Below, one piece after another: positions 1-64,000 of a stretch of 64,000 nucleotides of DNA (position 1 is the first letter of the stretch; every line of letters starts with the position of its first letter). Location: the NCBI GenBank assembly GCA_900095095.1, contig FMBT01000395.1, forward strand, positions 62,001 to 126,000. Reading direction: 5' to 3'. The DNA is from Fragilariopsis cylindrus CCMP1102 (Eukaryota > Bacillariophyta > Bacillariophyceae > Bacillariales > Bacillariaceae). The translations under genes were made by a program, and so were the position numbers. Below the pieces are notes generated by a model, which searched no databases, had not been told where the DNA came from, and saw only the letters and a program-made list of their open reading frames with translations.

Positions 1-2
1 GT

Positions 3-323
3 TGGGAGGAGTACATGCAAACTTGTCTATCCTACTGTAGAGATGTTAATGTTTCAGACAGAAGTAGTAACTCTACTGGTACTTGTACGGATACTAGTAG
101 CAACAACGACAGCAATTTTCATCAGAAACGGCAAGATAATAATAGTAGCAGTAGTAGCAATGATGGTAATGTGAACGGACATGATGCATCACAACAAAGG
201 CCATTAGCAAAATTAGAAGTGAATATAAACAATAATAATGATGATGATGATGATAATAACGATGACGATGACGATGATGCTATGGTTCTTGGTATTTCTG
301 GTGGTGTTACATACGAGATTTAG
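3..323 (+). CDS. 3' end of an acidic, Asn/Ser-rich protein (partial, uncertain)
   Basis: The reading frame is open from the first bases of the window, so this may be the last exon of a gene that starts upstream. It ends at TAG in 321-323. The product begins WEEYMQTCLSYCRD and then becomes low complexity, with Ser/Asn runs and an Asp/Asn tract near residues 75-90, closing with AMVLGISGGVTYEI. No domain is recognised. Such acidic tracts are common in diatom proteins but also appear by chance in GAT/AAT repeats, so the coding call is weak. Confidence 0.25.
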   Translation, partial: WEEYMQTCLSYCRDVNVSDRSSNSTGTCTDTSSNNDSNFHQKRQDNNSSSSSNDGNVNGHDASQQRPLAKLEVNINNNNDDDDDNNDDDDDDAMVLGISGGVTYEI

Positions 324-352
324 ATGACATTGTAATGAATAATTAAATACAT

Positions 353-1242
353 ATATAGCATGAATTAACTTCCAATGGTGCGTTGACAATACAATTGACA
401 AATCTATCTCTACCACCAATGAATACACATGCATGTACAAATTTCTATAATCTTCTAACATCAAAACTGGAGATTTTAGTTGGAATTGAATTTAAATAAT
501 TATTTATTCATTCAGCATGATGGTTTGGTTCGCGCGACGACGCCCCCTTCTCCTCATTCGTTGACAATACGACTGTCACCAATCCTTTCATTATTGAATG
601 CACATGCATGTACATATTTCTATTGTCTTCTAAGATTGAAAATTGATGAAATGAGAACCAAAACTAAATTATTTTTGGAATTGAATTTAAATAATTATTT
701 ATTCCATCAGTATGATGGTTTGGTTTGCGCGACGACGCCCCCTTCCCTCCCTTCGTCGACGATGCGAATGTCACCATTCTTCATATTATTCAATGCAGAT
801 GCATGTACATATTTCTATTGTCTTCTAAGATTGAAAATTGATGAAATGGCAACCAACACAAGACAGATTTTGCTATCATAAATTAAAACATCTTCACCAC
901 CATCAGCATGTGGTTAGCGCGACGACGCCCCCTTCCCTCCCTTTGTCGACGATGCGAATGTCACCATTCTTCCTATTATTCAATGCAGATGCATGTACAT
1001 ATTTCTATTGTCTTCTAGGATTGAAAATTGATGAAATGGCAACCAACACAAGACAGATTTTGCTATCATGAATTAAAACATCTTCACCACCATCAGCATG
1101 TGGTTAGCGCGACGACGCCCCCTTCCCTCCCTTTGTCGACGATGCGACTGTCACCATTCTTCCTATTATTCAATGTACATGCATGTACATATTTCTATTG
1201 TCTTCTAAGATTGAAAATTGATGAAATGGCAACCAAAACAAG
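353..1242. repeat. Tandem array of ~190-bp units
   Basis: The motif GCGCGACGACGCCCCCTT recurs at 532, 727, 917 and 1107, giving periods of 195, 190 and 190 bp. Each unit also carries GCATGTACATATTTCTATTG and GATTGAAAATTGATGAAATG. The last two full units are nearly identical. The first is more diverged, a degenerate unit lies before it (about 353-531), and the last unit is cut off near 1242. The short ORFs here repeat the same peptide because they read the array; I do not call them genes. Confidence 0.9.
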
Positions 1243-1334
1243 TTGTTGTATTTTTGTACTGTTATTTTGCAGTGATTTCTAGACTGGAAAATTTTCCATT
1301 CTATTTTGTTAGTAGATTGCCGCGGTAAAATAGA

Positions 1335-1392
1335 GGTTCGCCGAGAACACTGTTTCCGTCAACGTTGACGGAAACAGTGTTCTCGGCGAACC
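1335..1392. repeat. Perfect 58-bp palindrome
   Basis: The sequence from GGTTCGCCGAGAACACTG through the centre AACGTT to its exact reverse complement is a 58-bp perfect palindrome with no spacer. It follows CCGCGGTAAAATAGA, which resembles the motif next to the hairpin at 28.69 kb. It is probably a small fold-back element, or the head-to-head join of two element ends. Confidence 0.9.
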
Positions 1393-3319
1393 ACAAAGCA
1401 GTTAATTTAACCAATCAGATCATTTTACTTTCCCAAAGAACACAAAAATACTTAGGACCAATCACACTTAAAATCATATGGTATGATCATATCCTATGAT
1501 AGTATACCAAAGGTATGATCATATCATATGATAGTATTATTAAGATAGACATATTTTTTAGTTTTTAACAGGAAGATGCGCGTGCCTCTTCTGAATTTTG
1601 TGCGAGCAAAACCCGCATTTTTGTCCACAACATCACTGAACGGTGTTAAAAAAATGAAATTTTTGAGTGCGCGCGTCTGTACAACACGACAAAGGAGGTG
1701 TGCAGGAAGGGGGTTGCCGCAGAGATTTTCCTAACTACTTATAAAGGCTGTAATAACATTTTGAACAACTGACATTAGCATACATAAGCTAGATCAACAG
1801 AAAGGCATTAATCTTCGCTTTTTGGACATATCTAACTCTTTCAGTGGATGCTATTGGTTCAAATTTTATAAGCCTGGACGTAATTGGACAAATATTTTCC
1901 TTTCTTCTAGTGGATTTTCTACGCGCGTCATAGTACAATTTGACGTAGAAAAAAACTCCTGCGGCGACCCCCTTCTCACAGAAAGCCCTCACTAAACGAT
2001 AGTCGTTTGTAGGAGACACTTCATTTGGTCAAATGATGGAAATTTGTGTACCTTCAATATATTGAGCAGCAGCCCCGGCCAACCAGAGGATCCGACTATT
2101 ACAAAGTGCAAAACGAGATGAATTTGTAAAAAAGCAACCACTTCTGTAGTTAGAATATGATGATGAATGGATGATGAATGAATGAATGATAACGACAACT
2201 AAAAGCAACGATGATGATTAGATTTATTCATACAGATATTTCTTGTAAACAAATATGAAAACATCATCTCGTACTCGTGTAGTTGCATTTCCTATAGCGT
2301 CTTCTTAATTCGTCATATCGATAGTCGTATCCGAGGTGTACAGTAGTTTGGATCTTTCTCTAGATCAAGCGTACATTCTTCTATTCGATGATTTCTGTGC
2401 ACTCGATTTACTAGATATAAACGAACCTAAAAAATGAAACCCACTGATAAAGACAGTGGAAAATTACACCCGTTCCTCATCAAGCAAATCCAATACTCTT
2501 CAATGTTGTCCTTACTGTGAAGATCTAGGTGACACTGATTGCGATGATCCAACTACGTGGGACTCTACTACATTATCTAAATGGAATCGAATCGGTTTAC
2601 CTTTATTGATCAATAAAGCAAATGCTGCGGCAACATCTACATCTACTACAGAAGGATGATGACGCTACACTCATTAGCTTGAATGGAAAATGGAAAGTGA
2701 ATCGTCAATTGATATCAGATACATTATCACAAAACGGACCCAAAGTTTTCAATCGATGTAGGACGGATCATCACATTAATGACTAATTGAATGGAACCAC
2801 TACAGATACACATAACACTAAATCTACAATATTCTGCGCATTAAAACCATTTTGTACTTGACGCCCCCCTAGACATACCTACAAATAAAAGGATAAGTAC
2901 TAGTTTATAAGCATGTGCCACTCTGCTCTATTATCACCTCCTTCCTCCAATATCTAAACAAATGCACCAACCAAGCCACCCTCCATTTATTTATCTCAAT
3001 CAACAAAATGCTAATACCGGTATCGACAGTTATGGGCAACACAAAATAATCTGCGACCACATACATCATAAAATATAAAAAAGGTGTGTGTGTGTCTCGA
3101 GTCTTAGCTACATATCCACCGAAGAAGAAAAAGCTAAACAAAAGCTTGCATATATATTCTAGATTTTGATCCCCGTGCTAATGTATAGAAAAATAGACAC
3201 GTACATATCTTTATGTTACCAAAGGAAATATCCTAACTTTAATGATTACTCTACTATTATTCTTATCATCTCATCTCATTTCTATTCATTTCATTTTGTT
3301 GCACATAACAATGTACGTC
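1393..3319. other. Intergenic; no convincing gene
   Basis: Two ~30-bp direct repeats built on GGTATGATCATATC lie at about 1480-1536. A loose inverted pair around GAAGGGGGTYGCCGC lies at about 1701 and 1955. The frame 2456-2659 carries a Cys pair (CCPYCEDLGDTDC) but has no clear start or domain. The rest, including 2660-3319 beyond the sulfotransferase stop, shows nothing I can name. Confidence 0.4.
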
Positions 3320-4732
3320 TTATGTAAAATAGGATCGAGTATCATGTATGATGTAACACTTAAATATCTTTTTTCTACCAATAATAACCAAAATTAAAAA
3401 CAGTCCAAACAATATAGATGACAAAAATAGTGACGGCAATGGTACTGTTGTCATAACTGTTTTTGACGATAATAATAATTTCATTGTTCCATTGTTATTA
3501 TTGTTATTACTGAGTGTATTTGTATTTGTATTTGTATCGGTACTTGCATCAATTTCAATCTCACTATTTTCAATTTCACTATTTTTATGATAATAATCAA
3601 TACATAAACCACCATTAGTAATATGTTGTAATATCTGTTTTCTCCTATGATTAATAGATTGAATGGAATGACGGCATAATTCTTTTGTTCGTCCTTTACA
3701 TACTTTATTTATAAATATTGGATCGGTCAGCAGTTTATAATCCTCATAATAATAATATTTCATTAAACAACATGTACCTAATACTGTAATTGGTTCATCG
3801 GATCTTGATAACCATGGAAATAATAATAGTGTCGAATTCGAAATGATTGATGAATGTTGCAGTGAATGTTGTTGTGGTTGTGGTTGCGGTTGCTGTTCCA
3901 ATCTTTTTTTTGCATTTACTATATCATGATATGCCATTTCTTCTGCCATGATATTAATCGTACCGGTAGAATTGTTTGTATTATTTATACTAGTAGTACT
4001 ACTAGAAGTATATTTCTTATATTTCGTTTTTGATAATATCCATTCAATGGCACCATCAATTTGTTCGATAAAATCATATCCCTTTTCAACAACCACACCA
4101 AAAAGTTTTTCATCCATCCAATCTGTATTATTAATATTATTATTAATATTATTATTACTTACTAATTTTTTTCTATCAAATTCAAATAACCAATTATGGA
4201 TAGAAAATTTAATATGTTTCAGTTTTTGTAAATCTATTCTTGCTTGTTTTTGTTTTTGCATTTGTATTTGTATATTTATATCTGAATCTGTAGTAGCAGA
4301 ACTGGAACTAGAACAAAATGATTCAGCAAGTATACTGGCTGAATTATTATATCGATTCCAAAATTTGGTCGTCAAAGCAGTATTTACTTTACAACATTCG
4401 AATGGTCTTCCATACATACCATATTTACAATTTGGATCACGTGTATCATTGTATTCCACATCATCGTTATTACGACATGTTAATTGTTGTATCCAATAAT
4501 AATTTGATTTATATCGATCAATGGGATCACGTAATGTTAGTATTAAATTCTGTAATCTTTTATATTTTGATATATGATTGGGTGGTGGTGAACCATGATA
4601 TTGCTTTGGTTGTCTTTTGCTGTTGGACGAACCACCACCAAATGTATATCCTAATTTTTCAGTACGATCTAATACTGTGCCACCACCAGCTTTACCTAAA
4701 TGTATCAGTGTGGATTGTAATTCGATCGCCAT
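3320..4732 (-). CDS. Sulfotransferase-family protein with C-terminal membrane anchor
   Basis: A 470-residue protein. Residues about 10-18 (IHLGKAGGGTV) match the 5'-phosphosulfate loop of PAPS-dependent sulfotransferases, and about 65-80 (LILTLRDPIDRYKSNYYW) match the 3'-phosphate site with its conserved Arg and Ser. The family moves sulfate from PAPS to sugars or proteins, usually in the Golgi. The middle is rich in Asn/Ser/Gln insertions. Instead of the usual N-terminal anchor, the only clear hydrophobic segment is near the C terminus (about 435-457, FLSSILFGLFLILVII) followed by GRKK. The ATG is preceded by an in-frame TAA, so this is the earliest start in this exon, but it sits only ten residues before the PAPS loop, which is short for the family. 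A decayed MITE lies directly upstream and may have displaced a 5' exon or promoter. Confidence 0.72.
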   Translation of the reverse strand: MAIELQSTLIHLGKAGGGTVLDRTEKLGYTFGGGSSNSKRQPKQYHGSPPPNHISKYKRLQNLILTLRDPIDRYKSNYYWIQQLTCRNNDDVEYNDTRDPNCKYGMYGRPFECCKVNTALTTKFWNRYNNSASILAESFCSSSSSATTDSDINIQIQMQKQKQARIDLQKLKHIKFSIHNWLFEFDRKKLVSNNNINNNINNTDWMDEKLFGVVVEKGYDFIEQIDGAIEWILSKTKYKKYTSSSTTSINNTNNSTGTINIMAEEMAYHDIVNAKKRLEQQPQPQPQQHSLQHSSIISNSTLLLFPWLSRSDEPITVLGTCCLMKYYYYEDYKLLTDPIFINKVCKGRTKELCRHSIQSINHRRKQILQHITNGGLCIDYYHKNSEIENSEIEIDASTDTNTNTNTLSNNNNNNGTMKLLLSSKTVMTTVPLPSLFLSSILFGLFLILVIIGRKKIFKCYIIHDTRSYFT

Positions 4733-4744
4733 TATTTACTATTA

Positions 4745-4872
4745 TTATACACCCAAACTTTTCATCCTTATCAACAGTAAGAAGTGCTTTATTTCGCCTG
4801 TGAAGTTTTCTTTAAACAGATCGATATCCATGGAGATTCGACTTATTACATTCCCATCGTACTATGTATCGA
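4745..4872. mobile_element. Decayed MITE fragment next to the sulfotransferase start
   Basis: This stretch aligns in the same orientation with 5826-5955 inside the large inverted repeat. Shared blocks include ATATCCATGGAG, TATTTCG and TTTAAACAG. It is one arm of the same MITE family, diverged by many substitutions, and it starts within about 15 bp of the sulfotransferase ATG. Confidence 0.55.
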
Positions 4873-4891
4873 TGTAAATAATTTTCATAAA

Positions 4892-5050
4892 AAACAAGGG
4901 AACAACTTGTTCCCTTGTTTGTCAAACAAGGGAACGAAACACTAGGTTTTGCGCGAACAACTTCAAACAAGGGAACAACAGCACGAGGTTTTGCGCATTA
5001 AAAAACAGGGGAACAAACAAACAAGGGAACAAGTTGTTCGCTTGTTTCAG
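4892..5050. repeat. Cluster of short palindromes and AACAAGGGAACAA repeats
   Basis: AAACAAGGGAACA (4892-4904) and its exact reverse complement (4908-4920) form a 13-bp hairpin. The unit AACAAGGGAAC recurs four more times up to 5035, twice next to a GTTTTGCGC motif, and the last copy again forms a near palindrome with GTTCGCTTGTT. It looks like a degenerate tandem array or the subterminal part of a mobile element. Confidence 0.65.
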
Positions 5051-5168
5051 GTTATACCGCCCCCTATATGCGATGCAGAGCTCCCCTAAATGAAAATTAT
5101 TTAAATCGCGACATTTAAAACTAATCGCGTTGTAACAATTTTCAATTTCCAATGGTGCGTGCGTATTT

Positions 5169-6146
5169 AACTCCGTTAGTGGGGATATACTCTGAAGCTT
5201 TTAAACTAATCACAGCACTCAGTTCTATTTTTACAATTAATTGTATAAACAAAAGTGAGCGCTGTGATTGGACGAGAGACGGAATAATGAGGCATGGGAA
5301 GCGCACCTCGACAGAAAAATCACATAATCCTCGACAGAAAAATCACATAATCCTAGACAATAATAATATAGCGCACCTATGCAGTGAAAGTAGGAATTTT
5401 CCTTATTAACACATTGACAATGGGAATGTATTGAATCGAACCTCCATGAATATCGTTCTATTTAACATACGCTTTAGACGAAATATAGATGGCTATACTC
5501 TTAACAAGGACAAAAAAATTTGGTTGAATATGGTTGAATTTAACTACTTAATATCTCTTGTAACAAGAGACACATGATTTTCGTATCTACGAAAAAACAC
5601 GTCCTACATACCCGGTGATAATGGGTCCTCTCACAATATACCAATAACAATGAAAATTATCGCATTAACTAATATAACAGTAATAGAGACATCTGTACTA
5701 GCACTTTATCTATTAGTCCATTATTAATTTTTTAATATTCCTCTCTTATGCACCTCTTCCTGGCGATTCGAAATTCGCCTGCCACCCATAAATAACCTCA
5801 TAGAATTTTCCCCAAATGACCAAATTCAACCGATTTTTTTTGTCCTTGTTAAGAGTGCAGATATCTATATTTCGTCTGTAAGTTTTTATTAAACAGAGCA
5901 ATATCCATGGAGGTTCGATTCAATACATTCTCATTGTCATGTGTTAGTAAGGAATTTCCCATTCAATTCTACATAATTTTCACGCCGTAAGTAATATTGC
6001 AGGGTTCATAAGTAATGCAATAAAATCGTACCGTGAAGGGTGCAGGTCTGTACACGTCTCCTTCTTCTTTTCTTTAAGTACAAGGGAAGGGGAGGGGGGG
6101 GGGAGGGGGACTTCGTCCCAACCCTCCGGGTTTATACCCCAATGCC
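5169..6146 (+). repeat. Left arm of a 978-bp inverted repeat
   Basis: From AACTCCGTTAGTGGGG to TTTATACCCCAATGCC this segment is the reverse complement of 27597-28574. Both arms are 978 bp, and every block I compared agreed, including a run of ten G/C beside the GGGAAGGGGA tract. It contains a ~570-bp MITE (5392-5960), the ATCACAGCGCTCAC region and a poly-G tract. A short ORF (5152-5409) appears almost identically in the other arm; I read it as repeat sequence, not a gene. Confidence 0.95.
5392..5960. mobile_element. MITE with ~140-bp imperfect terminal inverted repeats
   Basis: The left end (from 5392, TTCCTTATTAACACATTGAC) and right end (to 5960, ending GTTAGTAAGGAATTTCCC) are imperfect inverted copies of each other over about 140 bp, both containing a CTTAACAAGGACAAAAAAA-type block and TCGAACCTCCATG. 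The ~280-bp core has CTCTTGTAACAAGAG, a short palindrome. No transposase is encoded. A second copy sits inside the other large arm (about 27783-28351), and decayed relatives lie at 4745-4872 and 57430-57690. The superfamily is not assigned because the target duplication is unclear. Confidence 0.65.
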
Positions 6147-6802
6147 GATTCGCAAAATGCAGTAGATTTTCAAGCGATAGGCGCGTAGTAAATTAGCGCT
6201 GACTGGGGGTGTATTTGATAAAGGGGAAATCTAATTCGGACCCCCCTTTGAAAAAATTGTATCTTCTTGTGAGTGCGTGACAAGATCAAGATAAAGCGAA
6301 CCAACGAAATACGAAATATCATAATCCAATCAAAATGACACAAAATCACTTACCGTAATATCACATATCACATCGTGCCACATCACATCACATCAAGCAT
6401 CACATCAAGCATCACATCAAACATCACACCAGACATCACATCATGTCTCTTCATTACTGTAATCGATATTATCGATTGATTGATTCATCAATTTATTCCT
6501 CTGCTAATATCACCTAGTAACGCGCACCTGGTAGCGCGAAGTTCTTCTCATTTGAAAGAGAAGATTTGAAAATTTTCACAGAGAAGATTTGAGATATTTG
6601 AAAAAGAAGATATGAAAACTGAAACGATCCAGCGAATGAAAGCAAAATAACTACCAGAAGAAAACAGTCCAAAACACTCACAAAACTCTAGAGCAGTAGA
6701 GACAACGAGTTTGATATAATAATATTGCGACGCTCCTTCCGACAGTTCTGGCAGCGTGTAATAATAGTGTCTCCCTATAATCCATTCTATAATAATATCA
6801 CG
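6147..6802. other. Intergenic region upstream of the triple-repeat gene
   Basis: Begins with AAGCGATAGGCGCG...TAGCGCTGACTGGGGG (6172-6210), a relative of 28682-28720. About 6360-6445 is a run of CATCACATCAAG-type near-decamer repeats. Around 6550-6620 there are AGAAGATTTGA repeats. No gene is seen. Confidence 0.4.
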
Positions 6803-7888
6803 ATGACAGCGATTCTTTTGCTGGTGCTCTTAACAATAACAACATCATCATTGTTGAATAGTAGCAGCGGCGCAACTACATTCGTTGTTAATGGATTTGA
6901 TTTAAGTCGTATTCATCATCATCGGCAAGTAATAGTTTCATTAGGACGAACGACGACGACGAGGATATCGTCATTAGGTCGACAACGACAACGACGAGTT
7001 GGTAATTGTGTTGAACTATGTAGTAATAGTATTGGAGAACTTGGTGAAGACAAAAACCGCATTGGCCAATCGACCTCGTTGGCGCTACTGTCGTCGTCAA
7101 TTATTTCAGTTCGTGGTGGAAGTAGTAGTAGTAGTAGTGAAGCTGTTATTGCTCCAAGTAAGAAAGGAAGAAGACAATTAATACCAATTGGTGTTGCAAT
7201 AATTATTGGTAGTTTCAGTATATTAGAAATAATAGAAAGTTTACGTGAAGAAACAGAACGATACTTTGGTCATGCACATGGTATATTAATTTTATCATTA
7301 ATACGTTTATTTCGTAGTGTGGCTATACTCCAGACAGAAGTTGTTGAATTTGAAGAAGCAACAGAGAAACTGTTCAATCAAAGTGAAGATGATGAAACAG
7401 CATCTGATAAGAAAAAGAAACGAAGATTATCATTGTCAACGATAATTGGTAAATTCATTGTATCAAGAAAGGTTAGTATTACAGCATGTATTATGGCAAG
7501 TATTGCATCATTGGTGGAAGTATATGATGATCTAAAACCTGGTGGACATCATGGAGCTGTATTTTTAGCATTCAGTGAATTAAATTATCAATTACATCGT
7601 TGTCATGATATACGAACACCATCAAAAAGAAAAGAAGACGCAGACAACAAAAATCGAATTATCCAGAGTACATCATCATCACTAACATGGAAAAGATTTA
7701 TTGGACCAACATTATTTATTGCAGCTGCTGTATTTGCTACATATGAATTATACGAAGATTTAAAACCTGGTGCACATCATGCTGTTGCTGTATTAGCACT
7801 AGCAGAATTAGTTGAAAATATAAATCGTTCAAAAGTATTGAAGAAATTGAATAATAATGGGGGTAGGTCTCAAACTACTTTTTCGTAA
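6803..7888 (+). CDS. Secreted or organelle-targeted protein with three helical repeats (unknown family)
   Basis: I start the protein at ATG 6803, giving MTAILLLVLLTITTSS, a clear signal-peptide-like segment. The earlier TTG at 6725 adds nothing recognisable. About 361 residues. After a Ser/Arg-rich region come three related segments of about 30 residues: one around EIIESLREETERYFGHAHG, then VEVYDDLKPGGHHGAVFLA, then YELYEDLKPGAHHAVAVLA. Each has a hydrophobic helix, an acidic pair, a Pro-Gly or equivalent, a His pair and another hydrophobic helix. A Lys-rich linker (DKKKKRR) separates the first two. The pattern suggests paired membrane helices. A plastid location is possible from the signal plus downstream region, but I see no clear plastid cleavage motif. 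Function unknown. Confidence 0.7.
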   Translation: MTAILLLVLLTITTSSLLNSSSGATTFVVNGFDLSRIHHHRQVIVSLGRTTTTRISSLGRQRQRRVGNCVELCSNSIGELGEDKNRIGQSTSLALLSSSIISVRGGSSSSSSEAVIAPSKKGRRQLIPIGVAIIIGSFSILEIIESLREETERYFGHAHGILILSLIRLFRSVAILQTEVVEFEEATEKLFNQSEDDETASDKKKKRRLSLSTIIGKFIVSRKVSITACIMASIASLVEVYDDLKPGGHHGAVFLAFSELNYQLHRCHDIRTPSKRKEDADNKNRIIQSTSSSLTWKRFIGPTLFIAAAVFATYELYEDLKPGAHHAVAVLALAELVENINRSKVLKKLNNNGGRSQTTFS

Positions 7889-7959
7889 ATATATCTTTTT
7901 AGGACCAAACGTCAGGAGAAAAGTATGTAGCAGGAGTACAGTATATTACAGTAAAGATT

Positions 7960-8247
7960 AACTAATATATATATATATATATATATAGAGTACAAATACA
8001 GCTATACTCGAGACAAAATGCTTGTTTTTGTCTCGAGAAAATGCTATGTACATTGGAATGGAAAAACAAGTGTTGCAAAAATAAATAAAAATTGAACAAG
8101 AACAGTTCAGTACAGTACAGTACAGGAATAACCTTAGTAAATACACTTAATACACATATTTTCTTGTTTTCTTCCTCCTTTAATTGCTAAATAAATGTAG
8201 TATGAGATGCATCAAAGCAAGACATATCATACTATCTTAATACAAGT

Positions 8248-8282
<35 letters not shown>

Positions 8283-8290
8283 TGTATGAT
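7960..8290. repeat. TA microsatellites and a 12-bp hairpin
   Basis: AT dinucleotide runs occupy about 7965-7987 and 8252-8279. Between them CTCGAGACAAAA (8007-8018) pairs exactly with TTTTGTCTCGAG (8026-8037) across a 7-base loop. It lies about 120 bp after the stop of the upstream gene and could act in 3'-end formation, but that is inference. AGTAC pentamers lie at 8107-8122. Confidence 0.6.
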
Positions 8291-8652
8291 ATAGTATATG
8301 AGATAGTAATATGCGAATGGGTTTTTACATAAAGGCACTCGAGACGTGCCCCGTTTCGAACTTACTCGAGGAGTGTCTGCGTGAGTCATTAATAAACAGA
8401 CCGGTGGGACTAACGTCAATACATGTAGACCGGTGGACGAGCGTTTTGTTTTTTTAGATGCACATCGATTAGCGGTTTTGGCAGTAATAATGAGCCGATA
8501 ACACACTTCTACTATAGCAAGCAGCTCTATAGCTAGGCCGTGAGAAACTTAACCAACGTAGTAACTCGTAATCTTAGTGTTCCACTCGTTCACTAAATCA
8601 GAATAGATAGAAAGGAACACCAGACTTATTACTAGTACATTTATAAGATAAT

Positions 8653-9351
8653 ATGTCGTCGATCGATAATACCGAAATAACTAAGAGAAATCACTATGAC
8701 CAAAAACTTAAAGTTGTTTTCAGATCAATGGCAATTGTTTTATCTATATGGGCTATCACGATACCAATACTCTACATTCAAGTCAAGCATATGGAGAACG
8801 CTAATGCTTTTGATTATACTCTCGTTACTGTGGAAGACTACGTAGCACGTACTTTATTCGGCACTAACGAAAGTATAATTGACATCACTGATGATACAGT
8901 CAAGGCAAATGCAACATTTCATCAAAAAATTCATGTCGGGAATAGAAGAATTTTCAACAGCGCCGAGTTATCAAATTTTGAATTGTTAATGCAATCGTTC
9001 ACGAGTAAATTCGTTACTGCTAATAATTACGATTGCCTTCAAATCAATAGTAATGAAGATATCAATGATACAATAATAACATTAGCGACTGTGAAGAAGC
9101 AATCGGAGGACATTGCTATAGACGACACAAACGACGAGGATACTGCTAGTAACAATACGACATCTTTTGTCATCAATCTAGTATATGTTGTATCCTTTGA
9201 AAGTATTGTTTGCAATGATGTGAAGTATTATCCTCTTTTGTTTCAAAATTATACGAACGGACATCTTAATATTGTTTTGAGGGATCTACAAATACTAGAT
9301 CTCAATGTAACACAAATTGAAAAGGCTAAACGACCCGTTTATAATAAATAG
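8653..9351 (+). CDS. Single-pass type II membrane protein, unknown
   Basis: A 232-residue ORF with a well-placed ATG and a stop at TAG. Residues 1-22 are polar and basic (KLKVVFRS), followed by one hydrophobic segment of about 20 residues (MAIVLSIWAITIPILYIQV), then a long polar, acidic, probably lumenal domain with several N-glycosylation sequons (NES, NAT, NNT, NVT) and two Cys. This is the layout of type II Golgi or secretory-pathway proteins. No enzyme motif is recognised. Codon use is less repetitive than in the flanking DNA, which supports coding. It could also be a lineage-specific surface protein. Confidence 0.55.
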   Translation: MSSIDNTEITKRNHYDQKLKVVFRSMAIVLSIWAITIPILYIQVKHMENANAFDYTLVTVEDYVARTLFGTNESIIDITDDTVKANATFHQKIHVGNRRIFNSAELSNFELLMQSFTSKFVTANNYDCLQINSNEDINDTIITLATVKKQSEDIAIDDTNDEDTASNNTTSFVINLVYVVSFESIVCNDVKYYPLLFQNYTNGHLNIVLRDLQILDLNVTQIEKAKRPVYNK

Positions 9352-10050
9352 GAGACACGATGACATCAGTAGTCAGGTCATTACTTTGAAGTATCAACAG
9401 TAATATACTAAACGCGTAGATATTTCATTAAGCTGGTCACAATATATATACTTCATTCACGAATTTTATAATATGTAGTAAATAATTTAACGTGTTGTAT
9501 CACTCTCTATTTTTTAAGTTACCACCATTCACTGAATTTAGTGTATATCTAGAGAAGCAGGAACGACATGAGACTTGGGTAAGCAATTGTAAACTTCATT
9601 GTTATTTATTCATACTATATTTATATTTTGATGTTGGAACAGGAAGTTCTTACCAACATGACATTGATTATTAGATGCTCAAGCTATGACTCTTTTCCGA
9701 TGTTCACAATGATAATGATCACATTGTTTCTATATACGCGTGTAGTATTCAATACTCAAAAGAAAAAAATGTTTTTGAATCACGCGAGCAAAAATCATTG
9801 TCCTCGATATGGAACTGTTATCTGCGCTATTTATTGTCGCCGTAACGTATCACATTGGAGTTCGATTTTGTTTTTGAATGAATCCAACGGTAGCAAAAAT
9901 CCTTATTTTTGGTTTCGGTATCGATCTTTCACTTGTCCTCGATATTAAGTCGCCGCGTACGTATCATAATATTGTTGTTAGCGATTTTGTCTAAATGCAG
10001 GGGAGAAAAAAACTTTCACTTGATCCTCGATGAAACCGTTATCAAAGCTA
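9352..10050. other. Intergenic
   Basis: No gene is supported. Between about 9795 and 9990 the blocks TTGTCCTCGATAT and GTCGCCG(T/C)...ACGTATCA occur twice in the same order, suggesting a small local duplication upstream of the Cys-rich pair. Confidence 0.35.
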
Positions 10051-10330
10051 TTTCGATACGCGATGACATTTCGAGAAAGCGTTATGCACTGCGCGAACAC
10101 GACTTGAGCGAAGACCCGTAACCAGTGAGCAATAGTACACTGCGTGCAGAATTAGATCGCATACAGTACAACTCGATCGTTCGAAAAGCAGATTCGAAAA
10201 GAAAAACTTCATCTCTCACTACAATTTACTAGTATAACAATCATATCATAAAATCAAAAATCAAGAATCAAAAATCCGATAAACAAATCGAATTAATCAT
10301 AAAATCAACGATCCAAAATCAAAAAAAAAA

Positions 10331-10942
10331 ATGAAATTCTCCATTACAACTTCCATTATCCTAATCGCTACCGCAGTCTTTCCAGTGGAAGGAAAGGACA
10401 TCTTTGCAAAATTTTACCGCACTCCAGCGCCAGTACCAACGCCAACGCCAACGCCAGCGCCAACGCCAACGCCAACGCCGACCAATAATCCGAATGACGA
10501 GCCTTCAAAGAATCCATATGAAGCTGATTCTAATAAATGCGTGAATTATCCTGATGGTAAGACAGATGATGATTGTCTAAATGGTTCATATAATGGGCTA
10601 TTTGACGGAGAATATTACAGTCATTCCTACAAATGTACAGAAGGTGAAGGACATGCATGCTGTCATAGCACAGTTGAAAACCAAAGCAATGTACAGGATT
10701 TGGGACAGTGTACACGTAATCATCAACCTGATGCTTCAGGTTGTATCCGATATAATGATGCAAGCAGTGATGAAAACTGTTACAATACCGACTTGTTCAA
10801 TGGCTTTGATTTTTCATATAGCTGTACGGAAGGTGAACCATATGTATGTTGTGATACAGATGTAGGTAACTTGAGTAATGTACAGAATCAGGGACAATGT
10901 CAACGTAATAATAACAGAAGAAATCTTAGACGCAGGGCATAA
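10331..10942 (+). CDS. Secreted Cys-rich protein with two six-Cys repeats (copy 1)
   Basis: A 203-residue protein. Residues 1-22 (MKFSITTSIILIATAVFPVEG) are a signal peptide. Next is a Pro/Thr spacer of PTPTPTPA repeats (about 35-55), then two related domains with the pattern C-x11-C-x14..19-C-x7-CC-x15-C. Both contain SNVQ(D/N)(L/Q)GQC followed by RN. The C terminus is strongly basic, RRNLRRRA, and identical in the neighbouring paralogue. Six Cys per domain suggests three disulfides in an extracellular fold. I do not recognise the family. It could be a cell-wall or defence-type secreted protein, but nothing in the sequence decides this. It is followed by its tandem copy on the same strand. 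Confidence 0.8.
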   Translation: MKFSITTSIILIATAVFPVEGKDIFAKFYRTPAPVPTPTPTPAPTPTPTPTNNPNDEPSKNPYEADSNKCVNYPDGKTDDDCLNGSYNGLFDGEYYSHSYKCTEGEGHACCHSTVENQSNVQDLGQCTRNHQPDASGCIRYNDASSDENCYNTDLFNGFDFSYSCTEGEPYVCCDTDVGNLSNVQNQGQCQRNNNRRNLRRRA

Positions 10943-11362
10943 TTTGTTATTTACAAACAAGATAATGATTATAACGCATACATAATATCATAATGAACGT
11001 ACGCATGCATAACTATATATATAGAATATATATTATCATATATATAAATTGAATTCAAACTAATAATAGTGATAATCTACGCTAATTAATTTTTCTTGTT
11101 CTCGTCGTAGTACAACTCTTTACCAAAGCTTCTCATTTCTTAGTAGAAGCGTGTAATTCGATACACACTTCTGCTGTCTAAGTAAACCGAAATCTGCATA
11201 GAATGCACTTATCTAGTTCCATCTATCGATCCGCACGCGATGACATTTCTAGAAGCAAGCGCAATGCAAAGCAAAAAAAATCTTTAGCATGAATTGAAAC
11301 CCGCGGAAAATCAAAATCAACAGGACATTTCAGTCGCGTGCGAAACCAGCACTGCGTGTAGG

Positions 11363-11393
11363 AGTGATCAAAAAAGAGCTTTTTTTGATCACT
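11363..11393. repeat. 13-bp perfect hairpin in the promoter region of copy 2
   Basis: AGTGATCAAAAAA (11363-11375) and TTTTTTGATCACT (11381-11393) pair exactly around GAGCT. It lies about 180 bp before the ATG of the second Cys-rich gene and is absent from the corresponding region of the first, so it is a difference between otherwise duplicated promoters. Confidence 0.7.
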
Positions 11394-11570
11394 TGCAGTA
11401 CTGTACAACTGATGCATCTCATTCACATTCGATTCGATCGTTCAAAACGAAGATTCGAAAAAACTCTTCATTTCTTCAATAGTTATAATCATATATCATA
11501 AAATCAAAAATCAACAATCCAATAAACAAACAAATCAAAAAAAATCAACGATCCAAAATCAAAAAACACA

Positions 11571-12158
11571 ATGAAACTCTCCGTTACTACTTCCATCATC
11601 TTAATCGCTACCTCAGTCTTTCCAGTGGAAGGACAGGGTGCAGGTATCTTTATTAGTTTTCAAAACAGTCCAGTTCTAGCGCCAACACCAAAACCAAGCA
11701 ACAATCCGACTGAGCAGCCCTCAAACAATCAATATGAAGCTAATGCTAATGGTTGTGTGAATTATCGTCAAGGTACAACAGATGATTTTTGTCAAAATGC
11801 CAGCTTAAATAATAAGCTGTTTGAAGGTAATCGTTACAGACATTCCTACGAATGTGATAAAGGATATGCATGCTGTGAAAGCACAATTGAAAACCAAAGC
11901 AATGTGCAGGATTTAGGACAGTGTACTCGTAATTATCAAGAAGATGATTTAGGTTGTATAAAATATGATGATGGTTATAGTGACCAAGGATGTTTTAATG
12001 CAAAGGGATTTAATGGCAATGATTATTCATATAGTTGTCAAGGAGGTGATAAACCATATATCTGTTGTAATTCAGAAGAAGATTTTAAAAGTAATGTACA
12101 GAATCAGGGACAATGTCAACGTAATAGTAACAGAAGAAATCTAAGACGCAGAGCATAA
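11571..12158 (+). CDS. Secreted Cys-rich protein with two six-Cys repeats (copy 2)
   Basis: A 195-residue paralogue of the gene at 10331. It has the same signal peptide (MKLSVTTSIILIATSVFPVEG), a shorter Pro-rich spacer (LAPTPKPSNNP) without the PTPTP expansion, the same two domains with all twelve Cys kept, SNVQ(D/N)(L/Q)GQC blocks in both, and the same RRNLRRRA end. Spacing between Cys 2 and 3 differs by one or two residues. Both copies are open throughout, so both are probably functional. The shorter spacer fits expansion or contraction of the ACGCCA hexamer repeat in copy 1. Confidence 0.8.
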   Translation: MKLSVTTSIILIATSVFPVEGQGAGIFISFQNSPVLAPTPKPSNNPTEQPSNNQYEANANGCVNYRQGTTDDFCQNASLNNKLFEGNRYRHSYECDKGYACCESTIENQSNVQDLGQCTRNYQEDDLGCIKYDDGYSDQGCFNAKGFNGNDYSYSCQGGDKPYICCNSEEDFKSNVQNQGQCQRNSNRRNLRRRA

Positions 12159-12345
12159 ATAAATAGAAGAAATTCACAAACAAGATAATGATAATAACGC
12201 ATATATACAGTAGTAAAATAAACGTACACATGACATGCATAACTATTAATTATTAATTAATATATAGTATATAAATTAAATTCAAATTAAATGAAAAACG
12301 AAAACAAAAAATCAATGCTAATTAATTTTTCTTCTTCTCGTCCTA

Positions 12346-12461
12346 GAGTACAAGACGTAGAGTGCAAGAGTGAGATTGAGCTGAGGGATCGGGGGATATT
12401 GTATATTTGAGAAGATAATTAAGTGATGGGATGAAAAAACTTCTCTCAAACACACACACAA

Positions 12462-12505
<44 letters not shown>

Positions 12506-13320
12506 AATTGCATGGAATAAATTAAACTAAACGCAGCCATACATCCATACATCCATACAAAACTATCATTGATTATATGTAGGTATAGCGATACGGTATA
12601 TTCTATCTACAAGTAACGATATCAATGCAAATTAATCGATGTTTACATTTTCCTCACTAGCTCACTCTGTCACAGCTACAGTAGTCGTAAGTCGTAACGG
12701 GCATTGAAGGGTACTACTACCTTTACAGTAAACGAAACGAAACGAAACGAAAAAAAAAATGAAATGAAATGAAATGAAATGAAATGAAATGAAACGAGGT
12801 GACCAAACACAAACGAAACGAAACGAAACGAAGTGACCAAAAACGAGAAATGAACGATTCACTCGACTCGACTCGACTCACTCGACTCAATCGATTCTTT
12901 ATCTAAATCTATCATGCGATCGTCACGTTTGTTTTTTTGTATTATCGTCGTCTGGTATGCGTACGTACGAACGGACCTCTCCTTACTGCGCGACCTACTT
13001 ACACGCGTTACCAAACGCTTTTGCTCGTCTGCTTCATGTTTCTAAAACGACCCCACAGCCACACACAAGGCACAATCAACAAAGGAATGCCTACTACTGT
13101 ATGTGCCTTTTTTAATTTAGGCAAAGTTGCGGCGTGCGGTAACTGCACAACTAACATCGTCCTTCATCATTATCCATCGTCTCATCAGCAATCAAATCGC
13201 CACAGACATTACGTGATTTTGAGTAATAGAAGATTCATAAAGTAGTAGTGTAGATTGAGACTACGATATATTGATCACACAGCTCCCGGTAAAAGAGAGA
13301 TCTACTGTATCTGACAATAG
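12346..13320. other. Intergenic, rich in tetra- and pentanucleotide repeats
   Basis: A GAAA array lies at about 12461-12507. GAAAC and GAAAT pentamer arrays occupy about 12733-12830, and ACTCG pentamers about 12861-12888. ATG-initiated frames on either strand here only read these repeats. 12890-13320 is unique sequence without a recognisable gene and should hold the promoter of the J-protein gene. Confidence 0.6.
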
Positions 13321-14950
13321 ATGATGATGGCCCAACGAAATATTGTAGTATGGATGTGCCTGATCGTGATTTCATTGTTAGCAATGACTGGAACTGTCTT
13401 TGTTTCCGCCGATGAGTCATCCACCTCTGAATCAACCACTGAAGGTGGAGGAGAACAACAGGCTGCACCAACTGATACACCCACTGAACCATTAGTGGAT
13501 ATGAATAATCGTAAATTAGCACGTGAATATAAAGATGATTTTGATGTGAAAAGTCATTTTGATTGGGGGACCTATTATGATCCGAAATCGATTTTTTGTG
13601 GACCAAAATATGATTGTTATGGTATATTAGGATTTGATTACGAATCCTTTAATAATGAAAAACCAACTCAAAAACAAATCACGAAACGTTATCGTGCAAT
13701 ATCAAGACATTGGCATCCAGATAAATCTAAACATAAGGATGCCAAAGAACGGTTTGTGGTACGTATAAATAATATAAATAGAGTGTGTGTGTTGTGTAAT
13801 TTGTGTTTTTGCGTAGAACGTTTTGTATATATTATATTCCAATTGATTACAAGTATACTGGCACCAGTCTGAAAAGGATTAGACCCCTTTTAACAATATG
13901 TAGATTCAGTTTTATTGGAATTACCGTATGATGGATGATATAATATAATATAATATAATAAAATATAAAATACTGTTGTTGTTTTGACTCTCTCGTTCAT
14001 CGTCCGCATTCATCCGTACCTATTTCGTCATCCGATCGTCATCGCCATCGCATCGACTCACACATCTTTTCATGTTATTCACTTGTCGCTTTACACTCAA
14101 CAAACACCCTTCATACATACCTATCCTACAGAAAATTGCACGTGCCTATGAAGTATTAACAAAAGATGAATCACGGAAAGAATATGATATGATGAGATAT
14201 AATCAAGAAGCATATTATAAAAAATATGGTTCCAATGTTATGTTTACATTTGCACCCAAGACCGATACATTATTAGTGATAATTTTTGTACTTTTGTTTG
14301 TGAATGGATTTGTTTATTTTGCACAATATAATAAATGGCATAAGGTATGTTCACGTTTAGCAAAAGCTGCTATCGAGGATTGGAATCCAAGTCAAGGTGG
14401 TACATATGAAAGTAAAGAATTACGTGATCATGCTATTCAACTTATGGAAGCAACAATTAAAGATAAATCGGAGGATACAACAACAACTTCTACAAAAGAT
14501 AGTAAGAAGAAATCATCCAAAACCACCACCAAAGAAAAGAAAGAAAAATTAAATGATGATTTACGTCCAATTATTGAAAAATTAGCTTATGATATCGTTG
14601 ATTTTGGTGCAGGATTTCATAAACCGACATGGAAAGATTTAGTGGTATTGAAATTAGCTATCTTTCCATATCATTTTGCTATTGGTAGCGTCTGGCAAAT
14701 TCAATATTGGATCAACCGTTTACAAAAAAAACCATTTTCGGAGAATGAAAAATCGGTATTAACACAACGTAGTGTGGGACATATTATTTGGGAATTTGCC
14801 ACAGAGGAAGAAAAGACGACAATGGTGAAACGTGAATTATGGAACTTAAAAAATTTAAAAGAATGGAATGACGAACGTGAATTTCAAAAATTATCGAAAA
14901 AGGAACAAAAACAATATAAAGAAATGATGAAACGTGAAAAACAAAATTAA
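13321..14950 (+). CDS. DNAJC25: DNAJC25-like ER membrane J-protein, two exons
   Basis: Exon 1 is 13321-13758 and exon 2 is 14132-14950, with a GT-AG intron of 373 bp (GTACGT...CTACAG) in phase 0. The spliced protein is about 418 residues. It has an N-terminal hydrophobic signal (VVWMCLIVISLLAMTG), an acidic spacer, then FCGPKYDCYGILGF opening a J domain with the HPD motif (HWHPDKS) that stimulates Hsp70 ATPase. The intron lies exactly within the J domain: ERFV joins KIARAYEVLTKDESRKEYD. After EEYY-like (QEAYYKKYG) and APKTD comes a membrane segment (LLVIIFVLLFVNGFVYF). This order is diagnostic of DNAJC25. The J domain should face the ER lumen, working with BiP. The Lys-rich region near DSKKKSSK and the C-terminal KKEQKQYKEMMKREKQN are cytosolic by this model. 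The gene is intact. Confidence 0.88.
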
Positions 14951-16300
14951 ACAGTATATAACTAATAACCAAAAAAAATAATACAAAACAAACAAATAAA
15001 GATATGAATGAATGCAAAACAAACTTACAACAAAGCTAGAAGAAAAAGAACTAAACAACACACACGGTGAATACCAAAAAAAAATGAACGGCATAACACA
15101 CATAGTCGTACTACTCATCCTACACACACACACGTAACTAGTACAGTAATAAATAAATAAATAATAATAAATAACATAGCACGCATTAAACTAAACTCAT
15201 ACTATAATATAATCGCACTAACATATTAACTACTGTAGTGTTGTCTAGTGTTGTATTGTAGATTCAGCTGCACTTCTTTGCCTTGTGCTGTTTGAGTGAG
15301 TGAGTAGGGTCATTCTTTCACACCAAACCAAGGTGAAGAAGAAACACATGTGTATGATATAAAAAGTGGGTCCATCTAGCACCGTCATAATCAATCTGTC
15401 AAAATGTTGTAGACAAAATGTTGATGATGATGGTATTTCTTGTCATTGGGTAGGCTATCTATCTTGTGGAGCCTATGAAGGAAGGCATTGGAAGAATATC
15501 TGGTCAGTTGACAGAAGAAGCTGTAGTGTATGGTAGAGTAGCAGATGGTTTAATTGTAGGAAGCACATATTATATAGGGGGATGAAGACCAGCAAAGGAT
15601 GGTTCAATTATTCCTGCTGTGGTACTGGTCTATCACTCTACCGGTGGATTCACTCCTGTAAAATATGCAGGGTCTGTCTGTTCCTGTCATTTTCTGTTGT
15701 ACACACTCCTTACACTGTAAACTTCTATGTGTAAAGGTCTTGATGTGTACTTATGATGTGAGAGAATGTGTTGTTCACTTCTGAAGGTTATACTAGCTAG
15801 TAATGAGATCCACAGCAACTCATCTACCGTACTGTATACTACAATGTCTCAATAATTTATCACTGTCGTGTACAGTAGGTACCAATAGAAGTGATATTAT
15901 TGATGTTGATGTTGATATTGATATTGATATTGATATTGATATTGATATTGATATTGATTTGACTGATTGATTCAGCCATTCATTCATTCACTCATTCATT
16001 CATTTGTCGCTCTATCCAATCAATTGATTGTTCATCTGTATAGTAATTCATTCTTCTTCTTCTTCTTCTTCTCTTTCCAAAAAGTGAGGAGTATGGTGTG
16101 TGTTAGTTGCTGTGGGCATGGGCATGACCATGGATGACAAAGCAATACAAATTACAATACACAAGAATTTAAGTCATGTTGTGTCATTATGTTGCTTTCT
16201 TAGACAAGACATGGTTTCTCTACTTTTCTTCAATTTTCCAAAATTGATCAAAAGGAAAATATTTTTCCTGAAACTATAAAAAAGCAAGGCTACAGGCAAT
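14951..16300. other. Intergenic with microsatellites
   Basis: No ORF of note. GATATT hexamers fill about 15899-15958, CATT repeats about 15975-16005, and a CTT run about 16050-16072. ATAA-type repeats lie at 15148-15172. Nothing else is identified. Confidence 0.5.
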
Positions 16301-17675
16301 AAAAACTAAATCATGCCCAAACTTTTACCAGTATTTGTTAGTGTAGTATATAGTAACAATGTTCGCATCAAGTATATACACATAGAAAAACATTTTTTTG
16401 GAAACTATGAAGTTTACAATTGACCTATTGGATGTAGAACTGTAACATTCCTTAGCCTTGCAAGCCTACTGGTATCTCAAAATGTAGGCTCACACAGCAC
16501 ACATTTTAGAGACTTAAAATGTATGTGTACACACAACAAATAAATATCTCATTTGAAAGGGTTGCAGAGGACAACAACAGATGGGCCGGGTGCACTAGCA
16601 TCCGTATAGTGTACTATTAGAAAAATGTGTTTGCCTTCTATAACTTTTTTGTTCATGTGGGTGCATAATAAAATTCATTTTGCTAATGTGTGTGGTAGGC
16701 ACACAAAGAACAAGATTTTTGATCAAAATGAACCACAAAATATCTCATTTGAAAGGGTTGCAGAGGACAACAACAGATGGGCTGGGTGCACTAGCATCCG
16801 CATAGTGTATTAGAACATTGTGTTTGCCTTCTATAACTTTTTTTGAGTTCATGTGGGTGCATAATAAAATTCGTTTTGCTTTTGCTAATGTAGTAGGCAC
16901 ACAAAGAACAAGATTTTTGATCAAAATGAACCACAAATTATCTCATTTGAAAGGGTTGCAGAGGACAACAACAGATGGGCCGGGTGCACTAGCATCCGCA
17001 TAGTGTATTAGAACATTGTGTTTGCCTCCTATTATTCCTGGTGGTTCGTCATACTTGGCTAAAGTAATTCTGATGGGTATCACTTTTACCTCACAAATTC
17101 TCCATTGGATTTTGGTCATTGGAATATTATACAACTTTGAATAATAAGTTGAATAACTTCTCCTTAGGTTCTAGAACCAGCATGGTGCATCAACATACCA
17201 CCCAGTCATTCATCCCATACCCATAGGGGATGAACTAAGGGTCATGATCCCTCATACTTACCTTATTCTTGCCTCCAGAACACAAACATTGCATTTTGGC
17301 CAACACGTCATATTTCCATGCCCAAAAGACCATTCAGAAATAGGCTGCAACAACAACAGAAAACAGTTGGACCATGGTTTGAGCACCCAGATACCTTTCA
17401 TATATACACATGGTCAAAATACACCAACAATGCTTGGAACATTTGCCATATTGGTGGTGTAGTGGGGCAGGGAACAATAGAATAAACATAAAATGGCCCA
17501 AAATGCAAACATATTTCAAACATATTTGAGATGCTACAGCACCCATACCAGGTATGCTGAGTCCCAAATAAAATAGCTAGGCATCAACCTAATTCATGGT
17601 TTTTGGATTCTACCATTGTTTTAGGTAGTCTTTCATATATTTGGGGTATGCTGGGTCAAAACCCACTGCTATTAA

Positions 17676-20600
17676 CAGCTTTCAAGCTATAAGGATTTTT
17701 TTGCCGATTTCTAATTTTTTTTACTAGTTAATTCACGTGTTATTTTTCCAAAAAAAATAATTTAACTTTGAAAATATAGCGAATTTTCGGTGGTTGATTG
17801 CTAGATAAATACAAGATCATTCAGCCTGTTAGATGGCGCTAGATGGACTTGAACTAGGCACCTCAGTTAATAATATTATCTTTTCAACCAGTTAAACCAA
17901 TAACTGTGGAAGATTTTATTACGCTGAAGTTAGACAACGGATTTGAGTACATAACCCATAAAGCGCGCTAAATTAACACGCGCTAAATAGCAGTGATTTT
18001 CGTTCGAATCAAGATTGATAATGGGAAATATACGAGTATCGACACACATGCTAATAGTATGTGGTCTTCCTCTCAACTACAGTAAAAAAGAAGATAACGG
18101 ACATGATCTCCATTAAACAGAGGTTATATATTACCTGGTTAAGTATCTATTCATTTGTCATACCAGAAATACCAGAAACAACACTACATTCAGTACTACT
18201 GCCTGGTGGAGTTTTCAGTACGAATTCAGCACCGGCATGATACTTTATATGACACTCAACTGCAACACCATCCTTAACTGCATTACAAAGCCACATATCG
18301 TATCCCTTCTCAATAGTACACTCTTCACACTTATAGTTTGTTCTATGTGCTCTTCTTGGTTTCAGTGGTTTATTCAATCAAGGGCACAACTTGTACTTGC
18401 AGTATACCTTATTAGGAAGCACCATTGCTAATGATTGATGACGTCTCCCCGGCAGTTGCTTCATTACTTTACGAAATTTCTTCTTCTGTCTATAGATAGT
18501 ACTTTTATCTATAGACGATATAGATGATTGGGGAGTACGTGCATGCATTCCTCCAGTCCCATGGGCTCCTGGAGAAGAAAAGGGTTGGATAACTGAATCA
18601 GATCTTATACTTCTCCCATCCACAGATGTAGAAGTAGTAATATCCTTGGTGGCGCTTGGAGGAGGTCCCGAATCCCGCTGTCACATACGATCACCTCTTT
18701 GAAGAAGAGAGTGTGTCAAATTATGTATGCATTCTTTCAAAGGCATACATTTCCTGTCAGGATGAACCATCTTATAAATAACACAGTACAGCTTGTAAGC
18801 ATTGTTAAGATTCATATTGAAATAACGGGCTGCTAACTTGGGCGCCCAACCATGCAGATGCGATTCAGTAGAGAGATCATACTTGGCTTCAGCACCATTG
18901 CCTTTATCAATCTTGTGATAGGTGTTGCAGTAGTCAATCTGTTGAGCATTGCAATCAACATCAGTTTGGTCCCTAGATCTTTTCCCAGTGACTGGATCTC
19001 TTACTCGTCTCTTCATTCCACCCTCAACAATAGTAGGAGAGTGAAAATTAGAAATTGTCTTGACAAAGTTGTTGTCAGCCCAAACAGCATGCACAATTGG
19101 CTTGGTCTTGTGTTGGTAGAGAAGAGACTTGTGTGTGCCCTTCACGATTTCCTTCTCCTTGATAGCAAGCTTGCCTAACTTTCCACCACCAGTCCGAGAC
19201 GATTGACAAGTACCAACCATGTTAATACCCCACTCCTCTCTTCCAACTTGACACATGGCATCACCCATGTAAGCAGAATCCATGACAACACAATGACCTT
19301 TGTGTTTGTAAGGATCTAGCATTAGGTCATAGAGAGACACCATCTTGAGTTTCGTTGCAGTATGGCTGCAACGAACATCGACATCCTCATCAAATCTACC
19401 ACCATAGACCCTAGCAAACAACTTGTATGTATGTAGGGGACCTTCAGTGATACAGACAGTATGTAGAGTAGCACCAGTTCGAATTGGTTTGGGCTCTGGT
19501 CCTATAGTCATGACACTATGATACCAGCCAGCCACTCGACTCTCATCAGTTGTGATCCATCTTCCAGCATGAACTACAGCTTGCCACCGCTTGTAAGTAG
19601 TAAGTAGAAGAAGAAGAAGCAAGGTAGGTTAGTAATTGATTCGAAACATGATAATAACAACAACAACAACACTACATACCTTATTATATGCATCTTCTAA
19701 TATACCAAACTTCAATCGATGTACTGCCATATTAGGGTCAGCATCAACTTTAGTTTCGTATATATCCAACCAATCATCAGCTCCCATAAGGTCCCAATCA
19801 TCACTGTAGTGAAGGCAGCTAGTCATATCTTCCAAAGCATTCTTTGGCATTGATTCTTGAATCGATGGTACTGCATTGAAGATTTCCCTTGTACAGAATA
19901 TTTGATTGATTGATCGATTACCACAAAGCATCTTAGCAAGCATGGCTCCATAGAATCGAGCTACATGGTCAGCTTCAATCTCATTCTCCCAACTGTAGTA
20001 CTTGGGAGCCCATGCATCTTCAATCATTCTTTTCTTCATATAATTTCTCATTCTTGCAGATTGAAATTCAAATAAAGATTGATCATTATCATCACCAAAC
20101 TTTGGAAGACACCATTCAAATACTTTCTCATACCTAATCTCTCTCCTATCATCCATTAACAGTCGGATCTCCTCTGGTGTTATGTTAACACTGAACTCAT
20201 TGTTTCGACCAGACCATTCAATCGGTTCAATAGGACGTCCACCACTACCATCTTCCTCCACTCGAGTCCATTCCTCAGTTGGTGTTAGACTGTACATGGT
20301 TCCATCCTCAGTTACAATCTCATCATCTCCTTGTCGTACGACTTCAAAAGGGAGATTGAATGATTCAATGGTAGAGTGCTGTGTGTTGCAGTATTCAAGG
20401 ATTGCATCATATGCAATGAGATACTGATCATCATCATCTTGATCATCCAATTCAATAAACCATTTTTGGTTCACTATATCAAACGACATTATCTTACCAT
20501 CATGTTTATATGATCCAGTATAACCAACCCACCAGTGGTCGGGTATCTTCACAGGTAGTCCTACTAGTGAATCGGCCCATTCTACATCAATTTTCTTTGT

Positions 20601-21198
20601 CCTAGGTGCCATTGTAGTTGAATATTTTTAATTATATTTCTAATTGGATTGTAATATTATGAAAATACGTAAAATGCGTGGTAAAGTTAACGAAAATAGC
20701 TAGTGACTAAATATTCAAAGCTAGTAGTTACTTAGTATGAAAATTTGAAATATTTAGTTGAAAAAAAGGATTTGTTAGTAAATTTTACTAGTTATTTTCC
20801 CAAAAGTTTACAAGACTGACCATTTGACTCATATTTTTGATGCGTTGATCGCCTCTTTTTTGTGTGACTTCAACAATTTTTCAAATTTTGAGTCTTGGAC
20901 GCGAGTCACATCAGAATATTTGACCAAAAATGGCCGTTGCGCGACACATTTTCGCGTCTCTCCGATCCAAACTGTTCTGGTCACTAATTAAGTAAGTACG
21001 GGCACGTGAGGGTATCCGTTGGGCTGTTACAAACTCCTCGGGAGTAGTATTAAGTATATAAAAAGACACGTGCCCTTGAACGGAGATGCACTGTGTCTCA
21101 ATAGGGGGGTGTAAGTCCATTTTTTGAGGGAGAAACACCCCAAAGAAAAAAGGGGCTCTTTTTCCTGCCCCATATATGGGGCAGTAGCTTGAAAGCTG
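17676..21198 (-). mobile_element. piggyBac-superfamily transposon with TTAA target duplication
   Basis: A 3523-bp element. TTAA flanks it at 17672-17675 and 21199-21202. Its ends are the 14-bp inverted repeat CAGCTTTCAAGCTA (17676-17689) and its exact complement (21185-21198). A second short palindrome, TGCCCCATATATGGGGCA, is subterminal on the right (about 21167-21184). The transposase is on the minus strand. Removing the element and one TTAA restores the sequence seen uninterrupted in copy B at 54159-54162, so insertion at TTAA is directly supported. Confidence 0.95.
18147..20612 (-). pseudogene. piggyBac transposase, two exons, C-terminal part interrupted
   Basis: Exon 1 (20612-19680, 311 codons) starts MAPRTKKIDVEWADSLVG. 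A GT-AG intron (19679-19590) joins NK to RWQAVVHAGRW in phase 0. Exon 2 runs from 19589 to 18147. The catalytic Asp triad of the DDE_Tnp_1_7 family is visible: TTDES (about D326), VVMDSAYMG (about D415) and HAVWADNN (about D483). The N-terminal region has SFNLPFE and a W-rich segment. Downstream of the catalytic core two in-frame TGA codons occur: one after LLQRGDRM (about 18681) and one after YCKYKLCP (about 18378). They separate the core from a C-terminal segment with CEEC, WLCN and CH spacing typical of the piggyBac Cys-rich zinc-binding end. Without read-through the DNA-binding tail is lost, so I treat it as recently inactivated. Confidence 0.85.
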
Positions 21199-21684
21199 TT
21201 AAAACACACAATTTCTCTAAGTGCCAAGTGCGCATGTAATCAAGGCTGTGATGCACCATCAATACAGACCTAACAACCTTAAAAGATTATATGGAGCTTA
21301 ACATTATACCTACCTATGGGTACAAAGTCCAACTATTGCTTAGGGCTCTAGGGCTCTATAGGGAGGTTAGGAAGGTGTCAGGGTGTGCTAAGCCCCAAAA
21401 AGGGTTATTTAGGCCCCAAAACAGGTTTTCTCCTTTTAGCGCTCACATCAGCATGGTCCTGCCCATAGCTCGCCAAGTTTATATTGCCTTTGGTGTATAT
21501 TTACCACCTTCAGGTGTAAAGAACGCATACCTAGCGCCCCAAAGTCCGGTCCAGGTATTCATCCTATGCATATTAAGCTCAGATTATACCATCTGATTGG
21601 GACTTTATACATGCTAGGATGGGTTAGAATGCCAGAAAGTGGAGTGGTACAGGTAGCAATTACCACAGAACATGATTTAGTTCT

Positions 21685-22962
21685 TTTGTGTTATTTAAGA
21701 TAAACTAAATAAGTACAAGTCTGTCCTTTGACAAGAAGTTAAAGTGCTACTAATTAGGTACTTTTTTTGGCTCACAAGTCTTACTGTTTCTAATTAACTA
21801 AAAAGCCTGAAAAATTGAAAGTGTGTTCAAAAATGTGTAAAGTTAAAGTGTTTTGCCTGTATATCACGTGCCAGCACAAGTATCATTTGGACTGTAACAG
21901 GCCCTAATAATAATTGCCAAAAGGGAGACTCAGAAAAAATCTACTATATACTGTACACAATAATAATCAAATAAATAATAGCTATGTTTTACCTCTGCTC
22001 TACTACTACAAATCAACCCTCCTAAAAGATGTTCCATGAAAAATCAGGCATACATAATATGTTATACAGGATAAAAATCTAGTAGAGGTTGCATTGAGGA
22101 AAAGGACAACAATATTGTTGTATAGATCCACTCCTTTCGTACTACCCAAATAGTATGAAGCACAAAGCAACAACAAGAAATGCTGCTGCTGTGTGACCAT
22201 ATATGTTGCGCACTTCTTGTAAACTACTTTATTGGCATATCACTGCTACTCTTTTCTGGCAACCAAACACAATAAAAAACAACAACAGCAGCAGCAGCAG
22301 CAGCAGCAAAAAGGAAGCAAAGGAAGCATGGGGTTCAATCTTACCTAGATACTAGATATGGAACCATATATGAATGGCTGCACTGCACCGCTGATAACAT
22401 GACATTGGACAACTTATGTCTCTATCAGATACAAGTAACCAAGTTCAGTAGAAAGCATCAAAGTCAATCATGTATGTCTACTACAATACAATACTCAGGA
22501 TTAATCATCCTACCGTCTTTTTCTTTACCATGGTGTGCATAAGTTTTGTGCTATGCTTTAAAGCACCAATAAAATCACCATCAGCTGCGTACCCCTTGCC
22601 ATGTCCCTTGCTTGGGCGCATGACCTATCATACCTAATATCAAGTAGACACACAAGCACACATAAACAAAGAAGGAAACCCCCCTGCCATATGTACTAGC
22701 TATATTAGCTAGAGGTAGCATAATATTTGTGTTTTCATAATGACTAGACTACAGCAGGTGATGGTAGGAATATCATAGTATAATATATACCAATTAAAAA
22801 AGGGCGAACATTCCTTGGACATTTAAAACATATTATTAAATATTATAGTGCTAGCTAGCTAACATTATTATTGTTGTTGCTTATTACGTACACGAACTGA
22901 CATGCATATGTATTCTTCTTTCTTTTTCACACTGGGTGGATTTATTGAACTGACATGCTTAC
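21685..22962. other. Intergenic
   Basis: A CAG trinucleotide run lies at about 22284-22308. ORFs here are short and show no domain. 22640-22960 lies downstream of the Cys-rich surface gene (transcribed leftward) and should hold its 3' end and terminator. Confidence 0.4.
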
Positions 22963-25588
22963 TTACAGAATGGAAATGATGAGTAATAACGACGACGACG
23001 CCATAACAACGACAGCAGGTGCAGATATTGCGATAATATTCTTCTGGTAGAATAAGGAGGCACTACCACCGCTTGCTTCTAATGTTTCGCCATTATTTGT
23101 TGTTGCAATAGCACCACCTTCTTTTACGCCGTAACCTTCACCAACACTACTAGTAGCATCAGTAGCATCAGTAGCATCAGTAGCATCAGTGGTATCAGTG
23201 GCATCATTAGCATCAGTAGCATCAGTAGTATCAGTATCAGAATCAGTAGTAGTACCAGTAGTAGTAGCTTCATCGACGTATTTACAATCAGTTATGACTT
23301 CACCAGATGAATCATAATGTACAGCCGTACAACCACATAAATCAACAATACATGATACAGCACCAGAACATGATTTACCATCATTATTAATACATGGATC
23401 AACCGTACATTCTACTTGTTTTTGTGATCCATCCTCACATGGTGTACCACAAATTCTTGTACATGTACCATCATCAACATCATCACCACCGCATGATAAA
23501 TAACCAATACAACGTTTATCATCAAATAAATTGATTGGATTCGAACAATCACTGTTACTATTACAACGACCCATATCCATACATACACCCTGTGCACAAT
23601 AGGATCCATTTCGACGTTCGTCTCCACCTTCCGGTAATGGAATTAACTCCGTTCCTTCATAGGTAATACAATCAGTATTTGTTTTACATGTTGTGGACAT
23701 TGGTGCTTCCATAGCAGAAGCAGAATCAGGAGGAGTATTACTATCATTATTGCTACTTTGACATACTTGTGTACACTGTCCATCAATACATGATAATGTA
23801 CCCACACATGTTGATATAGCAAACATATTATTAATATTGAAACAATTTGGTCGAGTGGAACAACTTCCCATTTTTAAACATGTACCAGATATAATTGCAT
23901 CACAATATTCGGTACCATCATTCAAGCATTCATTACTAGTTCTACATGATGTTGCAGGTGTTGTTATTGCTACTGGTACTTCTTTTTCCTCCTCTTCCTC
24001 TTCTTCTTCTATTGGAATTAAAGTGTCTTGAATTTCTTCTTCAGTATCAGTATCAGTATCAGTATCAGTATCAGTAGTAATACCATCACAAATTTTTGAA
24101 CATTGTCCATCAACAGTACAACTTAATGTACCAATACATTGTACAATAGCATATATATTATTCATATTTGTACAATCATCTACAATATTACATTGTCCCA
24201 TTTGTAAACAAATACCATCACCTGTAATTTCATTATCACAATATTCATTATCAATATTACAATCATTATTCACTGTACATGGTGTTGTAGTATCACAAAT
24301 TTGTGAACAGGTACCTTCCACACATTCTAATGTACCAATACACATATCAATAGCAAATGGACTATTATCAATATTATTAGTACAATCAGTATTATAGGAA
24401 CAACTACCAACAGGTAAACAGATATTATCAGATAATGTACAGTAGTCAATACCAATACCACCAACACAATCACTGCTTGAAGAACAACTTGCTAGTACAT
24501 CATCTTCATCATCAGCAAAAAGTGCATCATTATCATTTGGACCACAATTCATAGAGCATCGTCCTTCATCCGTACATTCCATATTTCCCTAAAGTAAAAA
24601 GTTTTAGAAAAAAAAAGTGATGTGATGTGATATGAGTGAGTGAGTGAGTTGACGAGAACGATGCGGTTTCACAATTGGATCGTTATCATTATCGTTATCG
24701 AATTCAAATTCCAAATTTCAAATTTGAATTGCGTGCTGGCCCGATTGTGTGATTGCGTTTACTATGCAATTCATCTTCACATCATCCCCGTTCCTACCGG
24801 TATCTATTTGCTATTTCTTTGTGATGATGACGATTTTTTGTTTTCGAACGCATCACACACGTTCTCGATTGAATTGGTCTGGATTGGATTGAATATAATC
24901 CCGATTTAGATATAGATATATCGGATTTTGATTTCGATAACGTATACACGATCGCAAACTTCGCAATTTCAAATGTTTTCAAATCTAGCAGAAAAAGAAA
25001 GAACTATAAACTTACCATACATGCAGCAACTGGAAAAAAATTATCCATATTCATGGTACAATCATCAATGATTAAACAATCACCCATTGGCATACATGTA
25101 CTATCACTACCACAATAATATTCATTAGGTCCACTACCACTACCATTATCCATCATACTACTCATATTCATATTCATATTCATATTACATTCCGAACTTG
25201 TCATACAAGAAGAAAGAGTCTCATTACTATTGTTCGTAGGATCCTTTTCCACTACAGGCACCAAACTACAATTCATTAAACACATTCCATCATCTGTACA
25301 TTCCATTGTACCCATGCATAATGTTACAGGATATGGACCATTATTTATATTACTACAATCTATGACAGCATTATTTTCTGCACATGAACCAATTGCAAGA
25401 CATGTCTTGGATGTATTACTACAATATGAAACACCTTCGACACATGTATTATCATCTACTGCTGCTGTTGGGTCACAATCTTGAGCTAACGTCAACGTAG
25501 TCAACGTCGTTGTTGTCGCAAGTAGAAGAAGAAGACTAGTACCCAAAAGAGTAGTGATATTAGGTAGTAGTAGTAGTGACAGTTTCAT
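22963..25588 (-). CDS. Multi-module Cys-rich surface protein with GPI-like tail, two exons
   Basis: Exon 1 is 25588-25016 (191 codons) and exon 2 is 24588-22963; the intron 25015-24589 is GT-AG (GTAAGT...CTTTAG, phase 0). The spliced protein is about 732 residues. It begins with a signal peptide (MKLSLLLLPNITTLLGTSLL). Six modules of about 65-85 residues follow, each with the order C...C...YC...C(L/M)xxGxC...DC/NC...C(M/I/V)Gx(M/L)xC...GxC...(N/I/V)C. The intron falls inside module 2, where ACM joins GNMECTDEGRC and restores the pattern, which confirms the splice. A seventh Cys cluster (CEDGSQKQVEC...) is diverged. Linkers are Asp/Thr and Glu runs. After a DATDATDATD stretch the protein ends in a hydrophobic segment (VVVMASSSLLLIISIL), as GPI-anchored proteins do. 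Likely cell-surface or wall protein; function unknown. Confidence 0.8.
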
Positions 25589-26372
25589 TCTTTTTGATTT
25601 TGATCCTTTCTTTTATTAGTATTTATGGATTGATGCCCCTTTTTTTGGATAATGATGTATACGGGTATGTGTCGTTATTGTGATCTTGGTTGTTTGTGAA
25701 TGAATCAAATCTTTGTTGCTTTGTTCGTGTTTTTTTAAACGTGATTAGAAAAACAAATCTTTGTTTGTGTTCTTCGCTTGCTTCCTTTTTGGTACCAGTT
25801 AAAAAGAGATGCAGTCTCCGCGCCTTTTGTTTTTGACACGATACAAGACAGACATCATACTAATAACGTACACATTTAAAAAAGCGAAGGAACGTTTTCT
25901 GTATGTGCTACGCACTTGAAGTATACATGCATGCTCGCTCGGTCTATACACAACAAATTATTCTGGCGTAAAATTAATTTAAATATGACCATGAGACAAA
26001 ATTTATTCATGGCAAGTGATGTTCCGTTCCATTATGATTTCAAAGGACGCTTAAAATTAGCACGAGAAAATGTAAATATGGGCCCGCATGTGTGTTACAT
26101 GAAAAATATTTTCTATTCATCGCCTGTTCATGACACGCGAATTTTCACTGTTATTTTTTAATGTAAAAATGGTGAATGGAACAACGGATTAATTTATATA
26201 CGCCGAAAAGCTACTACAATGTAGACAATGTAGAACAGTAGTGGAACAACAACATTGTTGACGAATTGAATTATTTTCGGCTCAATGTATATTTATAGAT
26301 ACGGTATCGGTATCAATTATTTAATAATTAAGCACGGCAATGAATCAATCAATAGATCGCAAATAGTATCAC
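25589..26372. other. Intergenic between two divergent-function secreted genes
   Basis: Holds the upstream region of the multi-module gene (25589-25900) and the downstream region of the gene at 26373. The + frame 25916-26161 is open for 81 codons (GRLKLARENVNMGPHVCYM) but lacks a recognisable domain or supporting signals; I do not call it. Confidence 0.35.
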
Positions 26373-27008
26373 TTAGTTCAACACGGTGAAAGCAACAACG
26401 GTAGTGGCTGCTACCAAACCACCAAGGAACTTTGTAGAAGTAACTTTATGGCCACTCGAGACCAAACTTTCACAATAGATTGATCCATTGTCTTTAATGG
26501 CGGTATACATTTCACTATCCGCAATGTCTGTACTATCACCATCAACCGCATTGCAGCTTTCCGTATCAGCAAGACAAACTCCGTTATTTGAAGTAGCCAT
26601 CGTAACAACATCATCCCCACCAAATGCTCCATAAGTACACTCTACCGTCTTATCAGGAGTCGCAGTAAAGGTCATGCCATCTACTTTATCACATTCTTCA
26701 CTCCATGCTTTGCATAAATCAGCAGAATACGACCACGTAAACGAATCTTCGCCTTCACTTATGACGTTTGTGCGGGTTCCGGAAGACGCCCAGGCAGCTT
26801 GGGCATCGATCAAGGCTTGGTTGCCTGCATACCCTTTAATAGTATCATCCAAGCATCCTTTATTGGCTTTAAATTGACCCCATCCTTCCTTCATCGCACA
26901 CAAAAATCCACATTCTTCATCGGCAGAAGTAGTATCTGTTGTGTTCTCCATATCTTCACAGTGTACACCAGCGACGGCAAGGCTTAAAAGAATAGTAGTA
27001 AGTTTCAT
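26373..27008 (-). CDS. Small secreted Cys-domain protein with GPI-like tail
   Basis: A 211-residue protein. Residues 1-18 (MKLTTILLSLAVAGVHCE) are a signal peptide. The mature part has about ten Cys in an order shared with the protein at 43426-44304: GC(L/E)xD, then ALxDAxxAW, a segment ending YSAD or YDAD, a Cys about ten residues later, (V/S)EC or SC, NxGxC, (S/A)C and a final C. The last 18 residues (FLGGLVAATTVVAFTVLN) are hydrophobic with a preceding small-residue region, typical of a GPI signal. No intron is needed. I know of no named family. Paralogy over about 17 kb shows it is a real multi-copy family. Confidence 0.75.
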   Translation of the reverse strand: MKLTTILLSLAVAGVHCEDMENTTDTTSADEECGFLCAMKEGWGQFKANKGCLDDTIKGYAGNQALIDAQAAWASSGTRTNVISEGEDSFTWSYSADLCKAWSEECDKVDGMTFTATPDKTVECTYGAFGGDDVVTMATSNNGVCLADTESCNAVDGDSTDIADSEMYTAIKDNGSIYCESLVSSGHKVTSTKFLGGLVAATTVVAFTVLN

Positions 27009-27596
27009 ATTGAATTCTTGTTTAAATTATATATATTTATTAGTTGTACTGTAAGTAGTTGTTTCAAAAGTGTATCGTTATAATTTAATGAGAGAAGTTC
27101 TTGTATGTTATACGGTACAAGTATTCAATATTTTTGGGTGTACTAGTACAGTCAACTCGCGTTAACAAATACAGGCCGTGTAAACCGGTTTTGTATTTGT
27201 TAAGATTCCGAGATATATTTATAAGTTTTACGCTACCAAAACGCGAAACGTGACCCTACGCACTTCAATGCGAAATCGAATGGATTTACCAATACCGTAT
27301 ATGTTCATACTCGACTTTACTGTGAATGTACAGTACGTGACCCTTCGCACTTTAATGCGAAATCGATGCTTCGTCATTGAAACCACACGAAATAATGAAT
27401 GAAACCATCGAATGAATTTACCAATACCGTATACGCTCATACGCGACTAGTATGTACGTGAACCCTTCGCAGTTAAATTTTTTGAATGGGAGCGTGGCAG
27501 TGTGTAACTAAACAGCAAATACCGTTATATTTATTTGCTTTATTTATCGTTTATAACGGCGATAAGATAAAGCAAATAAAATACCTTGGTTACCTA
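27009..27596. other. Intergenic with ~100-bp imperfect direct repeats
   Basis: The block GTGACCC(T)(A/T)CGCACTT(C/T)AATGCGAAATCGA followed by ATTTACCAATACCGTATA(T/C)G occurs at about 27250-27310 and again at about 27339-27440. No gene is seen. The right arm of the large inverted repeat begins at 27597. Confidence 0.5.
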
Positions 27597-28574
27597 GGCA
27601 TTGGGGTATAAACCCGGAGGGTTGGGACGAAGTCCCCCTCCCCCCCCCCTCCCCTTCCCTTGTACTTAAAGAAAAGAAGAAGGAGACGTGTACAGACCTG
27701 CACCCTTCACGGTACGATTTTATTGCATTACTTATGAACCCTGCAATATTACTTACGGCGTGAAAATTATGTAGAATTGAATGGGAAATTCCTTACTAAC
27801 ACATGACAATGAGAATGTATTGAATCGAACCTCCATGGATATTGCTCTGTTTAATAAAAACTTACAGACGAAATATAGATATCTGCACTCTTAACAAGGA
27901 CAAAAAAAATCGGTTGAATTTGGTCATTTGGGGAAAATTCTATGAGGTTATTTATGGGTGGCAGGCGAATTTCGAATCGCCAGGAAGAGGTGCATAAGAG
28001 AGGAATATTAAAAAATTAATAATGGACTAATAGATAAAGTGCTAGTACAGATGTCTCTATTACTGTTATATTAGTTAATGCGATAATTTTCATTGTTATT
28101 GGTATATTGTGAGAGGACCCATTATCACCGGGTATGTAGGACGTGTTTTTTCGTAGATACGAAAATCATGTGTCTCTTGTTACAAGAGATATTAAGTAGT
28201 TAAATTCAACCATATTCAACCAAATTTTTTTGTCCTTGTTAAGAGTATAGCCATCTATATTTCGTCTAAAGCGTATGTTAAATAGAACGATATTCATGGA
28301 GGTTCGATTCAATACATTCCCATTGTCAATGTGTTAATAAGGAAAATTCCTACTTTCACTGCATAGGTGCGCTATATTATTATTGTCTAGGATTATGTGA
28401 TTTTTCTGTCGAGGATTATGTGATTTTTCTGTCGAGGTGCGCTTCCCATGCCTCATTATTCCGTCTCTCGTCCAATCACAGCGCTCACTTTTGTTTATAC
28501 AATTAATTGTAAAAATAGAACTGAGTGCTGTGATTAGTTTAAAAGCTTCAGAGTATATCCCCACTAACGGAGTT
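27597..28574 (-). repeat. Right arm of the 978-bp inverted repeat
   Basis: Reverse complement of 5169-6146 with the same length and no difference in any block I compared. It begins GGCATTGGGGTATAAACCC and ends CCACTAACGGAGTT. The MITE copy is at about 27783-28351. Sequence outside the two arms is unrelated at the joints, and I find no matching target duplication, so these look like two copies of one segment in opposite orientation and not the ends of a single intact transposon. Confidence 0.95.
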
Positions 28575-28578
28575 CGGG

Positions 28579-28689
28579 CTATCGCTTGAAAATTAAGACG
28601 CGCTAAAGGACGGAGAGTGATTCGAAAACTTTCAAAATCTCCTTTTATTTAAATAATTTCCTGTTGTTTGGAAATTTTCAAGCGATAGC
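28579..28689. repeat. 111-bp fold-back with 17-bp perfect arms
   Basis: GCTATCGCTTGAAAATT (28579-28595) pairs exactly with AATTTTCAAGCGATAGC (28673-28689). The right half plus its flank (to about 28740, ...TAGCGCTGACTGGAGG) is a relative of 6164-6235, so this is a member of another short repeat family. A GT dinucleotide run follows at 28762-28792. Confidence 0.75.
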
Positions 28690-28765
28690 GCGCGGTAAAA
28701 TTAGCGCTGACTGGAGGAAGTATTTGAAGGCATCTAATTTTGAAAGTAAGAGCGTGTACGTGTAC

Positions 28766-28796
<31 letters not shown>

Positions 28797-28949
28797 GGAG
28801 AGAGAGAGGAGAAAAAAGTAATGGTCAACAAATTATAGTAACATTCTTTTTTACATTTTAATAGTCATATATATCGTTATTCTACTTTAATCTAATCTTT
28901 TGTAGTCTAGAATAGTCTAGTCTATTGTTTACTATACAATTATTGTATG

Positions 28950-29678
28950 TCACGATTCTATTTCTTCTTTTTCTAAATACTCTTTTTTGTGACAATATTC
29001 GACTTCTGCAAATTTGTCGACAAGATCAGTATTATTCTTGAATGCTTCTAATATCTCTAGATTAGTTTGAGAAAATAATTGGTCCATAATTTCATCATCA
29101 TTACTATCTTCCTCGCCATCGTTATAATCTAATACGTTGTTCTTCCCTTGATGATGTATTTTATTATTATTATCATTATAACTAGTATGTTCGATACTGT
29201 TCGCTGCAGTAGTTGTAAGTTTCTGAATTTGTCGTGTTAAAAATGAATTACGCTTCAGTAATGTATCGAAGTCATCTGCAACACCAGCACTGACCATCTT
29301 TTGTCGTTGTTTCTTTGCTTTAGAAGATGATTTATATTGACCACAAAGTCCATCACGTAAACTTTGACCGACCTTCTCTCTTGCATAATGATCACTAACC
29401 TCATAGTATGTCCCTGATATATTTTTAACGAATCCAACACCACAACTATTTGATCTTGATCTTGATCGGATCTCATCAATTATCTCAGAAACAATCATTG
29501 ACTTTTCAAATTTACTACACGCGTCTGAATAGGATGGCAATACTTGTTGAATGAGCTGCCGATAAAATTGGTTTCCGCTATGTCCCTTTGCAACACGACC
29601 TTTTGCACATATAACATCATATACGCCAAGTGTGTAGTCGTTAGTTAGTGGTGTCATTGATTTTGCTTGTTTCACCAT
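28950..29678 (-). CDS. DUF6824-domain protein
   Basis: A 242-residue protein ending at TGA. Residues about 15-110 match the DUF6824 pattern that is abundant in diatoms: NDYTLGVYDVICAKGRV, then GHSGNQFYRQLI, an SKFEKSMIVSEIIDEIR segment, a G-x-GFV-K turn, YYEVSDHYAREKVGQSLRDG. The usual DVLCGRG opening reads DVICAKG here, so it is a divergent member. Downstream is a basic stretch (KAKKQRQK) and an acidic, Asn-rich tail ending YLEKEEIES. The domain is thought to be nuclear, perhaps regulatory, but no function is established. Intact, single exon. Confidence 0.78.
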   Translation of the reverse strand: MVKQAKSMTPLTNDYTLGVYDVICAKGRVAKGHSGNQFYRQLIQQVLPSYSDACSKFEKSMIVSEIIDEIRSRSRSNSCGVGFVKNISGTYYEVSDHYAREKVGQSLRDGLCGQYKSSSKAKKQRQKMVSAGVADDFDTLLKRNSFLTRQIQKLTTTAANSIEHTSYNDNNNKIHHQGKNNVLDYNDGEEDSNDDEIMDQLFSQTNLEILEAFKNNTDLVDKFAEVEYCHKKEYLEKEEIES

Positions 29679-30269
29679 GATGCTGTTTGTGTTATCAATT
29701 GTTATTGGTTTGTCTATTTATTCTAATCCTTTTAGTTTTTATGAGAACTTATTCACTTATTATACTAAGGCAATCGCTGTCGAATTTTTCAAACGGATTG
29801 CCTAAGCATGAAACTCGGTTCACTCACTCACTCTTATCTTTCACTTTAAACGCGGATCGCAGTTTATCATGGCGCATCATCTATCACCTTTGCTTGTCAA
29901 CTCCAATAGTGGAAATACGAGTGCAATCGTGTTTTCGATATAACAATGAGCAATACGATTTCAAAGCGGTCGTGCGATTTTAATTATTTTTTTGGTTTTG
30001 TGTTTCATCTATTGGACAATAACCTCAATGTTTTATGGGATTTGATTTACATGATAGAATTCGCTTGAATATCACAATTCAAGTTAGTAATTAGGTGAAA
30101 CCGCATATGTTAAGTAAGAATTTTTCACGGATGTTAAGTACGATTTTTCTTAGGTCAAATCTCAATGGTATTTTGTATTCGTGTAAAAAAACGAATACCT
30201 ATTCAATAAAGATAAAAATGACGATGTTTCTTTATTAATCCTTATATTGTTCTACTGATCATCGGTATT
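29679..30269. other. Intergenic
   Basis: Upstream region of the DUF6824 gene and downstream region of the gene at 30270. No convincing ORF or repeat. A GTTAAGTA(A/C)GA(A/T)TTTTTC(A/T) pair at about 30108-30152 is the only local repeat noticed. Confidence 0.4.
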
Positions 30270-31823
30270 TCAAACTTGTTGTTGTTGCTGATGCTGCTGG
30301 TTTTGTGTGGGTTGATTTTGATGTTGATGCTGAGAAGAAGCAAACAAGATACAAGCACGTAAAAAAAGTATCTGATTATTCGTACCGATACGATAATCAA
30401 TCAAAACTTTATCATTAAAATGTTTGGTAAAATTTGTATACAATTTTTGAATATAATCTCGATACGACAACATTATTGATGACGATAATGAACCGATGCC
30501 TAATACATCGTCATAATTATGATTATGTAATGTTTTCGAAAATAGTTCATTCCAAAAATCTGTATACTTGATCCAATAACATCGGTCTGGGTGTTCTTTT
30601 AAATATGATTCAACCTGGCAGAGTATTTCATTGGCTAAATATAGAACAAATGAATCCGGTGGAGGGTGAATAAGTGATACACTTTTCCATGATAATGGAC
30701 CATTATCATCATCCATTGAAACCAGTAAATTACGCGTCATAACAACCCTTTGATCTGTTGTTACAGGAGATGGATGCTTTCCTTCTTCTGCTGCGCCTAC
30801 TAGACCCGACACAAGATCCAAATTATTACTATTCATAATAATCGGTGTCGGATAAAGTGACTTATATGGATGGTCACTATCATCGACACCATCATCTCCC
30901 ACAACATCAGTCAATTCAGGATAAAGCGACGCATAAGGATGATCATCGCCGTTGTTGTTGTCCTCATTATTGTTCTCCCCATCGTCATCGGCATCGTTCC
31001 AAATAGTGTCGTCATCATTACTATTATTTTCCTTGAGACCCACAGTAGTATCAGCCGGAACAGAATATGATGATTCGTTTGCTTCTTTATTCAGTACTTC
31101 GTCAACAAATGATGCATCATCATTTTCTGTCGACATGTCTTTTTCGGAAGTGGCAGTAGCAATTGCAGAATTAGGTGGATCCGTACATAAAGATAACACA
31201 TTTGATTTTCGAAGGGTTATAGTATCTGGTATTACTGCGCATAGAGGTGGGCGATTATTCGCTGGTGTAGTAGTTTTTCGATGTTGTGCTCGTCTTTTGA
31301 TTCTTACATATATCTTGTTATGGTTACTACGTGGCTTATTATGGACTTTATCCTTCGTTACCTTGGCACTCACTCTTTTCAATGCGGAAGCAGAAGAGAA
31401 TTTTAATAGGGACGTGGTATCACGATGACAGCAATCTGATGTAGTTTTATTGTTGCTGGAGTTTATGATGCGATTATGTTGATGAGCATGGCGTTGTTGC
31501 GATGATCGTAGATCAGGACGACGATGAAAACGATGTCGACATAAATGTGGGTAATTTCCACGCCGCTTATAATGCTCGATGGCGCCTCCATCGGTTGGTA
31601 TTACGCTTCTTACATAATTAGCGCCGCTTCGTCTTGTACTTTGTATTTGACGGTGAAAGGTTTTGGGAGACGAAGGGATCATTATGGTTCCTACACGTTG
31701 TTTATTTTGTATTTTATTGTACTGTTTGTTGTTTGTTGTGTACTGATAAATTGTGTACCGTAGCTCATCATAGGTGATAGAGCAATTATGTGTCGTCATA
31801 TCTGCGAACGAGCGACCATCCAT
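30270..31823 (-). CDS. Unrecognised protein with acidic centre and conserved-looking C-terminal third
   Basis: A 517-residue ORF, no intron needed. The N-terminal 200 residues are basic and rich in Arg, His and Ser. Residues about 240-330 are acidic and Asn-rich and contain two DDHPYASLYP / SDHPYKSLYP repeats. The C-terminal part (about 375-500) has the best globular character: PDSFVLYLANEILCQVESYL, DRCYWIKYTDFWNELFSKTL, YRDYIQKLYTNFTKHFNDKVL. It ends in a Gln/His tract. A later ATG (MIPSSPKTFHRQ, about residue 48) could be the true start. I do not recognise a family. Confidence 0.6.
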   Translation of the reverse strand: MDGRSFADMTTHNCSITYDELRYTIYQYTTNNKQYNKIQNKQRVGTIMIPSSPKTFHRQIQSTRRSGANYVRSVIPTDGGAIEHYKRRGNYPHLCRHRFHRRPDLRSSQQRHAHQHNRIINSSNNKTTSDCCHRDTTSLLKFSSASALKRVSAKVTKDKVHNKPRSNHNKIYVRIKRRAQHRKTTTPANNRPPLCAVIPDTITLRKSNVLSLCTDPPNSAIATATSEKDMSTENDDASFVDEVLNKEANESSYSVPADTTVGLKENNSNDDDTIWNDADDDGENNNEDNNNGDDHPYASLYPELTDVVGDDGVDDSDHPYKSLYPTPIIMNSNNLDLVSGLVGAAEEGKHPSPVTTDQRVVMTRNLLVSMDDDNGPLSWKSVSLIHPPPDSFVLYLANEILCQVESYLKEHPDRCYWIKYTDFWNELFSKTLHNHNYDDVLGIGSLSSSIMLSYRDYIQKLYTNFTKHFNDKVLIDYRIGTNNQILFLRACILFASSQHQHQNQPTQNQQHQQQQQV

Positions 31824-32084
31824 CGCTGATATATCGTTATTCCATTCGTTTTTTTTTTTGTCGTTTCCGTTTCCGTAGTCTTAGAATAGCGCGAGCCAAG
31901 ATTTGATTATGCGACTGTTGCTAGTGCTCGCGGTTGCATCAAAACCTGAAAAAGTCGATTTGATCTGTAGATATAATATAATTATATTTTATTCTTCGAT
32001 TCCTGGTAGCATCAATTGTTTTTGTTATAGTAGCAACTTCATGATAGACCATTTGTCAATCAAAGATCAACTTCTTAGTGTCGA

Positions 32085-32673
32085 TTGATGCGATGTGTCA
32101 ACACTCAATTCACCTTCTCCCCCCAAGCACCAGTAAAAGGACGTCAGCTGAAAGCAACATCCAAAATCGATCTAAACGCATTGAATTTATTTCTAGCAGC
32201 TTTTACCGTAACATCACATACGGGAAATTTAAATATTTTTTTAGGTGGTGGTGGCTTCAATTGCATTGCATTCTATTCCGTTCTTGATGTTTGAGAGCAG
32301 ATCTCAAGATCCAATCCTTCAAAATTTAATGGTAAAATTTCTCTTCCACCACCATTTCCGTCCACAATTAATAGAGGAACTGGAAGGTATGTAGATCTTG
32401 AAGTAATATCTTGTAGGAACAAAATCATGGTTTCGTTATATGGGTTCATCATGGTTATCTTAAATTTCTATACGTGTATCCTTATTATTCTTCTCAAGCT
32501 TTGAAAGTATCGAGGGGACTGTAGATATTGCAACAATTTGTGGTACAACTGGTCCAATTATTGATGATGTAGGTAAAAAATTAGCACGTCCATATGTAAC
32601 ATATGCACGTCATCTAGGGCCGAAAAAGGGGAGATATATGATCTATGAAAACAAGCTTCGTCTGATCGTCTAG
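32085..32673 (+). pseudogene. Remnant of an unknown gene, possibly two exons
   Basis: One frame reads SKIDLNALNLFLAAFTVTSH and NIFLGGGGFNCIAFYSVLDV, meets a TGA at about 32292, then continues NGKISLPPPFPSTINRGTG. A plausible GT-AG intron (32387-32498) joins this to SFESIEGTVDIATICGTTG and IIDDVGKKLARPYVTYARHL in the same frame, ending at TAG 32671-32673. The protein-like composition suggests a former gene. Family unknown. The in-frame TGA argues that it is dead, or that there is an extra intron I cannot place. Confidence 0.35.
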
Positions 32674-33427
32674 ACAATCTCTATCAATTCAAATATGCCT
32701 CTCCTACTGACCTTAATTTAAATAATAGTACTAAAACAAAAAATGACAAATACAAACACCAAGTACACGAACTGAACTACATGTATATTCAATGATTGAG
32801 AGGACTTGTAAATAACTTTTTAGACTGATTCAAATTAATTCACAAATAATATATAATCAGGACGTACTAGTTCTTAGTCTATGTTTTGAAATTGTTCTTC
32901 TCTACGCCATATTCGATGATAGAAAATCGTTGAAAAGATACGGTATGATACAATGTATAGTCTAAAGATAGAAAACACGATTCGCTAGATAATATTAATG
33001 TCTGCCGGTAAATAGTACTGCATTGTACTTTCCTACTGTCGACTTGCAACAAGTACAATTATATTGCGATGTTGTTTTGTGAGAATGAACGAGCAGAGTA
33101 TTCAAGAATGCCAACATCATTTAAGTAAATGTAGAACCTTTTTCAGAGCATAAATGCAATGTATTGCGTTAGGTAATGTTTTTAGTTGGTAAATTGTGAG
33201 GGTGGTGGTGCGCCTAAGTTGAAGTTTTTAAAAGTGCCCAAAAAGAACCATAAAAATAATGAATGGAAACTAGAGTAGTTCTACCCTCCCCTCGGGACCC
33301 CAGTCCAATACATCACTTGGATTGTTTAATTGATTGTGCGCATATAATATTATTTGAATTGTGTCGATTGAAGAAATAATTGGTTACATCTTATCTAATT
33401 TATGTCATGAACTATACTATTACTTAA
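32674..33427. other. Intergenic
   Basis: No gene or clear repeat is seen between the remnant and the YnfA-like gene. Confidence 0.4.
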
Positions 33428-34255
33428 TTATGAACGTGGCCAAAACATTGCAATACAAACACCAATTAATGCAATACTACCACCAGATATGTCACCAATA
33501 TCAGGTTTTGTACCATCTAATAACCAACCAAATGCATAACTTAATACAATAAAAACACCACCATAGACAGCATATATACGTCCAAAATTGGAGTTGGTTG
33601 AAATACTGGTATAAAACCATAGATAATTAATACAATTGAACCAATGACTGCGTACCACCATGGTGGTTTTTTGTTAGTATTGTTACTTGTATCTTTTTCA
33701 CCACCATCACCACGTACCGCTTGCCTTTTATTTGATTTATTTATTGTTTTATTCATATAATTTTGTAGTGGAAGGAATATTAGTGGAAGAAGAAGAAGAA
33801 GTATAGATGTATTGTTAGTGTGACGCTCATCGAAAACAACAAAACATAAACATCAAACGACGCATCTCTCTCTCTCTCTCTCTCTAAATGGAAGTTATCC
33901 TATACGCTAGAAATAGCACATATAAAAACAAACAAAAAACGCGAATGTCTGTATACTAAATACAGTAGTAATAACATAACAGTAACTACAGTAGTAAGGT
34001 AACTTCTACTACGTACCATACCATCCAACCACCTATAATTTCAGCAACACCAGCAAGAAAAAATACTACAATACTTTGTAGTATTGTGACCCATGTCCAT
34101 TTGAATACATCTGACAATTCGTCTGATGATTCAGACACCAATGATTCATTACTAGTATTAGTTGTTTCTACTACTACTGCTACGACGTCTACTACTCCTT
34201 CTATAGCAGTGGTGTCGTTGTTGTTCATAATAGAGATGATGTTAGTATCATTCAT
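33428..34255 (-). pseudogene. ynfA: YnfA/UPF0060 small membrane protein, one intron, one frame change
   Basis: Exon 1 (34255-34017) has a Ser/Thr-rich N-terminal extension absent from bacterial YnfA, then ILQSIVVFFLAGVAEIIGGW, matching the first YnfA helix and its AEIxGG signature. A GT-AG intron (34016-33725) joins MVW to QAVRGDGGEKD. Exon 2 continues KPPWWYAVIGSIVLIIYGF and IPVFQPT, the second YnfA block. The match then switches frame near 33586: NFGRIYAVYGGVFIVLSYAF, GWLLDGTKPDIGDISGGSIA and LIGVCIAMFWPRS complete helices three and four. YnfA is a four-helix bacterial inner-membrane protein of the small multidrug-resistance type. The single frame change (CCAATTTTGG, one base short of open) is either a real lesion or an assembly error; all conserved parts are otherwise present. 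Confidence 0.8.
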
Positions 34256-35001
34256 CGTCGTTGTAATATTCTACTGTAGCTCTTTTTTATTTATTTTTTT
34301 ATACCTTATTTGTCGTTGCGAGCAGTAAGATAGTGTTGTCTTTTTGTCTTGGGAATGAAAGATGTTATTTTGTTGTGTTGGTGTAAGTGTGTTTGTCGTT
34401 TCATTTGTTGTTTTGTTGTCGATCTATTCCTCTTTCTTGCGACAGGAGTTGATACTGTATGTATGTAATTTGTTATGATGTCGGAATTTACAAAAAAGAA
34501 ATCTTCCTCTGTGTGATTGACTAAAAACGTTACTGGGCGATATTATTTCATCGCGCAGCGGGACAAATGAATTGACTGACTGACGACTCGACTCTCGACT
34601 CGTTCGAATTATCTCACGCACGATTGAAAGATCTCGATCTATTCGTATTGACATACTGTACTGTATTCAATATATCTTTAGACACGATTGATTTTGTTTG
34701 ATTTCTTGTGTTGTTTATTTTCTCATAAAAAATCATAACAGTACATAAATAAATTAGAAATCGACCTATCAAAACTGAATTGAACCTAAACTAAACTGAT
34801 CTAAACTTGACTTGACTTAAGTGAAGTGAATTGAACTCAACTGAACCAACAGCCGCAAACGCAAGCATACCGTACCTACGTACGACAGCAAAACAAAACA
34901 AGGAAAGAACGACGATTCGAACAGCCTTCGTACGCCATCATCAACAGACACAACCACACACAACAAAACACACAAAAACAAAACCGAACGATCAACTCAA
35001 G
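34256..35001. other. Intergenic with pentanucleotide-like runs
   Basis: Divergent promoter space between the YnfA-like gene (minus) and the GH3 gene (plus). About 34785-34850 is a degenerate run of CTAAA / CTTGA / CTGAA pentamers. The frame is open from 34831 but I see no ATG before 35002. Confidence 0.45.
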
Positions 35002-38000
35002 ATGATAGTAAACAGCAACAGCCCATTCGTATTACCATCTACGAATAATAATCACGGTTGCGACAACGGCGATGACGTATCATCATCATCCTCATCTCCT
35101 GCTACTAGTACTGCTAATTTAAATAATAGTAATCATTATTTGAATAAATATTCACTATCCAAAAAATTATCATGGTTAAGTGGATATGATTTATGGAATT
35201 TACGTAGTTCTATTCCAATTAATATTGATGATACTACTACTACTACTACTACAGAAACTACAAGTAGGACAGAACCACCTGCAACAAGTACTGCTACCGC
35301 TGCAGCAAGTAGTAGTAGTAGTATATTACGTATGTCCGATGGACCACATGGTGTACGAAAACCATTAACTGATTTATCATTACAACAATCCTTTCCCGCT
35401 ACCTGTTTTCCATCGGCCTGTGCCTTATCGAATTCTTGGAATACCAAACTTCTTAAAGATCAAGTGGGTACTGTCTTAAAAAAAGAATGTTTATTTTATA
35501 ATATTCAAATTTTATTAAGTCCAGGAATTAATATTAAACGTCATCCCTATGGTGGTCGGAATCATGAATATTTTTCCGAAGATCCATTCTTAACAGGTAT
35601 ATTATCAAAATCATTAATAGCTGGTATACAAGATACTTCTGTTGGAGATAACAACAACAATAACTCCTCCTCGAAGAAACACAACAACAACAACAAGAAA
35701 GACAAGAAGCTTGTTGGTGCATGTCTCAAACATTTTGCATTAAATAATCAAGAAACATATCGTATGATAATTAATGTGATTTGTGATGAACGTACCATGA
35801 GAGAAATCTATTTAAGTGCATTTGAAATATGTATCTCCTCCAAACATCCCATCAATAATAATAATAACAATGATTTAACTTCGCAACATTCGCAACAACA
35901 ACATGAACATGAACCACCAGCATTAATAATGGGTGCCTATAATAAAGTAAATGGTGTATATTGTTGTGAAAATTCCTTCTTGTTACAACAAATACTCAGA
36001 ACAGAATGGAATTTTCAAGGTGTGGTAGTGTCGGATTGGGGTGCAATTGATAATAGAATTAAATCCATTATAGCTGGATGTGATTTGGAAATGCCTGGTA
36101 ATTCAAATATCCATGAAGGTCCATATGATAGTGAAGTATTAAATGCTGCTATCATTGCTGTTGCTGAAGAAGAAAGTAGTGAAGAAAACAACAGTGACGA
36201 ATGTGATGATGATGACGACGATGTCGCCGATGATGAAGAAAATAATAATAGTCGTGATACAACAACTAGTATTAATATGGAAGGTGATATCATTACAAAA
36301 GCAATTGATGAATGTGCCAATCGTGTTATAAAATTAGTTACAGATTATTCTACAAGTACTACTAATAATGAGGATAACGACGAGGATGAGATGATGATGA
36401 TGACGACGACGTGATGAAAAAAATACAGCGCAGGAAAGCAAAAAAGAAGCAAAAGCTGCAGCTGAAGCAGCTGATAGTATGTTTTATAAACATAATCAAA
36501 TTGCACGTGAGGTTGCACAAGAATGTATTGTTATGTTACAAAATCAGGACAATCTACTACCATTATCATTAGAAAAATATAAGAATAAGAATAATAATAG
36601 AATAAGGCGACGACGACCAAAACCAAAACCAACATAATTGCAGTAATTGGTGATTTTGGTAAAAATTCACCACGGATACAAGGTATGGGTTCGGCACATG
36701 TTACACCCACAAAATAACAAGTATATATGATTCATTACAATCTATATTAAACATTGATGATAATAACGAGAATGAGTTTGATATTCCATTATTTGCACGT
36801 GGATATGATGCAGATGCTGATGATGGTAATGATGATAATGATAATGAACATACTAATCAAGTAATTGATCAAACATTAATTAATGAAGCTCTGCAATTGA
36901 TTATTACAAATCCACCAGATGTTGTAATTATATCAATTGGACTACCGGATATACTTGAAAGTGAAGGTTTTGATCGTACAACATTACAATTACCAAAACA
37001 ACAAATCGATTTAGTGAATACTATATCTCGAGTACATAAAAATATTGTGTTAGTATTAAATCATGGTGGGATTATTGATATACCACAATCATGGTGTACT
37101 ATTATTGTGGATGACGATGGCAATAGCAATAGCAGTGGTAGTGGTAGTGGTGGTTTTGGTTTTGGTATAAAAACAATTTTAGATGGTTATTTATTAGGAC
37201 AAGCTGGTGGACAAGCTATTGTAGATGTAATTTTTGGGATTGTTTCACCATCCGGAAAGTTGTCAGAAACGATTCCTATTATTATTAATGATGATCATCA
37301 GACGACGACTTGTGATGGTGGTGGTGGTGGTTATTCTAATTATGAAGGTGTTAGTGTTGCTGGTGGTATCCCATCTGGACAATATTTTCCTGGTAATAAA
37401 ACAACAGTTGAATATCGTGAAGGATTAGATGTTGGTTATCGATACTACAATAATAGAGATAGTACTACTACTACTACTACTACACCTAGTATGCAGCAAC
37501 CTATTCCTGTACGATTCCCATTCGGTCATGGATTAACATATACAAATTTTGAGTATACAAATTTAAATATTAATATCAAAGATGATTTACCAGATAAGAA
37601 ACGTGTAATTGTTACATTAGATGTACAAAATATTGGTCGTCGAATTAATGGTGTAGTGATAGTGATAGTTATAGTGGTTTTGGTACTAGTCCATCAAATA
37701 GTAATGATTTTACAGGATGCGTGAAAGAAGTTGTACAATTATATATTAGACCAATTAATTCCTCTGTTCATCGGCCATATCATGAGTTAAAAGAATTTAC
37801 AAAAATTGAATTTACAGGTAATAATAATAATAATAAACAAAATCTGTAGTAAGTGTTAGGTTTGAATTAAATACAAGATCATTTGCCTTCTATGATATTG
37901 GTAAACAAGATTGGGTTGTTGAATATGGTGTTGATAAAGAATATGAAATACAAATTGGTAGTAGTAGTCGTGATATACGTTTAACGGAAGTTATAACATT

Positions 38001-38613
38001 CAATACTGGTGATGATAAACCATCAAAATTAGCAATAGAATCCTTTCCACCTAGACGAAAAAATATTGTGGCACCAGTAAACACAACCTATTCAAATAGT
38101 AGTAGTAATAATTTCATTGTGGACGATGATATTTTTGCAAAACGATTTATTGGTAACAGTTTTAATAACTATGGTAATACTACAACTGTGAGTGCAAGTG
38201 CAACGGCAAATACAACAACGACTGACGTACCAGTTGGTGGTACTACACCCAAATTTTGTTGTTATTACTCGTAATACATTATTTACAGATGCAGCATCAG
38301 TATCATGGATTGGTTCTATACTATTTTTATTTCATATAAGATAGCACAAAAGGAAGTACCATCCGCAGCAAAAAAAGATAGCGGTGATAGTAGTAGTAAC
38401 AGGAAACGTGAATTACGTTTAATACGTTCCAATTTAGAAAATGTTCCACTTCGAGGATTAGTTTTATTTAGTCAAGGTAACTTTACATTCCAATGGTTAG
38501 ATGTTATTATCTTATTTATGAATGGTTATTATTGGAATGCATTTACAACTATAGTATCACTATTATTATCTAAGAAAAAGGTAAAGGTAAGGAAAGAAAC
38601 TGAACTGAACTGA
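35002..38613 (+). pseudogene. GH3 beta-glucosidase-type gene with several frame changes
   Basis: The first ATG is 35002; an upstream TTG at 34831 is not convincing. GH3 landmarks appear in order: LSWLSGYDLWNLRSSIPI, RMSDGPHGVRKP, LLSPGINIKRHPYGGRNHEY, ACLKHFALNNQE, MGAYNKVNGVYCCEN and VVVSDWGAID, whose Asp (about residue 345) is the expected nucleophile. The second domain follows (HNQIAREVAQECIVMLQNQD; GIVSPSGKLSETIP; RFPFGHGLTYTNFEY), then a fibronectin-type region (KEVVQLYIRPINSS; WVVEYG), and finally PLRGLVLFSQGNFTFQWLD, like the extreme C terminus of bacterial GH3 enzymes. These parts lie in different frames. I see changes near 36410, 36615, 36715, 37650, 37840, 38260 and 38300, mostly in low-complexity DNA. 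No signal peptide. Asn/Asp-rich insertions are frequent. It is either a pseudogene or badly affected by indel errors. Confidence 0.78.
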
Positions 38614-38705
38614 ACTAAACTAAACTAAACTGAACTGAACTGAACTGAACTGAACTGAACTGAACTGAACTGAACTGAAAAGTAAGCTAAACTAAACTAA
38701 AAAGT
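38595..38705. repeat. CTGAA / CTAAA pentanucleotide array
   Basis: About twenty tandem pentamers, with CTGAA units in the middle and CTAAA variants on both sides, directly after the GH3 stop. Confidence 0.9.
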
Positions 38706-39027
38706 AAACGTAGAAGACGAAGATGCAAAAAAAAGACGTAAAGGGATACACAATAATAATATTTCCCCACGTCATTTCATGATGGAAGGTTGTTAGCGAC
38801 GCATCGTATCGCACCAGGTCAAACATAGTACGCACCAAATCATAAATAGTGACTATTCTTTCATTCTTTTTTGCTCTAGTCAACAGTTATAACATGTCTA
38901 TCGGTAGAGGTATAATCATTATTTGTGACTCTTATTTGTATCAACATACCATTTTGGTTCTATTTTTATCTTCTTCGAACAGTTGTTATGGTAATTCTTC
39001 TTTGGAGACAATATTCTCTTTGTTTCG

Positions 39028-40071
39028 TCAATAAGTCCATCTATTCCTTTCAAACATTTGCGTGCCGCTTTTTTTCTTAGATCCCTTTGTGTTATGGTGG
39101 TCTAAATCAGTGAAATACGTATTACCTTTTGTATCAAATAGTGCATGGAAGTCAAGCACAATAGAAGGTTTCAATTTAAAGATAGTCTGAAGAGTATGAT
39201 AAGCTTCGTTTATGTTTTTGTAGAATTCAATACCATTCCCCATCTTGATAACATTGTTGATGTATTCCTCTTTCTTTTAGTGGAATTTCTTATTATCTGG
39301 GCCCATGCATTTGTAAAAAAGAAAATCATTGATCTCAATTTTTTTAAAATTTTTTGAACAGGAACATCCATCACTACTGACTGGTTTTCCAACTTCATAG
39401 AACCCACCTCAAGAAGTTTCTCTCTATTTTTGTCTAACATTTCTTTGCATTGTTCATGAATTGTATGTAGTTCTGTTAGTACTTTTTCATTCAATTGAAT
39501 GGTAAACGGTGCATCCACATAAAAATGACGGTGCAAGCCATTAGGAAGAACACCCAAACTGTTCATCAATCCATTTTGCTAAGTGCCATCCTCGAATCAT
39601 TTCTGTTATGAATGGATCTGTCCATTTCTTCCTTGATCGTAGCACGAGTAAATAACCAATATCTTGATTTGATTTCGATGGAATAAAACACTTTATCCAG
39701 CCACATTCATAGTGTGATAATGATAGATCGAAGTCGATATAGCCAGTTGTTGAATCTAAGGCAGTTACATTATGATTGTGTTCTATTTCTTCCATTAGTA
39801 TTGTTGTATTACTCCTCTTTTCTACTACTCCTACTACTTGTTTCTGAGACGATGCTATCATCCTTGAATTCGAGGATGTTAATGATGGTGAATCAATGTT
39901 GTCATTGATCAACGGAAGAGAAAAATATCCCTGTACATACCTTGTATTACAGTACCACCTAGTGAGAAGTACACCACCCACTACTATCCAACAGGATAAG
40001 CCTCCTCTTCCTCGTCCTCGTACTAATTTACTGACCCATCGATGAATGCTGAGTAGATGCATTACACACAT
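39028..40071 (-). pseudogene. Type II membrane protein, possibly kinase-like, with frame changes
   Basis: The first part (40071-39541) gives a short basic head, one membrane helix (GGLSCWIVVGGVLLTRWY), a spacer, then YIDFDLSLSHYECGWIKCFI, YLLVLRSRKKWTDPFITEMI and RGWHLAKWIDEQFG. The text continues in another frame from about 39565 (LGVLPNGLHRHFYVDAPFTI, VLTELHTIHEQCKEMLDKNR) and changes frame again by about 39285 (EEYINNVIKMGNGIEFYKNI, LKPSIVLDFHALFDTKGNTY, FTDLDHHN). The block DFHALFDTKGNTYFTDLD recalls the D-x-H...N/G...D-x-D catalytic loop of secretory-pathway kinases such as the FAM69 group, but the match is short. Short introns cannot be excluded as the cause of the frame switches. Confidence 0.5.
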
Positions 40072-40644
40072 TATCCCTTAGTTAACTAGGGGCCGTATAG
40101 CTGCAGATTTAGTTTCAACAGCCAACCTATAACTGATGGTACAGTAGGGTCTGTCTCACCATGATGAAATTAGCGTTTCTGATCTAACTATCTTAGCGGG
40201 GTGATAGTGAATATTACAACAAGAAATAGATCACCTTAGATGTACAATCATATCCTCTAATGTACAGTCATAGGCTTTCCGGCCGGAGTATAGCTGGACT
40301 TAAAATCCACAGTATCTTGATTATGCTATTGGTTACATGCTACAGTAGCACACAAATAATAAATCAGTTCCGATGTTTAAAAAAAAATTCCTTTCATTAT
40401 TAAACGAGAATACTATACTAATTTCTATTATAGTAGTTTTATTATTACAGTACTGCATTAACGTCTATTTTTTCCACTATAATATGCTACCATTACAGTA
40501 CAAGCTAGGATAGAAGATAGTATATTACTATGCTATATTTATATAAAGAGAACCTACCCCCAATTCGAATTCGAATCCGATTCCAATTTCGATTTCCGAT
40601 TGCGATCAATCTCAGCACTGCACTGTACTACTACTTACTGCACT
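40072..40644. other. Intergenic
   Basis: No gene or notable repeat. It separates two minus-strand genes, so it should hold the promoter of the gene at 39028-40071 and the 3' end of the lipase gene. Confidence 0.4.
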
Positions 40645-42264
40645 TTACTTGTATGGAAACGGAATCAAGATATTATTGTCATTATTATTGTTGTTGTCAT
40701 CATTATTTTGTTGTGTACCGGTAGTTTGTTCTTGTGTACTAGTTTGAGTTTGTTTAATGAATTCCTGCACACATGATCGTATTGTTATATGTCGATCTTC
40801 TTTCATACCACGCATACCAAATGTTTTTCTTGCAATGTAGGTTGGTAACCAACATTCTGTATCACTAAATGATTGATGGACACTATCTTTTGCATAATAA
40901 GAAGAGACATTATTATTATTACAATTTTTCAAAAATTGCAATGTTTGTTTCCGTTCCTGATTTGTCAATGCCCAATCTTGTGATAATATTGATATAATTT
41001 TTGGATACTGTTGCTGTGCCTGCTGCTCATCATCATCATCATCATCATCATCAACAACACTAATACTAATACTAATACCATTATTTAAAATTTCATCCGA
41101 TAAAGCATAACACCATGCATCTAATACCATAATTGATTTTGGTATTGGTGGAATCTTGGTAGTGGCGGTATTAGAAATGGTATTCGTCGTGACGATAGTA
41201 GTAGTAGTAGCAGGAGCAGGAGCAGCAACAACGGCAGTAGCAATTCCACCATCACCACTACTATCAGCAGTTCCGATAATAGTAGTAGCAGACGACGATT
41301 TTATTCTTTCTGTTTCTGTTCTTTCCTTCACCGCTTTTGATGTCATCCATTGTTGTGCTGCTAATAATTGTGTTGCTCCACCAAACGAATGTCCAACTAA
41401 ATGTAATTCATCTAGATTTGTTATCGATATAATCTTTTGGACTAGCTCTGATGATGATGGCACTGGCACATCATTTTCATTCGTAGTAGTAGTAGCCATA
41501 TAATTGTATATTTGTTGTAGTTCATTGACACGTTGTTCTAACATTGGTGTTCTCATATCTAATACCTTTTGACGTGAATACGGTACTTTTGCATTAGAGA
41601 ATGGTTGTTGATATGGAATTTGTTTTTCTTGTTCTTTAACTTTTTTTTCGTCATCATCAAAAGAAGCAGATGATGCAGATGATGCAGCATACGATGCCGA
41701 ACCATCCTCATGTTCAATAGCCACGACAATATAACCATAGGATGCAATCATGGCACATAATTCAGTATATAATTCCATATTACCACCTAATCCATGTGAA
41801 AATAATAGTAATGGAAATTTATTAATTGTATTATTGCTCTCGTCGTTATCATTATTTTCATTATTCCTATTCATTGTTGTCATTGTAATTGGATTACAAT
41901 CATAATATTGTTGACACGGATGTGATTTTTCTTCTAACATTTGTAATACTCCATCACCAAATCCATTTAAATAGTCGATCATACCTGTCACAGCTTCTTT
42001 ACGGAAGTATGGTATAAATTTTTGACTATTCTCATTCTTCTTCTTTTTCAAATCGTCATCAGCTGGATAAAATAATTGACAGGCTGGTAGATCTGTGGAC
42101 ATTCTTATTTTTGTGGCACCCACATTATACAATGATGATGCAGTGTTCTTCGAATTATTATTATTGGATAGATTATCATTATCAATAGTAGTAGGATCAA
42201 TATTTAATCGTGGATATCCAAATGCTAATAATGCTTTCTTGGTGACAGAGGAAAGTAATCTCAT
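40645..42264 (-). CDS. Platelet-activating-factor acetylhydrolase-type phospholipase (plasma/type II family)
   Basis: A 539-residue protein, intact, single exon. Family landmarks: LPACQLFYPADDD near residue 65; KFPLLLFSHGLGGNMELYTE, the oxyanion-side block; YGYIVVAIEHEDGSA; the nucleophile elbow LHLVGHSFGGATQL with Ser at about 293; IMVLDAWCYALSDEI with Asp at about 382; and DSVHQSFSDTECWLP with His at about 463. This is the Ser-Asp-His triad of PAF-AH (lipoprotein-associated phospholipase A2 and intracellular type II), which removes short or oxidised acyl chains from phospholipids. There is no signal peptide, so a cytosolic enzyme is more likely, possibly N-myristoylation-independent. Ser/Ala-, Thr- and Asp-rich insertions lengthen it relative to the ~400-residue animal enzymes. 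Confidence 0.87.
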   Translation of the reverse strand: MRLLSSVTKKALLAFGYPRLNIDPTTIDNDNLSNNNNSKNTASSLYNVGATKIRMSTDLPACQLFYPADDDLKKKKNENSQKFIPYFRKEAVTGMIDYLNGFGDGVLQMLEEKSHPCQQYYDCNPITMTTMNRNNENNDNDESNNTINKFPLLLFSHGLGGNMELYTELCAMIASYGYIVVAIEHEDGSASYAASSASSASFDDDEKKVKEQEKQIPYQQPFSNAKVPYSRQKVLDMRTPMLEQRVNELQQIYNYMATTTTNENDVPVPSSSELVQKIISITNLDELHLVGHSFGGATQLLAAQQWMTSKAVKERTETERIKSSSATTIIGTADSSGDGGIATAVVAAPAPATTTTIVTTNTISNTATTKIPPIPKSIMVLDAWCYALSDEILNNGISISISVVDDDDDDDDEQQAQQQYPKIISILSQDWALTNQERKQTLQFLKNCNNNNVSSYYAKDSVHQSFSDTECWLPTYIARKTFGMRGMKEDRHITIRSCVQEFIKQTQTSTQEQTTGTQQNNDDNNNNNDNNILIPFPYK

Positions 42265-43425
42265 AATAATAATAATAATGATAATAATATCTGCAGTGCA
42301 GTGCAGTGTAATCTAGTTGTCTTCGGTCGATTTAATTATTTCTGTTATCTTGCTCTCTTATTTTTTTGTAGCAGCAGCAGAAGTCAGTTTGGTTCTTATG
42401 TGTTCGAGACGTCGTATTATTATGACATAAAGATAATAATATATTATCTTTGTTAGCGTCGTGGGTTGGCAAAAAACTTTAGTTTGTGCATTTTTTCTAT
42501 TCCTCACTAAAGCTCACTCTAAAGTGTGAGTCAGTCTCTGTTTTTGCTTGGAGCGACCAGCCAATATATATATATAACAGTAACAGTAACAATCAGTCGT
42601 GGGGAGTGTGACTGACTCATTCGATTGATTAATTTCATTCATTCTATTAGGTGCAAGTGTGTATTGAATCTTCAAAATCCGCGTACTGTACAACGCGACA
42701 AATTTTTGTCAAATAAAAGTCGATAGTGCGTGGTCGGTCTTCCGTTGAAAGAGTTGTATCATAATATATAATTAAGTTGTATCTTCAAGATGTACATTTT
42801 TTTATCTTCTACGATTTGATTGACCCGTTGGCCAATTTTTTTTGATTATTATATATGCCTCGTTGATGACAGAAAAAGCACACTAAAGAAAAAGATGAGG
42901 TATGGCAGTCTACTACACTATGGGGACAATTCTTATGCGTCGAGCAAATATCATATTGGTGGCAGGTGCGTGCGTGCGCAATTCACCACGATTTGAGCCC
43001 TTACTGTACAATAATTTTTGCCTTCTGTAATTGCATCGGGAGTTTAGAGATCTGGAGTGTTGTATTGCACTTATTGCACTGAGAACATGACAGGATCTCG
43101 CCCAAAGTAATTTTGATACCCTTACACTGTAAGTTATTTAGACATGACCTAGAATTATGCTGTATGTGAAACACGTCCCTAACTTGAATCTAGACTAGAG
43201 GACGAAAATCAACACTATACTTCAGATAAAATAGACAAAGGATATAAATCATAACGAGTAACTCTGACCATTGTAATTACATATACATATTTATATTTCT
43301 TAGCTAATTCAATCTACTTCTGACGTAGCTAGTCCTAAATACTTAATTTACTTCATATTTTTATTCTTCTTTCGTTTTCAATTAACCACCATATACAACA
43401 CATAGATAGATCGATAAATCAATAA
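42265..43425. other. Intergenic
   Basis: Upstream of the lipase gene and downstream of the gene at 43426. Small AT and AACAGT runs near 42566-42592; nothing else supported. Confidence 0.4.
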
Positions 43426-44304
43426 TTAAAGATACATAACGGTTCCAACAGCAGCAGCAACGGTAGCAACCGAAAAAGAAGCAATCATTGAAGAAGCCGC
43501 CGCCGAAGAAGTAGATCCGTTGGTGGAAGCAGTTTGGCTATCATTGACGGGTGCATCTGTTGCGTCACTATCACCATTAGTTGTGACGGGTGCATCTGTT
43601 GCGTCACTATCACCATTAGTAGTGACGGGTGCATCTGTTGCATCACTATCACCATTAGTTGGATTGGCGTTTGCACTAGCACCAGGATCAACATTAGTAG
43701 TTGTAGGTGTTGTGTCGGTAGCATCATCTGCTGCATCACTATCACCACTAATTGGATCCAGTAGACAGGTGATACCAACATCTGACAGTTGGTCAGCAAT
43801 ATAACTAATGATTGCAGAAGAACCTTGTCCATAATCTTCACAAGCTGCAGTTGTTGGATAACAACTACCGAAATTTGTTGCTGTTGACGTAAAACTATAA
43901 TTATTTTCTTCACAACTGTATTCGGTTGGTGGTAATGCAGCCCAAGCAGCACTATCACCGACAGCAATACATGCCGATTCAAATGCCGCTAATGCATCAG
44001 CATCGTATGATACTGTAACCGTATCCGCAGAACCCGAAGCAATAGATGCAGCACTTGTACTTGTATAACCGTATGTTTTTGCCCATGCAAACCATGCATC
44101 ACCTAAAGCTGGATTATTATCATAAAGTGCTTGAGCGTCTTTTTCACAACCATCAATAACTAGGTATGCATCAACGGCATTAGTTACTGTTGTATTTACC
44201 ATGTCAAAAAAGTTTTGTAGTCCACCTCCGTCTTCTTGTGAGTTGACGACATTTGCGGACGAAGAGACAGTAAAGAGGAATAAGGCGCTTGTTGAGAATT
44301 TCAT
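43426..44304 (-). CDS. Secreted Cys-domain protein with TNGDSDATDAPV repeats and GPI-like tail
   Basis: A 292-residue protein. Signal peptide MKFSTSALFLFTVSSSANVV. Residues about 52-180 carry the same Cys domain as 26373-27008: DGCEKDAQALYDNNPALGDA, a W-containing helix, VSYDADALAAFESAC, EYSCEENNYSFTSTATNFGS, then C, AC and a final C near LLDP. After this comes a spacer with three TNGDSDATDAPV units of 13 residues (encoded by 39-bp DNA repeats at about 43545-43660) and a Ser/Thr/Ala-rich stretch. The end (SMIASFSVATVAAAVGTVMYL) is a GPI-type hydrophobic tail. Likely cell-surface; no known function. Intact. Confidence 0.77.
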   Translation of the reverse strand: MKFSTSALFLFTVSSSANVVNSQEDGGGLQNFFDMVNTTVTNAVDAYLVIDGCEKDAQALYDNNPALGDAWFAWAKTYGYTSTSAASIASGSADTVTVSYDADALAAFESACIAVGDSAAWAALPPTEYSCEENNYSFTSTATNFGSCYPTTAACEDYGQGSSAIISYIADQLSDVGITCLLDPISGDSDAADDATDTTPTTTNVDPGASANANPTNGDSDATDAPVTTNGDSDATDAPVTTNGDSDATDAPVNDSQTASTNGSTSSAAASSMIASFSVATVAAAVGTVMYL

Positions 44305-45540
44305 GATTGACTGATTGATTGATTGATTGAGAATTAACTTTTGTTTTGTTTGTGTTATGAGAGTTTATTTTATATGAGTGAGAGAGTGAGTGGTGTGTGA
44401 AAACAGGAACAAAAGAATGTACCCTGTCGTGCAAGCAATGTACACTGAACTCAGAAGTCGATACAAGATTCAAAAAGATTAATTTTGAAAGATTGCATTC
44501 AATATAACCGCCAAAAAGATTTTTTCGGTGAAAGTGAAACGAGAACACCGTTCTTTTGTGTTCTTCATGTCGCCGATATTTCGATACAATTGAAAATGCC
44601 TGCTCATACTTCATTAAAAAATGAGGTCAAAAAGGGCGCGTATTTTCAAATAGCGGCCAAATAGCGGCAACTCGCTTTCAATTAAAGGGGCAAGATTGGT
44701 GTCAGTTTTATTAGAAACAAAGTCAAATTGGCGAAGCTCTGCTGTGTGTTTATTTTAATTGTTCGCGCTGATTCTTTTCATTCCCACGTAGCTTCTACAC
44801 AGTGTATGCAACATTTGAATCTTAACAAATGAAGCACGAATAAAAATAATTTTCAGTCATGCACATTTAATCTTGAGAGAAGATTGGAATAATGCATGCG
44901 AAAGCACGAATAAAAATAATGTACAGGTTCATCCTAATGCATTTTTTAAAACAAGATTCAAATAATTTTCAGTCATGGACACTTTTTCGACTTTCTTGCT
45001 GAATCAAGGCGCGCGCGCGGATCAAAACTATTCAAATTTATTATGCGATGTACTAGCGTATCATAACTACCTAGGGACCAAACCTTGAGTGTATTAGAAA
45101 GATCTTCAGTAATCCAGTCAAAACTTAACAAAATATGCAGCTACACATGTCACTTTCTGCTGCATGTAGCGGTATGCTTACTTTAGCCTAATTCCAAATA
45201 TTCACGATTTTTAGTACACACTAGCAAAAGATGCGATCCATTGCAAGTGTACAGTAAAGTGTTGGTCACTAGTGGAAGAAATGAAACATACTTATGTGAA
45301 GGACAGACTGACATACCATCCTTCACATGTGCCCTCTACGCACAGCACATCATCAGAACTGCACCAATTTTCTTCAGAAATCTTTCCATCTTTTTTTCCT
45401 GCAAATTGTGTATGAGTAAGACAGGAGTAACTAGGGGATGATTGGTTAAGGACAGACCACAGTCCTCTTTCAAAAGCTCTCTTTTGTTATGTATCTGACT
45501 ATTTACCCTTTCTTTCAATCCCTGACCCACCCTCACTCCT
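44305..45540. other. Intergenic with short direct repeats
   Basis: GCACGAATAAAAATAAT occurs at about 44833 and 44903, and AATAATTTTCAGTCATG at about 44847 and 44960. A GCGCGCGCG run lies near 45010. No gene is supported. Confidence 0.4.
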
Positions 45541-46620
45541 ACAGTCTACAGGAGGATGCTTTCTTTCTGTAGTTGGTAATGATAGTTTGGCAACATAGAA
45601 GGCTATGCTATGAGCAGGCAACAACTTCAACCCTATCTTTCTACACTAGAATCATCTATGTAAAGTAGAATATGGTGTAGGCCCATATCATCCTCCTGTG
45701 TTCATCAAAAGATTGTTGCAAAATGATGTCTACAGCAAGTCCCGGCTAAACAACCCTATCTTTCTACACTAGAATCATCTATGTAAAGTAGAATATGGTG
45801 TAGGCCCATATCATCCTCCTGTGTTCATCAAAAGATTGTTACAAAATGATGGCTACAGCAAGTCCCGGCTAAATAGTTATTATAACTCTTAGAAGAAAGA
45901 AAGGACCCCAAATGGGAACGAAAAATGATCTGTTATACTACCTGTTATTGTGTTTGCAGGTTGTTAAAGATTACAACAATGTATGAGGTTGTTACAGATT
46001 CACTACAAAAAAATCCCAACAGGTTAGTTAGAAATTTTGTACAGATGTTTTTACACAATTTTTGAATGAGTGATTCATTATTGGTACAGTAGCACAAGCA
46101 AGGCATGCAGTGATGTACTAAGTACTATACAAGAAGAAGAGGACATGACTAGTCTAGTCTAACTACTTCTGAACTGCTGAAATCTCCCAACACCTGTGCT
46201 TTGGACAGTAGTCTGGCGAAACAAAAGTTCTGAAGCTAATCTGGTATATCTAGCTAACTAAGTAGTAGTAGTATTCAACAGTTTTTGTGGACTGTGTTAT
46301 TTTTAGAGAACATATTACTCTATTAAAAAGTAAACCCACCCTAGCTACTACAGTCTACAGGAGGATGCTTTCTTTCTGTAGTTAGTAATGATTGTTTGGC
46401 AACATAGAAGGCTATGCTATGAGCAGGCAACAACTACTCGAAGCCCCCAAATACCAATCTGTGCAAAATTAGGATAATTTCAGTCATGAGTTTCTATTAC
46501 TGGCAAAAATCAACCCTATCTTTCTACACTAGAATCATCGATGTAAAGTAGCATATGGTGTAGGCCCATATCATCCTCCTGTGTTCAGCAAAAGAGTGTT
46601 GCAAAATGATGTCTACAGCA
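45541..46620. repeat. Interspersed repeat block: two families of ~87 and ~123 bp
   Basis: A 123-bp unit starting CAACCCTATCTTTCTACACT occurs in tandem at 45628 and 45751 and again, shortened, at 46511-46620. An 87-bp unit starting ACAGTCTACAGGAGGATGCT occurs at 45541-45627, directly before the tandem pair, and again at 46350-46436. The two units thus occur twice in the same order, with different spacing. No coding capacity. Probably a non-autonomous element or its subrepeats. Confidence 0.8.
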
Positions 46621-46684
46621 TTTAAAATTTTAATATTTTATATTAAGTAAAGATGACATTAGTATTCTTTTTCTTCTTCTTACG

Positions 46685-46689
<5 letters not shown>

Positions 46690-46719
<30 letters not shown>
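46690..46719. repeat. GT dinucleotide microsatellite
   Basis: Fourteen or fifteen GT units shortly after the CDC14 stop codon on the opposite strand. Confidence 0.9.
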
Positions 46720-46720
<1 letters not shown>

Positions 46721-46792
46721 TATTTTCCTTCTCGTTTCCCCCCAGTTGTTTGGATCGAATCCAATCGAAATGAAATCGAATCGGCATATTTA

Positions 46793-49438
46793 CTACGCAA
46801 ATGCTCTTGCCCACAATGACTGTGCTGCTCCTACTGATTTTTTTGATGAATCATTATTATTACTACTGTTATCCGGTGTTACTGGTACAGCTGGTTTCTT
46901 CTTCTTGTTACTTTCGTCGTCATTGTTGTCGTATGCTGACTTTGGTTGTTGTGATTGTGATTGTGACTGTGAATGACGTTGCCGATTTTGTTTTAATCGT
47001 GCTGCTAATAATCGATCTGCTTGACCTGGATCATCTCCTCCTACATGTACTTCATGCTCACCGCCTAACAACAATACTTCATGTCCATCCTCTTTACCAT
47101 TACAAGCAGATAATACTGTTACCGACGTAGGTGATGACGATGGTTTACCACGTGTGGGTGTTACTACTACCGCATTAGAATCATTACTATGACGAGTGGT
47201 GGTAATATTCGTCGCAACACGATTGGATGGATATAAGGAACGGACCATATCACCTTCTTGCCACATAATTGACTGTATATTAGCTAAAAATTGTTGTTGT
47301 GGACCAATAACCATCCCTGGACGGCATATTCTCATCCAACCAATAACATCCTTTGCACTTAATCTATAATGTTTCATTAACCATGCCCCAATACATGTAC
47401 CTGTCCGTCCTAATCCTGCTTTACAATGCACAGCAAAAGCGCCAGTACCTGTACCTGTACCTGTACCACCTGTACCATTAGTTGTTTGAGATTGAGATGG
47501 TATACCTGTAGAATCAAATTGTGATAATATACGTTGTAATATAATCATTGTTGGACATGAACCATCTGTATAAAATTGTTCAAAATGTTGTATACCATTA
47601 TTAATAAAATCAGATTCATTATAATTCTTCTTATTGAGCCGGACAACTAATTTAATATTCCTTTTTTGAAAATATGGTATATAATCATTGGGACTTAATG
47701 TGCAGTAACCTTCCGGGCTTATATATTTTTGATACGATGGTCCAGCAAATGCGCATATTTTACCTTTTACAATCCAATTTAAATCACCATTCTGTATTAT
47801 GTATGTATTATGTGCGTAATGTAATGTAATTGGGTGGAAAGATAGACAGAAAAAAGAATATGAGCAATGGAATGAACTGTTTGATTAACAGCCACAGCCA
47901 TAGCCACAAAAGTAAAGTACAGTGCAGTGCAGTGCCGTGCAGTACTTGTACGGTACGGTACAATCGATCGATCGATCGATCGATCGAATGACTTTTTAGA
48001 AAGCACGGAGGAGGGGGCGGACTACTGGGTCAAAATCAAACCGAACCGAACCGGACCAGAACGTGTCTGTCCTCGATGAGGATGAGGATACACGCAATCC
48101 TCTCTTTTATATGACGCTTTTCTCTGCCATTCCCATCTTGCGTTGGTCGGTCCGGTTCTAGTACGGTAGGTCTGGTCTATCCATCATCAAATCAAATCAG
48201 ATCAATCGCGTACGCATTGCATGCATACCGTTACATACAGTACCGATACCTCCCCATATAGTATCAATCAAGCAGTAATCGTCTTTCTCTTTTTTAAGCA
48301 CACAAAGAAACGTAACGTAATAAACTTAACTTACCTCAACTTGTTCAAAGTATTCATATTCATTAATATCAAATTTATTTGATGTATTACTGTTATTATC
48401 AACCCCACTACCAGTATTCGGATTATTATTTGAGTTTAATGTTAAACCCCAATCAAAGAAATTATATTGACGTGCTTTTTGTAATGATGTTAAACAATCT
48501 AATAAAGTTAATTCGTAGGGACATTGATATGGACTTGCATCATGAAATGCAGGTAAGGATGCTATAGTATCTTTCCCAATTGTGGATAATGGATATATAG
48601 GTGGATTCGATCTTATTGATGTATTTGTTCTACTTGTACTTGAATGATTTGATCTACTTGTACTTAAATAATTTGAATTACTTGACGTCATCATGTGTTC
48701 ATCATCATCATCGTCATCTTCATGATATTGATTACGACCTTGACCTAGTTTAAAGCCGTTGTATGCTTCTTCTGGTGTTCTATTTAAATGTAATATTTGC
48801 CACGCACAAATAAGAAATATTGCATTTGCTCTTTTATTTGTATTCGAGGATGAATAAAAGAGTACTGCACCATCCGTGAATGGTGTGTTATTTGTATTAT
48901 TATTATTCAATAGACCATTTAATTTGATTGAAAATCGATATAATTGTCCTAAATTTAATGGTCCATAATCTAAAAAGAAATTCCAATATATTAATTCCTT
49001 ATCAATATTAAAACAGGTCACAGGAATTTTATTGTTTGGTAATGATGGACTACTACTATCATTATTTGTGGCACCACTATGTGGATTACGTATTAATATT
49101 TTTTCATGTAATAATGGTACATTTGTTGGTTTTAGTGCACAATAATATAATTTATTCTAAAAAAGAAGTTTGAGTCGAGACGAGACCAAAAAAGAAAGAA
49201 ATAGAGGAGTATGTTTCAATGTGAGAAAGGTAGGTAGGCAGTATACGCACGCACGAGAGGGAGAGAGAGAGAGAGAGAGAGACAGAAAGAGAGAGGTAAT
49301 AATTCCGCCCTTGTGTGTTGTATATATATACTTAAGCGGTACGGTAGAGGTATGTAATGTAAAACTTACAGGAATAATTTCAACCGCACCTCGAAGAGGA
49401 TTTTTACTATTGGATGTCATTTCAGGAATTGGTGCCAT
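46793..49438 (-). CDS. CDC14: CDC14-type dual-specificity phosphatase, three exons
   Basis: Exon 1 is 49438-49370 (MAPIPEMTSNSKNPLRGAVE then IIP), exon 2 is 49156-48335 and exon 3 is 47791-46793. Both introns (213 and 543 bp) are GT-AG in phase 0. The joins IIP-NKLYYCALKPTN and FEQVE-NGDLNWIVKGK both rebuild CDC14 consensus. About 629 residues. The N-terminal domain has the CDC14 pattern FNIDKELIYWNFFLDYGPLN and LICAWQILHLNRTPEEAY, with an Asp/Ser/Asn insertion. The catalytic domain has YTDGSCP (general acid Asp) and VHCKAGLGRTGT with Cys about 420 and Arg about 426, then GWMRICRPGMVIGPQQQFL. CDC14 removes CDK-added phosphates from Ser-Pro sites at mitotic exit and at cilia. The tail is low complexity. 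Intact. Confidence 0.93.
47930..49295. repeat. Microsatellites inside the CDC14 introns
   Basis: Intron 2 contains CAGTG pentamers and an ATCG tetramer run at about 47963-47986. Intron 1 contains a GA run at about 49256-49292. Confidence 0.85.
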
Positions 49439-51169
49439 GATTTTTGTATTCGATATCGATTCAATGTCGATGTCGATTTGATGTCGATATGATATCGATT
49501 TTTATTTTAATAATGATCTTCTGACTTCTGCTGCTCTCTCAATGAATACGATTTGAATCTATTTCAATGATTTCAATGATTTGAATTCGATTTTGATTTT
49601 GATTTGAATTTTGATTTAGAAGGAAGGTATGGAATGTGATTTTCAAAAGGAAGGAGGGCCAAACGATATGTTATTTGGTTCAACTAAAATAGAGCTACTG
49701 TAGAGGTACAGAGTGGTTTAGTTTAGTTTAGTTTAGTTCGGTTTGGACTTTTGATGTTACTGTACTTGTTCTCATTTTTTATTCTCATTTCTAAACGGTA
49801 CTGGGCATGGTCATCTCGTTTCTTTCCGTTCGTTCGCAAAAAGAACAAGAAATAAATAGGCGTTGCATTGATCTCACATACAATACATACTGTAGTATGC
49901 GTTGAGTATGGGTACTACCGGTATGTACTTGTACAACATAAAAAGATTTTTCCGCGCCAAGAACGACAACAAAATATCACGCGCCGCATATTTAGTGGTA
50001 ACTTAATTTACAAGGAATGCCTCGCCTTCAAATCAATACACGGTAATAAAAATTTGAATAAATACTCCGAATTTTTCGCCAAAGTTAGTTTACCCCGTCA
50101 CCCCAATATAATACCACAGTGTGCGATTTTCAGACCGTTAGAAAAAATGACTTTTGATCGCGTAACGCTTTAAGTAATTCTGTAAATGCAAGAACGTGTT
50201 CAAACAAGATCGTTTCACTCGACTCGACTGTTTAGACTTAATATCGCTTTCTAACTAGTACAGTTCCAACGAGTAAGTGGCTACTTACTTGACTTGTACC
50301 TACAGTACCAGGACTATTACTATCATCTGCTTGACACATCTTGCTTGGATACCAAACCAATAGGTAGGTACTAATGTATTTTGATAAGAGCTCCCCTGTC
50401 ATGTCCTATCCTGCCCCCCCCCCCCCCCCCCAATTATTATGATTTTTCACCACACCATCACCAAGAAGGAAGAAAGGACAGAAAAAGAAGAGAGAAAGAG
50501 AGAGAGAGGATGGAGAGGGGGGGGGGGGGTGTACATTACATTGCTACACAACCCTGTAGCATATATCAAAGCAAAATAATGTAGTGTAATACTGTATAAT
50601 AATGTATGTCTATGTGTCTGCCTGCCCGCAAGTCCAAGGATTCTGGTAGCCATGATGCATGATATAGTAACACATTATACTAAGATTTTAAATAAAGTCA
50701 GCAACACTCTCACCATGTTTTCTACTCAATCAGCAAAATACTTTTTCTTTGATCTTATGGGCTTGATAAGCAGGTGGTAGAAAACCTACGAGTAGTAGTA
50801 GTACACTCCTTCTCTCTTTGTTTAATCTCTATACTCAAGAAGAAGAGAAGAAGAAGAAGAAGAAGAAGAAGAAGAAAAAAGAAAAAGAAGAAGGTGTTTA
50901 CTACATACCCCCTGTAGTAGAGGTATTGTTTTAATAATAATAATATAGATATCTAATTTAAATCCCTCCAAAACTCTCAGCCCAAGGCCCGAGTACTGTC
51001 TCACGAAGGCGCAGCACTGCAAAAGCAGCTATATCAAAATTCTATAGGTTAATTAATGACAGGAAACCCACTATTGATTTCTAACTTCCACTGGTTTGTT
51101 TGCGTTGTCGCTCCTTCTTTTGGCTATCCGTTTCAAGTATGTCTTTCCTTTGCCATGTGTTCATCCTCT
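49439..51169. other. Intergenic with homopolymers and microsatellites
   Basis: Just upstream of CDC14 are GATATCGAT-type runs (49450-49500). GTTTA pentamers lie at about 49719-49740. A C run at 50413-50432, GA runs near 50492-50508, a G run at about 50517-50529 and a GAA run at about 50840-50890 follow. No gene is supported. Confidence 0.5.
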
Positions 51170-51790
51170 CTATTGCATCAAGTTGTTGTTGCTCCATCCT
51201 TGGATCCGTTGAACTACAGATGATTCTCCTGCCTGGGAGGCTGCTTCATATTTCTTCACAGTTTTTGCAATAGCTCTCCTGTGGCTTCTGATGAAAGTCG
51301 CAATTGTTTGTGCAGTAGATTTGTCTATAAATTCTTCTATATTATTGTGGAACAGGCCCATGTCTACTGGTCTTGCTTTGTCTTTCAGTCCATTTAGTTT
51401 CCTTACGTCTGTACTGAGTTTAATAGTTTTCCTTATTCTTTTTTGTTGTTCTACTGATTTTCCATGTACTTCCTCATTCCTTATCTCCCATTATAATTTG
51501 ATGAGGTATGTCAGAGTCGTTTCGGCGACTGACGAGCCCCACACATAACAGTCTCTCTTCAATCCTATTGTCTTGTTTGTGCTGTCTTCCTGTAGTTGTA
51601 GCCATTCCTGTGATATTTTTCCAGCAAAGAAGTAGTGTCTCCATCCAATTCCTTCCTGTGATATGATAGCATTCGGGAAACCTTTTGGAAAGTTACTTAC
51701 ATTGACCTCTCCATACTCTAACCATACTGCAATAGTTGAAGTATTATTAGTAGTAGTGCAATGAACTCCACTAAAAATTCCTATTTTCAC
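51170..51790 (-). mobile_element. Decayed retroelement-like ORF fragment
   Basis: The minus strand codes for a single, interrupted stretch with W-rich and basic segments, including LKRDCYVWGSSVAETTLTYL, WEIRNEEVHGKSVEQQKRI and NNIEEFIDKSTAQTIATFIR. The WE-x-RN-x-x-VHG block is like that found after the reverse transcriptase domain of plant and protist retroelements. No polymerase domain remains. Class not resolved; broken. Confidence 0.35.
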
Positions 51791-52386
51791 TGCATGGGTG
51801 CGTGCTTATATATTATTTTCAACTTTGACTACGGTGACTACGTACCCCATATGGGGGAAGTACCAGGCCTTTGCCGACACCACCTACACCTGTCGATGCA
51901 CCTTGATTCAATGCATGGATTATGATTAGTCAATTACAGGAAAGAAGAGCTTCCCCCAATTGTTGGTACTTCACTGCATAGCGTAGCGCATGTTGTAGGT
52001 CTGTTCGCAACTGGATTTTGTAACACAGCCACGAAAAACGAGCCGCGTTGAGCTGGAATGCGCCTTTTACCACCCATCTGCACACCAACCGCGAAAATGG
52101 TTCAAAATAGCCCTTCAAAATGTGAGCAATCTTTGACTGACTATAACTTTTGGACTATTATGTCTAAGGTGATGGGGATGTTACGTAGTAAATTCTCCAT
52201 TTAACAGAGATATGGAAAAAGAATATCCTCAAGTTATCTCCATAATTAGTCTTTACTAGGTAACTAGTATTGTAATGTATTTTTGTCTGTTTTATTGGTG
52301 AGCTATAGTAAGCCACAGCGCGCATAAGTGGTATTTTGATTTGCCTCAATCGCTAAATTCTCTATATAAACCTAAGTCATGCCCAA
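51791..52386. other. Intergenic, with one short MITE-related motif
   Basis: TTTTCACTGCATGGGTGCGTGC at its left edge resembles the TTTCACTGCATAGGTGCGC motif of the large inverted repeat (28350-28372) and of 57659-57677. Nothing else is identified. Confidence 0.35.
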
Positions 52387-52394
52387 ATTTTAAT

Positions 52395-54935
52395 AAAAAC
52401 TAAATAATGCCCAATATTTTACTAGTATTTGTTACTGTAGTATATAATAATAACTTTAGCATCAAATATATACATTTTAAAAGTCATTTTTTTGGACAAA
52501 TATGCTATGAAGTTTTCAATTGACCTATTGGATGGAGAATTGTTACATTCCTTCGTCTCCTTAGCCTACTGGTATCTCACAATGTAGGCTCACACAGAGC
52601 ACACATTTTAGGGATTTAAAATAATGTATATGTACACACAACAATATAACTCATTTGAAAGTGTTGCAGAGGACAGCACCTTCTGGGTCAGGTGCACTAG
52701 CATTCTTATAGTATACTAGAACATTGTAGTTGCCTCCTACCACTTTTTTGATACTGTGGTTATTGAATAAATTACAATCCGCTGTTGTGGAAGGCACACA
52801 AACAACAAGATTTTTGATCAAGATGAACAACAGTGCATATATCTCATTTGAAAGGGTTGCAGAGGACAGCACCTTCTAGGTCAGGTGCACTAGCATTCTT
52901 ATAGTATATTAGAACATTGTAGTTGCCTTCTACCACTTTTTTGTTCCTGTGGTTGTTGAATAAATTACAATCCGCTGTTGTGGAAGGCACACAAACAACA
53001 AGATTTTTGATCAAAATGAACAACAATGTATATATCTCATTTGAAAGGGTTGCAGAGGACAGCACCTTCTCGGTCAGGTGCACTAGCATTCTTGTAGTAT
53101 ATTATAGAACATTGTAGTTGCCTTCTACCACTTTTTTGATACTGTGGTTGTTGAATAAATTACAATCCGCTGTTGTGGAAGGCACACAAACAACAAGATT
53201 TTTGATCAAAATGAACAACAATGTATGTATCTCATTTGAAAGGGTTTCAGAGGACAGCACCTTCTGGGTCAGGTTTACTAGCATTCTTATAGTATACTAG
53301 AACATTGTAGTTGCCTTCTATCATTTTTTGTTCCTGTGGTTGTTGCATAAATTACAATCCGCTGGTGTTGTAGGTAAGCACAAAAATAACATGATTTATG
53401 AACAAAATGAACCGCAAAATATCTTATTTGAAAGGGTTTCAGAGGACAACATCAGATGGGGCAGGTGCACAAACATCCACATAGTACTGTGTTTGCTTCC
53501 TACCATTCCTGGTGGCTCATCATCACTTGACTAAAGTAATTCTGATTGGTATCATTATTTTTATCTCACAAATAAATGCTCCAGTGGTGTTTGGTTATTG
53601 GAATATTATAACAACTTTGAAAAATAGGATGAATAACTTCTCCTTGGGTTCTGGTTTTAGAACCAGCATGGTGCACCAAGATACCACCAAGTCGGCCATT
53701 CCATACCAATAGGGATGAACCATGGGTCATGATCCTCATGCTTACCTTGTTCTTGCCTTTATAGAACACAAACATTGCATTTTTTGGCCAACATGTCATA
53801 TTTCCAAGCCCAAAAGTACCATTCAGAAATAGGCTGCCACAATCAAAAAAAGGAATTTGACCACGGTTTGAACACCCAGATACCTTCTATATATACATAT
53901 GGTCAAAATACACCAACAATACTTGGAGCATTTGCATATTGGTGGTGTGGTGGGTGAGGAACAATAGAATAGACATAAAATGGCCCAAATGCACACGTTG
54001 CAAAAATATTTGAGATGCTACCGCGTCCATACCAGGTATGCTGAGTCCCAAATAAAATAGCTAGGTATCAACCTGATTCATCAAGGTTTTGGATTATATC
54101 ATTTCTTTAGGTAACCATGTATTATATTTGGGGTGTCACGGGTCAAAACCCACTGCTATTAAAACACAATTTCTTTACATGCCAAGTGCGCGTGTAATCA
54201 AGGCCGTGATGCACCATCAGTATAGACCTAATAACCTTGAAACATTATATGGAGCTCAACATTATACCTATGGGTACAAGGTCCAACTATTGCTTAGGGC
54301 TCTAGGGAGGTTAGGAAGGTGTCAGGGTGTAATAAGCCCCAAAAAGGGTCATTTAGGCCCCAAAACAGGTTTTCTCCCTTTAGCGCCAATATCAGCATGG
54401 TCCTGCCCATAGCTTGCCAAGTTTATATCCCTTTGGTGTATATGGTCAACTTTTTGTGCTTACTTTGGGACAATTCTTCCTTTTGAGTGTGTACTAGGTC
54501 ACATACCCCCCCCCAAATGGGCCATTTTCCCATGTCCTAGGCTGCATCACACCCTCTACCACCTTCCAGTGTGAAGAACACATACCTAGCGCCTCAAAAT
54601 CCGGTCCAGACATCCACCCTATGCATATTAAGCTCAGATTATTCCATCTGATTGGGACTTTATACATGCTAGGATGAGTTAGAATGCCAGAAAGTGGAGT
54701 GGTATAGGTAGCAAGTACCACAGGATGTGGGCTGTGTATGAGCCTACATTGTGAGATACCAGTAGGCTAAGGAGACTAAGGAATATAACAATTCTCCATC
54801 CAATAGGTCAATTGAAAACTTCATAGCTTATTTTTCCAGAAAAATGACTTTTTAGGTGTATATATTTGATGCTAAAGTTGTTATTATATACTAGACTAAC
54901 AAATACTAGTAAAATTTGGGCATGATTTAGTTTTT
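52395..54935. mobile_element. Complete non-autonomous DNA transposon, copy B, with 8-bp target duplication
   Basis: A 2541-bp element flanked by ATTTTAAT at 52387-52394 and 54936-54943. It has terminal inverted repeats of about 205 bp (52395-52600 and 54732-54935), starting AAAAACTAAAT. Inside are five subrepeats of about 193-195 bp (marker TCATTTGAAAG near 52651, 52844, 53037 and 53232, and a diverged one near 53425), then a unique part homologous to both halves of copy A. The TTAA used by piggyBac in copy A is intact here at 54159-54162. No transposase ORF. The 8-bp duplication fits hAT or Mutator-like elements; the AT-rich target makes the exact edge uncertain. Confidence 0.85.
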
Positions 54936-54943
54936 ATTTTAAT

Positions 54944-55338
54944 TACTAATTCCACGCGGAGATTTATTTAAGCGTTTGCTAGATCACCCGGCATAAATGA
55001 TGACGTATTCAGGAGTATCTTTTCTCTGTTGAACCTTGTATTAATACCATCGTATCCAGGAGTGGAATAAGAGTTGTAATAGGAATAGCGACTCCTATAG
55101 ACGCTAAGATAAGATAGCTCATAATAACTTTAGACATTAGTTAATAACCAAAGCTTACTATATATTGTAGCTCAACAATAACAGTACTGTATTAATCGAC
55201 TCGACTCGGCTCAATAAATAGTATAGTATATTCTCGTACTCGTCTCCCGGCCTTTCTTCAGTCGTTTTATTTATTTATTTATTTATTCCCTATTGTGTAA
55301 CTTCAGCCTTCGATCATCGCCTAACGCTATATACCATT
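54944..55338. other. Intergenic; promoter region of the glycosyltransferase-like gene
   Basis: A short TTTA run at 55267-55287 and an ACTCG-like stretch near 55198-55210. No gene. Confidence 0.4.
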
Positions 55339-57180
55339 ATGGTGAATGTGAATCTGAATCAGACACAACCATCATCATCCGCATCATCATCAGCATCAGC
55401 ATCAGCGATGGTGATGATGTCGATGACGAAGAATAAAACAAAGACAAGATCAAGATTTAATATTATCATTGGTATAATATTTTTACTTATTATTTGTAGT
55501 ATAATTTTTAATAGTAATAATCTACCAAGAATATCAAATATTATTAATACTAATATGAATACGAATAGTATGTCAACGTCAACGTGAACGTCAACGTCAA
55601 AGTTTACATCAACGTACAATAATAACATCAACAACAACAACAACAACAGCATTGACGATAAAACGAATTCAGGACTAGATTCAGGATCAGGATCGCAAAG
55701 ATCAGACACAGATTTATTAGGATCACAACAGTTACCAAACGGATTACAATGTGATGTTAGTGGAACATATCATTATAGTAATGGAAGATATCATTACTAT
55801 AAAAATAGTTCTGACTTTCGTAATTCACAAAAACAAAAACATCAAGCCGTACTACAATCACCTGTACAACTGCAAGACGGAGGAGGAAAACAATCTAGAC
55901 AAGTCCAACAATCAAAAGTATCTGGACTAGTTGGATTATATGGTACTATGTATTGTGTTACTGGTACAGATGCATATATATTAAAAGGTTTTTTACCAGT
56001 AATACAATATTTAAAAAATGGATTAAATATACCAAATGCTAATATAAGAGCACAACAAAGAGAGTTACAGTTACTGTCACAGTCACAAAAGCTGTCACAA
56101 CAAGAACAGTCACAAAATCAATGGGCACTAGCAACAGATCAACATTTATGTCAAAATAGTAAAGCATTACAATCTATATTACCATTCTTTGATGTTATTA
56201 TTATATTATCACCTAATGAAGTCGTTGATAATGAGGACAGTAACAATGATCATCGAATATTAAAAAGAAACGAGAATAAATTTGGTACTGGATCACGTGA
56301 AGAATATAAAGATAAAGAAATGTTACGTCAAACAAGAATATATAAAGTAAAAGGTTTTGAGGAAGGTCCATATCCAATAACAATATTTATTGATGTTGAT
56401 ATGATACCATGTAACAGTCATTTTGCGGTGACATTAATTAATAAAACTATGAATGATCAAAATAATAATTATATTGACAATGCACCCAATAATGACAATA
56501 ACTCACATAATGAACAATATAAATTAGTACCATTTGATATTGCATTAACAAGTAAAGATGGTGGTATTGATGCTGGTAGTTTTAATAGTAGTGGTATTGA
56601 TGCTGGTACAAGAACAAGAACAATAAATTATAATAATAATATTCAAAATATTAATACGAATCATTTTAAAGCAATACCAAAGAAAAATAGAAGACATGAT
56701 ATACAACAAGATTATAATTTACATAATACAGCATGTGTTATATTAAATATGAATAGTCATAAAACAAAAGAATTACTAAAAAGAAATAAAGAATTATTTA
56801 TAAGTTCCAAAAACCCAAAATATATACATGATCAACCAAGTTTAGGTAAAATTATGTACACTATGATGTTAGAATCAAAATTACAAGCTACTAATAGTGC
56901 TACTACTAGTGCTTCTAGTGTCAGCAATAATAATAATAATGACGTATTAAAACATATTGATATGGATGATAAATTAGTATGTAGATCTGGGACGAATAAT
57001 AAGCGTCCTGTAACTTGTGATTATCATAAGAAAGATGATAAGGATAAGGATAATGATAACGAAAGCGATGTTAAAAAAAGGATACTCAGGAAGAAGAAAA
57101 ATAATAATAACAATAATAAAGGTAAAGTGGTTGAAGATGAAGAAACGTATTGTCTACTTGCACATAAAATTGAAATGTAA
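55339..57180 (+). CDS. Glycosyltransferase-like type II membrane protein with one in-frame TGA
   Basis: The frame starts at ATG 55339 and runs to TAA 57178-57180 (613 codons) except for one TGA at 55585-55587. N-terminal layout: a polar, Ser-rich head, a basic stretch (KNKTKTRSR), one membrane helix (FNIIIGIIFLLIICSIIF), then an Asn/Ser linker. The lumenal part has GLYGTMYCVTGTDAYILKGF, WALATDQHLCQNSKALQ, PITIFIDVDMIPCNSHF with a DxD-like motif for a sugar nucleotide, LHNTACVILNMNSHKTKELL and YIHDQPSLGKIMYTM. These resemble the nucleotide-diphospho-sugar transferase fold. The TGA lies in a Ser/Thr repeat coded by TCAACG units, where a single C-to-G change of TCA would create it. The rest is open, so this may be an allelic null, a sequencing error, or use of an internal start (ATG 55948) that would lose the anchor. 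Confidence 0.62.
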
Positions 57181-57429
57181 TGTAACAATGTTAAATTGTA
57201 CATAGGCCCCACCTATGTCTGTAAAAGTAAATGTTGTGAGTTACTTACAACCAGTTGAAGTCGAAACACGAATAAGAGAAGCGTATTCGGCAAATGATGT
57301 TACGAATAACGTTGTGTACAAAGTTACCGTTTACCAGAATACCAAAAGACAACAAAAAGCCCTGATTACGAGAAGCAACATATCTCTATCTCTTATGGAC
57401 GTGGACTTTCGCGACAAGGAAAATTATCA

Positions 57430-57690
57430 ACGGGCATATTGGACGTGTTTTTTCGAAAAATCCGACCATGTGTGTCTTTTTCTAAAAGAGATTTTAAGTA
57501 GTTAAAACAGTACCAATTTAAACCACGCTTCTTCGTACCGATTATAAGTAACAAGCGCTTTCTTTTGAATCCACTCTGGTGTGAAACAGACCAGTATGAA
57601 TGGAGATTCGATCCATTGTTTCCCCCATTGTCATGTGTTAGTAAGGAATTTTCCTTCTTTCGCTGCATAGGTGCGCAATAAATCACAATT
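57430..57690. mobile_element. Decayed copy of the inverted-repeat MITE family
   Basis: Aligns with 28140-28375: GGACGTGTTTTTTCG, ATGTGTGTCT, AGAGATTTTAAGTAGTTAAA, GGAGATTCGATCCATT, TGTCATGTGTTAGTAAGGAA and CGCTGCATAGGTGCGC all match with substitutions and gaps. About half of the element is present. Confidence 0.65.
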
Positions 57691-57728
57691 TTAAACTTTG
57701 ATACGAATTGAATCTTTTGCAATTTTTG

Positions 57729-57844
57729 ACTGTATGGTGGTAGCTCTACCACACAATAATACCTAGCAGCCCACACATTAAGTTGGAATCCTTTGATTTG
57801 TGTGGGTTAGATGGTGTTGTGTGGTTTACTAGCCACCATACAGT
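57729..57844. repeat. 116-bp fold-back element
   Basis: ACTGTATGGTGG...CTACCACACAA at the left pairs with TTGTGTGG...CCACCATACAGT at the right (arms of about 28 bp with a small internal mismatch), and inside these GCCCACACA pairs with TGTGTGGGT. It can form one long hairpin. It looks like a very small MITE. Confidence 0.7.
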
Positions 57845-58875
57845 AACAAATCCTAGAAAAAAATGGTACTTTACTGCAATACTGCGGTTATAGGGTCTAA
57901 AACGGTCCGTGCGCGGACGGGCTAATGTCACACAGGGAGAAAAACTGAACGTTGCTGGATGTGAATTGATCAGTCAGTTCGAGATGGTTGTTGTTGTTGT
58001 GTTTTTGAAAAAGAACAAATAATCTAGTAGTATTGTATTGCCTCTTAGATAACTTAGATAACTTAGATAACTTAGTGGTGACGGTGATGGTGATGGCGAT
58101 GATGATGGTGATACATCATATACCCCATTAATAAAAATGTCTCGTAAACAATATTCATAAAATTATAACGATAATGAGAAATGATCATCCTGGTCGGATC
58201 TTTATTGAAGGAGGTGCTTCTTGATTTGAATGCACGACATGGCATGGCATGGCATGGCATGGCATGCTTCGATGAAAAATACCTAACGTAAACTGACAGT
58301 AGAATTCAAAAATAGACGGATCAGACGGATAACAGAACATGACACACATACAGTATACAATGCAACTGATAAATAGAAGAAGGCACTTTCATTTATCGGA
58401 AGGTATATTACTGTGTTGAGATATTCCCACACAAACGTAGACGTCAACCATGAAAACTTATGCTACTGTGAATACAATATACCGAGGACGCATTAGATAC
58501 TGAGGACGAGGATGGGACAGAGCGGTAGGTGTCCTATAAATCGAACATCAGAAAACGGGTAACAAATCGCATCATACAATTTCGATCGAACGATCATGCG
58601 ATATGATATGGTGCTCATCATGATTTTTAAGTTTATCATATTATAGGTCATGTTATTCTGTATTACTATCTATTTTATCCTACTATTGAGGAAAGTGAGT
58701 AAGTGTGTAGTTTTAGTATATTTAATATTCAAATGGAATGTAATATATGTAATTGTAGTGTAAAATTTAATTTGTCGTTCTCTGTCTCGTTGTTTTCTCT
58801 ATCTTTTTCTGTAATGTGCAATATGTACAATATGATGTTTACCCCCTTCTAAATGAATTAAAACTGGAGAAAAGT

Positions 58876-61798
58876 TTAGATGGGAGGAGTATTGCTTTGG
58901 CATGCACATTGAATCTCATATGTGTACTTGACAACACCATAATCACCCCCGTCGTATTCATCGGGTGGTTGACAACACGTATGAACAGCGGTATCAGCCT
59001 TTGCATACAATTTGATGAAAGAATTTGGCTTTCTTGATACAAAGTAGATATCAACAAGTGCAAATGGAGTTACTCCAGGAAATTCAATACATGCTGCCCG
59101 AATTTCTGGTGCATCTGGATCACATCCACTCTTGGTGCTAGGCATGGATTCACAGCGTGCTTCATTTGCATATCTCCCGGTCTTTTCTTGATAACGAACA
59201 AAAATATCAGCTTCATCAGCAAAAGCATTATACACTCTAAATTTGACAGAACGACCGAGATTGACATCCACATCCTTCACATCCTCCAGTTCGATCCCAT
59301 AAATGAGATCACATGGTAATCTATCATGAGATTTTCGAACTAACGAAACGATGCCTTTATCAGAAGCTGGACATACAGAATCGCCAGTAGCAGCCATGTA
59401 TCTCTCGCCAGTAGCAGCCATATATCCGGTATCGTCACAAAGTCCTTGGGGTTGTTGTACAGGCATGCTGGGCTGTGTAGTACCTGGAGATAAAGTCGGA
59501 GCAATGACATTCGGGATCGGTAACGTTGGAGGTAGAGTGGGCGCATTGGTCGGGATTGCCGTTGGAGGTAGAGTGGGCGCATTGGTCGGGATTGCCGTTG
59601 GAGTTAAACTCGGCGATGATGTTGGAGGTAGAGTGGGCGCATTGGTCGGGATTGCCGTTGGAGGTAAACTCGGCGGTAACGTTGGAGGTAGAGTGGGCGC
59701 ATTGGTCGGGATTGCCGTTGGAGGTGAACTCGGCGATGATGTTGGAAGTAGAGTGGGCGCAATGGTTGGGGTTGCCGTTGGAGAACCCGGCGGTGATGTT
59801 GGAGATAGAGTGAGGGTATTGGTCGGGATTGCCGTTGGAGGTGAGCTCGGCGGTGATGTTGGAGGTAGAGTGGGCGCATTGGTCGGGATTGCCGTTGGAG
59901 GTAAGGTCGGCGGTGATGTTGGAGGCAGAGTGGGCGCAATGGTCGGAGTTGCCGTTGGGACTAGGGTAGGAGCCAAAGTAGGCGGATTGGAGTATATGAT
60001 ATCATCTGGATCGTCTGGTGGTCCAATTAGCTCGACGATTTCATCAATCACATTATCAATGGAATTGCAACCACCAAAGCAACACTCAACCTGACAAGAA
60101 TGAATGAAAACTGGAGACATACCAGCGCATTTTTCAAGAATTTTGTTTGCAGAAATTACACAATTTTCATCATAGACGCTGAATTCCTGGTATTCTTGCT
60201 CGAAACACTTGTGATCTTCATACGTTGTTCCTTCTGGGTAAATCATAAGAGAATCTTCTTGTGATACGCACCAATTTTGACAATAATCAAATGCGCCACT
60301 GCCGACTACATCGTTGATTTCTAATGTTTCTCCGTCAACGTTTGTCCAATCATTTGTTTGGTTACCGTCTGGTGAGCCGAATAGTCCCACGCTATATTCT
60401 GCAAATTGTTCCTGTTCATCACTAGGGAGACACACCCAGAAAGCCCAATGACAAGAAAAGAGCTCACCACTATGAAAATAGGAAGAGAAGAAAGAACACG
60501 AGGAAGCCGTTTAGGTCGATGATAGTTATATGAAATGAGATAATGAATACCATTGAAGTGATACAATACGATACGAGTACGCTTTGTTTTACTTACGGTC
60601 CATCTCCGGCAGTTTCGAGAAGACTTTCTGACGTCTCACCACTCTCGGTCCTATGACTTATACGAATCTTATTCAATCCTTCCAATTTTACATAATTACC
60701 AGAGGATAATTCCCCATATAAAAATCCATCATCCGGTACATTTGAGATATCTTGCAGTACACCATCTAAATAAAACCAGAATGGACAGACATCTTTTCCA
60801 CTATCAGTCCCCTCACCATTACCAAAATATCTTGCAAAAGGATATTCCGTGGTATTTTCTGTTCTTGCTAATTCTATTCCACACTTGTGAACAGGACCTG
60901 CGACACTTCTACTCCAACTTTTTGGTGTCTCTGTGTACAACGAGTCTATATCTTGTGGATGACATCCTCCATCAGCCCAGTAAGAAAATTGTGTACATAG
61001 ATCGATTGATTCACACCGTTCACGACATGCTTGTAACGTAGGTTCAGAAGATCGTCCATGGCCAGGCATATTCCATGGTGTGTAGTGGAACCCAACAAGA
61101 CATCCTTCCTCTGATGGAATTAAACCATCCTGAATCGAAAAATCGGCTAAATTTAAACGAAGTAGGTAGGTAAGTAAGTAAGTAGGTAAGTAAAGCATCA
61201 CCAACATTTACACTCATGCACGCACACACACACACACACACACACAAGATTTTACGTACGGAAGGAAAATTGCAAAGTAGGCGCAGTATCATTCGTTGAC
61301 AAGATATCAATAATAATATCGTTTGGTGACCTATTGATGGTATAGCGGATAAATAGAGAGAGAGAGAGAAGAGAGAGAGAATCAGTGAGTGAGAAAGTGT
61401 TGTACAATGGAATGATAGACAAAGGGATACACCAACAAGGGGTAAGGTGGTCTATCTTTACGTACGACGCAACTGGATATTTTCCCATCCAATAACCTTC
61501 TTCATCTCTTCAGTTCCGACTGAGATAAAATGTCCCTGGACGTGAAAAAGATGATTCTTCATCAAAGTGAACAAGCCTTCACCTTGACAATCATACGCTA
61601 ATCCATCGCATGTAATCATATGTGGATCACCCCACATCCCACAAATCGCACCGTTGCATGATCCCATTGTTTCCTCAAAATTATCTACGTAACCAATTTC
61701 ATATTCTGCGTTCAATCCTCGTAAGACGATGCTGAGGCTACATCGCCAACAAGTAAAGCTAAAACGGCAAAGATGAACGATCCTTTGATCTTCAACAT
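58876..61798 (-). CDS. Secreted vWD-type protein with PT-rich stalk, four exons, one frame change
   Basis: Exon A: 61798-61462, exon B: 61330-61260, exon C: 61146-60597, exon D: 60469-58876. Introns are GT-AG, and each join keeps the frame (QLRR-TSPNDIIIDILST; LQFSF-PDFSIQDGL; GDGP-GELFSCHWAFWVCLP). The start ATG gives the signal peptide MLKIKGSFIFAVLALLVGDV. A frame change follows within about 25 codons, before LNAEYEIGYVDNFEE. The vWD-type domain begins ICGMWGDPHMITCDGLAYDC and resumes after an inserted PAN/apple-like Cys segment (TLQACRERCESIDLCTQFSY), closing GLFGSPDGNQTNDWTNVDGE and AFDYCQNWC. A stalk of PPTAIPTNAPTL-type repeats (about 170 residues) links to a C-terminal domain (LPCDLIYGIELEDVKDVDVN; FVSRKPNSFIKLYAKAD). 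About 850 residues, extracellular, perhaps wall-associated. Confidence 0.72.
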
Positions 61799-63155
61799 TG
61801 TTGTTGTTGCTTAAGTTGGTACGTTCTACTATTGAAAAGAAGTATTGAAATAAAAGGGTCACGATTGATGTGAGTAAGGATCCATTTCATACATGCTTGT
61901 TCATACTATTCTCTATCGTAGTAAGCAAGCTGTATTTATTTCGGACGAGCGTAGAACATTGCTTTATTATAGCTGTAGCTCAGTTGACGGCGAATGTATC
62001 GATTAAAGAACAAATCACAACGATATCCATCTGAAATTTACAGTCACTTCTTTTGGTAAAGAAATGATTGCTTGTGGATCCAGACAAACGATCGATAGAG
62101 CAGCGACGGAATGGAAGGGGCAGACCTTATAAGGTAATCGATCATAGTCAAACATGTGCTGTAGAAGATCAAACTTATCAAGCGAACAACCTATCTATTA
62201 TCACTATATTACTATTGTTCTGTCGAATAATCGTTCATGCCATCATGTCATCGTCAGCGTATAGGCAAATAGTATAAGTCTATTTTGGCATTGTATTCGA
62301 TAACATTCACGGTACTTACTTCTTTTTTTAACGAGATCGATGGTGAGGTAATGCTCGGTGGTTTTTAAGGTTTATATTGTAGTTGATATAGACTTTTTGT
62401 AAGTTGTAGGAATAGAATTGTAGCAATAGAACTAATTTTACTGTACTAATGATAGCAAACACAAGAAAATACCACCATTATTTTACCCTATGACCTCTTT
62501 CCTCACGAAGGACACAATACTTTTAATCCATTCAGAACCTCCTTTGCTATTCATTGGTAGTTACTGTATGTACAATTCGCGCTTTATCACTCTAAAAACG
62601 GTTTCTGTGATACGACGACACCACGCACTACCACGACGACGTCGACGCGAAACGCCATCGGAAAACTTCATTCACGTTTGGTTCTTATCCATTCCCAAAT
62701 CATTCTTCGGTGATTTAACAATTACTCTATTAATTGAGCACTCGTACGGTTTTTGACTGATATTTGTCGTGATGCGACGACGCGCGACTACAGTCGACGT
62801 CGACTCACTCGGAAAAACTTTCCTTTAAAAACCGTCTTAAAATAGAAATCCGTTTGCATATTGAATGACACTTTGTTGACGAAGAATAAAGACGTCACAG
62901 CTCCTTCTACTTCAAAGTTAATTTTCATATTACAGTATTGATAAGGCAATTACGTATGATGAATTAAGCTGTACAGAATTATATACAATGATTTCTTGTG
63001 ATATGAGTCGTACATAAAGTTATCCATATTTCTTCCAAAAATAACATCTTAACTTGTTTCATATCCTAACAACACGAACTGCAATACACGTGTACTGTAT
63101 TACAACATCTCGTCACAACAAACGCAACCAGACAAAAAAAATTCAATCATCAATC
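61799..63155. other. Intergenic
   Basis: Divergent promoter space between the vWD gene (minus) and the partial gene at 63156 (plus). The + frame 62490-62756 is open for 88 codons without a domain. No repeat is seen. Confidence 0.4.
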
Positions 63156-64000
63156 ATGAGACTTTCGACAGCCGTAAAGTTCATCATCTTGGCACATACC
63201 TAGTATTGTTATGTTCCTTCTGTTCTGTGTAAAAAAGGAGGTATGGGTGATGATGCTGCTACTACTACTACTACTATGGTAGGTGGCAGCAACAATGAGA
63301 GAATGCTGGCATCATCCTTGTCAAAGGGTTATAACTATCGTCGTAACTATATTGCTATTATTGAACCCAGAAACTTTGTAAGCCTTTTCCCAAATGGTCG
63401 AGGCATTATTGAGGACATTTTATCTTTTAACGGTGTTTCTGTTCAGGGACAAGGATCCTCAACCATTCTAAATGGTACGTAATATAAATAATTGCGCATA
63501 TATACATGCACATGCATGAAAGAGGGTGCAGGTGCAAGTTTCATATGATTATAGCTGATGTCAATATTTAATTACTAACTCTATTTGTTTATCTGTTTGT
63601 TTGTTCGTTATACTTGAAGGGAATATATATGATCCGGCTGATATTGTGATTGTTAATAGATCCAACGATGTTGAGGAGAATGATATAACGGATGAACTCA
63701 TTGAGTTTTTTGGTACTAAATAGGACGCCTAAGATAAATTTGGTGATTTACCGTAAGTCATTTTTCAATATTTTCTGGGCCTTCTTTTACATCGTAACTC
63801 ATCGTCTTTCTTGCTTTTACTATCCACTTCTTTTGAAATTGATTTTCTTTTGGTGTATAGATTTACTGGTGGCCGCCAACCAAAACAACCAATCCCACCC
63901 GGTGATTCAACATTCTTCTACCATGGACTATGTGTTGCAAATTCAGCTGTTGATGATCCTTCTCCCGGAACTATCCCTTCAGTGTCATCGCATTCGTGCA
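63156..64000 (+). CDS. 5' part of an unrecognised multi-exon gene, frame broken (partial)
   Basis: ATG 63156 gives MRLSTAVKFIILAHT and then an in-frame TAG (63201-63203). A one-base shift there would give a full hydrophobic signal (TYLVLLCSFCSV). The main frame reads NYRRNYIAIIEPRNFVSLF and GRGIIEDILSFNGVSVQGQG. A GT-AG intron (63475-63619) joins STILNG to NIYDPADIVIVNRSNDVEEN. A second probable intron ends at 63860 and leads to FTGGRQPKQPIPPGD and FFYHGLCVANSAV. Before that donor the frame has TAG and TAA (63721, 63730), unless exon 2 ends earlier. It runs off the window. Family unknown; possibly secreted; status uncertain. Confidence 0.4.

Follow-up and report, generated by a model that had tools for sequence, protein, structure and literature searches.

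The window analysed here is a stretch of 64,000 nucleotides on contig C195 of the Fragilariopsis cylindrus genome assembly (67.9 Mb in 818 contigs), in which two inverted repeats, referred to as arms A and B, bracket a gene-bearing segment (Table 1). Gene-like regions were called from open reading frames (ORFs) of at least 90 codons. Nine ORFs of the segment, 183-539 codons in length, are host-gene-like; two of them (13321-13872 and 14072-14950) probably represent exons of a single DnaJ gene; the neighbours 22963-24582 and 25004-25588 may belong to one gene. A Pfam scan of six of the nine returned a family match only for the DnaJ pair, one of the two being below the curated cut-off. A preliminary description of this DNA had counted at least seven genes and two nested transposons between the repeats: the gene count is plausible in view of the 7-8 ORF regions, Pfam support being confined to the DnaJ pair, and of the transposons one transposase region is seen in the segment (18681-20612), with a DDE_Tnp_1_7 match in one of two ORFs. 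This domain is presumably typical of piggyBac. Two related piggyBac-like elements are present in the window as a whole: in the one at 16298-21668 the transposase region is split over two ORFs, and the one at 52386-54944 has inverted ends (52386-52606 and 54725-54944). The neighbouring, similar ORFs 10331-10942 and 11571-12158 encode small proteins with N termini that look signal-like by eye.

Both joints of the segment fall between long ORFs, a distance of ~580 bases separating the arms from the nearest ORF starts inside, at 6725 and 27008; judged from the ORFs, no gene is visibly broken by the joints. Outside arm B, the protein at 28950-29678 carries DUF6824 (Pfam), a domain found in diatoms. 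None of the 10 ORFs scanned with Pfam matched a recombinase, and the segment occurs in a single orientation in the assembly; the window holds no tRNA genes and no Rfam matches at gathering score.

Table 1. Coordinates of the repeats, the candidate target duplication and the segment between the arms (positions in the window)
Feature	Position	Strand	Remarks
Arm A	5169..6146	+	Identical to arm B; 3' end same as in six other genomic copies
Inner repeat of arm A	5367..5980	+	Arm positions 199-812; imperfect 137-bp inverted ends, 85%
Arm B	27597..28574	-	Inverted copy of arm A, identical
Inner repeat of arm B	27763..28376	-	Same inner repeat, from self-comparison and genome search
Smaller MITE piece, 63-67 bp	6147..6213	+	Directly inside arm A; contiguous with the larger piece in paralogues
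Larger MITE piece, 148 bp	28575..28722	-	Directly outside arm B; 79-96% identity to near-complete matches elsewhere
GTATTT, candidate original 6-bp target duplication, copy 1	5163..5168	+	Adjoins the 5' side of arm A
GTATTT, candidate original 6-bp target duplication, copy 2	27579..27584	-	12 bases past the 3' end of arm B
Segment between the arms, 21,450 bp	6147..27596	.	Inversion read from the split MITE; 7-8 gene-like ORF regions and a piggyBac-like element

In a self-comparison of the window, the arms are identical at 978 of 978 bases with 0 gaps, and the identity extends through the G-rich tract. Because of its length the match is not due to chance; no other identical inverted match in the window is longer than a 58-bp palindrome (1335-1392). 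The coordinates given for the two repeats in the preliminary description are exact to the base, and the self-alignment suggested there, with zero mismatches, turns their apparent identity into an exact one. A genome search placed the full-length arm at two sites, both inside the window (40 of 376 candidates scored), and neither arm contains an ORF of at least 90 codons. The window also holds two tandem arrays: one at 526-1242, with ~3.7 copies of a 190-base unit, and one at 59518-59958, which shows shifts of ~60 bases in the self-comparison.

To judge from its relatives elsewhere in the genome, each arm is a copy of a small dispersed mobile element without long ORFs. With the last 162 arm bases as query, nine matches besides the two arms were obtained, six of which stop exactly at the arm's last base (C507, C275, C674, C87, C644 and C210), the other three falling short of it (C680 and two in C337). 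The first 192 arm bases returned matches near the 5' end from C507, C275 and C87, while C612 and C134 match this part only further in. Copies of the outer element elsewhere are 86-94% identical to the arms. Target duplications of 6 bp, read by eye, accompany two of the three other copies with both ends: a perfect TCGGTT in C87 and CTCTAC in C275, both of which place the 5' end of the element at arm position 6. The flanks in C275 are alike over 15 bases with two mismatches, so that the duplication may exceed 6 bases and the 5' end may be further in. In C507, the nearest member of the subfamily, no clear target duplication is visible by eye (GTCCTT versus AATCTT), and the 6-bp rule may thus not hold for the subfamily of the arms. 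Arm A starts with five bases, AACTC, ahead of the 5' end seen in the other copies; since both arms have AACTC beyond the point at which the element starts in C275 and C87, some flanking sequence seems to have been copied along with the second arm.

Within each arm lies an inner repeat (arm positions ~199-812) with at least 40 other genomic matches of 81-87% identity (40 of 376 candidates scored); it is dispersed and commoner than the outer element, and the outer parts of the arm belong to a smaller family than it does. The orientation of the inner repeat relative to the outer parts is opposite in C275, C87, C134 and C507 (loci L009, L068, L070 and L074). Arm bases 199-223 are absent from the copies of C275, C87 and C134 and present in C507; these missing bases rule out a simple flip of the inner repeat for the former three.

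The right-hand site carries the trace of an earlier order. The two pieces of repeat that adjoin arm B on its outer and arm A on its inner side are, by alignment with their paralogues, parts of one short repeat that resembles Stowaway MITEs. The alignment comprised 14 loci at 12 distinct places, chosen from the match lists of the two pieces, that of the larger piece naming further places; in all 12 places the pieces are contiguous through the joint, with neither an insert nor an arm between them. The MITE starts with TACTTCCTCC in 10 and ends with GGAGGAAGTA in 11 of the 12. C484 and C108 miss ~10 bases at the joint, C202 runs only 12 bases beyond it, and the match in C260 starts 49 bases ahead of it. 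As assembled, the cut point reads GATAGCCCG / ATTCGC, and the duplication at this joint amounts to 0-1 base (a single G on both sides); as C307 has two G at the cut point, even the one base may be no duplication. A 15-base direct repeat, ATTTTCAAGCGATAG, which flanks the second copy when the inner flanks are exchanged back, was first read as a target duplication; this reading is ruled out by the intact MITE of C667, which has the same motif pair, the second one diverged. With one MITE piece now at either end of the segment, the assembled order bears the mark of an inversion.

At the left-hand site, the GTATTT pair may be the original target duplication of the element copy, here termed X, now divided between the two arms. 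One word outside arm A and the other inside arm B is the arrangement expected if X originally stood at the left site. The chance of a pair of this type at offsets of 0-12 is ~0.005 at random places of the window, per comparison and uncorrected for the four flank pairs compared; for left flanks at 4000-5167, it was 4 in 1168. A genome search for an arm-free paralogue of the left site, made with the joined flanks of this site (320 bases), gave no match across the joint (15 of 15 candidates scored). All four flanks have a full-length match on this contig only, parts of them matching repeats elsewhere, and by full-length flank matches no second haplotype of the locus was found in the assembly. An 8-base word, ATTTTCAA, is common to both flanks of arm A as it stands and does not adjoin the arm.

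One giant or composite transposon is ruled out by the outer flanks, which end with ATTT and begin with CGGG and hence show no duplication, and by the position of the MITE pieces on opposite sides of the two arms; the preliminary description was right in denying the joints a matching target duplication and the locus the status of a single giant transposon. Two independent ordinary insertions are disfavoured by the lack of a 6-bp target duplication at the MITE joint.

In its assembled form the segment is a probably young inversion with a duplicated mobile element, one copy at each joint, a known kind of chromosome change. The preferred reading, to which slightly less than an even chance is given, is that one recent event inverted the 21.45 kb and duplicated the element at both joints. 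X would originally have lain between the left outer flank and the present right inner flank; in a single event, the MITE 21 kb away would have been cut cleanly in two, the intervening DNA inverted and X left at both joints. Breaks around X, either staggered or in sister chromatids, with subsequent joining of the ends could be one route; replication template switching could be another, with the same outcome. We infer that X initially occupied the left site alone, that duplication and inversion were one event and that this event is young. As the second arm is without signs of ordinary insertion, it is more likely to have resulted from the inversion than to have caused it. The preliminary description had noted that such arms allow repeated inversion by homologous recombination, or gene conversion; what stands of this is that, by the split MITE, the assembled segment runs the opposite way to its order prior to the arrival of the second arm.

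In favour of such a one-step event, the arms agree at 978 of 978 bases, while other copies of the outer element differ by 6% or more; a recent single event would explain the arm identity as well as conversion or repeated inversion. Against it, the duplicated piece is itself a transposable element in opposite orientations, the GTATTT pair is matched only at an offset of 12 bases and with an uncorrected chance value, and the arm stops precisely at the 3' end of the element (as in the six other copies), a coincidence for random breaks. The exact 3' border suggests some role of the element's own ends, and there is a slim chance that a small element family makes inversions by an aberrant end reaction, with an exact 3' end, an imprecise 5' end, a self-copy to the second joint and no target duplication. 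A further flip of the segment, through recombination between the arms, is possible.

Staggered breaks have precedents in Drosophila subobscura: according to PMC5080602, inverted duplications occur there only at the joints of the inverted arrangement and are ascribed to such breaks, and the duplicated sequence of O8 stems from one breakpoint only. As in O4 and O8, the duplicated sequence is inverted at both joints, here at 978 of 978 bases; unlike them, the duplicate is a mobile element, one of its borders coincides with the exact end of that element, and the inverted segment, at 21 kb, is small. PMC12368964 reserves staggered breaks for duplicates that are not transposable elements in opposite orientations, whereas here the duplicate is such an element and other copies share its 3' end; staggered breaks also imply a single copy, at one breakpoint, before inversion, and none of the 12 paralogues of the MITE side read in this genome contains an arm. 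The same paper takes an inverted duplication of transposable elements in opposite orientation as evidence for ectopic recombination, not end joining. Two near-identical opposite copies would then have been at both sites beforehand, ectopic homologous recombination between them would have inverted the segment, maybe repeatedly, and gene conversion would keep the arms identical. The opposite orientation, the full identity over 978 bp and the transposon nature of the arms fit this course, and so does the split MITE, equally well, if the second copy had inserted in the MITE first; opposite copies at the joints are its sign in PMC12368964, and Galileo inversions in Drosophila arose so (PMC2775673). 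It is nevertheless somewhat unlikely: after the inner flanks are swapped back, no 6-bp duplication adjoins either copy, the MITE offering 0-1 base; five bases common to the arms lie beyond the start of the element in C275 and C87; and other copies are at least 6% different, so that a second insertion could be identical only if it, too, was very recent or if conversion preserved the identity. The Galileo inversions of Drosophila buzzatii (PMC2775673) likewise have two opposite copies of one transposon at the joints, but they show exchanged target duplications, whereas here there are no adjoining 6-bp pairs and one offset GTATTT pair (arm A 5'/arm B 3'); Galileo copies are chimeric, which could not show in identical arms.

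Aberrant transposition, that is, hybrid element insertion or alternative transposition, is an improbable source of the joints. Events of this kind are known for the P element, and a case is reported from maize (PMC8225341). Identical, non-chimeric copies are predicted by this course in PMC2775673, and identical element copies at both joints are a likeness to hybrid element insertion; the 3' border on the exact element end would be explained as well. However, a target duplication of the MITE is predicted at the new joints (arm A 3' and arm B 5'), where 0-1 base is found, and the 5' joint of arm B carries the five foreign bases AACTC. Decidedly improbable is a reading in which the arms are real and the assembly chose the orientation of the DNA between them or mixed two haplotypes, the true order possibly being X at both sites, uninverted. 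Identical inverted arms of 978 bp need reads longer than the arms for ordering, and sequence errors may remain, since near-identical contig pieces differ only by indels (L027/L028, with five gap openings and no mismatch over 1693 bases); in a further pair, L043/L044, two mismatches and one gap opening occur over 3081 bases. Both pairs can be read as left-over haplotypes or assembly duplicates, and indels in the assembly are accordingly to be read with care. Against an error of orientation, there is no N in the window or in the 95 loci examined, one contig of 1.02 Mb suggests long reads, and the full-length flank matches are confined to this contig.

Among the literature matches listed, which comprised papers on diatom organelles and genomes and on inversions in other organisms, no title mentions an inversion in the nuclear genome of a diatom. 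At the present locus the inversion joints are still identical, and thanks to the split MITE a single genome suffices to read the previous order; should that order persist in other strains, the locus could reveal how diatom inversions arise and whether the 978-bp arms keep flipping the gene block. PMC6604790 gives a substitution rate of 4.77e-10 per site per generation for Phaeodactylum. At this rate, zero differences in 978 sites correspond to an upper 95% bound of ~3.2 million cell generations, assuming that the Phaeodactylum rate applies, that there was no gene conversion and that the assembly was faithfully polished.
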